Origin: Pseudovirgaria hyperparasitica
Lineage: Eukaryota > Ascomycota > Dothideomycetes > Acrospermales > Acrospermaceae
NCBI RefSeq assembly: GCF_010093815.1
Contig: NW_022985560.1
Span: 1,113,501 to 1,177,500, forward strand
Length of the DNA: 64,000 nucleotides
Direction: 5' to 3'
The position numbers and the translations under genes are program-made. The notes under the pieces were generated by a model, which saw only the letters and a list, made by a program, of their open reading frames with translations, was not told where the DNA came from and searched no databases. Below, piece by piece: positions 1 to 64,000 of the stretch. How positions within the stretch are numbered: position 1 is the stretch's first letter; each line of letters begins with the position of its first letter.

Positions 1-1764
1 CTTGGCCGCATAGACAGCGGTGGTTGTACGATCCGGGAAGCCGAGCCCAGGATTCCCTCCAAGAGATCGGGTCTCTTGCGGAACAGCAGCTCCTTGAATC
101 GCTTGACTGCGCGCATCTGTGACTGTTAGAGTAAGGGTACAGTATACCAGATTGTACACTTACCACAGCCAGGAGGTGGCCCATGTTACCAGTGATAGCC
201 GCATTGAGTTCCTCTTCGGTTGGTGGCTCGATAATAACGGCTGTGTTCTCTTCTTTGGACAGCAGAGGGTCAGTGCCGTGTTTGGTGATCCATGGGTGCT
301 CCTGAACGTGGTAGGTTAGTCTTCATTCATAATGGAGTCGGATAACGTACCCTCAGCTCGTCCATAGTGATGCGCTGCTGTGGGTCTTTGTTCAAAAGTT
401 TCAAAAGCAGGTCATGTAGGGCCTCGCTACATTCACCGTCCATGTCAACACTGTCATTGCGTATGGACTCGTACAGATCTAGCATGCCCGTCTTTTCGAA
501 GGGTATACGCCCAAACTTTAGGCAATAAAGGGTAACGCCCATCGACCAAATGTCAGCAGCCTTGCCAGACACAATGCCGTGTTTGGCTATGCACAGTTCA
601 GGGGGCATGAACGCCGGTGACCCTGCGGATTTTGCAGTGCTCATCTCTGAGTCTTTCTCGAACATCTCGGATACTCCGAAGTCGACAATCTTGAGCGTAT
701 CGTCTGCTGTCACCAAACAGTTGTCCGGCTTTATATCACGGTGAATAATGCCCTGCGCATGGACTGCGAAGTGAGTTAGCAGGGGCTAATGTTTAAACGC
801 TGGGATACTGACGGTACTCGATGCCCAGCATCATGTCTCTAAACCAACAACGACATTGCTCTTCCTCATAAGGATCAGCTCGATCATCAAGTCCAACTCT
901 CATGACAACTCCCTTTTTACACATTTCCAGAACCATGTATAAGGAATCTTCCTCGGGATCGTCGAGTACCTCAATTAGTGACACGAGGTTTTGATGATTG
1001 AGCTTCTTCATGATAGCAATCTCCTCTTTGATGAGCTCTAAGGCATCTGCAGAATCAAGTCTGCCAGCGCTCGGCCGGATCATCGCACCTCGAACTCCGA
1101 GAGGCCCAGGACGACGTCGGACACTCGGCCGCCGGAGATAGTTTGACTGGGCACGCTTCCTCAATCGTGTCTTGGAGAACTCTTTTACAGCCTGTTTCGA
1201 ATAACATTAGCGTTCTCGTGTTGCCTACACCACCCAGACCTGTCCGTGTAGATTCTCGCGTGTATCAGTGATTGGAAGGCGCCTCACATATTCATTTCCA
1301 AATTGATCAGTGGCAAGATGTACTGCCCCAAATGACCCTCGACCGATCTCCTGCTTGATGATATATTGGTTGATTCGGTGCTGCGCCGTCCCGTCATCCT
1401 CACTATTGCTATACTCGGTTCTGGCATTGTATGTTTCCTAGCTTTGTAAGATACTGGTGGTGTATCGCTTCATACAAAGGGTCGTTGAAGAGTACCTTGA
1501 CCTTCCTAGGATTCGAAGCTGTACGGTGGTGATGTCTAAGGGGACTATGGTACGCTGGAGACGACCTGTGAGAATTGGCATCCATCAGTACGCCGACTTG
1601 CCCTGAAGCTCTGCATGATGTACTTACAGATGTTTGAGCACCGGTGGGCGTCCGTCACCTCCCGCTGCAGGTACACCTAGCTCGATATGTTCCGTGGAGT
1701 GAATAGTGGGGACTCGGCCAGGCGAAGGCGAATCATTAGGGAGCGGATTCGGACTGGTAGACAT
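1..1764 (-). CDS. CaMKK-type Ser/Thr protein kinase (Ssp1/CmkC-like), 3' end off the window
   Basis: Calcium/calmodulin-dependent kinase kinase family, which activates downstream kinases such as AMPK/Snf1 or CaMK by activation-loop phosphorylation. Reading exons at 1628-1764, 1496-1565, 1287-1437, 813-1191, 351-763, 164-301 and 1-116 gives one continuous frame. It starts MSTSPNPLPND. The motifs are in order: glycine loop GRGSFG, ATP-binding lysine in YAVKEF, catalytic loop HRDIKPDN, DFG, and the AGSPAFMPPE activation-loop end. An Arg/Pro-rich insert lies between the ATP lysine and the alphaC glutamate region, which is the hallmark of CaMKK among related kinases. The ATG at 1764 is the first in frame after an upstream intergenic stretch. 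The C-terminal tail, where the calmodulin-binding segment would lie, is beyond the edge. The gene is divergent from BET5. The family is sure; the exact orthologue is inferred. Confidence 0.9.
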
Positions 1765-2203
1765 GATGCGTAGAAAGACACTGTGGGTGGACCCGAACAG
1801 GTAGAAAAGGGGAACAGATATAAGCTATAAATGGTGTCACAATGGACAAGCCTTGAGTGAATTATGTCCTCCAGCAGCAGCGGGGGTGAGATAAACAATA
1901 CCGTTTTTTCACGTCAGAGTTTAGTCCTAAGGCAACGAACGCAAAACCCCACTAGGCACGTGCGTGCGTGAACGTGAAACTGGCAGGGGGGAGAGAGCTC
2001 AGCTTGGCAACCAAAGCTTCCGAAAACCTTCAACCCTCAACCCATTCATAGTCTTCACTACGTCGGGTGTCTCAGCATTCCTTTGTCGTCGTCGTCGTCG
2101 TCGTCTTCTTCCCTCACAATCAGCAGTCTTGGACAAGAGAATTGCTCAGCTGTCTTGTGTCATCGTCGCCATCTACTCGTAGCGCCGGTTCAGCAGGTTC
2201 AAT
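1765..2203. promoter_or_regulatory. Divergent intergenic region between the kinase gene and BET5
   Basis: About 440 bp holding both 5' leaders. The BET5 side carries a (GTC)n-type trinucleotide run at about 2085-2117. No further gene is seen. Confidence 0.5.
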
Positions 2204-2798
2204 ATGGCCATCTACAGCTTCTACATCTTCGATCGTCATAGTAAGCCTCAACGCTCTGAGACTTGCAATTGCAACAGTTGACACAACCAGCGGAATGCAT
2301 TTACAGCAAGAGATGGCTACAGCAGCCGCAATCCTCCAGCAAGCAAGCCCGACCTACGTCCGCTTCCACTACTGCAAGCGTCGAGATGCCTGCAAGGAAA
2401 GCTCTATCCGCTGCCGACGACGCGAAGCTCATATTTGGGACCGTTTTCTCCCTACGAAATATTGTAAAGAAGCTGGGCGGTGAAGATGACGCATTCTTGT
2501 CATATCGGACTGGCGACTACAAGCTCCATTACTACGAGACTCCCACAAGGATGAAGTTTGTGATGTTGACGGACACCAAGACCAACAATCTCCGAGTTGT
2601 ACTGCACCAAATCTGGGCGAATCTATATGTAGAGTTTGTTGTGAAAAATCCCTTGAGTCCTGTGGAACATCCCGGGGGTATTGGCGTCGCGAACGAGCTC
2701 TTCGAGATGGGTCTAGAAAGCTTTGTCGTAAGTAGGCATACATCTTGTGATGAAGGATTTGTTTAACCCTCCGACAGAGCTCAGTCCTTGTGTCTTAA
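2204..2798 (+). CDS. BET5: TRAPP complex subunit Bet5 (TRAPPC1)
   Basis: Core subunit of the TRAPP tethering complexes, which act as guanine-nucleotide exchange factor for the Rab Ypt1 in ER-Golgi traffic. The start is MAIYSFYIFDRH, the typical longin/sybindin beginning. Exons 2204-2240, 2291-2727 and about 2778-2798 (introns with gtaagc and gtaagt donors) give about 164 residues, close to the yeast protein of 159. The middle shows the Bet5 core LIFGTVFSLRNIVKKL, then YRTGDYKLHYYETPTRMKFV, ending NELFEMGLESFV. A Ser/Thr/Pro-rich insert after TECIYSKRWLQ is common in filamentous fungi. The last exon is only about seven codons and its acceptor is uncertain: one at 2777 gives stop TAA at 2798, and one six bases later is also possible. 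Confidence 0.93.
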
Positions 2799-3159
2799 CA
2801 CGGCCTGATTGAAAGCGAAAATCGGAAGTCGAACAAGACGAACATGGTGGTTACCATGGTCTTCAGTTCCAGGCAACCCACGTTCAATCATGGATCAAGC
2901 ATCTAGGTCGCTTCTAGATAGGTTGAACCAGAGCCTCCTAGAAAGCAAGTGGGGTATGACCGACCTTTCATAGGGGGGCGTCCAACGTCTTGTGATCACT
3001 CAAGACAGATGGTTTGGTCGCTATACGGAAACACGTCGGATGAATGGCTTTGCTAGAACACCTCCGATGAAACATTCGCTAGACGAAGTTTGCTGAATCA
3101 TATGCCGGAGACCTTTGCTGGATGTCGTTGCCATCGTGCTTGCAAAATTGGATCAGCAA
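2799..3159. other. Intergenic stretch, no gene recognised
   Basis: Short spacer between BET5 and the next gene on the same strand. No RNA gene or repeat is evident. It could hold a 5' leader or an unseen short first exon of the downstream gene. Confidence 0.4.
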
Positions 3160-4290
3160 ATGCCGTCTTGTGCACAGTATGCACTTGCCAGAATCCATGT
3201 AGCTGACACGTGGGGGCAAAATACTTCCAAAGGATCCTTTCAGCCAACTTGGTCAACATCAATGGCGTCCCTGCGTAAGTCGGTCCTGCAGAACATCACC
3301 GTCGAGACATTCTATGCCTCGTCAAGGGTGCACCTCCAGCAGAACCTTCGATCTTCATTACTACCGGCCATCCTAGCATACACGAAAGATCTTATACCAC
3401 AGGATTTCGCTTCCGAATATCCTTGGGATGTCTTACTTCCCGACGATGGACGTATCACTACACTCATCTGTTTGGCAAGGGACATGACTTTGTGCGAGGT
3501 CGACTCTATCTGTAATGGCTTTGACCCTGATATAAACGGCAACTTGACATCCCAGAGCGGCTTCAATGGGCACCCGCCATATAAATTGGATCCAAAGTCG
3601 TATGAAATCTGGTCGGGGGTCAATGAGCGTCCGCTACTTGAAGACCGGAGCATCTTCATTATCGTCTACCACTCTTCGACTGGCACACATACCGAAGCGT
3701 ACTACATGAAGCCTGAATTCTACATATTACTTGGCTACGGACGTCACGAGAAGTCGCTGTTCCAGGATCTCGTAGAGAAACGCCTCATTAGACAATTCCA
3801 ACTCCCCATCCTACAGCTACTAGGGGTGACGGACACAGCACACTTGTTCTTATCGGACCTTGAGAGTTTCGAAAAATACGTCGATGGCACACCTCCGATT
3901 CATGCGGATGCCGTGGATGACATATCGCGAAGGGTCGAGGCTTACTACGCTGCAATGGCGAAGAAAGAATGGGCAGACTGGGAGGCTCGCAGGGCAACGA
4001 GGCGAATACCAGGCATAGCTGCTACTTCAACTACAAGTACAGAACGTAAAACGGACCCGGAGGCGTCCTTACAGACGCCGCCGCCGGAGCAGCCGCATAC
4101 CCATGATTATCGTCTAGACACCCCACATACGCCCACGAGATCATGCCAAGCTCATCTGCCTGACTCAGCATGCCACCCGCGAATAAAGACAGAAGAGTTT
4201 AATTGGTGTAACGAGGATAAGAATCAGTCAGTCTCCGTAATCGATCTGTGGAAGTTTCCGCCTCCTTACGGAGACGAGTGTACGACTTGA
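3160..4290 (+). CDS. Hypothetical fungal protein, unknown function
   Basis: Single open frame of about 376 codons to a TGA at 4290. I do not recognise the family. The central part (about residues 60-260) reads like a folded domain, with mixed hydrophobic and charged sequence such as EYPWDVLLPDDGRITTLIC and EAYYMKPEFYILLGYGRHEK. The C-terminal third is Thr/Pro/His-rich, low in hydrophobic residues and probably disordered. No signal peptide or membrane segment is seen. The frame is open upstream of the first ATG (3160), and a second ATG at 3262 (MASLRKSVLQ) starts closer to the domain-like part, so the start is unsure. The length of clean frame and ordinary codon use argue that it is real. Confidence 0.65.
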   Translation: MPSCAQYALARIHVADTWGQNTSKGSFQPTWSTSMASLRKSVLQNITVETFYASSRVHLQQNLRSSLLPAILAYTKDLIPQDFASEYPWDVLLPDDGRITTLICLARDMTLCEVDSICNGFDPDINGNLTSQSGFNGHPPYKLDPKSYEIWSGVNERPLLEDRSIFIIVYHSSTGTHTEAYYMKPEFYILLGYGRHEKSLFQDLVEKRLIRQFQLPILQLLGVTDTAHLFLSDLESFEKYVDGTPPIHADAVDDISRRVEAYYAAMAKKEWADWEARRATRRIPGIAATSTTSTERKTDPEASLQTPPPEQPHTHDYRLDTPHTPTRSCQAHLPDSACHPRIKTEEFNWCNEDKNQSVSVIDLWKFPPPYGDECTT

Positions 4291-4731
4291 TCGCAATGAC
4301 TTTTATGAGGTTCATCAAATTTTACACAATGTGAATAGCAAGCAGAGGTCAACGTCAGGAGGGTACAACTTTGTGTCCCAACACTCCTTATCTTCATGTA
4401 CAAGCAATACCGCTCTTTCAATATCAGTATTACCATGTCGAAACGAGTGTACTTCAAATGAACATGTACTAGTCGACATGCCCTGATTCAGCACCGAAGC
4501 AGTTTGCGAGGCTGTATAGGCTAGGTATCGGATTCTATATCGTCCAAAATTGTGCACCAGGCGTGCTAGAATCAACGCAGTGCAGCATAGTTTTGAGAAT
4601 GTATACCCCACCCGGGCCGCGTTCCGTCACCGACGTTTCTCTAGCGGGGACATCGGATTTCTTTTGAAAGGCGCATTCTTTTCCCACGCAAGAAACTTTC
4701 TGAGGGATAGCACTGCTCAACGATATACAAG
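4291..4731. other. Intergenic: 3' UTR of the unknown gene and LTV1 promoter
   Basis: About 440 bp between two genes on the same strand. Only short chance frames are present and no repeats stand out. Confidence 0.4.
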
Positions 4732-6245
4732 ATGCCACGCAGAAGATTCATGTGTGTCATATTCCTCATCTCATCATTCGTGTATAGCGACTGACAATAT
4801 CTAGCGACAAGAAGAACGCCACAACCTTCCAACTTCTTCACCGTGCACAAAACGACCCTCTCATCCACGACAGCGATGCCTCACAATTCGTCTTTCACGA
4901 GGTCCAGGCTCCTACTGCTACAAAATCAGTCTCATATCCTTCCTCATCCGCCGCCAGCCATGTCAGCCAATCTAGCTCTGCAAGTCGGCGTGCAAATGCG
5001 ACTCTCAACGACTTGGGCTCGGAGTTTGGTGATGTGCGCGCCAACGAGGGCGAGGCGGCGGAATACGGAATATACTATGATGATAGTTCGTACGACTACA
5101 TGCAGCACATGCGTGACCTGGGAAGCGGCCAAGGCACGACAGTCTGGGTTGAGGCGCCTGGTGCGACAAAGAAGGGAAAGCAAAAGCAGAGCTTGGAAGA
5201 TGCAATATCTGAAGCTGCAGATTCACAGAGTCTAGCGAGTGGCATGAGCAGCGCGAGCCATGCGGCTAGTGACCTGTTCAACCCTGCGAACCTGCCGAGT
5301 GAATTTGTGAAGAAGACGACATATCAGGACCAGCAGAATATCCCCGATGCCATTGCTGGGTTCCAGCCCGATATGGACCCACGGCTGCGTGAGGTGCTTG
5401 AGGCGCTGGAAGATGAGGAATACGTGGATGAAGCCGAAGAGGGCGATTTCTTCGAGGATCTCACGGGCGCAGGCATTGCCGTAGATGAGGAAGCATGGCG
5501 CGACGGGCTTTTCAGCGACGAAGCCCACGACGACATCACGTTCGAGGAAGACGCAGGTTGGGAAACAGACGACACGATCAAGCCCGACAAGGAACACCAC
5601 GAGACGCCCGCGCCGCCCGTCAGCGAGCCAGCCGGCGACGCAACTGGCGTGCCGCTCCCAGCGCCCGACCAAGCGCCCGCCGACCGCGAAGACACAGACT
5701 GGCAGGGCGAATTCGCAAAATTCAAAGCAAGCGGCAAAGCCCCGCGCGCCGCCAAAGACGCCCACCTCCCCGACCACCTCCAAGCCGGCTCGATCATGAC
5801 AGGCGCGTCGTCACTGCTCTCCGGCCGCAAAAAGAAGCGCAAGGGCGCCCTGACAGGCACATCCGGCTACAGCATGTCGTCCTCGATCCTCGCCCGCACA
5901 GAAGCACTCTCAGTACTCGACTCGCGCTTCGAGCGCATCGAGGAGGACTACGCCAACGACGGCAACGAGGGCATGCCAGACGACGACGGCGCCTCGCTGC
6001 GCAGCGGCATGACGGGCATGAGCAGGATGAGCAGGATGAGCGGCATCAGCACCATGAGCGGCGCAAGCGTCATGCGCGAGGACTTTGACTCGCTGCTCGA
6101 CGACTTCCTGGGCGGACACTCGACGCAGGGCAAGAGCGGGCGCCGCGTCAAGAAGGGCAAGCAGCAGTCTGGCATGGAGCAGCTGGACGAGGTGCGTCAG
6201 GGGCTGGGGCCCGTGAGGCTGGGCAAGCCGCAGCAGGCGGCGTGA
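4732..6245 (+). CDS. LTV1: Ribosome biogenesis factor Ltv1
   Basis: Pre-40S assembly and export factor that acts on the late small-subunit precursor near uS3/eS10. A 20-nt first exon (4732-4751) encodes MPRRRFI. An intron at 4752-4804 restores the conserved N-terminal signature FIDKKNATTFQLLHRAQND; the rest is one exon to TGA at 6245, about 486 residues. Family marks: an acidic middle (EALEDEEYVDEAEEGDFFEDL), and the C-terminal block YSMSSSILARTEALSVLDSR followed by FERIEEDY. A Met/Ser-rich low-complexity run (MTGMSRMSRMSGISTMSG) sits near residue 425. A basic tail follows. The exon after about 5490 is GC-rich with strong C/G third positions. Confidence 0.94.
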
Positions 6246-6690
6246 CGGGTGTTATGGATTTGGAATTATGCTATCATGATTAATTACTGCGTGCTGGATG
6301 ATTTATACGATAGACTAGATGATTAGATTGGATTGGAATGGACTGGGATGGTATGGTGTGGCCTGGTCTGGCTCGGCTTAAGATGTGTGGAAGTTGTATG
6401 AGCGCAATCTGTCCGTCATGCGTCTGTTTGCGCTCGAGAGGAATATAGTCACAAACACATATGAACATCTCCGTTCACGCACGCCGCTTCTACTTGTATG
6501 TCTACCCTCCTCCCTGTAGCCAAGTGCCTACGCCGTAAAACCCCTCCCCTTTCCCCTTTCTCTAAACTCTACCTTGTCCAATATCTCATAACAGATATGT
6601 TGATATTTTTCTAGCTTGTACAGTTGTACACGCTCGTAAGTTTTGTCTATTTGTACGTTTGCGTGTGTTTTTGAGTGTTTGTGTGCACTC
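6246..6690. other. LTV1 3' flank, start of the gene-poor block
   Basis: T-rich 3' UTR-like sequence with runs of GATTGGATTGGAATGGA-type near-repeats around 6320-6380. No gene is recognised. Confidence 0.4.
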
Positions 6691-7010
6691 GCGATTGTGA
6701 ATGCATGCTTGATATACGCTCGGCATACGCTCGATATACGCTCGATCCACGTTCTATACGCTCGATATGGAACGAAACGCGTATATAGCGTGGTATACGG
6801 GATTACGTATTGACTTACCTCGTTTACATACGCTCGTGTATTGGTGTGCCTTTATGATGATTTGCGATTATGAGTGTATGCTTGATATGTATGCGATATA
6901 CGCTCGATAGACGTTCTATACCGTTGATATGGCATTGCACGCGTATTTGATAGCGTTCGATACGCGTTTATTAACGAACTTACCTCGTCTATGGGCCTGT
7001 GTGTATTTTA
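6691..7010. repeat. Diverged tandem duplication, about 170-bp unit, two copies
   Basis: Copy 1 begins GCGATTGTGAATGCATGCTT at 6691 and copy 2 begins GCGATTATGAGTGTATGCTT at 6864. Both continue with ATACGCTCGAT, ACGTTCTATA, GATATGG, ACGCGTAT and ACTTACCTCGT in the same order. Within each copy the motif ATACGCTCGATAT is itself repeated. The copies are clearly diverged, so the duplication is not recent. Confidence 0.7.
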
Positions 7011-7296
7011 TATGCGCATACTATTGCATATGTATACGAACCCGTCTCTACAAGACACACTTCTATGAAAGAAGTGAATGAGTCATGTCAATCCCGGGAC
7101 GTGACGTTGACTAATGACTATCTCGTCGTGATAGATTTGGTATTTTGGTGTTGGACATGGGTTTATGTCGTTTTGGCGTGGGTGTCCTTTGGCAAGGAGA
7201 GTCCTGGATGTTTAGAGAAAAGAAAATACAGGATGTTTTCGAAGGTGGGTTTAGGGGTCCTGGAGGTTAAGGGTGGGTTCTGGCTTTCTTTGTTAT

Positions 7297-7492
7297 GAGT
7301 CCTGATGAAGTCCTGATTGAGTCCTGATGTGTCCTGGTTGAGTCCTGACTGGGTCCTGGTCCTGGTATGTCCTGGTATGTCCTGGTATGTCCTGATATGT
7401 CCTGATATGTCCTAGTATGTCCTGGTTGATAGATGATTGAGTCCTGATTGAGTCCTGACTGGGTCCTGGTATGTCCTTGTGTGTCCTAGCTC
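7297..7492. repeat. GTCCTG minisatellite (about 10-bp unit)
   Basis: Roughly twenty copies of a 10-11 bp unit built on GTCCTGGTAT or GTCCTGATTGA occur head to tail. The central part (TGTCCTGGTA, TGTCCTGATA) is most regular, and flanking units alternate with TTGAGTCCTGACTGG. No coding sense is seen. Confidence 0.85.
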
Positions 7493-8488
7493 TAGAACTT
7501 AGATATGTATGCTGGTAAGACCTAGCTCTTCCTCTATAGTCTTATTCGGAGGCCTCTATCCGGTTTCTGTTCTTGGTACTAAGTAGTACTCTAGCGTTTT
7601 CGTCTGCTAGGACTCCTGTATGACCCCTATTACCCTACAATCTCGTCTCTTGTCTATATATTATATATACTCCTGTTCTTGGAGTATATATATATTGGCT
7701 TTTTAACATTCTCTTTTCTGCTTGTTGTCTTCTTCTTCTTTTTTCTCTTTTTGTACCTCTTTTGAACATGACTACAATATAGTTTCTATCTATTATTAGA
7801 TCGTACGAAAGGACCAGATGCATCCTTAGATACGCCGGCTGATAGACTTTTTTCTCCGGGAGATTAAAATTTGGAGCAAGAAAAGGTCCAGTAGAGGGCG
7901 CGGATCGGCGCTGGATGGTTGGAAGTGCGTATCGATAGATCTTGTTGTGTCGTTCTGTGAGAGCACTGGCTAAGGCGTGTGCCCGTTGGACGTATGTGAA
8001 TATTACTGTGTCCTAGGCGTCGTGTGGGTATATGTTGATTGTCTGCGTGCTCGAGTAGGATCCTGTCGAGTCGTCTTCCCGCGATACGCTCGGGTAAAGC
8101 ACGTTGGCTGTATACATATCCCTCTCTTTTGCCAATCCTCGATCGGATTGCGTCTGGTCTGCTTCGATATATCCTCATTGAGTCCCATTTTGGGGGCTAT
8201 TAGTGTCTGTTAGAGTCGATATACGCTCTCCTATGCTTTCTTTGTCCTTCGTTTTTGCTGCTCGTGATGGAAGTATTTCTCTTTCCCTTTCTTCTCTGCC
8301 TTGAAGGCCTTTTACTTGATCTCCTTTTCTTCTGCCTTTTTGCCTCTGCTGAACCGACCGTACGCTGATTCACGTGCGGCATGAGATCATCATCACCGTG
8401 TCTCCCCTCACTTTCCACACTTCATGTTTCATGACTTGTCGGCTTTCCTCTCTCTTTCTGCCTTTCTCACCCGTCATCACATCAGAGA
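7493..8488. other. Gene-poor stretch, no feature recognised
   Basis: AT-rich sequence with a TATATA-rich patch around 7655-7700 and pyrimidine-rich patches (7725-7760, 8260-8345). Only short chance frames on both strands. Confidence 0.4.
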
Positions 8489-9016
8489 CGTCCACCCATA
8501 CCAAAGCAGGTCCACTCTCTTTCCCACCACCACTTCTACGCAAAACTTTACCCAAACCCCGTCCGTTCCCTTGTGCTCGGTTCCAGATCCACCCATACCA
8601 AATCAGGTCCACTCTCTTTCTCGACCGAGCCCCTGTCTCATCTCCACTACCACACTGAAGCTTTCCACCCATACCAAAACAGATCCTCTCTCTTTCCCAC
8701 AATGACCAGTCGACCATCACTCACACCCCGCCATTTGCCTGTGCTCAATTCCCCATCCACCCATACCAAGCAGAGCCAATCTCTTTCCCGTCCTCGTCCC
8801 CTTTGCCATCCTGTACTCCACCCATACCAAAACAAATCCACTCTCTTTCCTACCTCCCTTTGCGCATCCACATACACCCACGATTCACTCAATACAGCTC
8901 CATCCATACCAAGCAAATTCCACTCTCTTTCCCACCTATCCATCCACGCCCAGTCACTCCACTCTACACGACGCCACTCCACCCATACCAGATAGTTCCA
9001 CTCTCTTTCTCACCGA
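8489..9016. repeat. Seven-copy spaced repeat, 36-37 bp core
   Basis: Core copies begin with CCACCCATACCAAA or close variants and end with CACTCTCTTTCCCACC or close variants. They lie near 8492, 8589, 8665, 8757, 8818, 8900 and 8979. Spacing start to start is 61-97 bp. Parts of the spacers are also alike, e.g. ACCCCGTCCGTTCCCTTGTG before copy 2 and ACCCCGCCATTTGCCTGTG before copy 4. The block is therefore best read as an old higher-order tandem repeat in which the core is better conserved than the spacer. The plus strand is strongly pyrimidine-rich. Confidence 0.85.
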
Positions 9017-9769
9017 AGCACCAACTTCTCGTTCGGATGCACGGATTGTTCCCTTCTCCCTCGCTGTCTCTCCCACCCTTTGGAGAAACAAGCCGGACGT
9101 GTGAGTATCGATAGCATGGTACGTCATTAGATCGATATGTTAGTATGTCATACCCTCAGAGCCAGAACCGCGTTGGGGCCAGAGCCGCGTGGGAGCCAGA
9201 GCATCGTGTCGCCATGTGTGGTCTCGGGCGTGTGCGGTGTAAATGGGACTAGTGATGGTGATTTTTATCGTCTTAGTCGTCATCGTGTCTTCCGTTGATG
9301 GAAGTGTCTTCGGTACCCGTCATGTCCGTACTCATCCTAATCGCCATACCGGTCCCTATCTCCCCTGGCCTTCCTGATCAATACCAGACTCACGTGAACC
9401 TAAGCATACTCTGCGTCGAACCTAGGTTGGTTTTGTAGTCTGTGGTAAATCGAGGGCGTGTCCTCGTCTACAGTGGGGTTGATTGAAGATCGGACCACCT
9501 TGTCGGAGGCGGAGTTGTAGTTGCTACCATTTAGTGTTGATTTGTGTGGATGGTGTTGTTAAGAACGTCATATAGCGTCCTAAAGCGTGGAGTAAGTCTG
9601 GAGTAAGTCTAGAGGTCTCAGCGAACAAGCCTGATGCCTGAAGGTATTAGGTAAATAGATGAGCAGGAAGGTATGTGGGTTGTATTCCGGCTGGCTGGCT
9701 GATTAAGTGATTGAGTGGCTGGCTGGGTGTGTAGTGAATGATTTGATGGTATGCGAAGATGTGCGATGA
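9017..9769. other. Gene-poor stretch
   Basis: No gene recognised. Small local repeats: GAGCCAGA units near 9159-9203 and GGCTGGCTG units near 9690-9730. Confidence 0.4.
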
Positions 9770-10012
9770 TCTGATGATGTGCCGTTGTGCTATGCTGTGT
9801 CGTGACTTGATGAATGTGTTATGCTGTGCTGCGATGGTATGCTGTTGTGCTGTGGCGTAGTGTAATGCTATACTGTCAGTGTTATGCTATGTTATGCTGT
9901 GCTGTGCCGCGCCGTATTGATATGCTTGTTGTGCTGTTATTCTGCTGTACTGTTATTCTCTGCTCTGCTGTTAGGCTGTTGTACTGTGCTGTGCTGTGCT
10001 GCTATTAGGCGA
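9770..10012. repeat. TGCTG/TGCTATGCTG microsatellite
   Basis: A degenerate pentamer/decamer repeat built from TGCTG, TGCTA and TACTG units. It is densest at 9870-10010 (GTGCTGTGCTGTGCTGCT). Frames through it give Cys/Leu/Tyr runs that are not a gene. Confidence 0.8.
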
Positions 10013-11354
10013 TATCATACTCTGCCATACTCTACCATGCCATACGACGCCACAATCAGTTCCTGTATACATCCGTGCTCCATCGGCATCCTCTCAACAG
10101 AAGTTCCAGCTATACTATGGCAACAAACTCATAGAGCAACTATAAACCGCATATAACAATGTCAGTGACTGCTTTAAGCGGCAAAGGAGGAGTGGTTAGT
10201 AACTGCCTAGTTTATATTCAGAATGGACGGTGCATGGACGTAGGCATGTCAGTAGGTAGGGAGGTAGTGGAGAGGGAGGGAGGTTGTAGGGCTGCTAGTG
10301 GTGCTTGTGGTGATGGTGCTGCTCGCGGTAGTATCACCACTGAATACCACAGGGCGGTAGATGTAGAGAGAGTGGTCAAGCGTAAGGGGAGAGGTCTAGT
10401 CAGTCATCACCCATCACAGCAGCGCACCCATCGAAAGTCAATCACAACACAACACAACACCACACATCAACAGGACAAGACACCCTGACCATTGACGGTG
10501 TTACTCTCTGCCATGTCGCGGTGTGTAGTGTCGTCTAGTGTCGCTTCGTATCGTATACTGCAACGGAGGAGGCAAAGAACCAAAAAAGCACGTCACTGCA
10601 GGGAGGAAGCAGAGCGCAAGAACCAAAGACAATGAACCAAAATGATGTCAAGGCACGGATGTGCATGTGATTTTTCTTGTTGCTAGCGAGAGTATCTGAG
10701 TGTCCGTGGTAGTATGAACTGTTGGCCGTCGGTCCAGGAGCTGTCGGTCCAGCAATCATTGAGAGTACATGGTCCTGGACGGTCTTGAGAGATGAGAGTC
10801 CCGGAGAATATAGTCACACGAAATGAAGGCCATTAGCGTCTGATGTTCGTGTTCGTGTCGGTGTTATCATATCCAGCCATAGCGAAGTCCAGATGAACGG
10901 CGAAATCAAGTCCCGAAGAAAGCTGTCCAAGTCCGGGAAAGAATCCCAAGTCCGGAGCAAGGATACCCCAGACGATCCATCCGAGCCGGAGCGGAGAGCA
11001 TCCATCCGTCCATGCCATCTCACCCGTCCACGATCGCACCATCCGATCGCGACGACAATGACAAAGACGAACCATGGCCAGATCCAGATCCAGTAGGACC
11101 AGCACCTATCCACACAGCAGTCAGTAGCACCGACACGAACTCGACATACCAACCACACCATTCCACACAGGTCAACCAAATGAAAAACCCGAGTCAGTCA
11201 ATCGACTAGAACAGACCAGAAACGACACACAGACGAAACCACAGACGCCCACGACAACATCCAGAAATAGAAACACGACCCCTTCCCACGCCATCCCATC
11301 CCATCTCTTTTTGTAGTAACATTAGATTATCGCAAGCCCAGCACGGACAGGACG
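10013..11354. other. Gene-poor stretch
   Basis: No convincing gene. A CACAA-type repeat occurs at about 10442-10465. Several short frames are Arg/Thr-rich chance translations. Confidence 0.4.
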
Positions 11355-11810
11355 AAGATCCGAGCAGTTAGCTAGAGGGAAAGGGAAGGGAGAGAGGACG
11401 GAATAGAGAAGCCAGTGCGAAATGAAATAAAATGAGATGAGATGATAAAGAAAGAGAATGGATGGGATGGTGGTCTAGAGCGCATCGTCTCGCCTCCCGT
11501 CCCGGCCCCGGGCCTAGGTCTAAGCGTAGGCGTAGGAAGATAGAGAAGTGAAAGACGAAGTAGATAGAGAACGAGAAGGAGGAGTACAAGGAGAAGAAGG
11601 AGAGGGAGAACAAGAACACGGGGCAAGAAAAGAACAAAAGGAAGACAGATAAGAAAGACAAAAGGGCGACGAAGAAAAGAATCAAGAAAGGAAGGAATCT
11701 AGAAAATCCCACAACACCCCCAGAAAAGAAGAAGAAAAGAAGCAAAAAAACACGGAAGACGAAAGAACCGGGAGAGGCAAGGCAAGGCCAGGAGAGAGGG
11801 GTGCCCAAAG
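11355..11810. repeat. Long purine-rich (GA) tract on the plus strand
   Basis: Two nearly pure purine stretches, about 11370-11460 and 11540-11810, are made of GGGAAAGGGAAGGGAGAGAG-type and GAAGAAAAGAAG-type sequence. A GC-rich island near 11490-11520 separates them. The complementary pyrimidine strand gives a Leu/Phe/Ser chance frame. Such mirror-rich purine tracts can form triplex DNA (known property; not tested here). Confidence 0.75.
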
Positions 11811-13279
11811 AGCATAAATAAAGTTTAAGATAAATCAGCGATGGGCGTACGTAGTAGGTAGGTAGGGCACAAGGACATATACATACAGTACATACACACA
11901 TGACATGAGGCAGCAGTACATACATAAGCATCGCGCCCAAGATCTGCGCAAACGATTGGCGTAGCATGTAGATCGGGAATCTCATCCATTTCAAGCCTTT
12001 CATTCCTTCATTCATACACACATACATACTTACATCAGAACAGGATAGAGAGCACGAGGACCACACGCCCGGTAGAGACGATTGGGCAGCGAGAGATTTG
12101 GCGCGAAAGAATGCATGATGCGGGCTGCACCGCGTTATGCATGCACCGTACGCATGCACGCGCGAGTCGTGGTGGAGGAGGAGGATGGGGTGAAGGAGGG
12201 TAGAGGAGGGGGTGGAGGGTAGTGTGGCGCTGGGCGAGATGCATACTGGCTTGCATGCTGCATGGAGGTGGAGTTGGGTGTGGAGGTGGAGGTGCATGTG
12301 GGTGAAGTTATGATGGTGGATTTTGGGGGGGGGGGAGTTAGATGATAGAGGGTAGATAGGGACACGAATGGTGGGAGTGAAGGGGCTATTATTAGCATTA
12401 ATTACTGCCTGCAGGAGAGAAGGTATATAGGTAGTAGATATGTATGTAGGGTGGTGTGTATCAGATTAGGAGTCGGAAGGTTTGATGAGAGGTCTAAAAG
12501 TAGAAGTGCACTGACTGCGACGTATTCTGCACTGACTACGTCTTTCCTCGTATCCAGTAGTGGTGACGCTGGAGGCTGGAGGCTGGAGGTTGAGGGCTGA
12601 AGGTAGGGGTTTAAGACTGAAGTGAACGACGTTTGTTATTGTTTACTGTTATGCCTAATGTCGTTGTTCGACGACAGGGGGTAGGTAGCCACGCAGAACC
12701 AATCACACCCCACGTATTACCCATCCCAGTCCAGTCCACAGGCGCACTACCCATCCCAGCCCGTGTATCACATGTCACAACATCGCATCTCCGCAAACCT
12801 GCATGCACATGCCGATCCAAACTCCCCTCGCCATCACAACTTCCATCTCACCCATCGCCATCCAAGTTCGCAATCGCAGTTCGCAATCGCCAAGCCCCTT
12901 GAGATCCAAGATCACATTCAGATCCAAGATCAAAAAAACACGCACCATACCCTCCCAAGTATCAAGCGAGTAACACACCTAGATCGTTGACAGATATCCC
13001 CCCGGATCTCCCCCAACCCGCCCGATCGCCATCTCCATCTCAGATCGATCTCCAAACCTGTCTTCCCCAACCTATACTTCCAAACTACACCATCCTTATC
13101 CCAAACTATACCGTTCACCATCCATACATACTCGTACAGCAAGTGTATACTACTAGTAGTGCCTCCCACAGCCCAGTCATCCACACGAAACACGAACCCC
13201 CCCAAATACACAAACAGTCCAATCAGCAGATGCGAGGTGTACCTCCGCGTTCTTACACCAATGAATACATACGCCATAC
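11811..13279. other. Gene-poor stretch with G-run
   Basis: Repeat-rich intergenic sequence: CATACATACA-type units at 11878-12035, GGAGG/GGTGGAGG-rich sequence at 12165-12300, and an unbroken run of 11 G at 12325-12335. No gene is recognised. Confidence 0.45.
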
Positions 13280-13372
13280 AGACCAGAAACGCCCCCCCTT
13301 GGCCCCCGGTCCCCCCGGTCCCCCCGTTCCCGTCTTTCAAGCTGACACACACACTCTCACACACACACACAA
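13280..13372. other. C-run cluster (G-quadruplex/i-motif candidate) and CA repeat
   Basis: C runs of seven, five, six and five occur between 13292 and 13325, separated by TTGG, GGT and GGT. The minus strand therefore has at least four G runs of five or more with short loops, the standard pattern for a G-quadruplex. A CACACTCTCACACACACACA-type repeat follows at 13343-13372. Confidence 0.75.
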
Positions 13373-14287
13373 GCTACGAATTCTAGGTCGTTACGTTACC
13401 TTACCCGGCACGGGCGACGGGCCAGGGGCCCAGGGCAGCCGATTGGGCGTGCGGGCGTGCCATGATACGCTTCGTGACGGGGTGTGTTTGGAGGTGGTGG
13501 GTGGTAAGACCGCCCAATTGATGATTAGTGTTCGGTTCGATTCGATTTGGTGTGTGTTCTAGAGGTTTCGGGGGTTTCGGGGGGGGTGGTTTTGTTGTGG
13601 ATGGAGGTAATTAGGTAGTTGAGAGAGATAATAGAGTGAAATAGATGAAGGAAGGAATTGGGGGCCTAGATTATCGAGGGCTCGGGAGATTTGGGTAGGC
13701 ACTCAGGCATCGTTGATTGTGGTATTTGGTTAATGGGGGTGTAGTCACGATGATGATAATGTTGAGATGTTGACGTTGATAATGTGTATTAATTGCTAAT
13801 AGACTGCGTACGTGTACGCAGCTGCCTCCCAAGTCCCAAGTCCCATCTCAAGTCCCAAGTCTGAGTCCTGCTCTCTCGCATCCATCCATTCATCCATCCA
13901 TCCATCCATCCATCCAGAGCGCCTGCCCAGTGCCCAGTAACAAACAACAGAGAGAAAGAGAAGAACAATATGTTCGAACCAAACCAAGCTTCGATTCGTA
14001 GAACTGTGTCAACCGCCCATGCATGCCATGGGGGACTTTGCTGCATGTGTGCTGCTGCTGCTGCTCTCCTCTCCACCTTTATACATGTCCATCAAGAATG
14101 TCGAAACAGAAAAAGTAAAAAAACTCAGCCGCCCATTTGTGTGAACCTTGAAGAAATAAGAAACCCGTAGTGCTCGTAAACCTCGGCTTTTTTGCAGAAA
14201 AAAACATATAATACAGTTGCGCCTGTCGTACATCATATACATCACTCGTCCACAACACACGACGCCCTCATGGGCCCCTCATGCCGG
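13373..14287. other. 3' flank of the WOPR gene
   Basis: Probable long 3' UTR plus intergenic sequence on the minus strand. It includes a G-rich patch at 13565-13592, a CATC repeat at 13879-13917 and a GCTGCTGCTGCTGC run at 14051-14065. No other gene is recognised. Confidence 0.45.
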
Positions 14288-15781
14288 TTATGATGGCAGG
14301 TAGCCGTCGCTGTAGTTACCGGCCATCATCTGACTGAATGCAGGCTGGTATTGGCTCATGTGGCCTGCCGAGTACGACAGCGGTGTCAGGCCGCCACCGT
14401 TGTGGCTGCCAATGTCCGCTCGAGCACCGCCAAACGGTGACCCAGTCGCCATGGGGGTAAAGGTCTGTATCATTGGCGTTTGCTGAGACCAGTGGCCGCC
14501 AGTTGGTGTCCAGAAGCCGTCTTGCGCGACAGGTGTCTGCCCCACTGGGTAGTAGTGTAGCGGCGGGGGTGCTTGCAGCGGCTGCATGCTTTGATGACTC
14601 GGAGAATACTGTGGCCAATGGTGCGCTTGCATATCCGCGTGGCGCATATGGTGCTGGAACCGGATCGGGTCATCCATCGGGTTGTCGGGGTTGTTTTGGA
14701 ACTTTTGCATGTTCAGGAGATCAAAGCGAGGCTGGATCTCGCCAAACTTTGCATCCTCGCTCATGCGTGCGAGTTTGCCGAAGAGGACGTCTTCCAGCTT
14801 GTAGTACGCAATAATGTGGTGCACATTGCCCTTGTACTCCACACTGATCGTCTTCTTGACCAGTCCGTCGCTCTTGAAGTTGTAAGAGTCCGTCAACGAT
14901 CCGCAGAGACGTCGACGCTCAGGCTCGGGTATCGTAAGGGCAATGTCGTTGGGGTTGAGTACTGGGGCAGCCTGGTCGCCGCTCACTTCATCGTACTCGT
15001 CCACGCCGTCGTCGTCTGATCGCTTGCGCTTCTTGATCGCCTTCTTCTTCTCACCAGGCTTGTGATCCTTCTCCTCCACCTCGCGGTAGATGAGGAAGTT
15101 GGGCAATAGTCGACTCGGACTCCATGAGACACCGTCTGTCCAGCGCTTGATGCCGGACGCGTTCTCCTCAAACACGAAAACGTGTCCGCTGCGGATCACA
15201 TCTTCGCGCTCGCGGTCGTACGCACGGCGGGGCATGTGCCGAAGCTTGCCTTGGAGACAGCCTTCCAATAGTTGCAAGGCCTCGTACGTCGATCCAATGA
15301 AGCCCTTCCAGGTCGGCTCGAGCTTCTGCTCAGCAGAACGGGTGCCACGGGACTTTGTCCGCAGAGTTGACCGCGAAGGGGAAGGTGTGGGAGGAAGGGT
15401 AGCTTGACGAGGCAACGGCTCGACTCTTGGTTGTATGGCTTGGTTGTTAGATGGATGGGCCGAGTCCATCCGCGGGTTCAAGGGAGCTGGGTTTGCCGAG
15501 GGATGCGAGGTCACGTAGGCATTTGCGGGCATGTGCAGACCTGGTGTTGACGGGAGAAGCTCTGTTTTGGCATCTACGCCGTCATGGTAGCGAGAAGGAC
15601 TGTTCATATAGCTGACCCGTGGGATAGGCTCGTACGGTGATCCAGCAGTGTCAACGGCCGACAGCCATGGTTCGTTGGATATGACCGATGATGCTGGTGA
15701 GCTGAAGCCATTGCATCGAATGTCCTCGTAGGCCATTCGTTTTGCCGGGCGGGGCTGGGAGTACATGTTTGATGAGTCCAT
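14288..15781 (-). CDS. WOPR-domain transcription regulator (Gti1/Pac2 family, Wor1/Ryp1/Sge1-like)
   Basis: Sequence-specific DNA-binding master regulator. Relatives control white-opaque switching (Wor1), yeast-phase growth (Ryp1), and effector expression and conidiation (Sge1). A single exon of 497 codons starts at ATG 15781 (MDSSNMYSQPRPAKRM); the frame stays open upstream but has no earlier ATG. The WOPR domain spans about residues 156-340. Its first half reads WKGFIGSTYEALQLLEGCL, then PRRAYDRERE, SGHVFVFEENASGIKRWTDG and VSWSPSRLLPNFLIYREVE. A basic KKKAIKKRKR linker follows. The second half has RLCGSLTDSYNFKSDGLVKK and HHIIAYYKLEDVLFGKL. A 155-residue disordered Pro/Ser-rich N-terminal extension is longer than in the classic members as I know them. 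The C-terminus is Gln/His/Met/Pro-rich, as is usual for these activators. The gene stands alone in about 31 kb. Assignment to Wor1/Sge1 rather than the Pac2 branch is an inference from motif wording. Confidence 0.93.
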   Translation of the reverse strand: MDSSNMYSQPRPAKRMAYEDIRCNGFSSPASSVISNEPWLSAVDTAGSPYEPIPRVSYMNSPSRYHDGVDAKTELLPSTPGLHMPANAYVTSHPSANPAPLNPRMDSAHPSNNQAIQPRVEPLPRQATLPPTPSPSRSTLRTKSRGTRSAEQKLEPTWKGFIGSTYEALQLLEGCLQGKLRHMPRRAYDREREDVIRSGHVFVFEENASGIKRWTDGVSWSPSRLLPNFLIYREVEEKDHKPGEKKKAIKKRKRSDDDGVDEYDEVSGDQAAPVLNPNDIALTIPEPERRRLCGSLTDSYNFKSDGLVKKTISVEYKGNVHHIIAYYKLEDVLFGKLARMSEDAKFGEIQPRFDLLNMQKFQNNPDNPMDDPIRFQHHMRHADMQAHHWPQYSPSHQSMQPLQAPPPLHYYPVGQTPVAQDGFWTPTGGHWSQQTPMIQTFTPMATGSPFGGARADIGSHNGGGLTPLSYSAGHMSQYQPAFSQMMAGNYSDGYLPS

Positions 15782-17430
15782 TTGATCGGTTGAGAGTGTA
15801 CGCGGGTGGTCCTGAGGAGAAGTGTTGCCTGAAAGCAACAGCTGCGTACGATCCAAAGGTAGTCGTAGGTTTTTTTGTTCTGTTTTGCCGTGTCAAGAAG
15901 ACGAGCACGTACTGTCGGCAGTGTCAGTATAGAAGAGAGACTGTATAAAGAACAGGCAAGCACCTACTCGCACAACACCAATGGCTAGTGGAGGGGATGT
16001 AGCAAGACACAGGTGTCAATTGGTATATAAGGTCCGAACGAGGAGTTGAGAATGTACTTCTCCACAAGAACAAGAGTGAAGTACTTGTCTGGGGGGTATA
16101 TATTGTGTATGAGAGGCTGTCAAGTGGATGGCAGGATCGACCAAAAGTCCAGGATGTTCCCTTGTATAGAGCGATAGGATAGTGGGGACAAGGGATGAGA
16201 TGATGGATATCTTAATCTGAGCAGGTCGTGACGATTCCGTCGCACGCGGTTGGTGGGAGACTGGGGAGGGGGGAATTGCCTGGAAGAGTCCGGATAGATG
16301 ATTAAGAGTCGAAAAGACGATACTGCTCGTATTATGTGTGTGTGGCGAGAGGGGAGATATAAGGGTGGTCTGGGATCAATTGATGCGGGAAGCAGGACGA
16401 CGACCCAGTCGGAAACGTCCTAGACAATTCCTTTGGAATGAAAGTTTGGGTCTGCAGGGTTGAAGCCGAACGAAAGCAAACGGTGGGGCAACAGCTGGAA
16501 GAAGGCTCAAACAAGACGAGGTCGGGGTGTGTGTGTGCTAGGTAGGGTGATGATGGAGGTCCAAACAGCGACGACGGCGGCCGTGCGGGAGAGCTCCGGA
16601 AACGACAGCGTGGAACAAGTCAGTCCCTGATTGAAGACTGGGGCTTGTGCGGTGAATAGGGTTTGTGTTGTTACAGCCCAATGCTGGTGGTCTGCGGTTT
16701 ACGGCGTGGCTAGAGCGCCGAAGCAGACGGGTAGATGCATGGACTGAGCGTGAGCTTTCTTGCCAGAGGGTCTGACGGACTGCTACAGTGCTAGCCAACA
16801 GTCAAGGGGAGAGGGAGAGAGAGCGAGAGGCTGGAGCAGACTCAGCAGAAAGAGAGAGCATGGGATCTGGTTACCGCTTAGGACAGAAAGTGGCCTGAGT
16901 TCTGGGCGGCTTGGTTGCGTGCGTGCGTGAGAAGAGAGCAGCAGATGCCAGCAGGAATGATGAGCATTTCGAGCTAGGTCCCTGAAGGAGCCAAGAGTGG
17001 TTGTCTTTTGGGCTGAATGATCGCAGGCCTTCCATACCCAACATGCATGCAGCAATTGCCAGTTAGCTTGGTTGCCGGGCCTAGGTGTATGCGAGGAATG
17101 AATATAACGCTAGAACCAGGAGAGAGAAAGTTGGACGGTGGGCGCTCCTCGTAGCGTGGTAGGGCTGCCACAGAATGAATCGCCATAGAATGAGGTCGAG
17201 AGTTGCGGAGCTTTACCTGGTTGTGATTCGCTGATGTCTTGTCTGGTCTATGAGGAGGACGAGGGGGAGGGGGGGAGGGGGGTCACGATGAGGGAGAAGG
17301 ACATGGCGCTGATCAGTTGTGGAACTAGCTCTTCGGCACATCTCTCGATAGCGCCCAGCAGAAAGTGAGAGTAAGGTCGAGGTGCTAGCTGCTCCAAAGT
17401 ACGCTTGCCTTCTCTTTGGGCTTGTTGAAT
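15782..17430 (-). promoter_or_regulatory. WOPR proximal upstream region / probable long 5' leader
   Basis: About 1.65 kb between the WOPR start and the LINE target site. No gene is recognised. It includes a TATATA-like patch at 16088-16102. Three long G runs at 17262-17282 (5, 7 and 6 G separated by single A) are a G-quadruplex candidate. Genes of this family often have long leaders (family knowledge); no transcript boundary can be seen here. Confidence 0.5.
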
Positions 17431-17448
17431 TTCCTTAATCTGGTTGGT
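17431..17448. repeat. Target-site duplication, left copy
   Basis: TTCCTTAATCTGGTTGGT is identical to 25085-25102. It lies exactly where TTGG repeats and then RIP-mutated sequence begin. Confidence 0.88.
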
Positions 17449-19149
17449 TGGTTGGTTGGTTGCTTCATTTACTGCCTAGTAGAGCCCCTAATGGGGCACG
17501 CGGCACTATCTAATATTGGCGAGGCCCTGTATAGCCGATGACCCACTTATTACACGCATTACCGCCCCCGCTTAATGCAGCCTATTAGAACCCTGTCCCG
17601 GCCTCTCGAGCGGGTTTTTAGTCGCATCTTAGCTACCTCGGACTTTAGATTAGTTATTAACCATTACCCCCTAAACGCTATCCCTCGTCTATGATGCACG
17701 CCCCTTCTGATAACCCTGGGTGTAGATTTGGTCCCCGTTTCCACCCGCGCTACCGCTGTTTCCCCCTCCATACGGATCGGTGGATGTATACTAGCCTGGC
17801 CCCTCTTCAGCATTGGGGAGAGTGAGGTTAGGCGCCCTAGTGGTTAGCATGGCCTTAGCCAGACGGAGAGTATAATGCTCATTTATGTCGCGGGTAGCTC
17901 CTTTAGGCATAGCTTTCCCCGGGGATTCCTTTGGGATAGCTCCCTACTAAATCCTCCGTGCTTAACTACTAGGCCAGTCGTAGGTGCTATCGTTTCTCGC
18001 CTACTAGTAGAGATTCTTAAGCGTAACTGCGGCTAGGGGTTCACATTATTCATTTGCCGTTCGGTTCTATGCCCTATGTATCCTCTGTCTCTATACGGTG
18101 GCATTAGGTGGCGCGGGTATAGATGGGAGTTTTGGCGCTAGGCGTCGCCATGTGCGATCTATACCCTCCGCTGTCCTCTAGGTCGGCGTTAGAGGTGGAT
18201 GTTTTATAATTACTTACCGTAGTATCGGTTATGTATCCCTAAAACGGGCGTGATTTAGTCCTATATACGGGTACTAGGGCGTGTGTTCCTAGGCTCTCCT
18301 TATTGGTGGCCCGGGAGCACGTGTCTATAGCTATTAGGCTAGGGCTTCCCTCTTAATAGGTGTAGTACTAGCGTTACCCCCTTCGGGATAGAGGTCCTAT
18401 ATTAGATCTCTACTAATATAATAGGTTTATATACTATAAGATGTTAGCATCTAGCGTTAGTATTGCTAAGGTTTTTAAATTAGGTAAACGAATGGTCTTT
18501 ACCTAGTAGGAGTGCTTTTATAGCGGCCATGCCGCGCTAAGTATAGGCTTAGCCTATTATAGTTCCCGGAGCGGTTGGCGTGTCGGACATTCAGCTTTAT
18601 TAGCTCGTTATCTTTTAGTATACTAGTCGTTCTTCTAGTCCTCGTTAACCTACCGGAAGTTCTTTAGAGTATAAGTCCTAAGTATCTAGATAGTAGCTTC
18701 AGCGGCTATCTCTAGGTAGCTTAGTACCTCCCTAAGGTCCGTTATCCGTTTCCTAAAGCCCTTATAGAGGTCCTCTTATATATAGGAGAAGGTATTATAT
18801 TTAAATAAGATATAATAAAGATTTTAAGGGACTTAGGCGTTATAGTAGATATAGAGTAGAGATTCCTTAGCGTCGATACTATGGAGGTATTCTATAGTAC
18901 TTAGTTTACCCGTCCTTATTTAGGTAATAAGACTTTAGATAGCCCGGCTATATGGTTTATAGATGTCTAAGACGTTTACGTCCGGGTCCGGTTAGATACG
19001 TCTAAGTATAGTACTACTATTTTTCGCGGCGTGCTAGGCCTTCGTCTATTAGGTTTAGTTAAAGTCGCGTAGTTTCCTCTTAGACTCTATCCGGGTCTTC
19101 GGAAGGGGTCGTGTCCTAGGTAGAGGGATACCCGGGTCGCTTTTATAGT

Positions 19150-22100
19150 TAGTAGCCCTCTAGCCGGTCGTCTCCTTAGCTAGGATATCGATATATTCGT
19201 TGCCCTCGATCCCGATATAGACTAGGATCTAGTAGACTATTATAGGGTAGCCGATGGTCTACGTAATTTTGTGGAATTCCCTAATATAGAGCTATGCGGC
19301 CTTAGCGCATAGGTTAGTAATAGCTTCGACTAGTCCTCTATTATCCACGTAGATATATACTAGATATAGTCGCTACGTGCGTTATATGATACGAATCGCG
19401 AGTAGGAGGGCGTACGCCTCTCCGTGGTAGACTAAGAACTATTATAGGGGGCTAATATATTCGCTTTCGCACTCCTAGGTTTTATAGAGAAATGCCGCTA
19501 CTCCCACACGGTTATTAATGCCTATACCATCTATATATAGGTGGAGGCCCTATTCCTTAAGAGTGGCGTTATAGCTCTCCCTAGCGCTTTTAGCGTTAGT
19601 ATAGAGTATTGTATTAGGGTAGATACCCTATAGCGAGTTAATAAAAGGCGATCTAACTTTGATGTCGAGGTACCCTATAAGTAGTATACTAAGGCTAATA
19701 TACGTGGCTAGCGGGCTTTACTATACTAGTTAGGTACTGTTTCTTAATTAATTAACGAGGTGGCGTCCCGTTTAGCTTCCTACCATTTATAGGAGTTAGC
19801 TAAGGGCGGCTAACTTAAGGGCTAGGTCGGTAGAGAGCATGTATATCTCTATATTTAGGGCGTCGGCGTTAGTTATTCGGAAGGCTCCGGTAATCCGGAG
19901 ATAAGCCTCCTTTTATATCTTCCGTAGGGCTGTAGTAGCTTCCTTAGCTAGGGCCGTACCTAGTTTATACTACACGGAGTAGTAATAGGTGGCCCGGGGG
20001 AGAATGGTTTAGGTATATATAGTTCGGACGGTATCGGCTCCTACTCCCTACGTGGAGGCCCCGAGTTCCTTTAAGAGATAGCTAGCGCTCTTAAGTCTCG
20101 GGATGATAACCTAGGTGTAATAGGCGAATATAAGGCGGGAGTCTAGCTAGACTCCTAGCACTTTTATCTATTAGGTTAGGGCTAGGGTAGTCTCGCGATA
20201 GGTTATCGCATGGTCGAGGGTGTCTACGGCCTTACGGGCTCTCTTCGAGGGCCTAATAAAGTACATAAGTTAGAATTTACTAGGGTTAAATTTTATCCTA
20301 TAGCGCTTCGCCCATTAGTCGCAAGCGAGGACGCCTACTTATAGGGTAGCTATGGCGTCTTTCCTAGTAGCTCCTCTTACTACTAGGGTGACGTCATCGA
20401 TCTATCCTACCGTAGTTAGATTAGGGATATGGTTACTAAGGGTAACGAGATCTACGTTATAGAGAATGAAGAGTACCGGGGATAATAGAGACCCCTAAGG
20501 GATTCTAACGCTAACCGGGTTACTCCCGGTCTCGTGGTTCGGGAGCCGGAGCTTAGTAGTCCAGTTAGTAAGGAAGCTCGCTATCTACACGTTTATAGTA
20601 CCACCGATCTTTCGTGCTACTAGGTTATCTAGTAGCCTTAGGTGGGATACGTGGTCGAATGCACTACTAATATTAAGAGCTAGAGCTATGACACGCTCGT
20701 CCTTGTTCCATGCTTAGTATATGGTTTTAGTAATGTGGTAGAGGGCCTTGTGTAAGGCCCGTCCCTTTCTTCCCTCTAGGTAGGTAGATAGAAGAATGTC
20801 CTCGTGGTCGAGTAGCTACTAGAGCCTCTCCGCGATTACTACTTTAAGGACTTTATCTAAGTAGTTAAGTAGGGCGATCGGACGGTATCCTTTAACTATT
20901 ATATGGTCTTTCCCGGGTTTTAGGAGGGTAATTGTTACTAAATCCTTAAATAGCGGGGGGTAGTATCCTAAGCTAACGCTAGCGTTAAAACATGTCTATA
21001 TATAGTACATAAGTCTAGTTTCGTAGTGGATTAAGTAGTCCTCCTTTATTAGACATAGTTTAAGTAGATTATTTATAATTTCTATATCTAGCCCTAGGGC
21101 CTTCTTTATTAATAGGCCTCTAATCGCGTGTTCTATTTCTTAGGTCGTGATCCGGGGAAAGTCGAATAGTTAGGGATATACGTTAGTAGTAATGTCCGTA
21201 AGGTCCGCCTCTAGAGGTAGCGGGAAAAAGTTCTTTATAAGGAGGGCTACTTGTTCCTCTAGGGTTTCTACTATCTCGACTAGGTGTCCGTCGTTATCTA
21301 TCTTTATAATAGATAGTAGGCGGGGTTATCTCGTGGCCTTCTTATTATTAAGTCGGTAGATAAACTTCTAGGTACGGTTTATATCTCCTGCGATCTCTTC
21401 GAGGTATATTCGCCATGTTTCGCGGTATTAACGTCGAACTACTTTATGGTATTCTTTAGTAGTAAGCTAGAGGGCCGTAATGGTAACCGCGCTTTCGTCT
21501 CGACGTCGTAGTTTCTTAAGTCTACGGTAGTATCGTCGGGACTAGGTTAGCTTAGCTATCCACCCAATGCGCGACCGAGATGTAATCCGATTTTATAGAA
21601 TGGTATTATAGACTACTTAGACGAGTGCGTCGTGTATCGTGTACGTAAGCTATTTAAGATTAGCGATAGATATAGATATCTAAGTGTCTACCCTAGAAAG
21701 GTAGGCGTTAACTACTTACTAAATAAGAGTTCGCGAGAGAGAAGTCCATCTCTAGGTATACTACTCTTCCGGCGGCTATACTAGAAGTAGTATTATAGTA
21801 TAGAGGGGCTTATAATCTAAGAACTAGTCTAGGGTTTTAACTATAGTTATTTCCGTGTATATATATACTAAGATTAATACTAAATTAATAACGCTACCTT
21901 ATAGGCCCGCCTTTATAGTAGAGCGGGTAATTATCTCTACGGGGAGGCATTAGCGGAGGTTCTTATCTTTAATAATATTAGCTAGGGCGTTTCCCCTTAG
22001 ATTATATAGTCTATAGTACTTAGTTTTATACTTAGGGTCCTAGTCCTTATATCGAGTATTAAAGTCTTCTACTATAACGGTATTAGATTTACGGTACTTC

Positions 22101-22650
22101 GCGAGTTTAACTCGTAGCCTTACAACTATGGCTACGTGTTATTAGTTTAGCTAGTATATTAAGGCGATAAGAATGGGTTTACCTTCGCGGCCGCTCGTAA
22201 GTACTTAGATAGTAGTAAGATAGATACTAGTGTACACCCCTTTCTATATAGAGGTAGCCTATCTCTTAGTAATATAGAGCACGGTTCGTGTCTATTTACC
22301 TTTAGTATAGTTAAAGAGAGCCTAGAAGTATAGGCTTAATTTAATGGTTAGTATGGCTAAGAGGTCTTTCTTCTATTAAATGGTATTAATATATAGCTTA
22401 GATATAGTAACTATGTCGTATTAGGCTATGTTTAGGCTCTTAAGGAAGGCTCTATATATAATAGATAACTAGGTTACATTATATTAGAGTATTTTAATTT
22501 CTATCTAGCCATTAATAGGTTCTAATTCTTTAGAGATCTTACGGTCTATTAGTAGCCTTACGTTATCTATCGCGTCGCTTAGAGGTAATTATAGTACTAG
22601 CGTTACCTCCGGTCGTGTTCGTCGGTATCTTTAGAGATATCGTTACTAGC
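19150..22650 (-). pseudogene. LINE ORF2 remnant: endonuclease, reverse transcriptase, RNase H
   Basis: Limits are approximate. Domain order on the element strand is APE-type endonuclease (about 22,600-21,800), reverse transcriptase (about 21,300-20,200) and RNase H (about 19,450-19,150). The reverse transcriptase keeps short clean stretches such as LRLPNHETGSNPVSV before the GSLLSPVLF motif, which helps place it. Most tryptophan and glutamine codons have become TAG or TAA, as expected from CpA/TpG mutation. No part could be expressed as an enzyme. Confidence 0.85.
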
Positions 22651-22749
22651 TAAGGAGTCTAACTAGGTATTAAAGTCTTCGTCTACTATGCGTTTAATGT
22701 CGGGTTTAGAGGTAGCCTTATAGTAGAAGGGGTCTAACGTGACCGCGCT

Positions 22750-24900
22750 AGATATAGTTAAGCTTATTAAGTTAGTATCTAACGTAGCTTCGCTTTCTTT
22801 AGTATAGGGGTTTTTATAGGGGGTGCTACTTAGGTTAGTCGCCGCTAGTTTACTTTTTACAATCCTCCTCCGTTTTACGGTATTAGACGGGTTAAGAAGG
22901 CTACCTTTAGGGGTGTTATCTCTGACTAGGCGCTTCTTTAGTATTTATTAAGGGGTGGTCCCCGTGCTCTCGGAGCTAGAGCTAGCGTCCTATAATAATA
23001 TTTAGTTATTCCCTTTCTAGTCTATAGGTCTAGGGGGATGTCCGTTATTAAGTCGTCGTAGGATTTCTACTTAAATTTACTTCTCCCTTTAAACTATCTT
23101 TTACGGGATAGTAGTTTTCGCGGTATAGCCGGCTCGGATAGCTACTATCTCTAGCTCTATCTTTTACCTTTCTTTAAGGATAATTACACGGGCCTATACC
23201 GCGTCCTTATCTTCTAGGAGGTCTACTAGTAGGGTAGTAAGATTACTCTTACTTAAACTCCGTGTATACTTCTTATAGCTCTATACTATAGGAGTAGGTG
23301 CGGGGGCTTTAGTCGTGGCTATTACCCTTAGTTTACGGGCTCTAGAGGGGGTTGCTTTTATCCCTCTAGACGTTTATTAAGTTAGGGTTTCTATATTAGG
23401 CCCCTTAGTAGCTATAGTATCTTTATAGATAGAGATAGAGAGACCTACCTCTCGGAAGAACGTAGTAATAGCTTAGGATAGAAGAGTGGACTTATTCTCC
23501 TTCGTTAGGCCGTGTTAAAAAATAGGTATTAGTATAGGCCGTATAGGTAGTTAGAGTTAGAGAGTCCTAGCCTTATCCGGCGCAGCCGGGGCTTAGCGAT
23601 TTTTAGGGTTACTAGCTCTCCCTACTTAGTCCGGTTCTCTCTAGTTAGGGGTCGCTATATCTTATATTAAATAGTTACCTATAGATATACTCGTGAGCTT
23701 TAAGGGGGTAGGGACTAGGTATCTTAGAGAGTGTATAGCGCGGCGCTTATTTATAAGTTCTATCTATAGCTTCTTAATAGGGTAGTTATTAGATCTAGCC
23801 GTATGGCCGTATTCCGAGTAGACTAGGCATTTTTCGCGGTTAGTTTCCTTATTATATAGTAATTTACTATACGGCCCGGAGTACCTCTCGCACTTAACGG
23901 GACTTATATACTAGGGTCCTTTATATCTATATACCTAGTAGTTAAGGCATTATACGTAGCGGGCGTAACTAATAAAAATTTATATCTAAACTTTAAGTCC
24001 TATCTAGAATACTAAGCCTAAGTTAAGGGTATTATTTACTAGGGTTAGGGAGGTAAAGGTAATAATAAGTATAGACCTCTACTTATTACTCGCCTTATCC
24101 TTAGTAAGCTATTCTATGTATAAGGCTTTAGCGTTAAGGCCGATTTAGGGGTTATTAAGAAGAAACCTTATAAGGGTTATAGTTTGCCGTGCGTGTCTAT
24201 TAGAGAGGACGTCTTTTATAGGGATACCGTAGAGTATGATAGCGTACGTGTCTTCGAGCGTATATACCTTTTATATTAGGGTCCCTTCTAGCTAGGCTAT
24301 GGTAAAGGCTTCGAGGAGTAGGTGTAGCTATATACTAATGGATATCTTAATGGCTATAACCCCCTCTAGGGACGTCGTGTATATCTCGAGGTCTCCGGAG
24401 GCGAGGATACGTCCTCTATTAATAGTTACTTAGATACTCTAGTACTCGAGTACTTGGTTAATAGTAGAGTATAGGGTCGCTTTCTTCTCTATACTCTTAA
24501 GTAGAGATAATACGGTTTTATTTCTAATGCGGATCCGGACCTTAAGAGTATTAGACTTAACTAGGGCGGTATTCTAGGGGATATGTACGTGGGTTAGGAT
24601 TACTTAGATAGCGTTAATTAGTTGGTTAATATCTTAAGTCTTATAGGTTAGTCTTCCGTTAAAGGCTTCTTCAGTCCCTTCTACTATTACTAGTGTTAGG
24701 TATCCGTTCTATCTATATAGAGAGTTCTATCTACGTAATAATTTAATAGGATAGAAGATAGAGTTAATAAGGGTAGCTAAGACGCTAATAGTATATTTCT
24801 TAGATAAGTAGCCTTAGTAGTATACCCGTAGCTACTAGTAGTAAGTATCTAAAGTGGTTACTTATTAAAGTAGTATCATAGAAGAGTCTAAATTAGTCTC
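22750..24900 (-). pseudogene. LINE ORF1 (gag-like) remnant with zinc-knuckle region
   Basis: Limits are approximate. The element-strand translation keeps spaced Cys/Tyr positions with SPVKCERYSGPY and REKCLVYSEYGHTA near 23,800-23,900. This is the pattern of CCHC knuckles in which some cysteine codons were changed by RIP. Such proteins bind the LINE RNA. The frame is interrupted many times. Confidence 0.65.
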
Positions 24901-24939
24901 TAAACGAGGCTATTTCTACGGAATTAGCGGCGGCGATAT

Positions 24940-25084
24940 GGTAACGCGTGTGTCTGGGGGCAAAACACGTATTAATGGGTAGCTGAGCCTCTTGCAAGAA
25001 TTATTGGGCTTGTTTAGGACGTGAAAACGTGTCGTAGAAGTGTGGAATTCTAAAAAATGAGTTTCGCGTGAGAATGATGTTTTC
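24940..25084 (-). other. Unmutated 5' tip of the LINE insertion
   Basis: This segment lies inside the target-site duplication but has normal CpA/TpG content (e.g. GTGTCTGGGGGCAAAACACG), unlike the RIP-saturated sequence left of it. It is read as the element's 5' UTR, or as filler added at the 5' junction. Confidence 0.6.
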
Positions 25085-25102
25085 TTCCTTAATCTGGTTG
25101 GT
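25085..25102. repeat. Target-site duplication, right copy
   Basis: TTCCTTAATCTGGTTGGT, an exact match to 17431-17448. Ordinary host-like sequence follows (ATCATGGATGGG). Confidence 0.88.
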
Positions 25103-28100
25103 ATCATGGATGGGAGTCCAAAACGCCCAGGCGACGTCGTCGACTCGACAGCACGTCGTCCATGGTGCTCGAGCCCCAAGCCTCTCAACAAAGAATCCTC
25201 CGGCCAAGCTGCCAACGGGCAGTGGTGCAATGCAGATAACATTGTCAGATGACCAAGATGCTGCTGCTATACAGATACCACACAGATAATACCGCTGTGC
25301 CTGGTTCTTTGGCTTGAAACACTGATCAAAATCCATCCTGCCCATCCCCAAAGGGGCGTAGTGAAGCGAGCGAGCTGCAGTCCCTTTAGACTACTACTGC
25401 CGTGGGCCCCTCAAGACTCAACGCTCGCCTTAACCCAGCACCAAAGTGGAATAATGAATGCTCATAATGGCGACGGTGCAGTCCCGTGCCGCAAAAAGGT
25501 GATCCGACTGGAAACTAAGTGGTTATTTGTCTGGCTCTGGTATAGAGGATTCGCGAATAGGCCGAGACCAGGGCCATCTTTTGTCCACGCCACAAGGTCT
25601 TTGTCGGGCCAGCTCGGTGCCTCCGGGCCGAAGAAGAACCAAATAATTTCATGATACGCGCGACACGAAGGGACGCTACACGAGTACTGTATGCGCTGAA
25701 GTAGAATAGGACGACGAGCTGCGGAGCACGGCGCCGTTGTGAGGCTCGTCGGTCTGGTCTTGAACGAGGCGTGACGCGTGGATTCAAGGAAAACAATAGT
25801 TTTTTACCGCTTCAACCGTGATGATCGACTCGATATCAGCTTTCTCAGCATGGATCCCTTCGCAAGACGACGAGACACGGACGTCTGATTTGCGTCCAGG
25901 ATGCTGTGCGAATGCGAGATTGAGATAGGACTCATTAGAGTGCAAATGGCCGACACGGAACAATATCTGTGTGAAGAATGCGCACTGTGAGGAGGCTAAA
26001 CGTGGAGCCGCACAGGACACGCGGCCGAGATTGAGGGTGGGTTTGCAAGCAAGTTCAGCATAAAGCCAAGGCCACGCATGATGGAGATGGACCAATTCAT
26101 GGTCTTGTCGGAGGGCCTGACGAGGTCTGTGGTTCGTCGGTTTGTGGTGAATGTTATTGTTGTTGTTGTTAGAGAATTGCTGTGATGGTGGATTTCAAGG
26201 TTCCTGCCGAGCCGTCGCACACACGAGAGACAGAAATGGATATCACGTGCAGAATCTATTATATCTTTCCAAAAAATGGCTCTCATCGACAGGGCGAGAG
26301 GACGATCCAGTTCATTATCATGCACGTAAAAACATGTCGGTCCTCTGTAGACCTCAAGAAGCAAGTTCGCCGCCACCACGTAGCGGTGCGTCAAATCTGC
26401 AGTGTAGATCTAGGGACCGGGAATGGTTGTGTACTGTACATAGCCCTCACAGGACAGGACAGGACAGGAGAGGACAGGATGCTGACGTCAACACAAAAGC
26501 AAACAAGTAGTACTATGTACGCATCTTCGACCGAGACAAGCCCCCCAAGAGACCATCCCATTCCCATCCAATCAATGAATCCTTCAAGTCTTTCCTAAGA
26601 CGGGAGGAAGTCCTCAGACAAAAAAAGAAAAAATGAATAAGAAAAAAGCAACGACAGCATTGCCAGATGCGACCATGATTCAGACGAACATGTTCACAAA
26701 ACGGGAGGCAGGAGGCGGGCTCTGCCTGTTTCATGTTGCTCCCTTGGGACTATCTGAGTCGTTCTCGAAGCATGCAGGAGGAGACATAAATAATTATTAG
26801 CTTCAACCTTTTCGACACGTCCGTATTAACACGAGATTAAGTCTAGCAGCAATGCGCCTCTGAGGTAGCTGGTACCATCTTCTTATGACAAAGCGTCACC
26901 AGACCACCACTGGCAGACCGATATCGTGGCCGGTACGGTACGTAGGGCTCGTAGCACACACACACACGCACACACATACACACAATCTGGGAAACGGCCA
27001 AAGCGGTGGCTGATCTCAAGATGGGGTCTCAGATGGTCTCAGATGGGCAGATGGTCCTACCGTCATCGTCGTTGTCAGGACTCTCTCAGGGCTGACTATC
27101 TCATCTCACACGCCGTCCGCCACAAAATGGATGCGCACGGAGCAAGAACGCCATCGTCTTTTTCATCATACCCCACATTTCATCTCTCGACGGTTTCTAT
27201 TCCGGGATGACCCTGGTTTCAAGAGCGAACAAAAGATCTTTTGAGGTTCATGGGCCGTTGGATGGTCAGGACAGGGCATATGCATATAACGCACACGCCA
27301 GACGATGAATGGGATCCACTTTCCGAAACTCACGCTCGGAACGGAGTCGAGCTCAGGCGTGCAAGGAGTCAACATGTGTGTGTGTGGGAGGTGGAGCGGC
27401 AGAGAATTCTGCAACACCCCGGCCCTAGGTACGTACCCTTACAAAGCAGCATCACATCACCAGGACTACCATCAAGACATACAAGGAGGCACGTCCACCC
27501 CCGCGCTCAGATCGGCACAGGCAGCAGACGACGCCACGCGAGGTGGCTGACTTGTCCGGCATATATGAAAGACAAGACTGCTGTTTTTAAATAGAAAGAT
27601 GTCTGGGGGCAACTTGGTGGCTTGCAGGAGGCGAGGTCGGCAGTCGTCGTCGTGGTCGGAGAAGCAGCTCGATTTGATTGTACATCCGAGCTGCCACGCG
27701 AACGAGAGACATGATGCGGCGTAGGTAGAATGGAATGGGGCAGAAAGTGTGGAGGACAGGGCCGTATAGACAGATTCTACAGATATGAGGGCGGCACACG
27801 CACACATCAGCCGGCGCCGGACCGGTACTTGGACATAGCCCTGGAGGAAGGCCTGAAAGTGAACCTGGGCCGGCAGGGAAATGAGTCCATGTGTGTTTGT
27901 GAGTGTGTGCTGTAAGAATGTATGTGTGGTGAGTGTATGGTGTGTGTGTGGTGTGTGTGTGGTAGGGACGAGTCATGAGGAGTGGTGACATGTTCCATCA
28001 AATCTGAGCCGGCGCCCCCAAGGTTGCCGGGAGTCGCCAAAAGCGGGTGGGCTGGAAGTGCCTGAAGTGCCTGTTTTGCCAGTGGACGGTGCCTGAGTCT

Positions 28101-30660
28101 GGGCTGACCTGCCCACGACTTGTCTGGGGGGGAGTTTTCGGCGTTGTCGTCCAGCTGCTGTTCCCTTCCCGAGCTGCCACCAGGACCCCCCCCCCTCCTC
28201 CTCCGCCAAAGCCCAATAACATCAACCCAGAGAAGTTGCAAGGTCGGTGCAAGGTGCAAGGTGGCGCACATATCCAGCATTCTAGCATCCTTCTAGGGCT
28301 TCACGCCAGGCATCCCCGGTCCTCTCGTCCCTCCTTAATTCTCCGTCCAACGCAGAAGTCTGCCCAATAACACGACTGAACGATCCACGACTCATGAACT
28401 GCTGCTGCTAACAAGTAAGTGTTCTATACTACGTACGCAGGTACAGCACTGCCGATAGTATATTAAGAAGCCCTGAGTGGAGGAAAGCGGACAAGGGGGG
28501 GTGGGAAGAGAGAAGTGGGCGAAGCGGCCGAAGCAGGGAATGACTGGGTCAACACAGCAGCGGTCAGTGTGGACAGTGGTCAGTGACGAGGTTTGGAGGA
28601 GCAGCGTACGGATCGTGCTCCGGCTGCTCAGATTCGATCGTATTCGGATTCCAATGTATCATCTTATTGCGCTTCACCAAAACCCATCTTTCCTGATGTC
28701 GAAGTAAAAACATGCACATGAGAATTGATGGAAGGCCAGCCGACGAGTACTGACCGAGCGGGGAGGGGGCAATATTTCCCCATGTATTGATCCATCGATT
28801 CTAGCAATTCATGAGTCCATGAATCCATGCGAGTCTGCTGCAGCCCTGGCAATGATCTGTGCAGTTGGGCAACGCGTTATTCGAATTCCTGGCATCACAA
28901 ACACGTGCAAATATGCAATAGATAGAGACACGCCCTATGACTTTGGGCAGGCATACTGTACCTATCAGCAGCTATCATCCATCCCATCACCAATATCGTG
29001 CCGTCTATCGACGACACGAGGAGACTAACACCACCTGTAGATGTTAGTCTCATACGTGATCAGCATTTTACCAATTCAGATCTATGGCGTATCCTGTCCC
29101 AAGCGCACTGTGCTGCAAATCTCCTCGTGTGCGCCATCTCCGCCTCTACCTCTCTGCCTTAATGCTCTCTTTCCTCACTACACACTGCCCACTCTGTCGC
29201 ACCACAATACCACATGCATGTCAGGATCCGGTCCACGCCTATTTAGTTATATCCTCTCAACTCAACTCACTTTTCGTCCTGGCCCGCATGACAAAGCCTG
29301 CATCTAGTACGCTAGCCAATTGGAGAGAAGTACGAGATTTTGGGGGGGTGGGCTTGCTGCAGCACACACACAGCTAATCAACGACGTTGGCTTTGCCATC
29401 CTGTTCTCCCCCCCCTAAATCCTTCGAAAATCTGCCGCCTCGCTCGCTGATTGGTCCGTATCCCCCCATTCTTCACTCCCTCATGAAAAAACCTTTTAGC
29501 TGCACTGCACGCACTCTCACACTCTGCCAAAAGGCGGTGATAGAGTCGCCAGCACATACACGGTATTTGTTGTAGGAGGAGAATCCGAGCACTATTACAC
29601 CCACATATCCCCACACATACATCCCTTCCTGCATGCATGCAGCAATTCTCAAATCCAGCATTTTCACTTCAAAATCTTAATTATGGGCCCCCCTTCTCAA
29701 CCCCACCTGCGACCTCCTGCAGATGCTGTCTTCAAACACGGCCTGCAGACTCTCCATGGAACGAACATACATACATACTCCTCATGCAGTACTGTCATCA
29801 TCGTCGTCATGTTTTCATCATCATTAAACGACGTCTTCTCTGATGGAGTGGCAGATGCGCCATGAAATACTTGCTGATGATGCGTGAACTCGGAATACTA
29901 TCCCCATAACCACAATCATACACAGCCCAATTCTCAAACTCCCCTCCTCAACCATCTCCACCACGTTCCTAAGCTCCTAACATCGATGCCCATGTTTCGT
30001 TCCTCCGTTCGTGCGTGCAGCTGCGTGCGTGTCCTCCCATCCGGGCCGAAAGACTTTGTCCTGGATCTAGGGTGTTCAGGCCCTATCCTATCTATCTAAC
30101 TAAATGCCCCTCATCGAATGATATCCTGATAGCTCATGGCAATATCGCATCTCTGCACTGCACTCGAATCACCCCACATGACGGCAGTAAGAGCAACAAG
30201 CAATAGTGACAGTACGTAACAGCAGCAGTAGTAACAGTAAACACCATCATCCTTCTCCGATACGGCCTCCAGCTACCTACCAAGGCTACCTAGGCTAGCT
30301 GGACTCCATGGAGCATCTGCCAGTGACAGTCGGACAAGATACGATGAGTAAGCAAACACTCTCAAGCACTCAGCCTGTCCGCCTAGGTGAGTAGCTTCTC
30401 CTCCAGCGCCAACTCACATGACCGTCCGACGCTGCACGAATCCATGCACGTCGCCCATGTCCTCCTCCCTGTAATTAATTAGTCCACAGGCTTGTCTACC
30501 TAGTCCCAATCCCAGTCCCAGTCCTACTACTCCCAGTCCTCCTCCTACCACAGTACACACCCCTACTTCTCAGGTAGTCCTGGTTCGGATTTGCGCATCC
30601 CCGTCCGCGACCCGCCGCCGCCGTGCGCCGCGCTCGCATCTCCGCGTTTATTTCATTTAG
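25103..30660. other. Gene-desert block 1 (distal WOPR upstream side)
   Basis: No gene is supported; frames are short and low-complexity. Simple repeats: GGACA pentamer at 26449-26479, CA repeat at 26955-26984, GT-rich tract at 27895-27964, a run of about 11 C followed by TCC repeats at 28186-28205, and CCCAGTC/CCTCCTAC units at about 30505-30550. The sequence is not RIP-mutated. It may hold distal regulatory sequence or noncoding transcripts (inference). Confidence 0.5.
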
Positions 30661-33600
30661 CGGGGTCCGGTGTGGGAATACGCTGTAATACTGCAGTGCT
30701 GCGCACGACGAATCAGGTAATCCGGGAATGCGTACGTGAGACCTGAGTGAGGAGGTGAGGGAGTGAGTAAGCAGGTACGTACGTAGGTACGAGTACTATG
30801 TACCTGGGTAAGCACGTGATTGCTCGGATTCGTGATGAGATGGGAAGGATTCATTATGCTGTATTTAATTAATTATTCTCATCTTATTCCTGGGCAAGGG
30901 AGGTTGCCAATCGGCTCGTTGCGCATCGCGTGGGTTTGTTTGTCTACTGCCTGTCTGTCTACTACTTGTCCACTGTCATGTGTTTGTCTGTCAGTCTGTC
31001 TGCCTGTCAAAAGCCCCCTTACCTCATACGACAACAATAACAACCATAAACAACCGCCTAAACTAACCAAAAACAACCCGCACGCCATGAATCAGCAAAC
31101 CCCAAATCTGCCCTATCTGCCGTATCCGCCAAATCTTCCCCGTGAAATTAATTAAAAAAGTGCTTGGCTTCGGCCTCGATTCCGACCGTTATTTTCTGTA
31201 TCGGTTTCGCTAATTAGCGCCTCTCTATCTGTCCTCGCTATCTCTATCTATCTCCCGACTTTCTATCTCCCATACAAACCACACACAAACCACCCGTCTG
31301 GACCGTCTGGGGGGCATACAACACCATAATCTGGGGGCGAGTTGCCAGTCTTTGGTACGGACTAGGTGACTACGTGACTAACTAGCTGATTGATTAATTG
31401 AGTGGTTAAATTGATATTCCCCGGGAGTTTTGTGTGGTGGTCGTCGTCTATGGCTTACCCCGGAGTTTTTAGTCGCGATTTGCCGCTGCCGCTGCTGGAG
31501 GGCCTGGAATTGATTCTTGCTGTGGTGGTTGATGGGTGCGGGTTGAGTGCTGAGTCTAGGCAGGTAGTCAGTCGGGCAGTAATCTGATGTCCTGGAAAAG
31601 TGCAGATCGAGCAGAAACACGGGCAGCAGTCACTTTCTACTCCCTCTCTCTCTCTCTCGATCTTCATCCCCATCTTCCGCTCTTAGATCACGAAGGCGTC
31701 AGGCCAGTCTCACTGCAGTAGTTCACACGACTAGCGATCAGTCAGTCACTTACTCACTCCCGTCGTGCTGCCTAACCTAACCTCCATACCCTACTAACCT
31801 ACTAAATGACCTACTAACCTCCCTCCCTCCCTCCATGATAACCCAACAACCACAAACCGCAACCAATTCAGCCCCATGGGTAGCTCCTCCTCCTCCACCA
31901 TCCACCACCCTCCATCTCATCCCATCCATCCATGCCCCGGAATACGCTCCGGGAGAGATGCTAAGCTAACTAACTAACGAAGCAAGCCATCGTTCACGCC
32001 CTACGGCCTCGGCCTCGGCCTCGACTCCGCCTGGCCATCTTTAGCATCGACATCGACATCAGCAACACGAATAGAAAATTTGGTACGCTATTTTCTTGTT
32101 CATCTCGGGTTTTTTGTTAGAGGTATCTCCTTGTCTGATCACTGCTGCTTTGGGGGAGGAGGTTGAGTGACTGGGAGGCCTGGTTTGGGAATGGTTTGGG
32201 TATAGTGCTTATGATAAGGTGTATTCGTGCCTTAGGCTGCAATGTGGTGGGAAGCAGTTCTCGGTGCCTTAGGCTGCAGCAATGCTTTAGCTTTTGCCTT
32301 GCTGATGATCAGTGATCTCCCTGATGATGATCCACTACTTGCACGACGTCTTGCACGACATCTGCAGCGAATGTGAAGATGGCGTCATCTCCTGTTGGGC
32401 TGCATTCTGGAGTCATGCCAAAGATTGCTTACTTGAGAGTCGCGTCCTGGGAAGAAACTTACAAAGCAAAGATGATACACGGTACCTTGGTAGTAGGTGA
32501 GTAATGTGCATAACAGCTCCCGACACATGATTAGCCAAACCACTGAGAACTCGCGGCGCAGGGATAATATGCTCGTCTTCGGCTTCGTCTTCGCCATCGT
32601 CACAATTCTCTTGGTCGAGTTTTGTGCTGTGTCAGTAGGTCGGAGACCTCGACACGGGCACTGGACAGTCATCGCGCACGAGCGACTCATGCCAGTACAA
32701 GTGTACAACTTTGCGATGCATGTCTGTTTTCTGACTGGCACGGAGATGGATGGGTCTAGGACAAGACGCTGTCTGTTTATGCTTGTGTTCTGACTGTTCG
32801 CTGGTGTCAACACAATATCAATATTACAGCATGAAAGGCTTAGAGATCGACATGCCGTGGCAAGCCTCCATTCGCATTCGCCTTCAACATCCATCGCAAG
32901 TCGTCGTTTCAGCCAGGCACGTCGCATCTTCACGCTCAACCACACCGTCGCCTCCCATCACATCTCGTGCTTCTCGCAGCAGCAATGCTCACTCCCAGCT
33001 ATCTCCGAGACGGCAGACTGAGACATGCTGCGAATCACTAGTGGAGGGTGGTGGCTTGAGCGGAGGGGGCAATGGGCAGTGAGGAGTAAGCAGTGAGGGA
33101 GGGAGTAGGAGTAGTAGGCGGCGGATCCGAGGTTCCCTGCCTCACACGCGAGCGCATAGACGCCAGATCTGCATCTCACAGATCCGACTATCCAACGTGA
33201 TGGGTGATGGACGATGGGTGATCGCCACGAGTCGAACGTTCTCATGGCGCTGCTTCTTGTCCGTGCGCCCCATCACGTTCTGCTGGTGCTATGGCTGCTC
33301 ACTGCTGTTGTCTACATGTCTGGTGCGGTCGCGGGTCCCAGCACCACCGGCCAGCACGGGGCTCCCGATGCGCATCGCGGAGGCAATAGCTTGTCCGCCT
33401 ACCTCACAGTCCGCTCTTGTCTGTCTGTCCCTGATCATGCTCTCGACAACACGTCGAAGATGCGGACATTCCTGTTCGCTCAGACGACTTGTCTATCGAT
33501 TCTACTAATGTGGACTGTCACTATTATGGCTGGATGTCACCAGCAGCAGGGATCCCTCCCTCCAGGGCCGACAGAGCAGGCGGTCAGTCTGGTATCTCAT

Positions 33601-36600
33601 TCAACGTGATATCTCAAAGCGTTGAGGCAGACTCACAAGCTAGACCAAAACGCTCAAGACTGTCAACCAAGACCCCTACTGAGGAGTCAAGACGTTGATA
33701 GCAGCTACTTAGTAGCCCTATCTGCAGCACCAGCACCAACGCCAGCGCCAGCACCAGCGGTAGAAGGCTGAAGTGTCCAGCTAAGAAGCCCTAGAAGGAT
33801 GGGAGCCTCCTTTTCAGAGCCCATCACTACCCCTTGCAGACAAGATGATGTCTGTCTGTTCCATCTCTCACGCCATGCTGTCTACTGCGATGACCGTTGG
33901 CTGTTACGGCCGCAACCTGTCCCTCCGCTTCGTCCCCTCTTCTAAACTAACTATTAACTATCTATCTATCCTACGTAGCCTGTGTTACTACTGCCTGCCT
34001 ACCTACCTGCCAGCTCTCTGTTCAACGAGCGTTGAGGGGGGCCTAACGGTGACATATTTCGGCGCGGCGGCGCGCCGACTAGCCATGTAGCTAGCCATTC
34101 CCCATCACAACCAACACTTCTCTCATCATAATTAGTAGGACAAAACAACACAGCATTCACACCGCAACCATGGAAGGGACGTTTTGTCATGATGCTGAGC
34201 GGATTGCGTCTCTGTTTCGCGCGATGGCTGGCGATACGAACGGCGATTGCATGGCATGGTCTGGTCTATCTGAAACAGCTCTCTACCTAGGTACTCTGTC
34301 GTTTCCCCGCCCTCCCTTACTTGTCTCTCTACCAGTGGTTGAAGACCCATCGCCATGTCACGCAGCACAAGTCTAGCAACCAGAATGAGGCTTTTCATCA
34401 TCATCATCAGACATACCGAAGACCGGTACATCGACAGCGTCTGCCGGCGCTAGAAAAACCGGTGACCGTACAAGACCGCGTCCTGGATGCTTCTAACCGT
34501 TTGATATAGCTCTCTCTAATTACCAGGACTCAGGCTTAGAACAGGCAAACATGCATATGCACTGTCACCGCCCACTCCGTCCACCCTATCCACTATGTCC
34601 AATGCTAGTTATCTATTGTCTGTAAACGGATAATTCGATGGTGTCGGCCCTAGATTCAAAGCCCTCTCCGCTCTAATTAGCTGTCCAGACTCCAGTCCCC
34701 CTACATACCCACTTCTCGCCTCGATTCGACAAGACTGACAGCGACTGACATACGGAACACTGACCTGCTGATTCTACCCGACTGGCTCGGCCGGAGTAGA
34801 AACAATGATACACCCATTGTCATCGTCATCACTATCATCATAGTCAATACATGCCCCTCCTCTCAATAGACCGCGACATAGTGTTCCCATACCCAACTAA
34901 AGTCACCTCACCTCACCTCACCACAGCACAGCACAGCCGCGATGACAATAACACAACAACGCGTCCGGTCCGCTACATACAGTACGCCTCTCACTCGCTC
35001 GCTCGTCCCTTGGTCGTTCGCGCGGACCGGGGCATGAAAGCTAGCTAGCTACATAGCTAGCTAGCCAACTTCTCGTGCATGTGTGTAGTGTGTGCCGCGA
35101 CCGCGACCTAATCAATCAATCAATCATCATTGCTGATCTGCTATCCATCCTGCGAACTACTAACCACAACTTGCTAATTAACACATTGCTGGTAGCTTGC
35201 TATGCTATGCTCTGCTCTGCTCTGCTATACTTTGGTACGGCACCTACACCGTTCGTTTCAGGACCGGGTAGAGGCTGTCAGATATCTATGGTGGGCGGCT
35301 GCTGAGATGTATGACGTCATGCGCGCAAGGCGGGGCGGGGGCAGGGATTGGGTCCACTTGTGTTTGTCGGGTACGCCGCTTGGCTGGCTGGATGGTGGGC
35401 TGGTTTGTCTGGCTGGGTGAGTTTTCTGGGTGCGATGTTGTGCGGCGTGGGCTGGTTTGGTGTTGTGGTGCGGGTGGTGCGGGTTGATTGTATGGGCTTT
35501 GGTGTCGTTGAAGACGTGGTTTGCGATACGGCGTGGGTGGGTTGAGGGTTTGGATGGAGTGGTGGTGGTGCTGCTGCTGCTCGTACTGGGGTTTATGTAT
35601 ATGGTGTATGTAAATGGCGTATCTATAGGTAAATTCCTGCATGTGTATGTTGTATACAATGCTGTGTGTGTGTCCAGACGTGCGTAGATGAACCTCAACA
35701 GCGATAACATAGACGCATTGAAATGTCCATTGGAGACATGTATGTATTCACACATATAAACTCCTCACACGACCCATCAGTGCTCAGCATATCATCTAGC
35801 TATACAACCCATCGCATCCCCTCCAACGTAATCAATTTATGCCTAACCATGCAAGACTTTATAACAAGTACGCAAACATATATACATTCCAAGCCCACTC
35901 TTCCAAACGTCGAAGTAGAGTATACAGTTATGCTGCTGTGTATATAAACATGAATATACGGATGAATGGATCGATGGAGTTGTTGGAATGGATGCAGTGC
36001 ATGGAATCATGGGGTTAATGGCGCAGACACAGACTAGAAATCATACAAAAACCTCACGTCTCCCTTATTTCTCATATACACAAACAAGCCCTGAGCTCAC
36101 CAGCTTTTCACATTAGCAGAAATGGCATCCTTTCTAGATCTACCACTCACTTCTTAGGGGCAAGGGACAAAGGACAAAGAACAAACAAAGCACGTAGGTC
36201 CGTTCTGAGAAATGTACTGCCGGGATTGTAGGCCGATGTGTGCGTGTATGGATACGATGTCTTTGGTTTCGTATACATCCTGCGCTTGATATTGACGATT
36301 GATGGTGCTGAGAAGGTTTCTGTTTTAGTGAGGCGTGGATTGTATCTTGGACGGTGTCTTGGACAGTGTTTCCATGATATGAAGGCGGACAAAGCCATCA
36401 CTAGACCACGTAGCACATACTACCCAAAGACATTGAAAGAGCATCAACACACCATAACTACAACCGCGAGGCAAAGGCAATAACTACATACTCATCTGTC
36501 CTTGCAAACTTTCCCAGCGTGTAGTAGGTTAGTATCATAGAAGCACATATGAGCAGAAAGTGGTTCTTGCCCATAGACCATTCCGTTCGTCTTGCGTGGG

Positions 36601-37630
36601 TTGCGTTTGGGTCTGGTTGATTTAGATACCGAGTCTTGTGCTATACAGGGTGTACATGAACGGGTGAGGCAAGAGTGCGCTGCTGGTTTGTGTGTATCCG
36701 CTCACATGTCACACGTATATACTCATCAAGCTCTAGCCCAGCCTTACTTTCAGATCACACACGCATCAGCAAGAAGTCAGAGACTTAATATCGACATCAC
36801 ACTTGAATCTCGCATCAAGTCCACACGATCGTGCCTCCACCGATTCACTTTCACAGTTCATTCTCCTCGTGACAAACATACACTTACCATGCATGAAATC
36901 TAATCGACGAGTCTAGTTTACACAGATGGCTTAGGATATATGCGGCACTCAAGGCGGTGTATAGACGTGTTAGTGAGGATGAGAGCAATGTCAATGTTGG
37001 ACATGAGAAGGGATATAAGGCACGGCGTGCGAGCGGGAGGTATGGTCTTGTGTAGATATTGTATAGAATAGAAGCTTCTCCTCGACGACATGTATGTATG
37101 ATGGAGTGGTGTTTGAGCAGTGATGGCACTTTGGAATCATTTCGCAACAGAGCCGACGGGGGGCGTGTATACGATGGTGTACACTTCAAGTATGGCGAGT
37201 TGGAAGATATGTATGATATATCTTGGGGCTGCGTCCGAACTGGCTGGTGAGTACAGACTGGCCGGGTAGTAAAATTACATCAACACTTTGTTTGCACGAG
37301 AAATGGCAGTGGTAAGTAAGTTTTATAGCTGTAATTGCACTATGGAAGATCTGAGTGCAGGTTTACATATCTGCGCATTGCCTTCTCCAAGAGTTCCTCT
37401 GCATACATCCGAGTCTCTATCCTTGGTGAAGTGGAATGGTAAGACTACGCTTTTATATAAAAGTATAATGAAGAAAGTAGTGCCTCGCGGCGTTGTGACT
37501 TCTAAAACAGAAAGTGTGATGCCAGGAACTGGATCATCGGCATCATGAAAAGCAGCGAAGCTAGATAGGTCGCATCTACATGATCGACAAGGTCTGCCGT
37601 TCAAGACATCGTTGTGTCGGCCCATGACCA
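30661..37630. other. Gene-desert block 2
   Basis: No gene is firmly supported. Simple repeats and patches: GTAC-rich sequence at 30775-30812, CTGTCTGTCTAC units at 30950-31005, CT repeat at 31641-31660, GGCCTCGGCCTCGGCCTCG at 32008-32026, AGCACCAGC units at 33724-33760, a TAGC inverted repeat at 35040-35065, and TGGCTGG-type sequence around 35380-35420. A weak signal-peptide-like frame at 33244-33609 is described under findings. Confidence 0.45.
35040..35065. repeat. Perfect 12-bp inverted repeat with 2-bp loop
   Basis: GCTAGCTAGCTA, then CA, then TAGCTAGCTAGC. The arms are exact complements and could form a cruciform or hairpin. It is built from the tetramer TAGC, so it may simply be a microsatellite with one interruption. 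Confidence 0.75.
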
Positions 37631-39178
37631 CTAGCGGAAGTTCTGACCACAGTCAACTATCTGTTTGAACTGCATGCGCTGTTTGCCCATGAGGGACTGG
37701 CTCGAGACCCTCGCGGCGTTCTCGAGCAAGGTCGTCTTCAGACTGACCTGCACCTCAGGCTTAAGTATCTCCAACTCGCCGAGAATAGCACGGACTTGCG
37801 ACAGTAAGTACTGCGCCTCGGCACTGTCCTCGGAATCTGTGTATTTCACTTCGACATCCTGGAGACCAGGCATCTTGGCCATCATGTCCTTGGCCACGCG
37901 GACGCGCTGCAGGAGGTTGAACTGCCAGATGGGCTCGCACAGTGACTCTCCACACGACTTGATGAACATGGTGTCCCAGGTGATGATGAGGCGGACTTTG
38001 CGAAGCTGCTCGACTGGGGAGAAGGGGGCGTCGCTGAGGGCTTGGATGACGTCGTCTTCGACGAAAGACTGGTGTGCGAAGGAACGCGTGACGTTGAACG
38101 TCAAAGTGCACAGACCGTAGTAATATCTCAATGCTTCGGCATAGATTTCGTGGTTGAGTTGCAGGATTGAAAGTGGTGGTGGCGTGTGGGAAAGCTGGAC
38201 AATAAGGGGGATGAACTGCCATTTGCGGTGGGCCACGGGTCGGATCGAAAGGTCTTGAGGTGGAGCTGTGGCAACATCTTCGTTTTCTTCGGAAGCTTCA
38301 TTTTCTTCAGAAGCTTCGTTGTCGTTGTCGACCTCTTCGTCCTGCTCGGGCTGGACGTCCTCATTGATAGCTTCGATCTCGTTGGCAGTCTGGTTGTTGT
38401 TCGCTATTATATCGGACCATGTCATGTGAGGTTGTATATGACTTGGTACAGCAGCAGATGTAGTGCTGCTTTCTCCTGCGTCTTGATCCGATTCTGCCGC
38501 AGGATCTTCCTCCGGCATGTTGACATGCCACCCGCTGGGAATTCCGCCCGGTGGGTGATGACTCCACGGTGCGGCAAAATCGTGGACACTACCGACTCCA
38601 GCATTGGCGTGGGGCTCGAAACCACCATAGAACGCATGCCCATACCCTATCGTGGGCGGGACTTGGTCATCGTCGCCATTATTGCCGGGCATGTCATCAT
38701 ACCCAACGGTGGTGAGCACTTGGTCGTCGTCGTCATTGTAGCCGGGCATGTTATCATATTCACCGTTGGCGAGCATATGCAGATCGTCGTCATTGTAATC
38801 GGTCATCTCCTCGTCCCCCCCATCAGAGCTTTCATCTTCCGAGTTAACGTCATGGTCAGCCTGCACAGTACTGATCTGATCTCCACCTTGACCGTCCTGG
38901 TCCTCTATGGGTTGGTCTTCAGCGAGGGTCTCGGGCTGTGGACGACCGTTCGCATATTCACATGCAACCCAACCATTGGCAATCTGCTTTTCGCGATCCA
39001 CCTTCTCGAACCATTCTCTCAGCTTTCGAGCAGGGCCGAACTCTGTTTGAGAGGCGAAGCCATAGATTTTATGGCGGAGCTCAATTGGCAGTGTGAGTAG
39101 GAGCGACTCTGGCGCGTTAACCTCGTCAGCAGTACTCAGGTTGACGTCTGACATGACTGCGTTCTCGGTGAGAGACAT
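37631..39178 (-). CDS. Acidic protein with F-box-like N-terminus, unknown function
   Basis: Single exon of 515 codons starting at ATG 39178. Residues about 26-45 read LLLTLPIELRHKIYGFAS, the LPxELRxxIY motif that opens F-box-like domains common in pleosporalean proteins, often SCF adaptor candidates. Residues about 90-330 are strongly acidic and disordered. They contain three copies of a 19-residue unit around YDDMPGYNDDDDQVL, encoded by a 57-bp tandem repeat near 38,655-38,810, and an EASEENEASEENED run. The C-terminal about 190 residues (from SIRPVAHRKWQFIPLIVQLS) look folded and resemble the rest of this protein class. It is divergent from CRD1. Confidence 0.75.
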   Translation of the reverse strand: MSLTENAVMSDVNLSTADEVNAPESLLLTLPIELRHKIYGFASQTEFGPARKLREWFEKVDREKQIANGWVACEYANGRPQPETLAEDQPIEDQDGQGGDQISTVQADHDVNSEDESSDGGDEEMTDYNDDDLHMLANGEYDNMPGYNDDDDQVLTTVGYDDMPGNNGDDDQVPPTIGYGHAFYGGFEPHANAGVGSVHDFAAPWSHHPPGGIPSGWHVNMPEEDPAAESDQDAGESSTTSAAVPSHIQPHMTWSDIIANNNQTANEIEAINEDVQPEQDEEVDNDNEASEENEASEENEDVATAPPQDLSIRPVAHRKWQFIPLIVQLSHTPPPLSILQLNHEIYAEALRYYYGLCTLTFNVTRSFAHQSFVEDDVIQALSDAPFSPVEQLRKVRLIITWDTMFIKSCGESLCEPIWQFNLLQRVRVAKDMMAKMPGLQDVEVKYTDSEDSAEAQYLLSQVRAILGELEILKPEVQVSLKTTLLENAARVSSQSLMGKQRMQFKQIVDCGQNFR

Positions 39179-39767
39179 GATTGACAAGAAATTCGTAGAT
39201 GAACTGATTCAGGAGATAAAGAGAGCTGTCTTGTAAGAGAGAGACAGCCAGGGTTGTAGTTGGAGTTGGTTGAGAGGGAGAGAGAGAAAGGTGAGGGGCG
39301 AAGTATTTATCAGAAATCGGCTGACCATAAGAAATAAAATAGGTGGCGGGGAACTAGCCTGCGAGACCTGAAGCAGACATTGTGTTGTGGAACTGAAAAT
39401 ATGTGTTGAAGTGAATTGAAGGTTCCATGGTTTACAGCAGTCGGCCGGGGGTTGCCTAGATTACGCAGGCATCAAGGGGCATTTCACTTCACTGGAATGA
39501 CTCCACCGCTACTTGACGATGGAACATAGTAAAACAGTTTATCGAGAGCCTGAATAGTGGCAGGAAAGGCTATACATGATGTTGTAGTCGTATCCAGGTA
39601 GGAGGTTGAGTTCGCGTACCAATGTTGAAACGTCCTGCGCTAAGGCCATAAGGCGACAATGACGAAGGATATAATGCCTGAGGCAGAAAGAGCACCGACC
39701 CCAAGTATTCCTAAACACCAAAACCGTGTCGCGTGCATCTCCATGATCCAAGCAGCATCAACAGCAC
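39179..39767. promoter_or_regulatory. Divergent intergenic region (F-box-like gene / CRD1)
   Basis: About 590 bp. GAGAGA-rich sequence lies near 39,225-39,290 just upstream of the minus-strand start. No other gene is seen. Confidence 0.45.
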
Positions 39768-41205
39768 ATGCCATGTAATTGCTCAATGTCGCTCTTCTTA
39801 CATTCTGCTCGTCCTCTTCGCGCTTCTTTCTTGGCGCGTCCTCCTGTGAACACCTCTCCAAAGACATGGCTTTCCAAGTTTGTGTCACCTTTCGGGACAT
39901 CTTCAATTCTTGCATATGAACGCCTCCATTCTTCTCTACAAACGCAGAGACTGCTCAATCAAAATAAGATAGAACGATGGAGGCCGCAGTGTGTAGCCCT
40001 GGGCTCTCTGTGTATCAGGCATGCTGTGCATCCTAAACAACTCTTCCATGTTGTACTAACCTACTCGGCAGACGAGCATATGCGGCGAACCACGACAATA
40101 ATTCAGATACTCAAAAGGTAAATTGTGGCATATTCTGTCATCAGCACCTGAAACCCCTTTCTCTACATGTCTACAATCTTCACTGTTCTCTTCCATAAAG
40201 TCACGTGCTGGACACAACGCATCAAACCCAATATCAAAACCTCTCGTCTGCTTTTCCTTTCAATGACACAACTACTCGAACACAAATTCCCATAAAGCTA
40301 ATGCATTCTAGCCCCATCCACCACCATCACCACCATCCAAAACCCCTATCACAAAAAAACTTGCCGCCCTCACCTCCCACGAACAGATATACAACGTCCC
40401 CAACATCCTCACCTTCACCCGTCTCCTTGCCGCGCCCGCTTGCGGCTACCTAATCCTCACCTCTCAACCCCTGCCCGCTCTCTGTCTCTTCCTCTACGCC
40501 GGCATCACCGACCTCCTCGACGGCTACATCGCACGCAAGTACTCCCTCTCCACAGTCGTCGGCTCCGTCATCGACCCCATGGCCGACAAACTGCTCATGA
40601 CCATCGTCGTCACAACCCTGGCCATGAACGGCGGCATGCCAGCCGCGCTGGCAGTATGCATACTGGGCCGAGACGTGAGTCTGGCCGTAGCCGCGCTCTA
40701 TTATCGCGGCGCGAGTCTGCCCGCCCCCAAGACGATCGCGAGGTATTGGGATTTCAGTCTGCCGTCGGCGCAGGTCCATCCTACGACGCTGTCAAAGTAT
40801 AACACTTTTCTTCAGCTGCTGCTGATTGGCTGGCATATGGTCCTCCCGCTTATGCCTGCGCCGCCGGCGCTTCTTGCGCCGCTGCTGGGCTCGCTTGCGG
40901 GTGTGTTGCAGGGTGTGGGGATGGCTGGAGGGGGAGCGGGGAGCTGGGATGCGTTTACGAGGGTGTTTCAGGTTGGGGTTGCGGGGACGACGCTGTGGAG
41001 TGGGATGAGTTATGCGTTTTTGAAGGATGCGGTGACGATCTTGGGGACGGATGAGAGGTTGAAGGAGAGGCAGGGGAGGAGGGGCAGGGCGATTATTGGG
41101 GTCACCTACGCAGGCTTTATTGCTGTTGCCGGGTGGTTGGTCTTGAACGCGGAGGGGAATGGTGAAAGGGAGGAGGATCATAAGGAGGGAGCGGGAGAGA
41201 TATAA
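39768..41205 (+). CDS. CRD1: Cardiolipin synthase (mitochondrial)
   Basis: Joins CDP-diacylglycerol and phosphatidylglycerol to make cardiolipin in the mitochondrial inner membrane. The core shows the full CDP-alcohol phosphatidyltransferase signature D-x2-DG-x2-AR-x8-G-x3-D-x3-D in DLLDGYIARKYSLSTVVGSV followed by IDPMAD. Several membrane segments follow. The 5' end was built from splice signals: exons 39768-40009, 40072-40117 and 40312-41205. Intron 1 ends with TACTAAC plus CAG; intron 2 has GCTAAT before TTCTAG. This gives about 393 residues with an Arg/Ser-rich, acid-poor presequence (MSLFLHSARPLRASFLARP) and RAYAA, a plausible cleavage zone. Translation may start at 39768 or at the ATG at 39786. 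The core is sure; the first two exons are a good model. Confidence 0.9.
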
Positions 41206-41301
41206 GAAATAAAGTATGCGTGCAGGGAGAGAACCACGTCTTGTTGGCTCCATTATCTAAGTATAGTACAGGTATATTCAAGTCTCCTGTCGTACTGGAA
41301 G

Positions 41302-43629
41302 TTATATAGCTTCGTCGTCTGTATCGGGCCCAATCACCAATTCTCCGTAGTCTTCATCGTCACTGTCGCTGCTCTCAGCAGTGGTGGATACCACGGGCAC
41401 AGCCGTGACACTAGAGACAGGGGCAACTACCGTGACCGGCTGGGACGGTAGAGTCTCGTTCTCGGTAACTGGTGCTTCATCAACAGGAACGGGAGGAGCC
41501 TCGACACGCGTTCGCTTGACCACAAACGACTGCTCAAGAGGTGTTGCCGCTGGCCGTTTTGCCGTTGTGGAATCGGTGACGTCCACCAGGCCGGGAGAAG
41601 GATCTGAAGTCTTCGTCTCAGAAGTGGCATATGAATCCTCACTAACCATTGCTTGATCTGTCTTCTCATTGTTGTCGTCTCGTGCTTCCGAGCCTGTTTT
41701 CTCTCCATCCTCCACTTGTTCAGTTTCTTCCGGTTCTTCCTCGACCTCCATCTCATCACCATCATCGTCATACACTTCCTCGTCTTCAAGCAGATCCGTC
41801 CCGACGTAATGCCGTATGGCTGGCATTCGCGGTCTAAGCAGACCTTCAAGCGCGGGATCATCTGGACGCAGTCTAGCTGCTAGAGGCAGAAGACTAGCCG
41901 TCACTTTCTTTTGCAAGGCTCGCGGGTTCAGTATAGAGGCTAGCAGAATATCCTTGTTGTCAAGGAGAACAGCGATGCGCTCGATCTCGGACCGTACTTT
42001 GACTGGCATCAGACTTGTATGGATCGTGGAGAGATAGGCGGACAGAAGATTCGATGCAGCGGATTCAAGTCCAGGGAAGCTAGTCTGGGCAGTGCTGCTG
42101 TGATTTGCTGCGCCGTTATTCTGCTTTGTGGTACTGTTTGTATGGCCTTTCTCGAGACCAGCTGTCGCGCTCGGCTTCTCTGCTTGCGGGAGAAGGTCGA
42201 GACAGGCCGGTCTCACAATGGAGGAGAGCGATGTCACCGTTTGTTTGGTGAGTGAACGACCAGCGATGTCCAACAAGGCTGTAGTAGCCAAGTATGCAGC
42301 GCCCCGGATCAATGGCACGTCTTTCTCGGCATCGAAAATTCCAATGACCTCTTCGAGCGATACATGCGCAAATGGAAGACAGGCGCTTTTAAATCGAGCA
42401 ACCAATGAAAGGAGAACCTCCATCGCAGCTATATGAATGCCCGGCAGAAGAGTAAATAGTGCGTTGCGCTCATCTTTACCGATCTGGGGATTGTACTGAA
42501 TACCATCTCCCCAGTTTGCTGATCGACCGTATGGTACTGCAAGTGACAATATCCGACTAAGCAAGTCCGCCAATAGTCCGATTCGAAAGTCAACAGGAGC
42601 AGTCGTGTTTGTCGTGACAAAATGCCTCAACAAGCCCAGAAGTCCAACAAGCCGCTCACCGCCTGCATAGATGCCATGCCACGGGGGAGACTTGAGAAGG
42701 CCTCCTCCAGTCTCACGGATATCTTCGCTGAACGAAGCTACTGTGACTGAGTTTTGTCTTCCTGTTGTTGACTGCCATGCCTCAATGATAGATCGGAAGA
42801 CACGGTCTGCTACAGAATGCGCAGCCTTGATTGTGCTATCGTATGACTGGAACCACTCCTCCGGGCCCTTGTCCTTTGGTGCTGAGAAGTGCAACAGGAC
42901 AAAAAGTCTTTGGGCAGCATCTACAGTCTCAGCATCGAGTGTTGGTACTAAGGCCTTCTTGGTAGGGCTAGTTGGAGCTATACACTGAGATAAAAGAAGG
43001 TTGATCTGGGTCAGAAACGGGCGGAAGATGGTAGGATGTCGCGGAAGAAGAGTGTTGAAAGCCTCGAGGACTGTAGCCAACAAAGCTCTCTGAGAGGATG
43101 TATGTTGTTCTACCAATGACAGAGTCTTCGGAAAGACCAGGCTCATGCAGCTCGTGACAAAGGGTGTCAAAGACGGAGTGGTGACTTCTCGGACTAAAGT
43201 AGGATACTCCTTTGACAGATAGAAGATTCTCGTGAGCGTGATGATGGCGAGCTTCTTGGTAGTTGGCGGATCTGGCTTTGATAACGTCCCAAGCAAGTTC
43301 TGCACCCAAGGCTTGCATTTCTGCAGCACTTCCCATCCTCCCAGGGAGATAACGCACTTCACCAAAACAATAGCGGCCCATCTTCCCTGAATGGAACGGT
43401 CTTGGAGTAGGGTTGAGAGTTGAGTCCTCAGCCTGTTCAGCGCGACATCGGCCTCTGAGGCTTTCTTAGAGTTGGACTTGGTTTCAGACGATAGTAACTG
43501 TCGACACGATGCAAGTGACCCCGTCAGATATGGAATGCATTGCGGTAGCTGTTCCACTGGTGTGGAGTGAATTCGGAACGTGACTGCTTTGAGGATCGCC
43601 AATTGCGAAGGACCTTCAGGAGTGGCCAT
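41302..43629 (-). CDS. RIX1: Pre-rRNA processing protein Rix1
   Basis: Scaffold of the Rix1-Ipi1-Ipi3 complex, which works in ITS2 processing and nuclear maturation of pre-60S particles with the Rea1 ATPase; the animal counterpart is PELP1. A single exon of 775 codons starts at ATG 43629 (MATPEGPSQLAILKAVTFRI). The N-terminal helical-repeat RIX1 domain (about 1-210) has LLQDRSIQGRWAAIVLVKC and KPDPPTTKKLAIITLTRIFY, which I recognise as the family signature. The remainder is alpha-helical repeat to about residue 590. The last about 160 residues are a disordered acidic Glu/Asp/Ser/Thr tail (EEVYDDDGDEMEVEEEPEE), also typical. It is convergent with CRD1, with stops only about 97 bp apart, and divergent from YPP1. 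The frame is open upstream of the ATG without another ATG. Confidence 0.92.
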   Translation of the reverse strand: MATPEGPSQLAILKAVTFRIHSTPVEQLPQCIPYLTGSLASCRQLLSSETKSNSKKASEADVALNRLRTQLSTLLQDRSIQGRWAAIVLVKCVISLGGWEVLQKCKPWVQNLLGTLSKPDPPTTKKLAIITLTRIFYLSKEYPTLVREVTTPSLTPFVTSCMSLVFPKTLSLVEQHTSSQRALLATVLEAFNTLLPRHPTIFRPFLTQINLLLSQCIAPTSPTKKALVPTLDAETVDAAQRLFVLLHFSAPKDKGPEEWFQSYDSTIKAAHSVADRVFRSIIEAWQSTTGRQNSVTVASFSEDIRETGGGLLKSPPWHGIYAGGERLVGLLGLLRHFVTTNTTAPVDFRIGLLADLLSRILSLAVPYGRSANWGDGIQYNPQIGKDERNALFTLLPGIHIAAMEVLLSLVARFKSACLPFAHVSLEEVIGIFDAEKDVPLIRGAAYLATTALLDIAGRSLTKQTVTSLSSIVRPACLDLLPQAEKPSATAGLEKGHTNSTTKQNNGAANHSSTAQTSFPGLESAASNLLSAYLSTIHTSLMPVKVRSEIERIAVLLDNKDILLASILNPRALQKKVTASLLPLAARLRPDDPALEGLLRPRMPAIRHYVGTDLLEDEEVYDDDGDEMEVEEEPEETEQVEDGEKTGSEARDDNNEKTDQAMVSEDSYATSETKTSDPSPGLVDVTDSTTAKRPAATPLEQSFVVKRTRVEAPPVPVDEAPVTENETLPSQPVTVVAPVSSVTAVPVVSTTAESSDSDDEDYGELVIGPDTDDEAI

Positions 43630-43968
43630 GAGTCTAGATATAACCTCCACGCTGCTTTCAACCCGCTGAAACTCTTCACTGGTGTTGGATGGTTGATATT
43701 ATGCTGCATGTGAAGTCCTTAAGGCCGAGATGATATTTTTTTTCTTTGAGGGACTCAGCGCTAGGGTGCTAGGGTCGCTGTTCGGCCCGTTCATTCAATG
43801 GGATCGCCAGGTTACGTCTCGTTGTCAAGGATTCATTATCCTTGACGTTACCTGTGTGTCTACAGCTTCTGTATACTATACTCCTGAACATGTCAGATTA
43901 AGTCTCCAAAGCTGCTTGCAGCTGAACTTGAGCCGAACTTTTTCACAACGCCGGCCTTCTGTGTCACC
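43630..43968. promoter_or_regulatory. Shared promoter region of RIX1 and YPP1
   Basis: A 339-bp divergent spacer. The palindrome-like AAGGATTCATTATCCTTGAC at about 43,827-43,846 is the only notable sequence. Confidence 0.45.
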
Positions 43969-46900
43969 ATGAAGGTATGTGTATCTATCGCTCGACTCAC
44001 CCCTCGGTTCCGTCTGCATTCCACACCGCAGCCTCACCCACACTCATGAACCATTTACTCATCTGGTGTCAGCACCCAGAATCCGAGAAAGCCGGCCGCT
44101 ACATAGCCCAATTGGACACTGCGCGCTGCAGTGGACATTGGTCAGATGTCTCGGAACTCACGCGCAAAGTGGAGAAGCACGCGCCCCATCGCAAATGTAT
44201 CAGTGCAACAACTCAACACATATGGCTCGGAGCTAATGCTTCATGCCAGGCCTTATACTGACAGCAAGAGCTGAAGCCCAGATAGCAGCGTATAACGAGC
44301 GTCGACCGGCCACCGCGGCTTCTACATCCACAACGAGCCTACCTAAACTCATCCCCACCCTCATTACCGCGATCGAAGAAGAGACGGAGTACAAGCAAGA
44401 TGCATTTCAGGCAAATGTGTGTTTGGGCTGGATGCATTCCACCCTTGACGAACCTGGACTTGCAGTAGCTAGGTTTCCCAAGGACCTGATAGCTAGCTAC
44501 AGTCAACTCAAGGAGGAAGAGCAGCTCACGGCCTGGACGTCGACGTGTGTGGTTAAAGGCGCATATCTCAAGGGTGAAAGAAGCTTACTATCAGCCATAG
44601 AGCTATGTGTTAACATCACGTATTAGGCATATCTCAAGAGAGGAGTAGCGGTGCACAAGGTGCGATACAGACGTACAGTTCGATCCTACCGTTCCTGTCC
44701 TCTATAGAGTCGATATCCTCTACTTCGTCCGAGTTCCAGAGGTGGACCGAGCTGCTTCTCAGCCGACTTTGTCTTTTATCTGACCAATCACTGCCTTCCG
44801 AACAAGAAGTTGCAGCCGATCAAGCTTTGCTGGCATACAGACTGTGGACCAGATTCTTCGCCCAAAGAGCGCCTACGTCCACGAGTACCTTTAAACCTCT
44901 AGTCTCCTCCCGTAGACGTGTACTCAAAGCATATTACGACAGCCTCTCGATGATTTTGCAGAAGGACTTGGAGCATCCGGCTGCCTTGGCAGTAATACCT
45001 GAAAATGCAAGACTCCACCAGCGTGCAGAGTTAAAAAGGGTCGAGGCATTGTACGAGACGCAACTGTTGCAAGAGACGCAGTTCCCACGGGCTACACAGA
45101 GCAATAATGAGGTGGAACTCTGGGTGGATGCTGTCATCGATAATTGGAGAGTACTGTGCGGCCCGACGTGGTCTGACGAGGAGCTGGGTGAAGGGGGCAA
45201 GCCAGGCGTAGCCCGCGAGGTTCTCGACGTGTGTTTGTTCGCAATATCGAAAGCCAACATCCCATTGCTAACACGAGACAGATTCTCTACCGCGCTGCAG
45301 CAAAGACATTCCATTCTACTCAGATCTTACGACATTTGTTTAGTGTACACTCATACCTTGCAGAGTTCCAACTTGCTTTCAAAGCTTTTGATTCCTACTT
45401 GGACTTGGTGACTAGAAGCAAAGAGCGCACTGCGAAAAGTGGCGAAGAGGATCTTGGGTTGGACAAAGACGATACAATTATTCGTACTGCTGCAGAGGCC
45501 ATACGTGTGCTCTGCAGATTTGGTACCAAGAATGAAGCGGAGAAGGCCAGAACTATAGCAAAAACTATAGAGGCGTGGCTACGACAAAGCTCTCCCTCAG
45601 GTGCGCCGATCAGTCCTACTCACAGCCGAGCGACCACAGCGGAGTCTATAGAGCCGATTGCAGAGTCGCCGCTCTCACCAAAAGTGCGTGCACTAGCTTT
45701 CCGTGCTATTGGCATCAGTCAAGCACAGTGGGCTCGCCATACCTTTGAAGCATCCGCACGATCGACATTACAGATTGATGCTGTCAAGAATCTTCGCAAA
45801 GCCTTAGAGCCTAGTTTCGAGGCACAGAACAACCTGGAGAGTCAATATGCGCTTGCTTTGGTTCTCGCCGAAATGCGGGATATAAGCGGTGCTACACGCG
45901 TGGTCAAGAATGCGTTGTCATCAAAATCGCAAGAAACGGCGCTGCTGCCTGACGGGGAGATCCCTGACGAGCAAGAGGCTGATGAAGACGATTTTACAAG
46001 AGAAAGGAAGCTTATGCCATTCTGGCATCTACTTTCCTTGCTGCTAACGGCTCGATCTGAGCCGCAGACTGCTATCAAAGCATGTGAGGCCGCTTTCGAG
46101 CAATTTGAGGACCCAGAGATTCTTTTCGGAGCCGGCGACCAGTACCGGAGCTCTCATCTAAATGACATGTCGCCCGTGGATGAGAAAAGCTTAATCGCTA
46201 CCAAAGGCTTAGTCGACAGTATGGAGTCATTCGAGAAGGAGGGAATTCTTCAGATAAAGATGACGCAGCTTGCTCTTATCGAAATATTAGACGGCGCGAC
46301 CGTGGCAGTCGATTCGAGCGACGAGCTTTTGTCATTATTCGGACGTTTGTATCCGGACACAACGCCTGGGCAGCGGAACCTTCCAACACCTCAGACAGTG
46401 GTGCCTCCGAAAAGTTCGGTAGGTTCGGTGCGACACAGCATATTTCGCAGGCATTGGGCGTCCCACACCAATGCAGAGAAACCAATTGAGGGAAGCATGC
46501 CCGTATCCAGTGATACTTCGACCCTTCATTCGCGCTCAGCGCCAACGCCAGCCCCTGCAATTCGCGTTACCGATGAGGAGAGTAGAAGCAAAGCAGACGT
46601 CAATCATATCTTCCGTACATCTAGTACCAACCAAGCCCCACATCGGAGCGGTAGCAAATTACAAAAGAAGAAGTCCGCCAGTCTTCATCGGCAATCCTCA
46701 GAGACTGCAGCCCCTCAGCCCGACTCCGAGCCAGATCTCCCCAACCCAAATGCGGACTACGGGCGAGCGAATTCGATTGCATCATCTAAGTTCCGTGTGC
46801 AGTCTGGCGCAGAGAGCTCAGGTCCGCACTCAGTCGAAGGAGGGCCAGGCCAGCACATTGGCATTTTGCCGCATAACATGAGTCATACAGCTGCGCCTGC

Positions 46901-47832
46901 TCCCATAGGTCACGTCCATCAACCTCCAAGGCAGGATGTCAGGCTACCATCTGCATTGCCGCGATCTGGCGTACTTTCGCCGGAGCCAAGATTTCCTGCG
47001 ATTCAAGAGAGACGTCATAAGACGTCCTTATTGAGCGACATATGGCTTTATATCGCTGAACTATATTCTAGAGCAGAGCAGTTTGATCAATCAAGGGAAG
47101 CCATTGCAGAGGCTGCAAATCTTGTGCAAGAGTTTGAGGCTGAGGTAGCGCGTAACTCTTCTTCGAGTCTCGCCACTGCTGAAAAGGGGTGGGGTGGCGG
47201 AAAGAGCGTGGACGAGCTCTGGGCCGATGTCAATGCGACCGTGAGTAATAGTAAGATCATCATCGTAACAACAGTACTAACATCCAGCTCAGCGAGGCAA
47301 CGTTACTCAGATGCAGAAGCGACCACATGATGCACTTCAGCATTTTGAGGTTTCCTTGTCCCATTATCCTTACCATCCTGCCGCCATCGTTGGACTATCT
47401 TCCATCTTGCTAGATATACATTCCCAGATAATACCTCAGGAACCGCAGCGAAGCACGGGCATGCTGACGCCTTCAATATCGATAGGTCAGAAGGGTGCAA
47501 CAAAGACAGGTTCTGGCAACCACGAACCCAAGATCAATGATTTTCACAAACACCAAGTCCATCTACAAGCGCCATCAGCAGCAAATAAGGCCACGCCCAG
47601 TGAGCTGAACCGTCTTGCGGCGCGTGATCGCGCTTATGGACTTCTATCATCATTGACGAAGCTTGGGTCTGGCTGGGACTATTCGGAGGCTTGGTATACC
47701 TTAGCCAGAGCGTATGAAGAGGGCGACCAGATAGAGAAAGCAAAAGAGGTACTATGGTGGTGCGTAGAACTGCAAGATGCGAAGCCAATAAGGCATTGGA
47801 GTGTCGCCGGCAATGGGGGAACATTGTTATAG
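43969..47832 (+). CDS. YPP1: TPR-repeat cargo-transport protein Ypp1
   Basis: Plasma-membrane scaffold that, with Efr3, recruits the PI4-kinase Stt4 (human counterpart TTC7). Six exons were placed: 43969-43974, 44073-44196, 44250-44573, 44627-45228, 45282-47240 and 47293-47832. They join in phase to about 1,184 residues. The first exon has just two codons (ATG AAG). The N-terminus reads MKHPESEKAGRYIAQLDTAR. Family marks: DAFQANVCLGWMHSTLDEP, CVVKGAYLKG and QILYRAAAKTFHSTQILRHL. TPR pairs near the C-terminus are IWLYIAELYSRAEQFDQSRE, DALQHFEVSLSHYPYHPAA and SEAWYTLARAYEEGDQIEKA. A long disordered Ser/Pro-rich insert lies at about residues 690-930. The 53-nt introns are short but have good ends. 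Confidence 0.9.
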
Positions 47833-48272
47833 TTGGAAAGTAAAGAGAAGATACCCCTTCATTCGTTGTTTGACGCTGTTTACTCGGCATGGGCGAGAGT
47901 TTCACTGGCAGCACAGGTTGTTAGGAGTTCTAAGTGAGAATCTCCGAGAGTCGTGAGGTCTTACCGATAATCTAGATACTGCAGTCGCGACCGGCACAAG
48001 CACTTAAACAACGGCTTATTCATCAGACGAAACGAACAATACTCTTCTACCGCACAAACACAGACACAGGCATCCTACTGGAGTGAAGTGAAGATCTTTC
48101 CAGTGAACTGGCGATAAGCCTGTTCTCTCTATCTAATTCACTGCTTATTTTCTCGCCTAGAAGCATTTTACACCTCGCTCACCTTGATCTTACTCCCTAT
48201 AGCTCCACCACGACTGCTACGACTGCTGCCGTCGCTGTATAGCGCAGTATCGCCTGAATATCAAGCACTTGC
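47833..48272. other. Intergenic: YPP1 3' flank and next promoter
   Basis: About 440 bp. CT-rich leader-like sequence (about 48,120-48,240) precedes the next start. No repeats or RNA genes are seen. Confidence 0.4.
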
Positions 48273-49216
48273 ATGCCCATGGCACCCGTTGAGGAGGATC
48301 ATCCGATACACGGGTGGCTAGAAGGCCTTACAACTGAAGAGGCCGCAACGGCGTCGGATCGTAAACCTCTGCAACCACCAACTACTCCTCGATCTCAGGG
48401 CTTCGCTACCTTAGATCTACCCTTCAGTCACTACGACTCGCCAAATTCCACCTTCACACTTGAAACGTCCATATTCGAGAGGCACAACACGGAAGTCTGC
48501 GAAGATGATCGCCTAAGCGTTAGTACTGGTGCATCTTCGGTGTACTCTGCTAGTGACCAGCCAGATACCGACTCTACGAAACACAGATCTTCCAATGTAG
48601 CTACTACTACTAATCTAGCTCCCCACGATGAATCAGCTCTTGGGACGCCTACGGAATCACCGCCACGCGACCTTGTGGTGAATACGGAGATTCCGTCTCT
48701 AACAAAGCCAATGTTGGTATGGGTCACATCGTGTCTCCAGTGCGTGCTTAAAGGGCTTCCATGCGACAAGACTGTACCTCGCTGCTCACGATGCCTGCGC
48801 TGCGGTGAAGAAGGTCACTGTCTGTTGCAATTCGTTCCTTACCACGATTCGTGGACGACGCCAATTCTTGTACGGTTTTCCAGCGATGACCACCAAGTCA
48901 CTGAGGAAAGAGAGGAACAACAACGTGAGGTACGCAGAACCAAGACTACGATTTGCGCAAGATCGGTTTACTGACACCCTTTTAGCTTCTCAAGAATTGG
49001 CAATCCCGAGTAGAGCGTAGAAATTGGGCCTTACCTTTTGTCGGCAAGCATAGCAAAGCAGCGATCGTTCACACGATCAAGGGCACCTTTCTCAGATGCC
49101 AGCATAATCCGACGCATCCAGGCCGTGGTGAGGGCAGGGAGCGGCATGCAATGCTCGAGCTTACGAGTGAGGCAGTGAGGGATGCCCGACAGGTCTACAC
49201 TTACACTCCCGTTTGA
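48273..49216 (+). CDS. Small Zn2Cys6-like zinc-cluster protein
   Basis: Two exons (48273-48929 and 48986-49216) give about 295 residues. The N-terminal half is Ser/Thr-rich and disordered. A cysteine cluster follows near residues 153-185, in CLQCVLKGLPC then CSRCLRCGEEGHC. The spacing C-x2-C-x6-C-x6-C-x2-C-x8-C fits the fungal Zn(II)2Cys6 binuclear cluster. After the intron the C-terminus has NWQSRVERRNWALPFVGKHS and many basic residues. The cluster is internal, and no fungal transcription-factor middle homology domain is present, so it may not be a classical activator. DNA binding is inferred from the cluster only. An alternative is a zinc-binding protein of unknown role conserved among Dothideomycetes. 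Confidence 0.75.
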
Positions 49217-49893
49217 GGGTATATTTAGTACGTCATATGAGGAGCGGAACATCATAAGCATTATACAAGCATATATTGCAAGATCGAGACGACACGGTAT
49301 TAGTATATTGATCAGCATGGAATGGAGCATGAAAGACATTCTAGCATTAGCAAGGAATGAAATAGATATATCTGAGCAGACCAAACAGGTCGTAGTTTGA
49401 GAAGAGATATCGCGACTACTTGAATGCAAATAAATCTACACTCGTATTTTCAAGTCCCGTACTTCACAATCATACCCTTCACATGGGAATTAAACCCCTT
49501 CTGTATTCTACCTGATTGTTGCTATTAACTACCGTGCCTAGACGAAACATCCTCCAGTTCCCGCTTCGAGCGTCGAGGGAAGCATAGACCCTATGTTCTA
49601 CCGAACCTCGGAAGAAGCTGTCAAGCCCAAAGAGGAAATCTACTAGATACACTTTATTACACGATTAACCAATCATACCCCCGTCTACAAGCTATCGAGC
49701 CCCGCCTTTGATGCACCGGTCGTTTGAACATTCAACATCCCAGTTACACAAATCTGACAAGAACTAATTAGTTTTCCGATACTTCACTCTCTCTCTCACT
49801 CTTTGACCTCCCAAGCTTCCTCGCCTCCGCTCTCACCTCGATCTTTTTCCATACCACACAGTCCAAAGCTAAACCAAAAAAAAAGCATCCACC
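49217..49893. other. Intergenic stretch
   Basis: Nothing recognised beyond probable UTRs. A CT-rich leader (49,785-49,860) precedes the next gene. Confidence 0.4.
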
Positions 49894-50849
49894 ATGACAG
49901 CTACTCCTCCTCCTCCTCCAACCACCGACATCCTAGCCGCACTCAACCGCGACGGCTTCGTCGTCATCCCAAACGTCCTCTCCCAAGACGAACTCGCCAA
50001 CCTGCGCGCCGCAAGCACACACATCGCCGCGCAAACCCGCGCCGGAAAATGGCCGTACATGCGCACGCTGCCCAAGCAATTCCCGCCATGGCCCTCTGAC
50101 CCGTCGCGCGGGATATGGTAAAAACCCCACCGCTCCATTTTTTTAACCTTTAACGAGAGAAAACTGACGTTCGTTCACCTAGGGGCGTGCAACACCTCCT
50201 CCACCCATCCATGCCACACGGGTCCACGTTCGCGGCGTCGTACTTCCACCCCACGATTGCAGCCGTAGTCAGGACGCTGCTGGACTGCACGGATGACGAT
50301 CTGATCATGGAGCTGTACAACCTGCTCGTGCGGCCAGACGAGGACTTTGCGTTGCGGTGGCACAGGGACGACATTCCGCCTGCTGCGACGGCGGATGAGG
50401 AATTGGCGAGATTGAACGAGCCTGCGTGGCACGCGCAGTGGAATCTGGCGCTGTATGAGGATAGCAGCTTGATTGTTGTGCCGGGGAGTCATAGGCGTGC
50501 GAGGACGCAGGTGGAGCGGGATGCGGATCCGTATGAGGGGAGTCTGGAGGGGCAGAGGGTTGTGAGCATGCAGCCTGGTGATGCGGTGTTTTATAATAAT
50601 AATATACTGCATCGGGGGGTGTATGTGAGTAGCAAGGAGCGTATGACGCTGCATGGGAGTATGGGTCATGTGAAGGGGAGTAGGCACAGGGCGCGAAATG
50701 TGCTGCAGCATGGATGTGGGGAATGGGTCGATGAGTGTGATTTTGGGGGCTTGGAGGAGGGAATAAGTAAGAGGGCGGAGCTGATGAGGGAGAAGTTGGT
50801 GGTGCTGGGCAGGGAGGGCGGTGAGGTGGGATTTTCGCAGGATGATTGA
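49894..50849 (+). CDS. Phytanoyl-CoA dioxygenase (PhyH) family protein
   Basis: Fe(II)/2-oxoglutarate-dependent oxygenase fold. Two exons (49894-50117 and 50183-50849) encode about 296 residues. The start is MTATPPPPPTTDILAALNRD, followed by GFVVIPNVLSQDEL, typical of the family. Iron ligands are visible as HRD in RWHRDDIP and the distal His in NNNILHRGVYV; the arginine for 2-oxoglutarate could be in SSKERMTLHGSMGH. The Leu/Val-rich VVPGSHRRAR is the usual PGSH segment. No targeting signal is obvious, and the C-terminus lacks a clear peroxisomal SKL. The substrate is unknown; fungal members act on very diverse small molecules. It is convergent with eL33. Confidence 0.88.
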
Positions 50850-51476
50850 GATTTGAGTGGCGGACGACAGGCGATGGCGGGAGTAGGGAGGGACGGGGTA
50901 TCAGAATTTCTTGAGGTTGCTTGCGGTGGTGTCAGAGCATACGTAAGGTTCGTATGATTTTGCGGTCGTTGGGTGTCGTTCTCATGCACATGCGCATTCG
51001 TGGGCTTGTTTTTCGATCGTACCTGAACTCTCACGGTAGCATGAAACGCGTTTTGACTGATCACTTATGAATCCCCAAATTACGAGCACCCTATTGTGTC
51101 ATGCGAGGTTGCCTTCTCGATGAAGCGAGTTTTGGTGAATTCCAGGAGAAAGCTGGTGAGATCTCCACCAAAAGCACAGTGTCCATGTCGCAGATGACCG
51201 ACTATCTTCAAGTGAGCAGTTTTCCAAGTTCAAAGTTTTCACAGTTCTTGCTGGTTTATCTTGGGCCGTTGAAGGATTTCACATTTTTATGAGCCTATCC
51301 GACAGTAAATGCAGGCGCCGTAGAAAGACATGCCAATGCAACAACCCACATGCAGTCGATTGATTGAGCGTTGTCCGGCTGTTTATCAGCTAGGACTTTG
51401 CATGTTGTTGCTCTCATCCTCTACCCACGCTCCATCTCCTCGTCTTTTCCTGCCTTAACACCGTCGAAAGAACACG
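50850..51476. other. Convergent intergenic stretch
   Basis: 3' flanks of the PhyH gene and eL33. Only small chance frames; no repeat. Confidence 0.4.
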
Positions 51477-52182
51477 TTATATCGAAGAAGGGTAGAGCAT
51501 AATACGAACGGAAGCGCCGAAGGTTTTAGGAGGAAGGTTGTTGCGGAATTGGGCCCGGACGAGGCCAGAGTTGCCTAGATAGCGTGTCAGCGAATGCTAT
51601 TTAAATATTCCAATGTCTTCTTCATACCGTGTGGCCGCGTAACCTTGCCCCAGATCACTCTGATCTTAGATCCACGGACCTCTTTTTGCGCGCGGTACAC
51701 GAATGCGACCTTCTTGCCGAGATAGAAGCTAATTCTCAATGTTAATTCTGTGATGACTTTGTGCGAGTTCACGGCTTTTCTTACTTCGACGCTTCCTTGT
51801 CTGCTACACCCTCAATCTGAAGCAGACTGGTGTTTGGGTTGGTGTTGCGCTTACCACGCTGGTAGCTGACGTGCTTGCCCCTGATGATATCATGTTAGTC
51901 GTCTACCAATCTCATTATTTCCATATTTCATTGGCCTTGAATCGGATCGTGAAGACGAATCGCAGGTGTCGCAGACACGGCTTTGCGAGCGAGGTGGGTG
52001 GCCATCGTTTATGAGCGGTAGTACTCACTTTACGTATACTGCGATGAGACATATATCAGCATGTTGCGTCTAGAGTTGGGGACTGCACGAAACCGTAGAT
52101 GGCATCGAGCGCTGGTGATAGATTCCAAGGCGAGAGCTGGATTGCAGATGAACTTACGTCTGTGGCCGGCTTCTGAAGGCAT
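51477..52182 (-). CDS. RPL33: 60S ribosomal protein eL33 (L33/L35Ae)
   Basis: Structural protein of the large ribosomal subunit. Five exons join in phase to 109 residues (yeast eL33: 107): 52158-52182, 52029-52038, 51785-51880, 51628-51728 and 51477-51574. Exon 2 is only 10 nt. The protein starts [20 protein letters not shown]. It contains [33 protein letters not shown] and [20 protein letters not shown], all family-typical. Introns are 53-148 nt. Many introns near the 5' end are usual for ribosomal protein genes in these fungi. It is divergent from ZWF1 across 1.4 kb. Confidence 0.95.
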
Positions 52183-53594
52183 CTTGAAGACTTCCTAGAC
52201 TTGATGAAGGGAGATAAGTGTTGGAGAGAGACGTCGAGGGTGGCTGCTGGGTTAGTATGAGGATTGACATGAAGTCGTGGTGCGCTTCGTGATGTTGCCT
52301 TGAGTGTGCGAATAAGCGAGCCAATCAGACTTAGGACGCCAAGCTTTCTCAACGCGACAGCCTACCTACCTTCGTCCAACGTAGGTCGGGTTGTACCCAG
52401 GTAATTAGATTCGTAGAAGCAGTCTGGACATCATTGTTATGCTTCCTCTCCCTTCTACTGCTGTATTTTTACCCTGCGCATCATATAGAGACCACTCATA
52501 CCGTAATCTCTTCCACCACTGTTGCTCCATTTGCTACGCCCAAACTTTTGCGCTTCCTCATCGCAAGTAGTCCTGCCACTGAATTGTCATGCGGGCCCCC
52601 GTCACAGACCTCCGATGAGGGGAACATCCAAGCCTACCAGTTAAAGACCACTCGTTGCGATACTCACTTTGAAGAGTGTACGTAAGATCAACCACCCAAT
52701 ATCGTACTTACATGTTCGTTTTGCATTGGCCGATTTCTGTTCGAATGGAACAATATGGTACTCGAGGCCCAACAACGGGCACGGAGTACTTTCCACAGAT
52801 AACAAGAAAAATCTCTACCGTTTCAGCTAGACGCGATCCGATGCAGACGCGAGACGATGTAGGCATGACATGCACACGTATGGCAACAATTGCCTGAAGC
52901 AGAGTATGATGAGATGCATGGCGAGATCGGCGGCACAGTCGTCAGAGCCAGAGCAGGGGTCTCACCGAACGCTCAGGAAAACAAAATGCCATACAAACGG
53001 ACTTTAGGAAACACACTAGAATGCCCGTCTGCGCCGAGAGCTTTCTTTCTTAAGCTGTCAAAGACCAACGAAGTACGGAGCTGCTAATTTTTATGGGGAG
53101 CTTACTGAGCGCCCCTGTCGAAGCGGCGTCCAGCCTGCTCGGAAAAGTTCTCAGCTTATCGCGATGTACAGACGCTCATAACAGCTCCGATGGCGTTGGG
53201 TGTAGTGCGGAATAAGTAGTACATAACAATATCTACACGATCGCATTCGTGGAATAGCTTGCAATCTCATTATTCCCAGGGGTTGAAGAGCGGATAAGCT
53301 ATACAGGTCTGGCACGGCACCTCCCTGACTTAGCGGGGGGCAATCAGATCCCACGTAGGGTGAGGTCACCGCCCGCAGCGAAAGTTCCGCCGCTCGCCGC
53401 CGATAAATCCAGCAACCCCACTACTTCACCGAAAAGTCAACAAGCCTTCCTCACCCCTCGAGTGTACCCTTCGTACTATCTTCTCTCTCTTTCGGACATA
53501 CGTTGTGATCTTCAAATTATAATTTCCGTGATACTACTCACAACCTTTTTCCAGCGTTCCTCCCCAATCATCACTCTCTACCCCACAGGTCATC
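52183..53594. promoter_or_regulatory. Divergent intergenic region eL33 / ZWF1
   Basis: About 1.4 kb, long for this gene-dense arm. Only frames under about 85 codons are present and none looks coding. It may hold 5' leader introns of both highly expressed genes. Confidence 0.4.
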
Positions 53595-55640
53595 ATGGCA
53601 GACACACTCATCCAACCAGAGGTTGAATCGAACGCCGGGTAGGTTTTAGCATTATTTACTTCAGTAGGATCATCAAAGTACCAGCGGCACTCTTGATACC
53701 TATTTCTTTCGGCAAGCGCTGCCATGATATCCACGAAGACTCGCAGCAGTCATCATCATCTTGTTGGGAGCTACCCCGCGATACACCATTCATCAACATT
53801 GTACCTGGCTGATTGTAACGATGCATATTTAGCACCCTTGAGCTGAAAGACAATACGGTCATTGTCGTCCTTGGAGCATCCGGCGACTTAGCAAAGAAGA
53901 AGACTGTAAGGCAATTATTGAACAGCATTAGAGAAGTCGGCTAACGCTTATATAGTTCCCAGCTCTATTCGGACTCGTAAGCTCCCCATCATGATATACA
54001 GGTCGTGAGTCTAATAGTCTAAAGCACCGAAACAATTTCCTCCCAAAGAACATCAAAATCGTTGGGTATGCGCGGACGAAAATGGATCACAGCGAGTATC
54101 TACGGAGGGTTCGACAATATATCAAGACTCCCACAAAGGACATGGAGAAACAGTTGGATGAGTTCTGCGAGATGTGTTCGTACATCTCTGGACAATATGA
54201 CCAGGACGACTCGTTCATCAACTTGACGAAGCATCTCGACGAGCTGGAAAAGGGGCGCAAAGAGACAAATCGAGTATTCTACATGGCTCTGCCGCCAAGC
54301 GTCTTCATTGATGTGTCAAGGCACCTGAAGAAGAACTGCTACCCTAAGAAGGGTATTACTCGCGTTATTGTGAGCTGCGAAAATCCCAAGCCCCTCCTCC
54401 TTGGAAGACATGTTCTGACTGAGATTGATAGGTCGAGAAACCCTTCGGAAAGGATCTCGAAAGCTCGCGAGAGCTCCAGAAGGCGCTTGAACCAGACTGG
54501 AAGGAGGATGAAATCTTCCGTATCGACCACTACCTCGGGAAAGAAATGGTGAAAAACATACTCATACTACGCTTTGGTAACGAATTCTTCGGAGCCACCT
54601 GGAACAGGAACCACATCGATAACGTGCAGGTGAGAGATAATCTGATACCAGAACGTAACATGGTTTGTCTCACGACGTGACTTGCAGATCTCATTCAAGG
54701 AACCATTCGGCACAGAAGGACGCGGTGGGTACTTTGATGAGTTTGGTATCATCCGTGACGTTATGCAAAACCGTAAGTTGGCTTTCTCCATATTCTGCTC
54801 CAAGGCTGCGCCTGACACTGAGTAGATCTACTGCAAATCCTTACACTTCTCACTATGGAACGCCCTATCTCTTTCTCTGCCGAAGATATCCGCGACGAGA
54901 AGGTCCGCGTGCTCCGTGGTATGCCTGCTCTGGAGCCCAAGAACGTTATCATTGGCCAGTACGGCAAATCGCTCGATGGCAGCAAGCCAGGCTACAAAGA
55001 GGACGATACTGTACCAAAGGATTCTCGATGCCCAACTTTCGCCTCTATGGTTGCATACATCAAAAATGAACGATGGGACGGCGTGCCTTTCATTCTCAAG
55101 GCTGGCAAAGCGCTCAATGAACAAAAGACAGAGGTCAGAATCCAATTCAAGGATGTCACTTCTGGTATCTTCAAAGACATTCCTCGCAATGAACTCGTCA
55201 TTCGCGTGCAGCCAAACGAAAGTGTCTACATCAAGATGAACTCCAAGCTACCAGGTCTAAGCATGCAGACGGTTGTGACAGAGCTCGACTTGACCTATAG
55301 ACGACGGTTCTCGGACCTTAAGATTCCAGAGGCATATGAATCTCTCATCCTAGACGCGTTCAAGGGTGATCACTCGAACTTCGTCCGCGACGACGAGCTT
55401 GACGCCAGCTGGAGAATCTTTTCCCCTCTCCTACACTATCTTGATGACAATAAGGAAATCATCCCTATGGAATACCCCTATGGTTCTCGAGGGCCGGCAG
55501 TTCTGGATGATTTCACTTCATCGTACGGCTACAAATTTAGTGACGCCGTAAGTAATCGACAGGTTCCGATGACTATGTACCCTAACAACACCTAGGCTGG
55601 CTACCAGTGGCCGGGCAACGCTGAGCAGAACAAGCTATAA
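53595..55640 (+). CDS. ZWF1: Glucose-6-phosphate 1-dehydrogenase
   Basis: First and rate-limiting enzyme of the oxidative pentose phosphate pathway, making NADPH in the cytosol. Eight exons join in phase to 510 residues: 53595-53638, 53833-53905, 53956-53976, 54025-54369, 54432-54629, 54688-54772, 54826-55547 and 55596-55640. The NADP site is [13 protein letters not shown]. Catalytic and substrate motifs are [16 protein letters not shown] and [19 protein letters not shown]. It then has [20 protein letters not shown] and ends with [13 protein letters not shown]. The first intron is 194 nt, longer than the others, and follows just 15 codons, as in other fungal orthologues where a 5' intron is kept. 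The third exon is only 21 nt. All catalytic residues appear intact. Confidence 0.96.
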
Positions 55641-56159
55641 AGCCGGACAAGCCTATCGCGAGAAAGTACGAGGCGACGCGTGTCTCTCCGGTTGAGCCTT
55701 GATGGACAAAGGAGTGTGTAATGGAACTTTAGACACTGCCCCCACAAACCGATTAGGCTAGTGGGAACTCGAGTGCAGATCTCGTCGATCAATCTTGGAA
55801 GAAGTCGTTTTCGTGTCTACAGATCGAGGTCTTGGCAATATCAAAGAAATGAATGAGATAAAATAGATCTCACATGACTCTTCCAATATGATCCAGCCTC
55901 TTGAACGTAGAAAATGTAGCACTAAGCAGATGAGATCATGAGGATACAGAACATCTCTACTAGCTTCACAGCATGTACAGAACTTGAGTTTCCCAGATAT
56001 TTCTAGTACGAAGGAGGTGCCGTAAAGCTGAAGCCATTTTCAAGCCAGGGCCACGCATGCGGACGGTTAAACATCGGGCTTGTTCAAATAATTTATTGAG
56101 CCATCTTAAATATTTCGATACTGATACTTCACCATACGACCTTGGAACGTACTGAACTG
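55641..56159. other. Intergenic stretch
   Basis: ZWF1 3' flank and FAP7 promoter, about 520 bp; nothing else recognised. Confidence 0.4.
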
Positions 56160-56808
56160 ATGATGGCAGTGTCTCGGAAGCAGCCAAATATTGTGATCAC
56201 AGGCACGCCTGGTGTAGGCAAAACTACACATGCTGAACTCCTCGCAACAAACACCCAATTGAAGCACATATCGCTGAATGACATCGCAAAAGAAGAGGAC
56301 TGCTATGACGGCTACGATGAGGAATTGCAGACGCATATTCTGGATGAAGACAAGGTGATACATTCCGAAAAGCTGCACACAACCATTGGGGTTGATCTGT
56401 GGCCACTCTGCCTCCCCTGTTCTGACTTCGTATTCCAAACAGCTTCTTGATCACATAGAGTCAGGCCTGAAGGCCGGCGGAAACATAATCGACTATCACG
56501 CTTGCGAGCTCTTTCCCGAAGCGCTCATCGACCTCGTTGTCGTAATACGATGCGACTCCACATTACTATTTGACCGCATGAAGGCGCGCAGATATCCGGA
56601 GAGGAAGATTGAGGAGAACATGGACTCAGAGATCATGCAGGTTATCTTGGAAGAGGCGCGCGAAAGTTATGCGGAAGAGATCGTCGTTGAATTGCAAAGT
56701 GACTGCGCGGAGGATGTCGAGCGCAACGTGGAGAGAATACAAAGCTGGTTGGAGGCATGGAAGAAGAACAACAACAACAGTAACACCACCACCACCACCA
56801 ACACATGA
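56160..56808 (+). CDS. FAP7: Fap7 / adenylate kinase 6 homologue (small-subunit rRNA maturation)
   Basis: NTPase/adenylate kinase-like factor that works with uS11 in the final pre-40S step (20S pre-rRNA cleavage at site D). Two exons (56160-56354 and 56443-56808) give about 186 residues. The P-loop reads GTPGVGKTTHAELLA, followed by LNDIAKEEDCYDGYDEELQT, then the FAP7-type NIIDYHACELFPE and a lid-like RRYPERKIEENMDSEI. The C-terminus ends in a low-complexity KKNNNNSNTTTTTNT tail encoded by AAC/ACC repeats, not part of the conserved domain. An ATG three bases downstream (56163) is an equal start candidate. It is convergent with HAM1. Confidence 0.93.
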
Positions 56809-56968
56809 AAATTTGGTTGTGTGAGTGGGTGAAAAGTGCTTTGCATGGCTTCGGCGTTTCCCTTCAAATTGGTGAAGGTGTACGGCTATAGAAACGAGCG
56901 TCCAATTGGACTGCAATACCGCGCGGTATTCATACACGGAGGTGCTATCGTCAGGTCATATCGGTACT

Positions 56969-57636
56969 CTATGCATCGCTTGCTTGTGCCAACCACTCCT
57001 TCAGCTTATCCAGCGCCCGTCCTCGATGACTGATCGCATGCTTGTCCTTTTTCTCCATCTCCGCATACGTCTGGCCGCCAACTTCAAACGCTGAATCCCA
57101 TCCGAACACCGTGGGACCTCGCGACTCAACCAATCTGCCTTCGGTCTTACCCTGGAAAAGGATTGGCTCATGATCTGGACCCTCGCAGTATGCGAAATTG
57201 CAGACCGCAGTTGCAGACTTGTCGTCAAAGCCAGCGAGCATCTTATGCAGACCGTGCGGGCCAAGAGATTTCATGAACCATTTTCTAAGATATGTAAGAC
57301 ATAGAGAAGTGATAGCCGTTGCGAAGTGCTCGTACATATATGGACCGGGCAATCCGTTCATAGCTTTGAAGCAGAGACATGTGTCCTCTACGAGTACTGG
57401 TTCGCCGACCTAGGCATTGTCAAAATAATGATCAGTAGACCATGCCCGTGACGTACTGCTGCTGCCGCTCTCCGCGCCTTGTCTATTGTGACCTCTTCTG
57501 CTGTGCCCTGGATTTCAACTAGATCGACATTCTTACTTCGTAGCTCTATCACGCCATCGAGAATAGCTTGGACTTCAGCGAGTTTATTTGCGTTGCCTGT
57601 GATGAAATATAGATGTGTTGGTGCAGTTGGTGCCAT
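56969..57636 (-). CDS. HAM1: Inosine triphosphate pyrophosphatase (Ham1/ITPase)
   Basis: Hydrolyses ITP, XTP and similar damaged purine nucleotides to monophosphates, keeping them out of DNA and RNA. Three exons (57457-57636, 57336-57409 and 56969-57284) give 189 residues, the usual size. The N-terminal signature is [18 protein letters not shown]. The catalytic region reads [20 protein letters not shown] then [13 protein letters not shown]. The substrate-binding end is [20 protein letters not shown], and [14 protein letters not shown] closes the fold. The ATG at 57636 ([11 protein letters not shown]) is chosen because the conserved sequence starts right after it. It is divergent from the P450 gene with about 415 bp between. 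Confidence 0.94.
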
Positions 57637-58050
57637 TTCTGGTACGTCAATCAATGTCAAAGGAACAATGAGTGAATCAATTGAGTTGTGATGTTGAACT
57701 TAGTCTATTGCTTTGCTTATCTGGTCGATGTTTAGGATTCTGCCACAAATTTATATCAATAGTGGCGCGCTGAATTCCGCACGCGAGTCATACTACATCT
57801 TGGCAGCTGCAACTCCAGTCAGTATCATCCGTTCAACTAACCAACAAAAACTGCTGTGGCTTCAACGCCTTGTGTCATCTACATTCTGGCTTTTTGATCA
57901 GTCGATTTTATTTCCGCTCTCTCAAAGGTGTGTGATCCAGCCACCCAATCACTGATGGAAAACTGAAGACGCGGTGATAAAATCGAGGCACCGCCGAACC
58001 CATACCATTTTCTGCGTCGTGAGGTCTCGGCAGAAGCTGAGGAATCGAAT
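57637..58050. promoter_or_regulatory. Divergent region HAM1 / P450-like gene
   Basis: 414 bp shared upstream sequence. No strong motif is recognised. Confidence 0.4.
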
Positions 58051-59969
58051 ATGACTACCTCATCAGCAGCATTATTCTTATCAATCCATGCATCGAATGC
58101 GCTCATCGGAACTCTCTTCTTTCCCCTGATATCAGCTGCATTCCTCTCCCCGTTCGTTCTTGTGGCTCTGACATATGGACCGCTTCATCTCGATGTTTCG
58201 TACTACATCACTGCTCTGAAAACTGTCGCGCTACAAGTTATAGTGGCCTCGCTGGCCTCCATTATAGCCACGAGAGCCTTATCGTCTTACTTGTTCAGTA
58301 CCACGAAAAATAATTCCGGGAAAATTCGCACAGTGCCGACTCGGCCTTACTGGATCCCGGCGTTACAGCATATCGTCCCAGCAGTATTTGGCGGTTCAGC
58401 ATGGTGGAAGATGATACGAGACAAGTGCTCGCAACCTATTCTAGCACTTTCATTTGGTGGAGCTAAGCACAACTTTGTTGTGTCTCCGCATCTAGCACAG
58501 GAGGTTGAGAAAGCCGGGCCATCAGCCTTAGATTCCACATTGGTCCGTAGGACTTTGTTGACCAATGCTTTTGGGTTGACCTCTCATTATGAAGATATTG
58601 ATCATTTACAATTTGAATTTAACGTGCAGCTGAGGACCAGTGACTTTTTTGAACACTTCATAAAGAAACTGGAGCAAGACTTACCAAATCTTGTCTCTTT
58701 CATGCCAACCGTTATCGACCAGATGCCGTGGGAACGAACAGCAGGGGTGGATGTCGAGGAAGAAGATGGTTCCAATGGAACAGCAAAGACATCCTTGTCG
58801 TAAGTCGGTACCCGAAGATGCGATCTGTATTCTGATATATATCTAGGTCCATTGTGCGGGAATTTCTTGGTTATGCCATCACATCGGCTCTGCTAGGTTC
58901 ATCGTTTGTCAACAACTACTCGAATCTTGCGAAAGACCTTGAAACGCTAAACTCATCAATCTTCAGTCTTGGAGCTGGCTTACCAAGATGGTTTCCCACC
59001 CCAGGGATCGTCACCGCATACGCTGTGCGGAGGAGGTTGTTGACACATCTCACAGCCTTCCATAATGCTCTCGATCTGTCACTTATGGGGGAGAGTGTGA
59101 TACAGACATATGGAGACCTCAGCGATGTTAGCTCTCTCTTCCTCGACCTCGCCAAAAACGCAAAGCAACGTGGAATGTGTCCAGAGGACCGTGCCAAGAC
59201 TACTTTGGCACTTCTATGGCGTCTCAACTCCTGTATAATCCCGCAATCTTTTTGGCTATTGTTCCACCTTTTGAACGATGCCAATTGTGCATTCGACGCC
59301 GAGTCGTCCATGATGCTCCAACTCCGAACGGAAATTAAGCCTCACGTTAGAGCAGTTCAACCTGCTATGACCTTGGGAATATCTGAACCTCCCTACCTGG
59401 AATTATCATCATCGACGCTTCTCGCGGACTCTCGCGTGGCACAAGCTTGCCTTCTCGAAACATTGCGTGTCAATTACAGTTCGTGGCGCATGTCGATATT
59501 GAAAGAAGATATCGATGTCTCCGAAGTGACAGTTGCATCATCTGAACAGTCAGCAGAAACAGTCGTATGGCGCTTGCGGAAAGGTGAATGGGTTCATCTG
59601 GCCGGTGCGTTATACTACTCCTCTCCGCAGTACTTCTTGAACCCCGGAGCATGGCAGCCAGGCCAGCATCACGTTCAAGAGCCAAAAACGGAAGACGATG
59701 AGCCCCAAAGTACTGTACAGGGTGTGAAGATATCCCCTGTCAGATGGAGTGCGATGGGCGGACCATCGTGGGGTCACGGCTCCGATGGCAAAGCCCTAGC
59801 AGAGATATCTGTGGCATTTGTTGCTGGTGTAATCGCCTTGTGGGACGCGGAGTTGATGGATAAGAGCGCGGCTGATGTGAAGCCTTCAATGAGCCCAGGT
59901 GCGTGGAGCGCACCGGGGGTAGACTTCAGGGTGAGACTTCGCAGAAGAGTCCTGCCCACGGCGCCCTAG
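58051..59969 (+). CDS. Cytochrome P450-like protein with His in place of the haem Cys
   Basis: Two exons (58051-58799 and 58847-59969; 47-nt intron) give about 623 residues, longer than the usual 500. Two N-terminal hydrophobic segments (about 15-40 and 50-75) suggest ER membrane anchoring. The K-helix ExxR is present as ETLR in ACLLETLRVNYSSWR near residue 452. The I-helix region is TTLALLWRLNSCIIPQSFW, like the CYP7/CYP8 group, which lacks the usual Thr. The haem-binding loop is MGGPSWGHGSDGKALAEI (near residue 552). It aligns without gaps to the consensus FxxGxxxCxGxxFAxxEI, but the thiolate Cys is His (codon 59775-59777) and the leading Phe is Met. The frame is intact and codon use is ordinary, so it is not an obvious pseudogene. 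It may be a catalytically altered or non-monooxygenase protein. Confidence 0.85.
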
Positions 59970-60549
59970 CGAAACTTGTAAGCAAATATGAGATCATAAC
60001 TTCGCTATTGCGTACTTTCGCTGGCAACAGATGCGCACCACAACTTAGGCTCTCAAAACTCGATGGATAGAGGAAGTGTTGCTGGCAGAGAGAAATGACC
60101 TTGGCACCCTTTTCTCGACCTGCGCAGTCTACCTACTCAGACATCACGACGTCTTGGGAGACCACATCTTCAACCCCCCAGCATCATAGAGATGAATCAG
60201 GGTTTTGAAAATGGAAGGATTGCGACGGCGGTGCCTGCATTGTTAATAATTATGTAGGTAGTGGGTAGGTATTGTCGTTTGGTGTGGAAGTGATTGATTC
60301 TTCTCTAGTTTCTATAGCTATGAACATGCCGTCTGAGGGGAAAGAGCCAGCAGCCCGCGACTCATACTCGCCTACAGAAATTGACTGTGCTACAAATCTT
60401 CAAGATCTATCTGAGAATTCCATGATTTGCACGGATGACTATCGCATCTACAACCACGGAATGATAGCCTTAGGTTCCACTTTTAATGCTCAGAGCGCAA
60501 CCATCAATAGGAACGTTCAGAGCGCAACCATCAATATAAATAAAGCACG
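59970..60549. other. Intergenic stretch with short direct repeat
   Basis: About 580 bp. CAGAGCGCAACCATCAATA occurs twice, at 60491-60509 and 60518-60536, just before the next gene. A small frame starting at ATG 60325 is not convincing. Confidence 0.45.
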
Positions 60550-61497
60550 ATGGCCATCTCGAAGAGAAGAAAAAAGAGAAACTCTGCCACTTTTCGGAAT
60601 TTGAAACCAAAACACACTCGTCACCGAAAACTTCACCGCAAGACTATTGTCAAAGCTACAATGGCACCTCCACCAATGGGAACCAACATCACCCTGACGG
60701 GTCTGCAAGAGTACATTACCTCTTTACGCCCTGTCCATACTCAGACACCCAATACACACTCTAGTCTCAGGATGAGGCCCGACTCCCCGACTTTGGCTCA
60801 CTTGCCCAGGACTATACCTACAACCCCAGATGCAGGATCGCTGGCGCCATTTGAGTCTAGAAGCAAAAAGCTGGAAAAGTGGTGGGCATTTGCGTCTGAG
60901 TCTCGCCAGGCAAACACGAACTACAAGCCTCTTCCTTCTGCACACAAACGTAGCACTATGAGCCTGCCACCAACACCGTCGACTCCCATCAGCAGAGTTC
61001 CTAGAGCTATGAACACTATGCCCAGATACGACAAGACCGCAAAGGGTCGCAAGGGCCTCCCTCAAACCGCTAAGAAGTCAGCGAACGAAAGCCCAATTCC
61101 ACATTTCGCCCGTGGAGCAGGCACGAAAAGGAGATCCGACGCTCGAAAAGACTCAGGACACAGTGCATCACAGAAGTCAACCAGTGGCGAAACTGACAGG
61201 CGAAAGAGATCGATACCGCATCTTCAGCAAAAAAAGACGTTCAATCTATGTGTGTATTGCCAAACAGCGGCGTGTCTTGTTTCGCAAACTCCCTCCGGTC
61301 TCGCACGAACTGCCACTCAGGAACAGGGAACAAATATGGATATACCTTCTACTCACTGGAATGCGTATGATGAGGATGAAAGACTTGATATTTACACTGG
61401 GCATAATGCCCTTGTGGATGATGGTCTCAGGCAGCAATACAGTGAAGCAGACCTGTTCTACGGCAGTGCAGAAGATGAGGACGATAATAGCAATTGA
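60550..61497 (+). CDS. Basic, mostly disordered hypothetical protein
   Basis: Single open frame of 315 codons. I do not recognise the family. The N-terminus is very basic (MAISKRRKKRNSATFRNLKP), possibly nuclear. The middle is Ser/Thr/Pro/Lys-rich with short aromatic motifs such as LEKWWAFASESRQANTNYKP. The end is acidic, finishing with SEADLFYGSAEDEDDNSN. No domain, signal peptide or membrane segment is seen. A start at ATG 60661 (MAPPPMGTNITLTG) is also possible, since the first 37 residues look like a translated leader. A small intron within the basic region cannot be excluded. It lies in tandem with the F-box gene. Confidence 0.6.
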   Translation: MAISKRRKKRNSATFRNLKPKHTRHRKLHRKTIVKATMAPPPMGTNITLTGLQEYITSLRPVHTQTPNTHSSLRMRPDSPTLAHLPRTIPTTPDAGSLAPFESRSKKLEKWWAFASESRQANTNYKPLPSAHKRSTMSLPPTPSTPISRVPRAMNTMPRYDKTAKGRKGLPQTAKKSANESPIPHFARGAGTKRRSDARKDSGHSASQKSTSGETDRRKRSIPHLQQKKTFNLCVYCQTAACLVSQTPSGLARTATQEQGTNMDIPSTHWNAYDEDERLDIYTGHNALVDDGLRQQYSEADLFYGSAEDEDDNSN

Positions 61498-62061
61498 TGA
61501 TGTGTGGTGTGTTGCGTATCTTATCGGGTTCGAAGACAGGTCTGTTCATTTATCCATCGATACTTAAACAATTGATTTTCTGATCACTACCTGCATCTAA
61601 TATAACTCAAAGAAGATCTCCCCAAAAAGTTCCTACGAATCCGTTATACAACATGTGCTCCGTCCCGACGCGACATATTGCCCACAAGTCTTAACGAAGA
61701 CTGGCCATTTTCAAATTTCGAAATGAAATATAAGGTCTCTTATAAGCGTGTACTTACACATACTGATAACGCATACTCCCTCCAACGAGTATATACACAG
61801 GGCAGCTAATTCATATCGGCTAGCCCTACTTAGATTAGCACTTTAGCCGCTCCTCAGGTCCAATCCGGATACTATCCGGATCTTATCAATGCGTCATTTA
61901 ATGCGCACCCGAACATTTTCAATACGTTTCCACAGATCAGTCACACACGTTCCCTGTATCCTGATTAGACATCCTGTCCATATTACCGCTTTTACAACTG
62001 CCCAAACTGCCCTGCATGAGACGCCACTTTACATTAGATATCAACATCTGAAGCCCACAAG
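61498..62061. other. Intergenic stretch
   Basis: About 560 bp, AT-rich. ATCCGGATACTATCCGGAT near 61,863-61,881 is a short direct repeat (ATCCGGAT twice). No gene is seen. Confidence 0.4.
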
Positions 62062-63579
62062 ATGGCACTTCTTGCATTACCACAGGAACTCGAGGATTGT
62101 ATTTTCGACTTCCTGGATACCCGGGACTTTCGTCAACTTTGCCAAGTGAATCATTACCTGCATGAGCACTACGAGAAAAGAGGATATCGATCGATTCATC
62201 TGCAGACTCATACGGAGAAGAGCTTCTACCCGTTAGACCCCATGACCAGTCGACCATTTAATTCAGAAGATCTAACTAGAATTAGGAGCAGGCGACCGCC
62301 TCGTCTGCTTTGGACGCTCTTGCGACGCCCAGATCTGAGGGCATGTGTGCGAGAACTCAGTATTGACTTTTCGGATGAGCAGAAGGCGAACATGAGCCTA
62401 GTGGAAGATGTTGTACTCGGGAGATCCATGCCTGGATTCTTGGAGGCATATAATGAGCCACAGGATGTACCACGCCTTTTGGATGGACTTGACAGGGGCG
62501 CGTACAGCACATGTGCCGTCCTAGTACTTATCCTTGCGCAGAATATAACGCATCTACAACTTATGTCCCCCAGGTCGCCGGGGGTATTAGGCTACGAAAT
62601 GGTATCGATGAGAAACATGCTTCACGATGTGATCCAGTGGGAAACAAGAATACAAAAGTATCCTGCGATAGATGAACAACGAATGTTCAGATCACTCCGC
62701 CATCTTTCTCTCATCAATCAGCATATCGTCCAGAACGGGTGGACTTCGCTTATGGGCATAAACACCATCAATATGTCTCGCGGGGCATATTATCAGGGTT
62801 TCTACCCGTGTTCTACTGTTCAATCGATCACACTCGGGCTTGACGTCACTGGGTTAAGCGCCATGAGCAGGGCTCTTCGTCGAAGCATGTCCATTCCAGT
62901 CATTCGACTCACATCTATATGCGAAGGAGAACGTAACGGCATGTGGGTGTACGTCCAAGATTTCCTTCGCCTCTCGGCACCAGAGAAGAAGTTCCATACC
63001 CTCATTTTCGACGATTCATGCGAAGTCCCCGGCGCAATCAAAGATTCGACAGAATTGCCACAGGACGCTCTCCCAAGCCTCTCTGACAGCCCTAAGTTTT
63101 ACCTAGACTTCTCCGTTGGCTGCCCAAACCTCACTACTCTCGCCATCCCACTCGATGGCTTCCTCACTTTTCTTTGCGCCACCGCTTCCACTAACGACCA
63201 AAGGTCTAGCGCTGGGTTCCGCCTTCCACCCAATCTCAAATCACTGTGGATCACAAACGTGACACTCAGTTCCGCAACGATTGCTCACGAATACAAGGCA
63301 CATAGTACTCTACATGTGGTAAGAGCACTGACGACGCTATGTCGAAGCTATGGACGACCGGCAGCACTCTGTGAAGTCGCTGTAACGGTCATATTATCCG
63401 AGCGCCATCACCCTGACTCTGGAGAACATAACGAAGATCCAATGCGTATATTAGAAGAGGTGCACACGCTTGTCGAAAGCTTAGGAATTCAGCTCACATG
63501 GTATTTATACGACAGGAGAGGTGGAAATGTAAATTTTGTAATTAAGACAGGAGATGAGTGGCGTAGAGTTGGCTTGTGA
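62062..63579 (+). CDS. F-box protein
   Basis: Single exon of 505 codons. The N-terminal F-box reads LPQELEDCIFDFLDTRDFRQ then LCQVNHYLHEHYEKR (residues 6-40); it binds Skp1 in SCF ubiquitin ligases (family knowledge). The rest has leucine-rich-like stretches, e.g. ITHLQLMSPRSPGVLG, SLRHLSLINQHI, LTTLAIPLDGFLTFL and NLKSLWITNVTL, a likely substrate-recognition part. No signal peptide. The target is unknown; such genes are highly expanded in pleosporalean fungi. Confidence 0.85.
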   Translation: MALLALPQELEDCIFDFLDTRDFRQLCQVNHYLHEHYEKRGYRSIHLQTHTEKSFYPLDPMTSRPFNSEDLTRIRSRRPPRLLWTLLRRPDLRACVRELSIDFSDEQKANMSLVEDVVLGRSMPGFLEAYNEPQDVPRLLDGLDRGAYSTCAVLVLILAQNITHLQLMSPRSPGVLGYEMVSMRNMLHDVIQWETRIQKYPAIDEQRMFRSLRHLSLINQHIVQNGWTSLMGINTINMSRGAYYQGFYPCSTVQSITLGLDVTGLSAMSRALRRSMSIPVIRLTSICEGERNGMWVYVQDFLRLSAPEKKFHTLIFDDSCEVPGAIKDSTELPQDALPSLSDSPKFYLDFSVGCPNLTTLAIPLDGFLTFLCATASTNDQRSSAGFRLPPNLKSLWITNVTLSSATIAHEYKAHSTLHVVRALTTLCRSYGRPAALCEVAVTVILSERHHPDSGEHNEDPMRILEEVHTLVESLGIQLTWYLYDRRGGNVNFVIKTGDEWRRVGL

Positions 63580-63834
63580 TGCAATTTTTCACTGCTGCTT
63601 AAAATCTTCATTCAACATGTTGAAAGTGCCAATTGCAAGTAAGTTTCGGCTGTCAAATAGCGTATGTGGTAGTAGGTCAATACCCTATTATTATATAGAA
63701 TATGCAACTTGCACGTGACACGTCTCTCGCTTAGCTATCGCTAGCCCTACTCGATTTTCGAGATGCCCACAACGATTCGGCGAACTTCTCGAACTTTACA
63801 TCTCCGACCATAACCACTAACACAACAGCTCGAG

Positions 63835-64000
63835 ATGGCGCCAAACGACAGTAAGAAGGGTACGCATGATTATACCATTGTCCTCATTCCCTATATTCGA
63901 TCTGGCTTTGCGATTACTTTGAACTCTATACTGACACAAATTTACTTAATAGGCTCCAAAGCCGGCAGCAAGTCTGCGAAAGCGAACGCTGCCGCGAAGG
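63835..64000 (+). CDS. 5' end of a Lys/Ala-rich protein, probably a ribosomal protein (uL23/L25-like)
   Basis: ATG at 63835 gives MAPNDSKKG. An intron (63860-63952; donor gtacgc, acceptor aatag) splits the ninth codon, then SKAGSKSAKANAAAK runs to the window edge. A short first exon and a Lys/Ala/Gly/Ser N-terminus are typical of uL23, and also of eS25 and histone H1. uL23 is my first choice but the diagnostic part lies outside the window. Confidence 0.5.
   Translation, partial: MAPNDSKKGTHDYTIVLIPYIRSGFAITLNSILTQIYLIGSKAGSKSAKANAAAK

What the first reader, a model, noticed from the sequence alone, without database searches (positions are those of the whole stretch)
6246..37630. WOPR master-regulator gene alone in a 31-kb gene desert
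Seen: both arms have a gene about every 2-3 kb, yet from LTV1 to the F-box-like gene only the WOPR gene is convincing. It has 8 kb of repeat-rich DNA downstream and over 20 kb upstream, 7.6 kb of which is a LINE. Known: Candida WOR1, a relative, is controlled by an unusually long upstream region. Inference: the desert may hold distributed regulatory elements or noncoding transcripts governing this switch-type regulator.
Basis: partly seen in the sequence, partly recalled or inferred. Interest (0 to 1): 0.7.

Follow-up and report, generated by a model that had tools for sequence, protein, structure and literature searches.

The report
Fungal switch-gene in long noncoding flanks
A fungal gene resembling known master switches of cell fate sits alone in about 31,000 bases without other recognisable genes, an extreme case of the long control regions already described for such genes in other fungi, though nothing here proves that the empty DNA is functional.

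Summary
In 264 kb around the window, a home-made gene finder puts the two largest coding-free gaps on either side of the WOPR gene: 21.8 kb upstream and 8.05 kb downstream, against a median near 1.1 kb and a next largest of 5.5-5.6 kb. Outside the LINE, read-through frames hit no Pfam family, the stretches searched occur once in the genome and show no RIP. The LINE has exact 18-bp target-site duplications and strong RIP; without it the upstream region is about 14.2 kb. The gene is the Wor1-like one of two WOPR genes. Long upstream gaps also occur at 3 of 5 other regulators examined, and an 8-kb WOR1 promoter and an unusually long ros1 promoter are in print. So this is an extreme member of a known kind. 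Against a stronger reading: no WOPR-type site upstream outside the LINE, no clear excess of intron-like sites or structured RNA. Conservation, chromatin and transcription could not be tested. The 8-kb convergent downstream gap stays unexplained.

The parts
14288..15781 (-). WOPR (Gti1/Pac2 family) regulator gene, one open frame, predicted 497 aa; WOPR box starts near residue 156; Wor1/Ryp1/Sge1-like
   Evidence: Pfam PF09729 E 6.1e-56; PDB Wor1 4qtj 101 bits, YHR177W 88 bits; coding log-odds 125.9 nats over the ORF. Start codon inferred, not proven.
15782..17448 (-). proximal upstream region / probable promoter and 5' leader, pyrimidine-rich on the gene's sense strand
   Evidence: 36% of 300-bp windows with |Y-0.5|>0.12 against 3.5% in other intergenic DNA; no Pfam hit in six frames of 15893-17448
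17431..17448 (.). target-site duplication, copy 1 (TTCCTTAATCTGGTTGGT)
17449..25084 (-). RIP-mutated non-LTR (LINE-type) retrotransposon inserted in the upstream region, reverse transcriptase on the - strand
   Evidence: RVT_1 E 9.6e-24 with stops read through; RIP index 1.63; elsewhere in the genome only one 125-bp and two 55-bp matches at 81-82%
25085..25102 (.). target-site duplication, copy 2
25103..37630 (.). distal upstream desert, no RIP, no recognisable gene, found once in the genome (its right end also holds the 3' region of the F-box-like gene)
6246..14287 (.). 8-kb convergent gap between LTV1 (+) and the WOPR gene (-), rich in diverged tandem repeats and strand-polarised tracts
8491..9025 (.). 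array of a C/T-rich motif (TCCACCCATACCAAA...CCACTCTCTTTCCCA) spaced about 76-153 bp, at least 5 copies
   Evidence: families D2, D5, D6
4788..6245 (+). LTV1 homologue (open frame), left border of the desert
37631..39208 (-).

Best explanation
The desert is the native noncoding flank of the genome's Wor1/Ryp1/Sge1-like gene. Upstream it is an unusually long cis-regulatory region of about 14.2 kb (15782-17448 plus 25103-37630), of the kind known for WOPR and other developmental regulators. It probably collects many dispersed binding sites so that one switch gene can integrate several signals. A LINE inserted 1.67 kb upstream of the predicted start codon and was mutated by RIP, stretching the gap to 21.8 kb. 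Shown: no recognisable genes, no RIP outside the LINE, no second copy where searched, the insertion, and long gaps at some other regulators. Inferred: that the sequence is regulatory, and that distal sites act on this promoter. The 8-kb downstream gap is probably nonfunctional or 3'-untranslated sequence grown by repeat slippage; that is a guess.
For: Largest two gaps of 264 kb. No Pfam relics in read-through frames. One place in the genome for 6246-14287, 25113-31000 and 31001-37600 (that search skips simple repeats and common words). RIP index -0.28 to -0.48 outside the LINE against 1.63 inside. Long coding-free upstream stretches at the Pac2-like gene (7.0 kb), the STE gene (9.5 kb including about 2 kb that looks RIPped) and the C13 Velvet gene (up to 9.2 kb, to the end of the fetched stretch), against a largest of 5.6 kb among the other 81 of 82 upstream distances in the 264 kb. 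Published: an 8-kb WOR1 promoter with Tup1 bound at 2.4-7.4 kb (PMC5786334, passages); unusually long ros1 promoter with six Ros1-bound regions (PMC4917244, passages); Ryp binding events at longer intergenic regions (PMC3720256, figure legend).
Against: No TAARGTTT site upstream outside the LINE, so the published self-activation element is not visible (about 0.8 would be expected at the density of other intergenic DNA, so this is no significant depletion either). Two of six regulators examined, a KilA-N gene and the C6 Velvet gene, have no such gap. FgSge1 binds mainly within 1 kb of start sites. Conservation was not testable. The downstream gap does not follow from this model.
Confidence: 0.53

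Rival explanations
1. Neutral growth: the flanks are tolerated, nonfunctional DNA lengthened by slippage, small insertions and one LINE, with only the proximal 1-2 kb acting as promoter.
For: Downstream 8 kb is 7.0% tandem repeats against 0.75% in other intergenic DNA. No enrichment of WOPR sites upstream. Distal upstream DNA has ordinary strand polarity and few tandem repeats. FgSge1 binds mainly within 1 kb of start sites (PMC13205826, passages).
Against: The WOPR gaps are far outside the local distribution, and long upstream gaps recur at some other regulators, which chance growth would not favour.
Confidence: 0.25
2. The desert carries long noncoding or very long leader / 3' transcripts (sense or antisense) that control the switch gene.
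For: Convergent 8-kb gap with extreme pyrimidine/purine polarity (24% of windows against 3.5%). Distal part has 8 intron-like sites (two overlapping) against 4 in reversed sequence. Stable folds (z<-3) in 1.9-3.1% of desert windows against 0.9% elsewhere. Longer leaders are described for RYP2 and RYP3 in Histoplasma (PMC4503680, passages).
Against: Intron-like sites are not in excess downstream (1 against 4) or proximally (0 against 0). No Rfam match at gathering score. Mean folding z-scores are about 0 as in other intergenic DNA, and the tail rests on 10 of 442 windows with 24 shuffles each. The passages seen do not name RYP1 among longer-leader genes.
Confidence: 0.12
3. Genes were missed: small, intron-rich or orphan genes (for example small secreted proteins) lie in the desert.
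For: Four weak coding-like stretches at 10859-10996, 11571-11736, 12725-12935 and 27984-28292, denser than in reversed intergenic DNA (4 in about 22 kb against 7 in 131 kb); stop-to-stop frames up to 365 aa. The gene finder is weak on short exons.
Against: The stretches score no higher than the null. The 365-aa frame scores -56 nats; the eight other frames of 151-219 aa tested score -16 to +6. No Pfam hit at E 0.05 in six read-through frames.
Confidence: 0.1

Closest known systems
WOR1 upstream region, Candida albicans (8-kb promoter; PMC5786334, passages seen)
   Same: Master regulator of the WOPR family with a very long upstream intergenic region.
   Different: There, Wor1 and Tup1 binding along the promoter was measured. 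Here the region is longer (14.2 kb plus LINE), no binding data exist and no canonical WOPR site is seen upstream outside the LINE.
ros1 long intergenic region, Ustilago maydis (PMC4917244, passages seen)
   Same: WOPR gene with an 'unusually long promoter'.
   Different: Six ChIP-bound regions there; a basidiomycete protein with the WOPR box at residues 8-305, while here the box starts near residue 156 of the predicted protein.
FgSge1 self-activating promoter, Fusarium graminearum (PMC13205826, passages seen)
   Same: Wor1-clade regulator of a filamentous ascomycete.
   Different: Three candidate TAARGTTT elements in its promoter; none upstream outside the LINE here.
Long upstream regions of fungal regulatory genes in general (Noble and Andrianopoulos 2013; only title and one citing sentence seen; paper not held; content recalled)
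   Same: Regulators with more than average upstream DNA, as seen here at 4 of 6 examined.
   Different: WOPR here is the longest of those measured and also has an 8-kb convergent downstream gap.

Membership tests
WOPR (Gti1/Pac2) protein family | Gti1_Pac2 domain over its whole length | tested here: met
   PF09729, profile positions 1-168 of 168, E 6.1e-56
Wor1/Ryp1/Sge1 clade of the WOPR family | Closer to Wor1 than the second, Pac2-type gene; most fungi have two genes in two clades (PMC3364952, passages) | tested here: met
   Window gene 101 bits to Wor1, C19 paralogue 66 bits; two intact genes plus one disrupted copy of the paralogue found. That C19 is the Pac2-type is inferred; no tree was built.
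Wor1/Ryp1/Sge1 clade of the WOPR family | WOPR box at the N-terminus (starts at residue 8-9 in Ros1 and A. fumigatus OsaA) | tested here: not met
   Box starts near residue 156 of the predicted 497-aa protein; the extension scores as coding, 22.4 nats, but the start codon is not proven. Other Dothideomycete members were not compared.
Long autoregulatory WOPR promoter (WOR1/ros1/FgSge1 type) | Unusually long gene-free upstream region | tested here: met
   21.8 kb, 14.2 kb without the LINE, against a median of about 1.2 kb for 82 upstream distances
Long autoregulatory WOPR promoter (WOR1/ros1/FgSge1 type) | WOPR-type binding sites (TAARGTTT) in the own promoter | tested here: not met
   0 upstream outside the LINE; 2 downstream and 3 in the RIPped LINE. 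Only the exact 8-mer was tested.
Long autoregulatory WOPR promoter (WOR1/ros1/FgSge1 type) | Regulators bound at several places along the region | not testable with these tools
   needs ChIP-seq

The most novel reading that the evidence does not exclude
The locus is a two-sided regulatory domain of about 22 kb: a super-enhancer-like upstream array without canonical WOPR sites, plus a strand-polarised 8-kb convergent region giving a noncoding transcript. The RIP-mutated LINE inserted 1.67 kb from the start codon acts as a local heterochromatin seed that makes this master regulator's expression metastable.
Probability: 0.07. Interest if true: 0.75.

Novelty: new member of a known kind. Interest (0 to 1): 0.35.

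Why it matters
It adds a filamentous ascomycete to the WOPR genes with very long upstream regions and suggests that, in one compact 35-Mb genome, long upstream DNA marks several developmental regulators. If distal elements act over 14 kb and across a silenced transposon, it would give a tractable model of long-range control in fungi. As it stands it is an extreme example of a described architecture.

Tried and rejected
Decayed transposons or old genes as the source of the desert: rejected outside the LINE, because RIP index, copy number where searched and six-frame Pfam scans are negative. In the LINE itself a second, sub-threshold Pfam match (RPN13_C, 19.4 bits, cut-off 39.3) is taken as chance. 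Long open frames as genes (365 aa at 11368-12465 and eight others): rejected, coding log-odds -56 to +6 nats. The four weak stretches: not accepted, but they are denser than in the null; after checking this I raised the missed-gene rival from 0.08 to 0.10 and lowered the best explanation from 0.55 to 0.53. Spliced noncoding transcript from intron-like sites: distal 8 (two overlapping) against 4 in reversed sequence, other parts not in excess; too few to claim. Structured RNA: mean z about 0; z<-3 in 3 of 160 downstream, 1 of 32 proximal and 6 of 250 distal windows against about 8 of 886 in other intergenic DNA; the strongest outlier is a single AT-rich hairpin at about 7652-7699. Rfam: nothing at gathering score. 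tRNA: none. Motif lists for StuA, BrlA, AbaA, Ste12, GATA, CreA and others were tried without a prior hypothesis, mostly recalled from memory: some are denser in the desert than in other intergenic DNA (MCB, CreA, BrlA, STRE types), some sparser (StuA, HSE types); I do not interpret these because of multiple testing. Word enrichment mostly rediscovered the tandem repeats and G/C-rich words. A k-mer classifier (RIP-like windows dropped from the comparison set; 84 other windows, 25 regulator windows) gave AUC 0.66-0.72 for all regulators together and 0.50-0.76 singly, base composition alone giving 0.66: weak and post hoc. Relatives for synteny: no pattern match in IMG/VR; in the prokaryote genomes 36 pattern matches, none confirmed, as expected for a fungus.
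Full report
What was checked. The window lies at 1,113,501-1,177,500 of a 1.45-Mb contig in a 35.0-Mb, 59-contig assembly. I fetched 100 kb on each side, trained a codon-periodic Markov model on long open frames, and ran a seven-state Viterbi gene finder. It is a crude tool: it can miss small or spliced genes and split others.

The desert is real. With score cut-offs of 20, 25 and 30 nats the 264 kb hold 84, 83 and 75 predicted genes, one per 3.1-3.5 kb, with median gaps of 1,125, 1,116 and 1,369 bp. In all three the gaps flanking the WOPR gene rank first (21,814 bp) and second (8,053 bp); the third is 5,487 or 5,584 bp. The four extra stretches predicted in the desert score 11.4-18.6 nats. 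The null gave seven of 11.2-19.2 nats in 131 kb of reversed intergenic DNA, and two in the reversed desert. So the scores are noise level, but their density, four in about 22 kb, is above the null; a missed short exon is possible. Nine stop-to-stop frames of 151-365 aa score between -56 and +6 nats. Read-through frames of 6249-14287, 15893-17448 and 25085-37630 gave 0 Pfam families at E 0.05. No tRNA and no Rfam family at gathering score was found.

The LINE. 17449-25084 is bounded by an exact 18-bp duplication (first seen), encodes a reverse transcriptase on the - strand when stops are read through (RVT_1, E 9.6e-24), and carries strong RIP (composite index 1.63; 42% GC). Elsewhere in the genome the search found only one 125-bp and two 55-bp matches at 81-82% (that search skips common words). 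Its 3' end, inferred from the orientation of the reverse transcriptase, faces the WOPR gene at 1.67 kb from the predicted ATG. Without it the upstream region is 1,667 + 12,528 = 14,195 bp.

The rest. Downstream (8,042 bp), proximal and distal parts have RIP indices of -0.28, -0.35 and -0.48, like other intergenic DNA (-0.38). 6246-14287, 25113-31000 and 31001-37600 each match only themselves in the genome; the proximal 1.7 kb was not searched. The distal part has ordinary tandem-repeat content (0.84% against 0.75%) and strand polarity (1.6% of windows against 3.5%). The downstream part does not: 7.0% tandem repeats and 24% strongly polarised windows. It also lies between convergent genes, where the median of 21 gaps is 661 bp and the next largest is 2,641 bp, so a promoter cannot be its reason. 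I have no good explanation for it.

The gene. Pfam Gti1_Pac2 covers all 168 positions. Best solved relatives are Wor1 (101 bits) and YHR177W (88 bits), against 66 and 64 bits for the paralogue on contig 19. Most fungi have one gene in each of two clades (PMC3364952, passages); this genome search found the window gene, the contig-19 gene, and a disrupted copy of the latter on contig 39. The window gene is therefore most likely the Wor1/Ryp1/Sge1 member; no tree was built. Its WOPR box begins near residue 156 of the predicted protein, not at the N-terminus as described for Ros1 and OsaA (passages).

Other regulators. Four family searches of the genome gave ten loci by my grouping of the matches; I measured six. 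Coding-free upstream distances: WOPR 21.8 kb (14.2 without LINE); Pac2-like 7.0 kb, ignoring one 15.9-nat stretch; STE 9.5 kb, of which about 2 kb look RIPped, ignoring two stretches of 12 nats; Velvet on C13 up to 9.2 kb to the end of the stretch, its first exon not located; KilA-N on C2 about 1.0 kb to a weakly scored (17.9 nats) but 393-aa open frame; Velvet on C6 0.3 kb to a same-strand stretch that may be its own exon, and 2.9 kb from there to the next strong gene, ignoring a 14.9-nat stretch. Four of six exceed 5.6 kb, the largest among the other 81 of 82 upstream distances in the 264 kb. The sample is small and was chosen by me.

Published parallels. Passages seen: the WOR1 promoter is 8 kb long and bound by Tup1 at 2.4-7.4 kb, consistent with Wor1's own profile (PMC5786334); [quoted passage not shown] ros1 has an unusually long promoter with six bound regions (PMC4917244); [quoted passage not shown] Against distance: FgSge1 sites lie mostly within 1 kb of start sites (PMC13205826). 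Ten paper searches were made; in the titles and abstract starts listed I saw no WOPR gene desert of this size in a filamentous ascomycete, which is not proof that none is in print.

Evidence against a simple Wor1-like loop. The FgSge1 element TAARGTTT (PMC13205826, passages) occurs 0 times upstream outside the LINE, twice downstream, three times in the LINE, and six times in the whole window against 2.85 +/- 1.70 in shuffles. About 0.8 was expected upstream, so absence is uninformative about depletion but gives no support for autoregulation through that site.

Verdict. The specific claims of functional distributed elements or noncoding RNA remain untested. It is an extreme member of a known architecture, made longer by one transposon.

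Noticed in passing
window 15314-15781 (-): The predicted WOPR protein has about 155 residues before the WOPR box, which in Ros1 and OsaA starts at residue 8-9; the extension scores as coding (22.4 nats). A PGEKKKA stretch resembles the PGEKKRA nuclear signal reported in the family.
   Followed up: partly
L003 (G000:C39:18779-22078) against L002 (G000:C19): A disrupted, 96-97% identical copy of the Pac2-like WOPR gene lies on a 46-kb contig. Its differences show no C-to-T excess in the C39 copy; in the main 1,040-bp match transitions towards T/A are commoner in the C19 copy, 23 against 10.
   Followed up: partly
window 6246-14287: An 8-kb gap between convergent genes, three times the next largest of 21 convergent gaps, with strongly strand-polarised and tandem-repeat-rich DNA.
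   Followed up: partly
window 6246-37630 outside the LINE; L026, L030, L032: G/C homopolymers of 6 or more are 2.4 to 9 times as dense in the WOPR flanks and in the upstream DNA of the Pac2-like, STE and C13 Velvet genes as in other intergenic DNA.
   Followed up: no
window 7652-7699: An AT-rich hairpin (10-bp inner stem) is the strongest folding outlier of the desert.
   Followed up: no
G000:C12:586501-588500 (L033, L030): The long gap upstream of the STE gene also holds about 2 kb of AT-rich, RIP-like sequence.
   Followed up: no
window 38661-38797: A 57-bp tandem repeat (a multiple of three) inside the F-box-like ORF.
   Followed up: no
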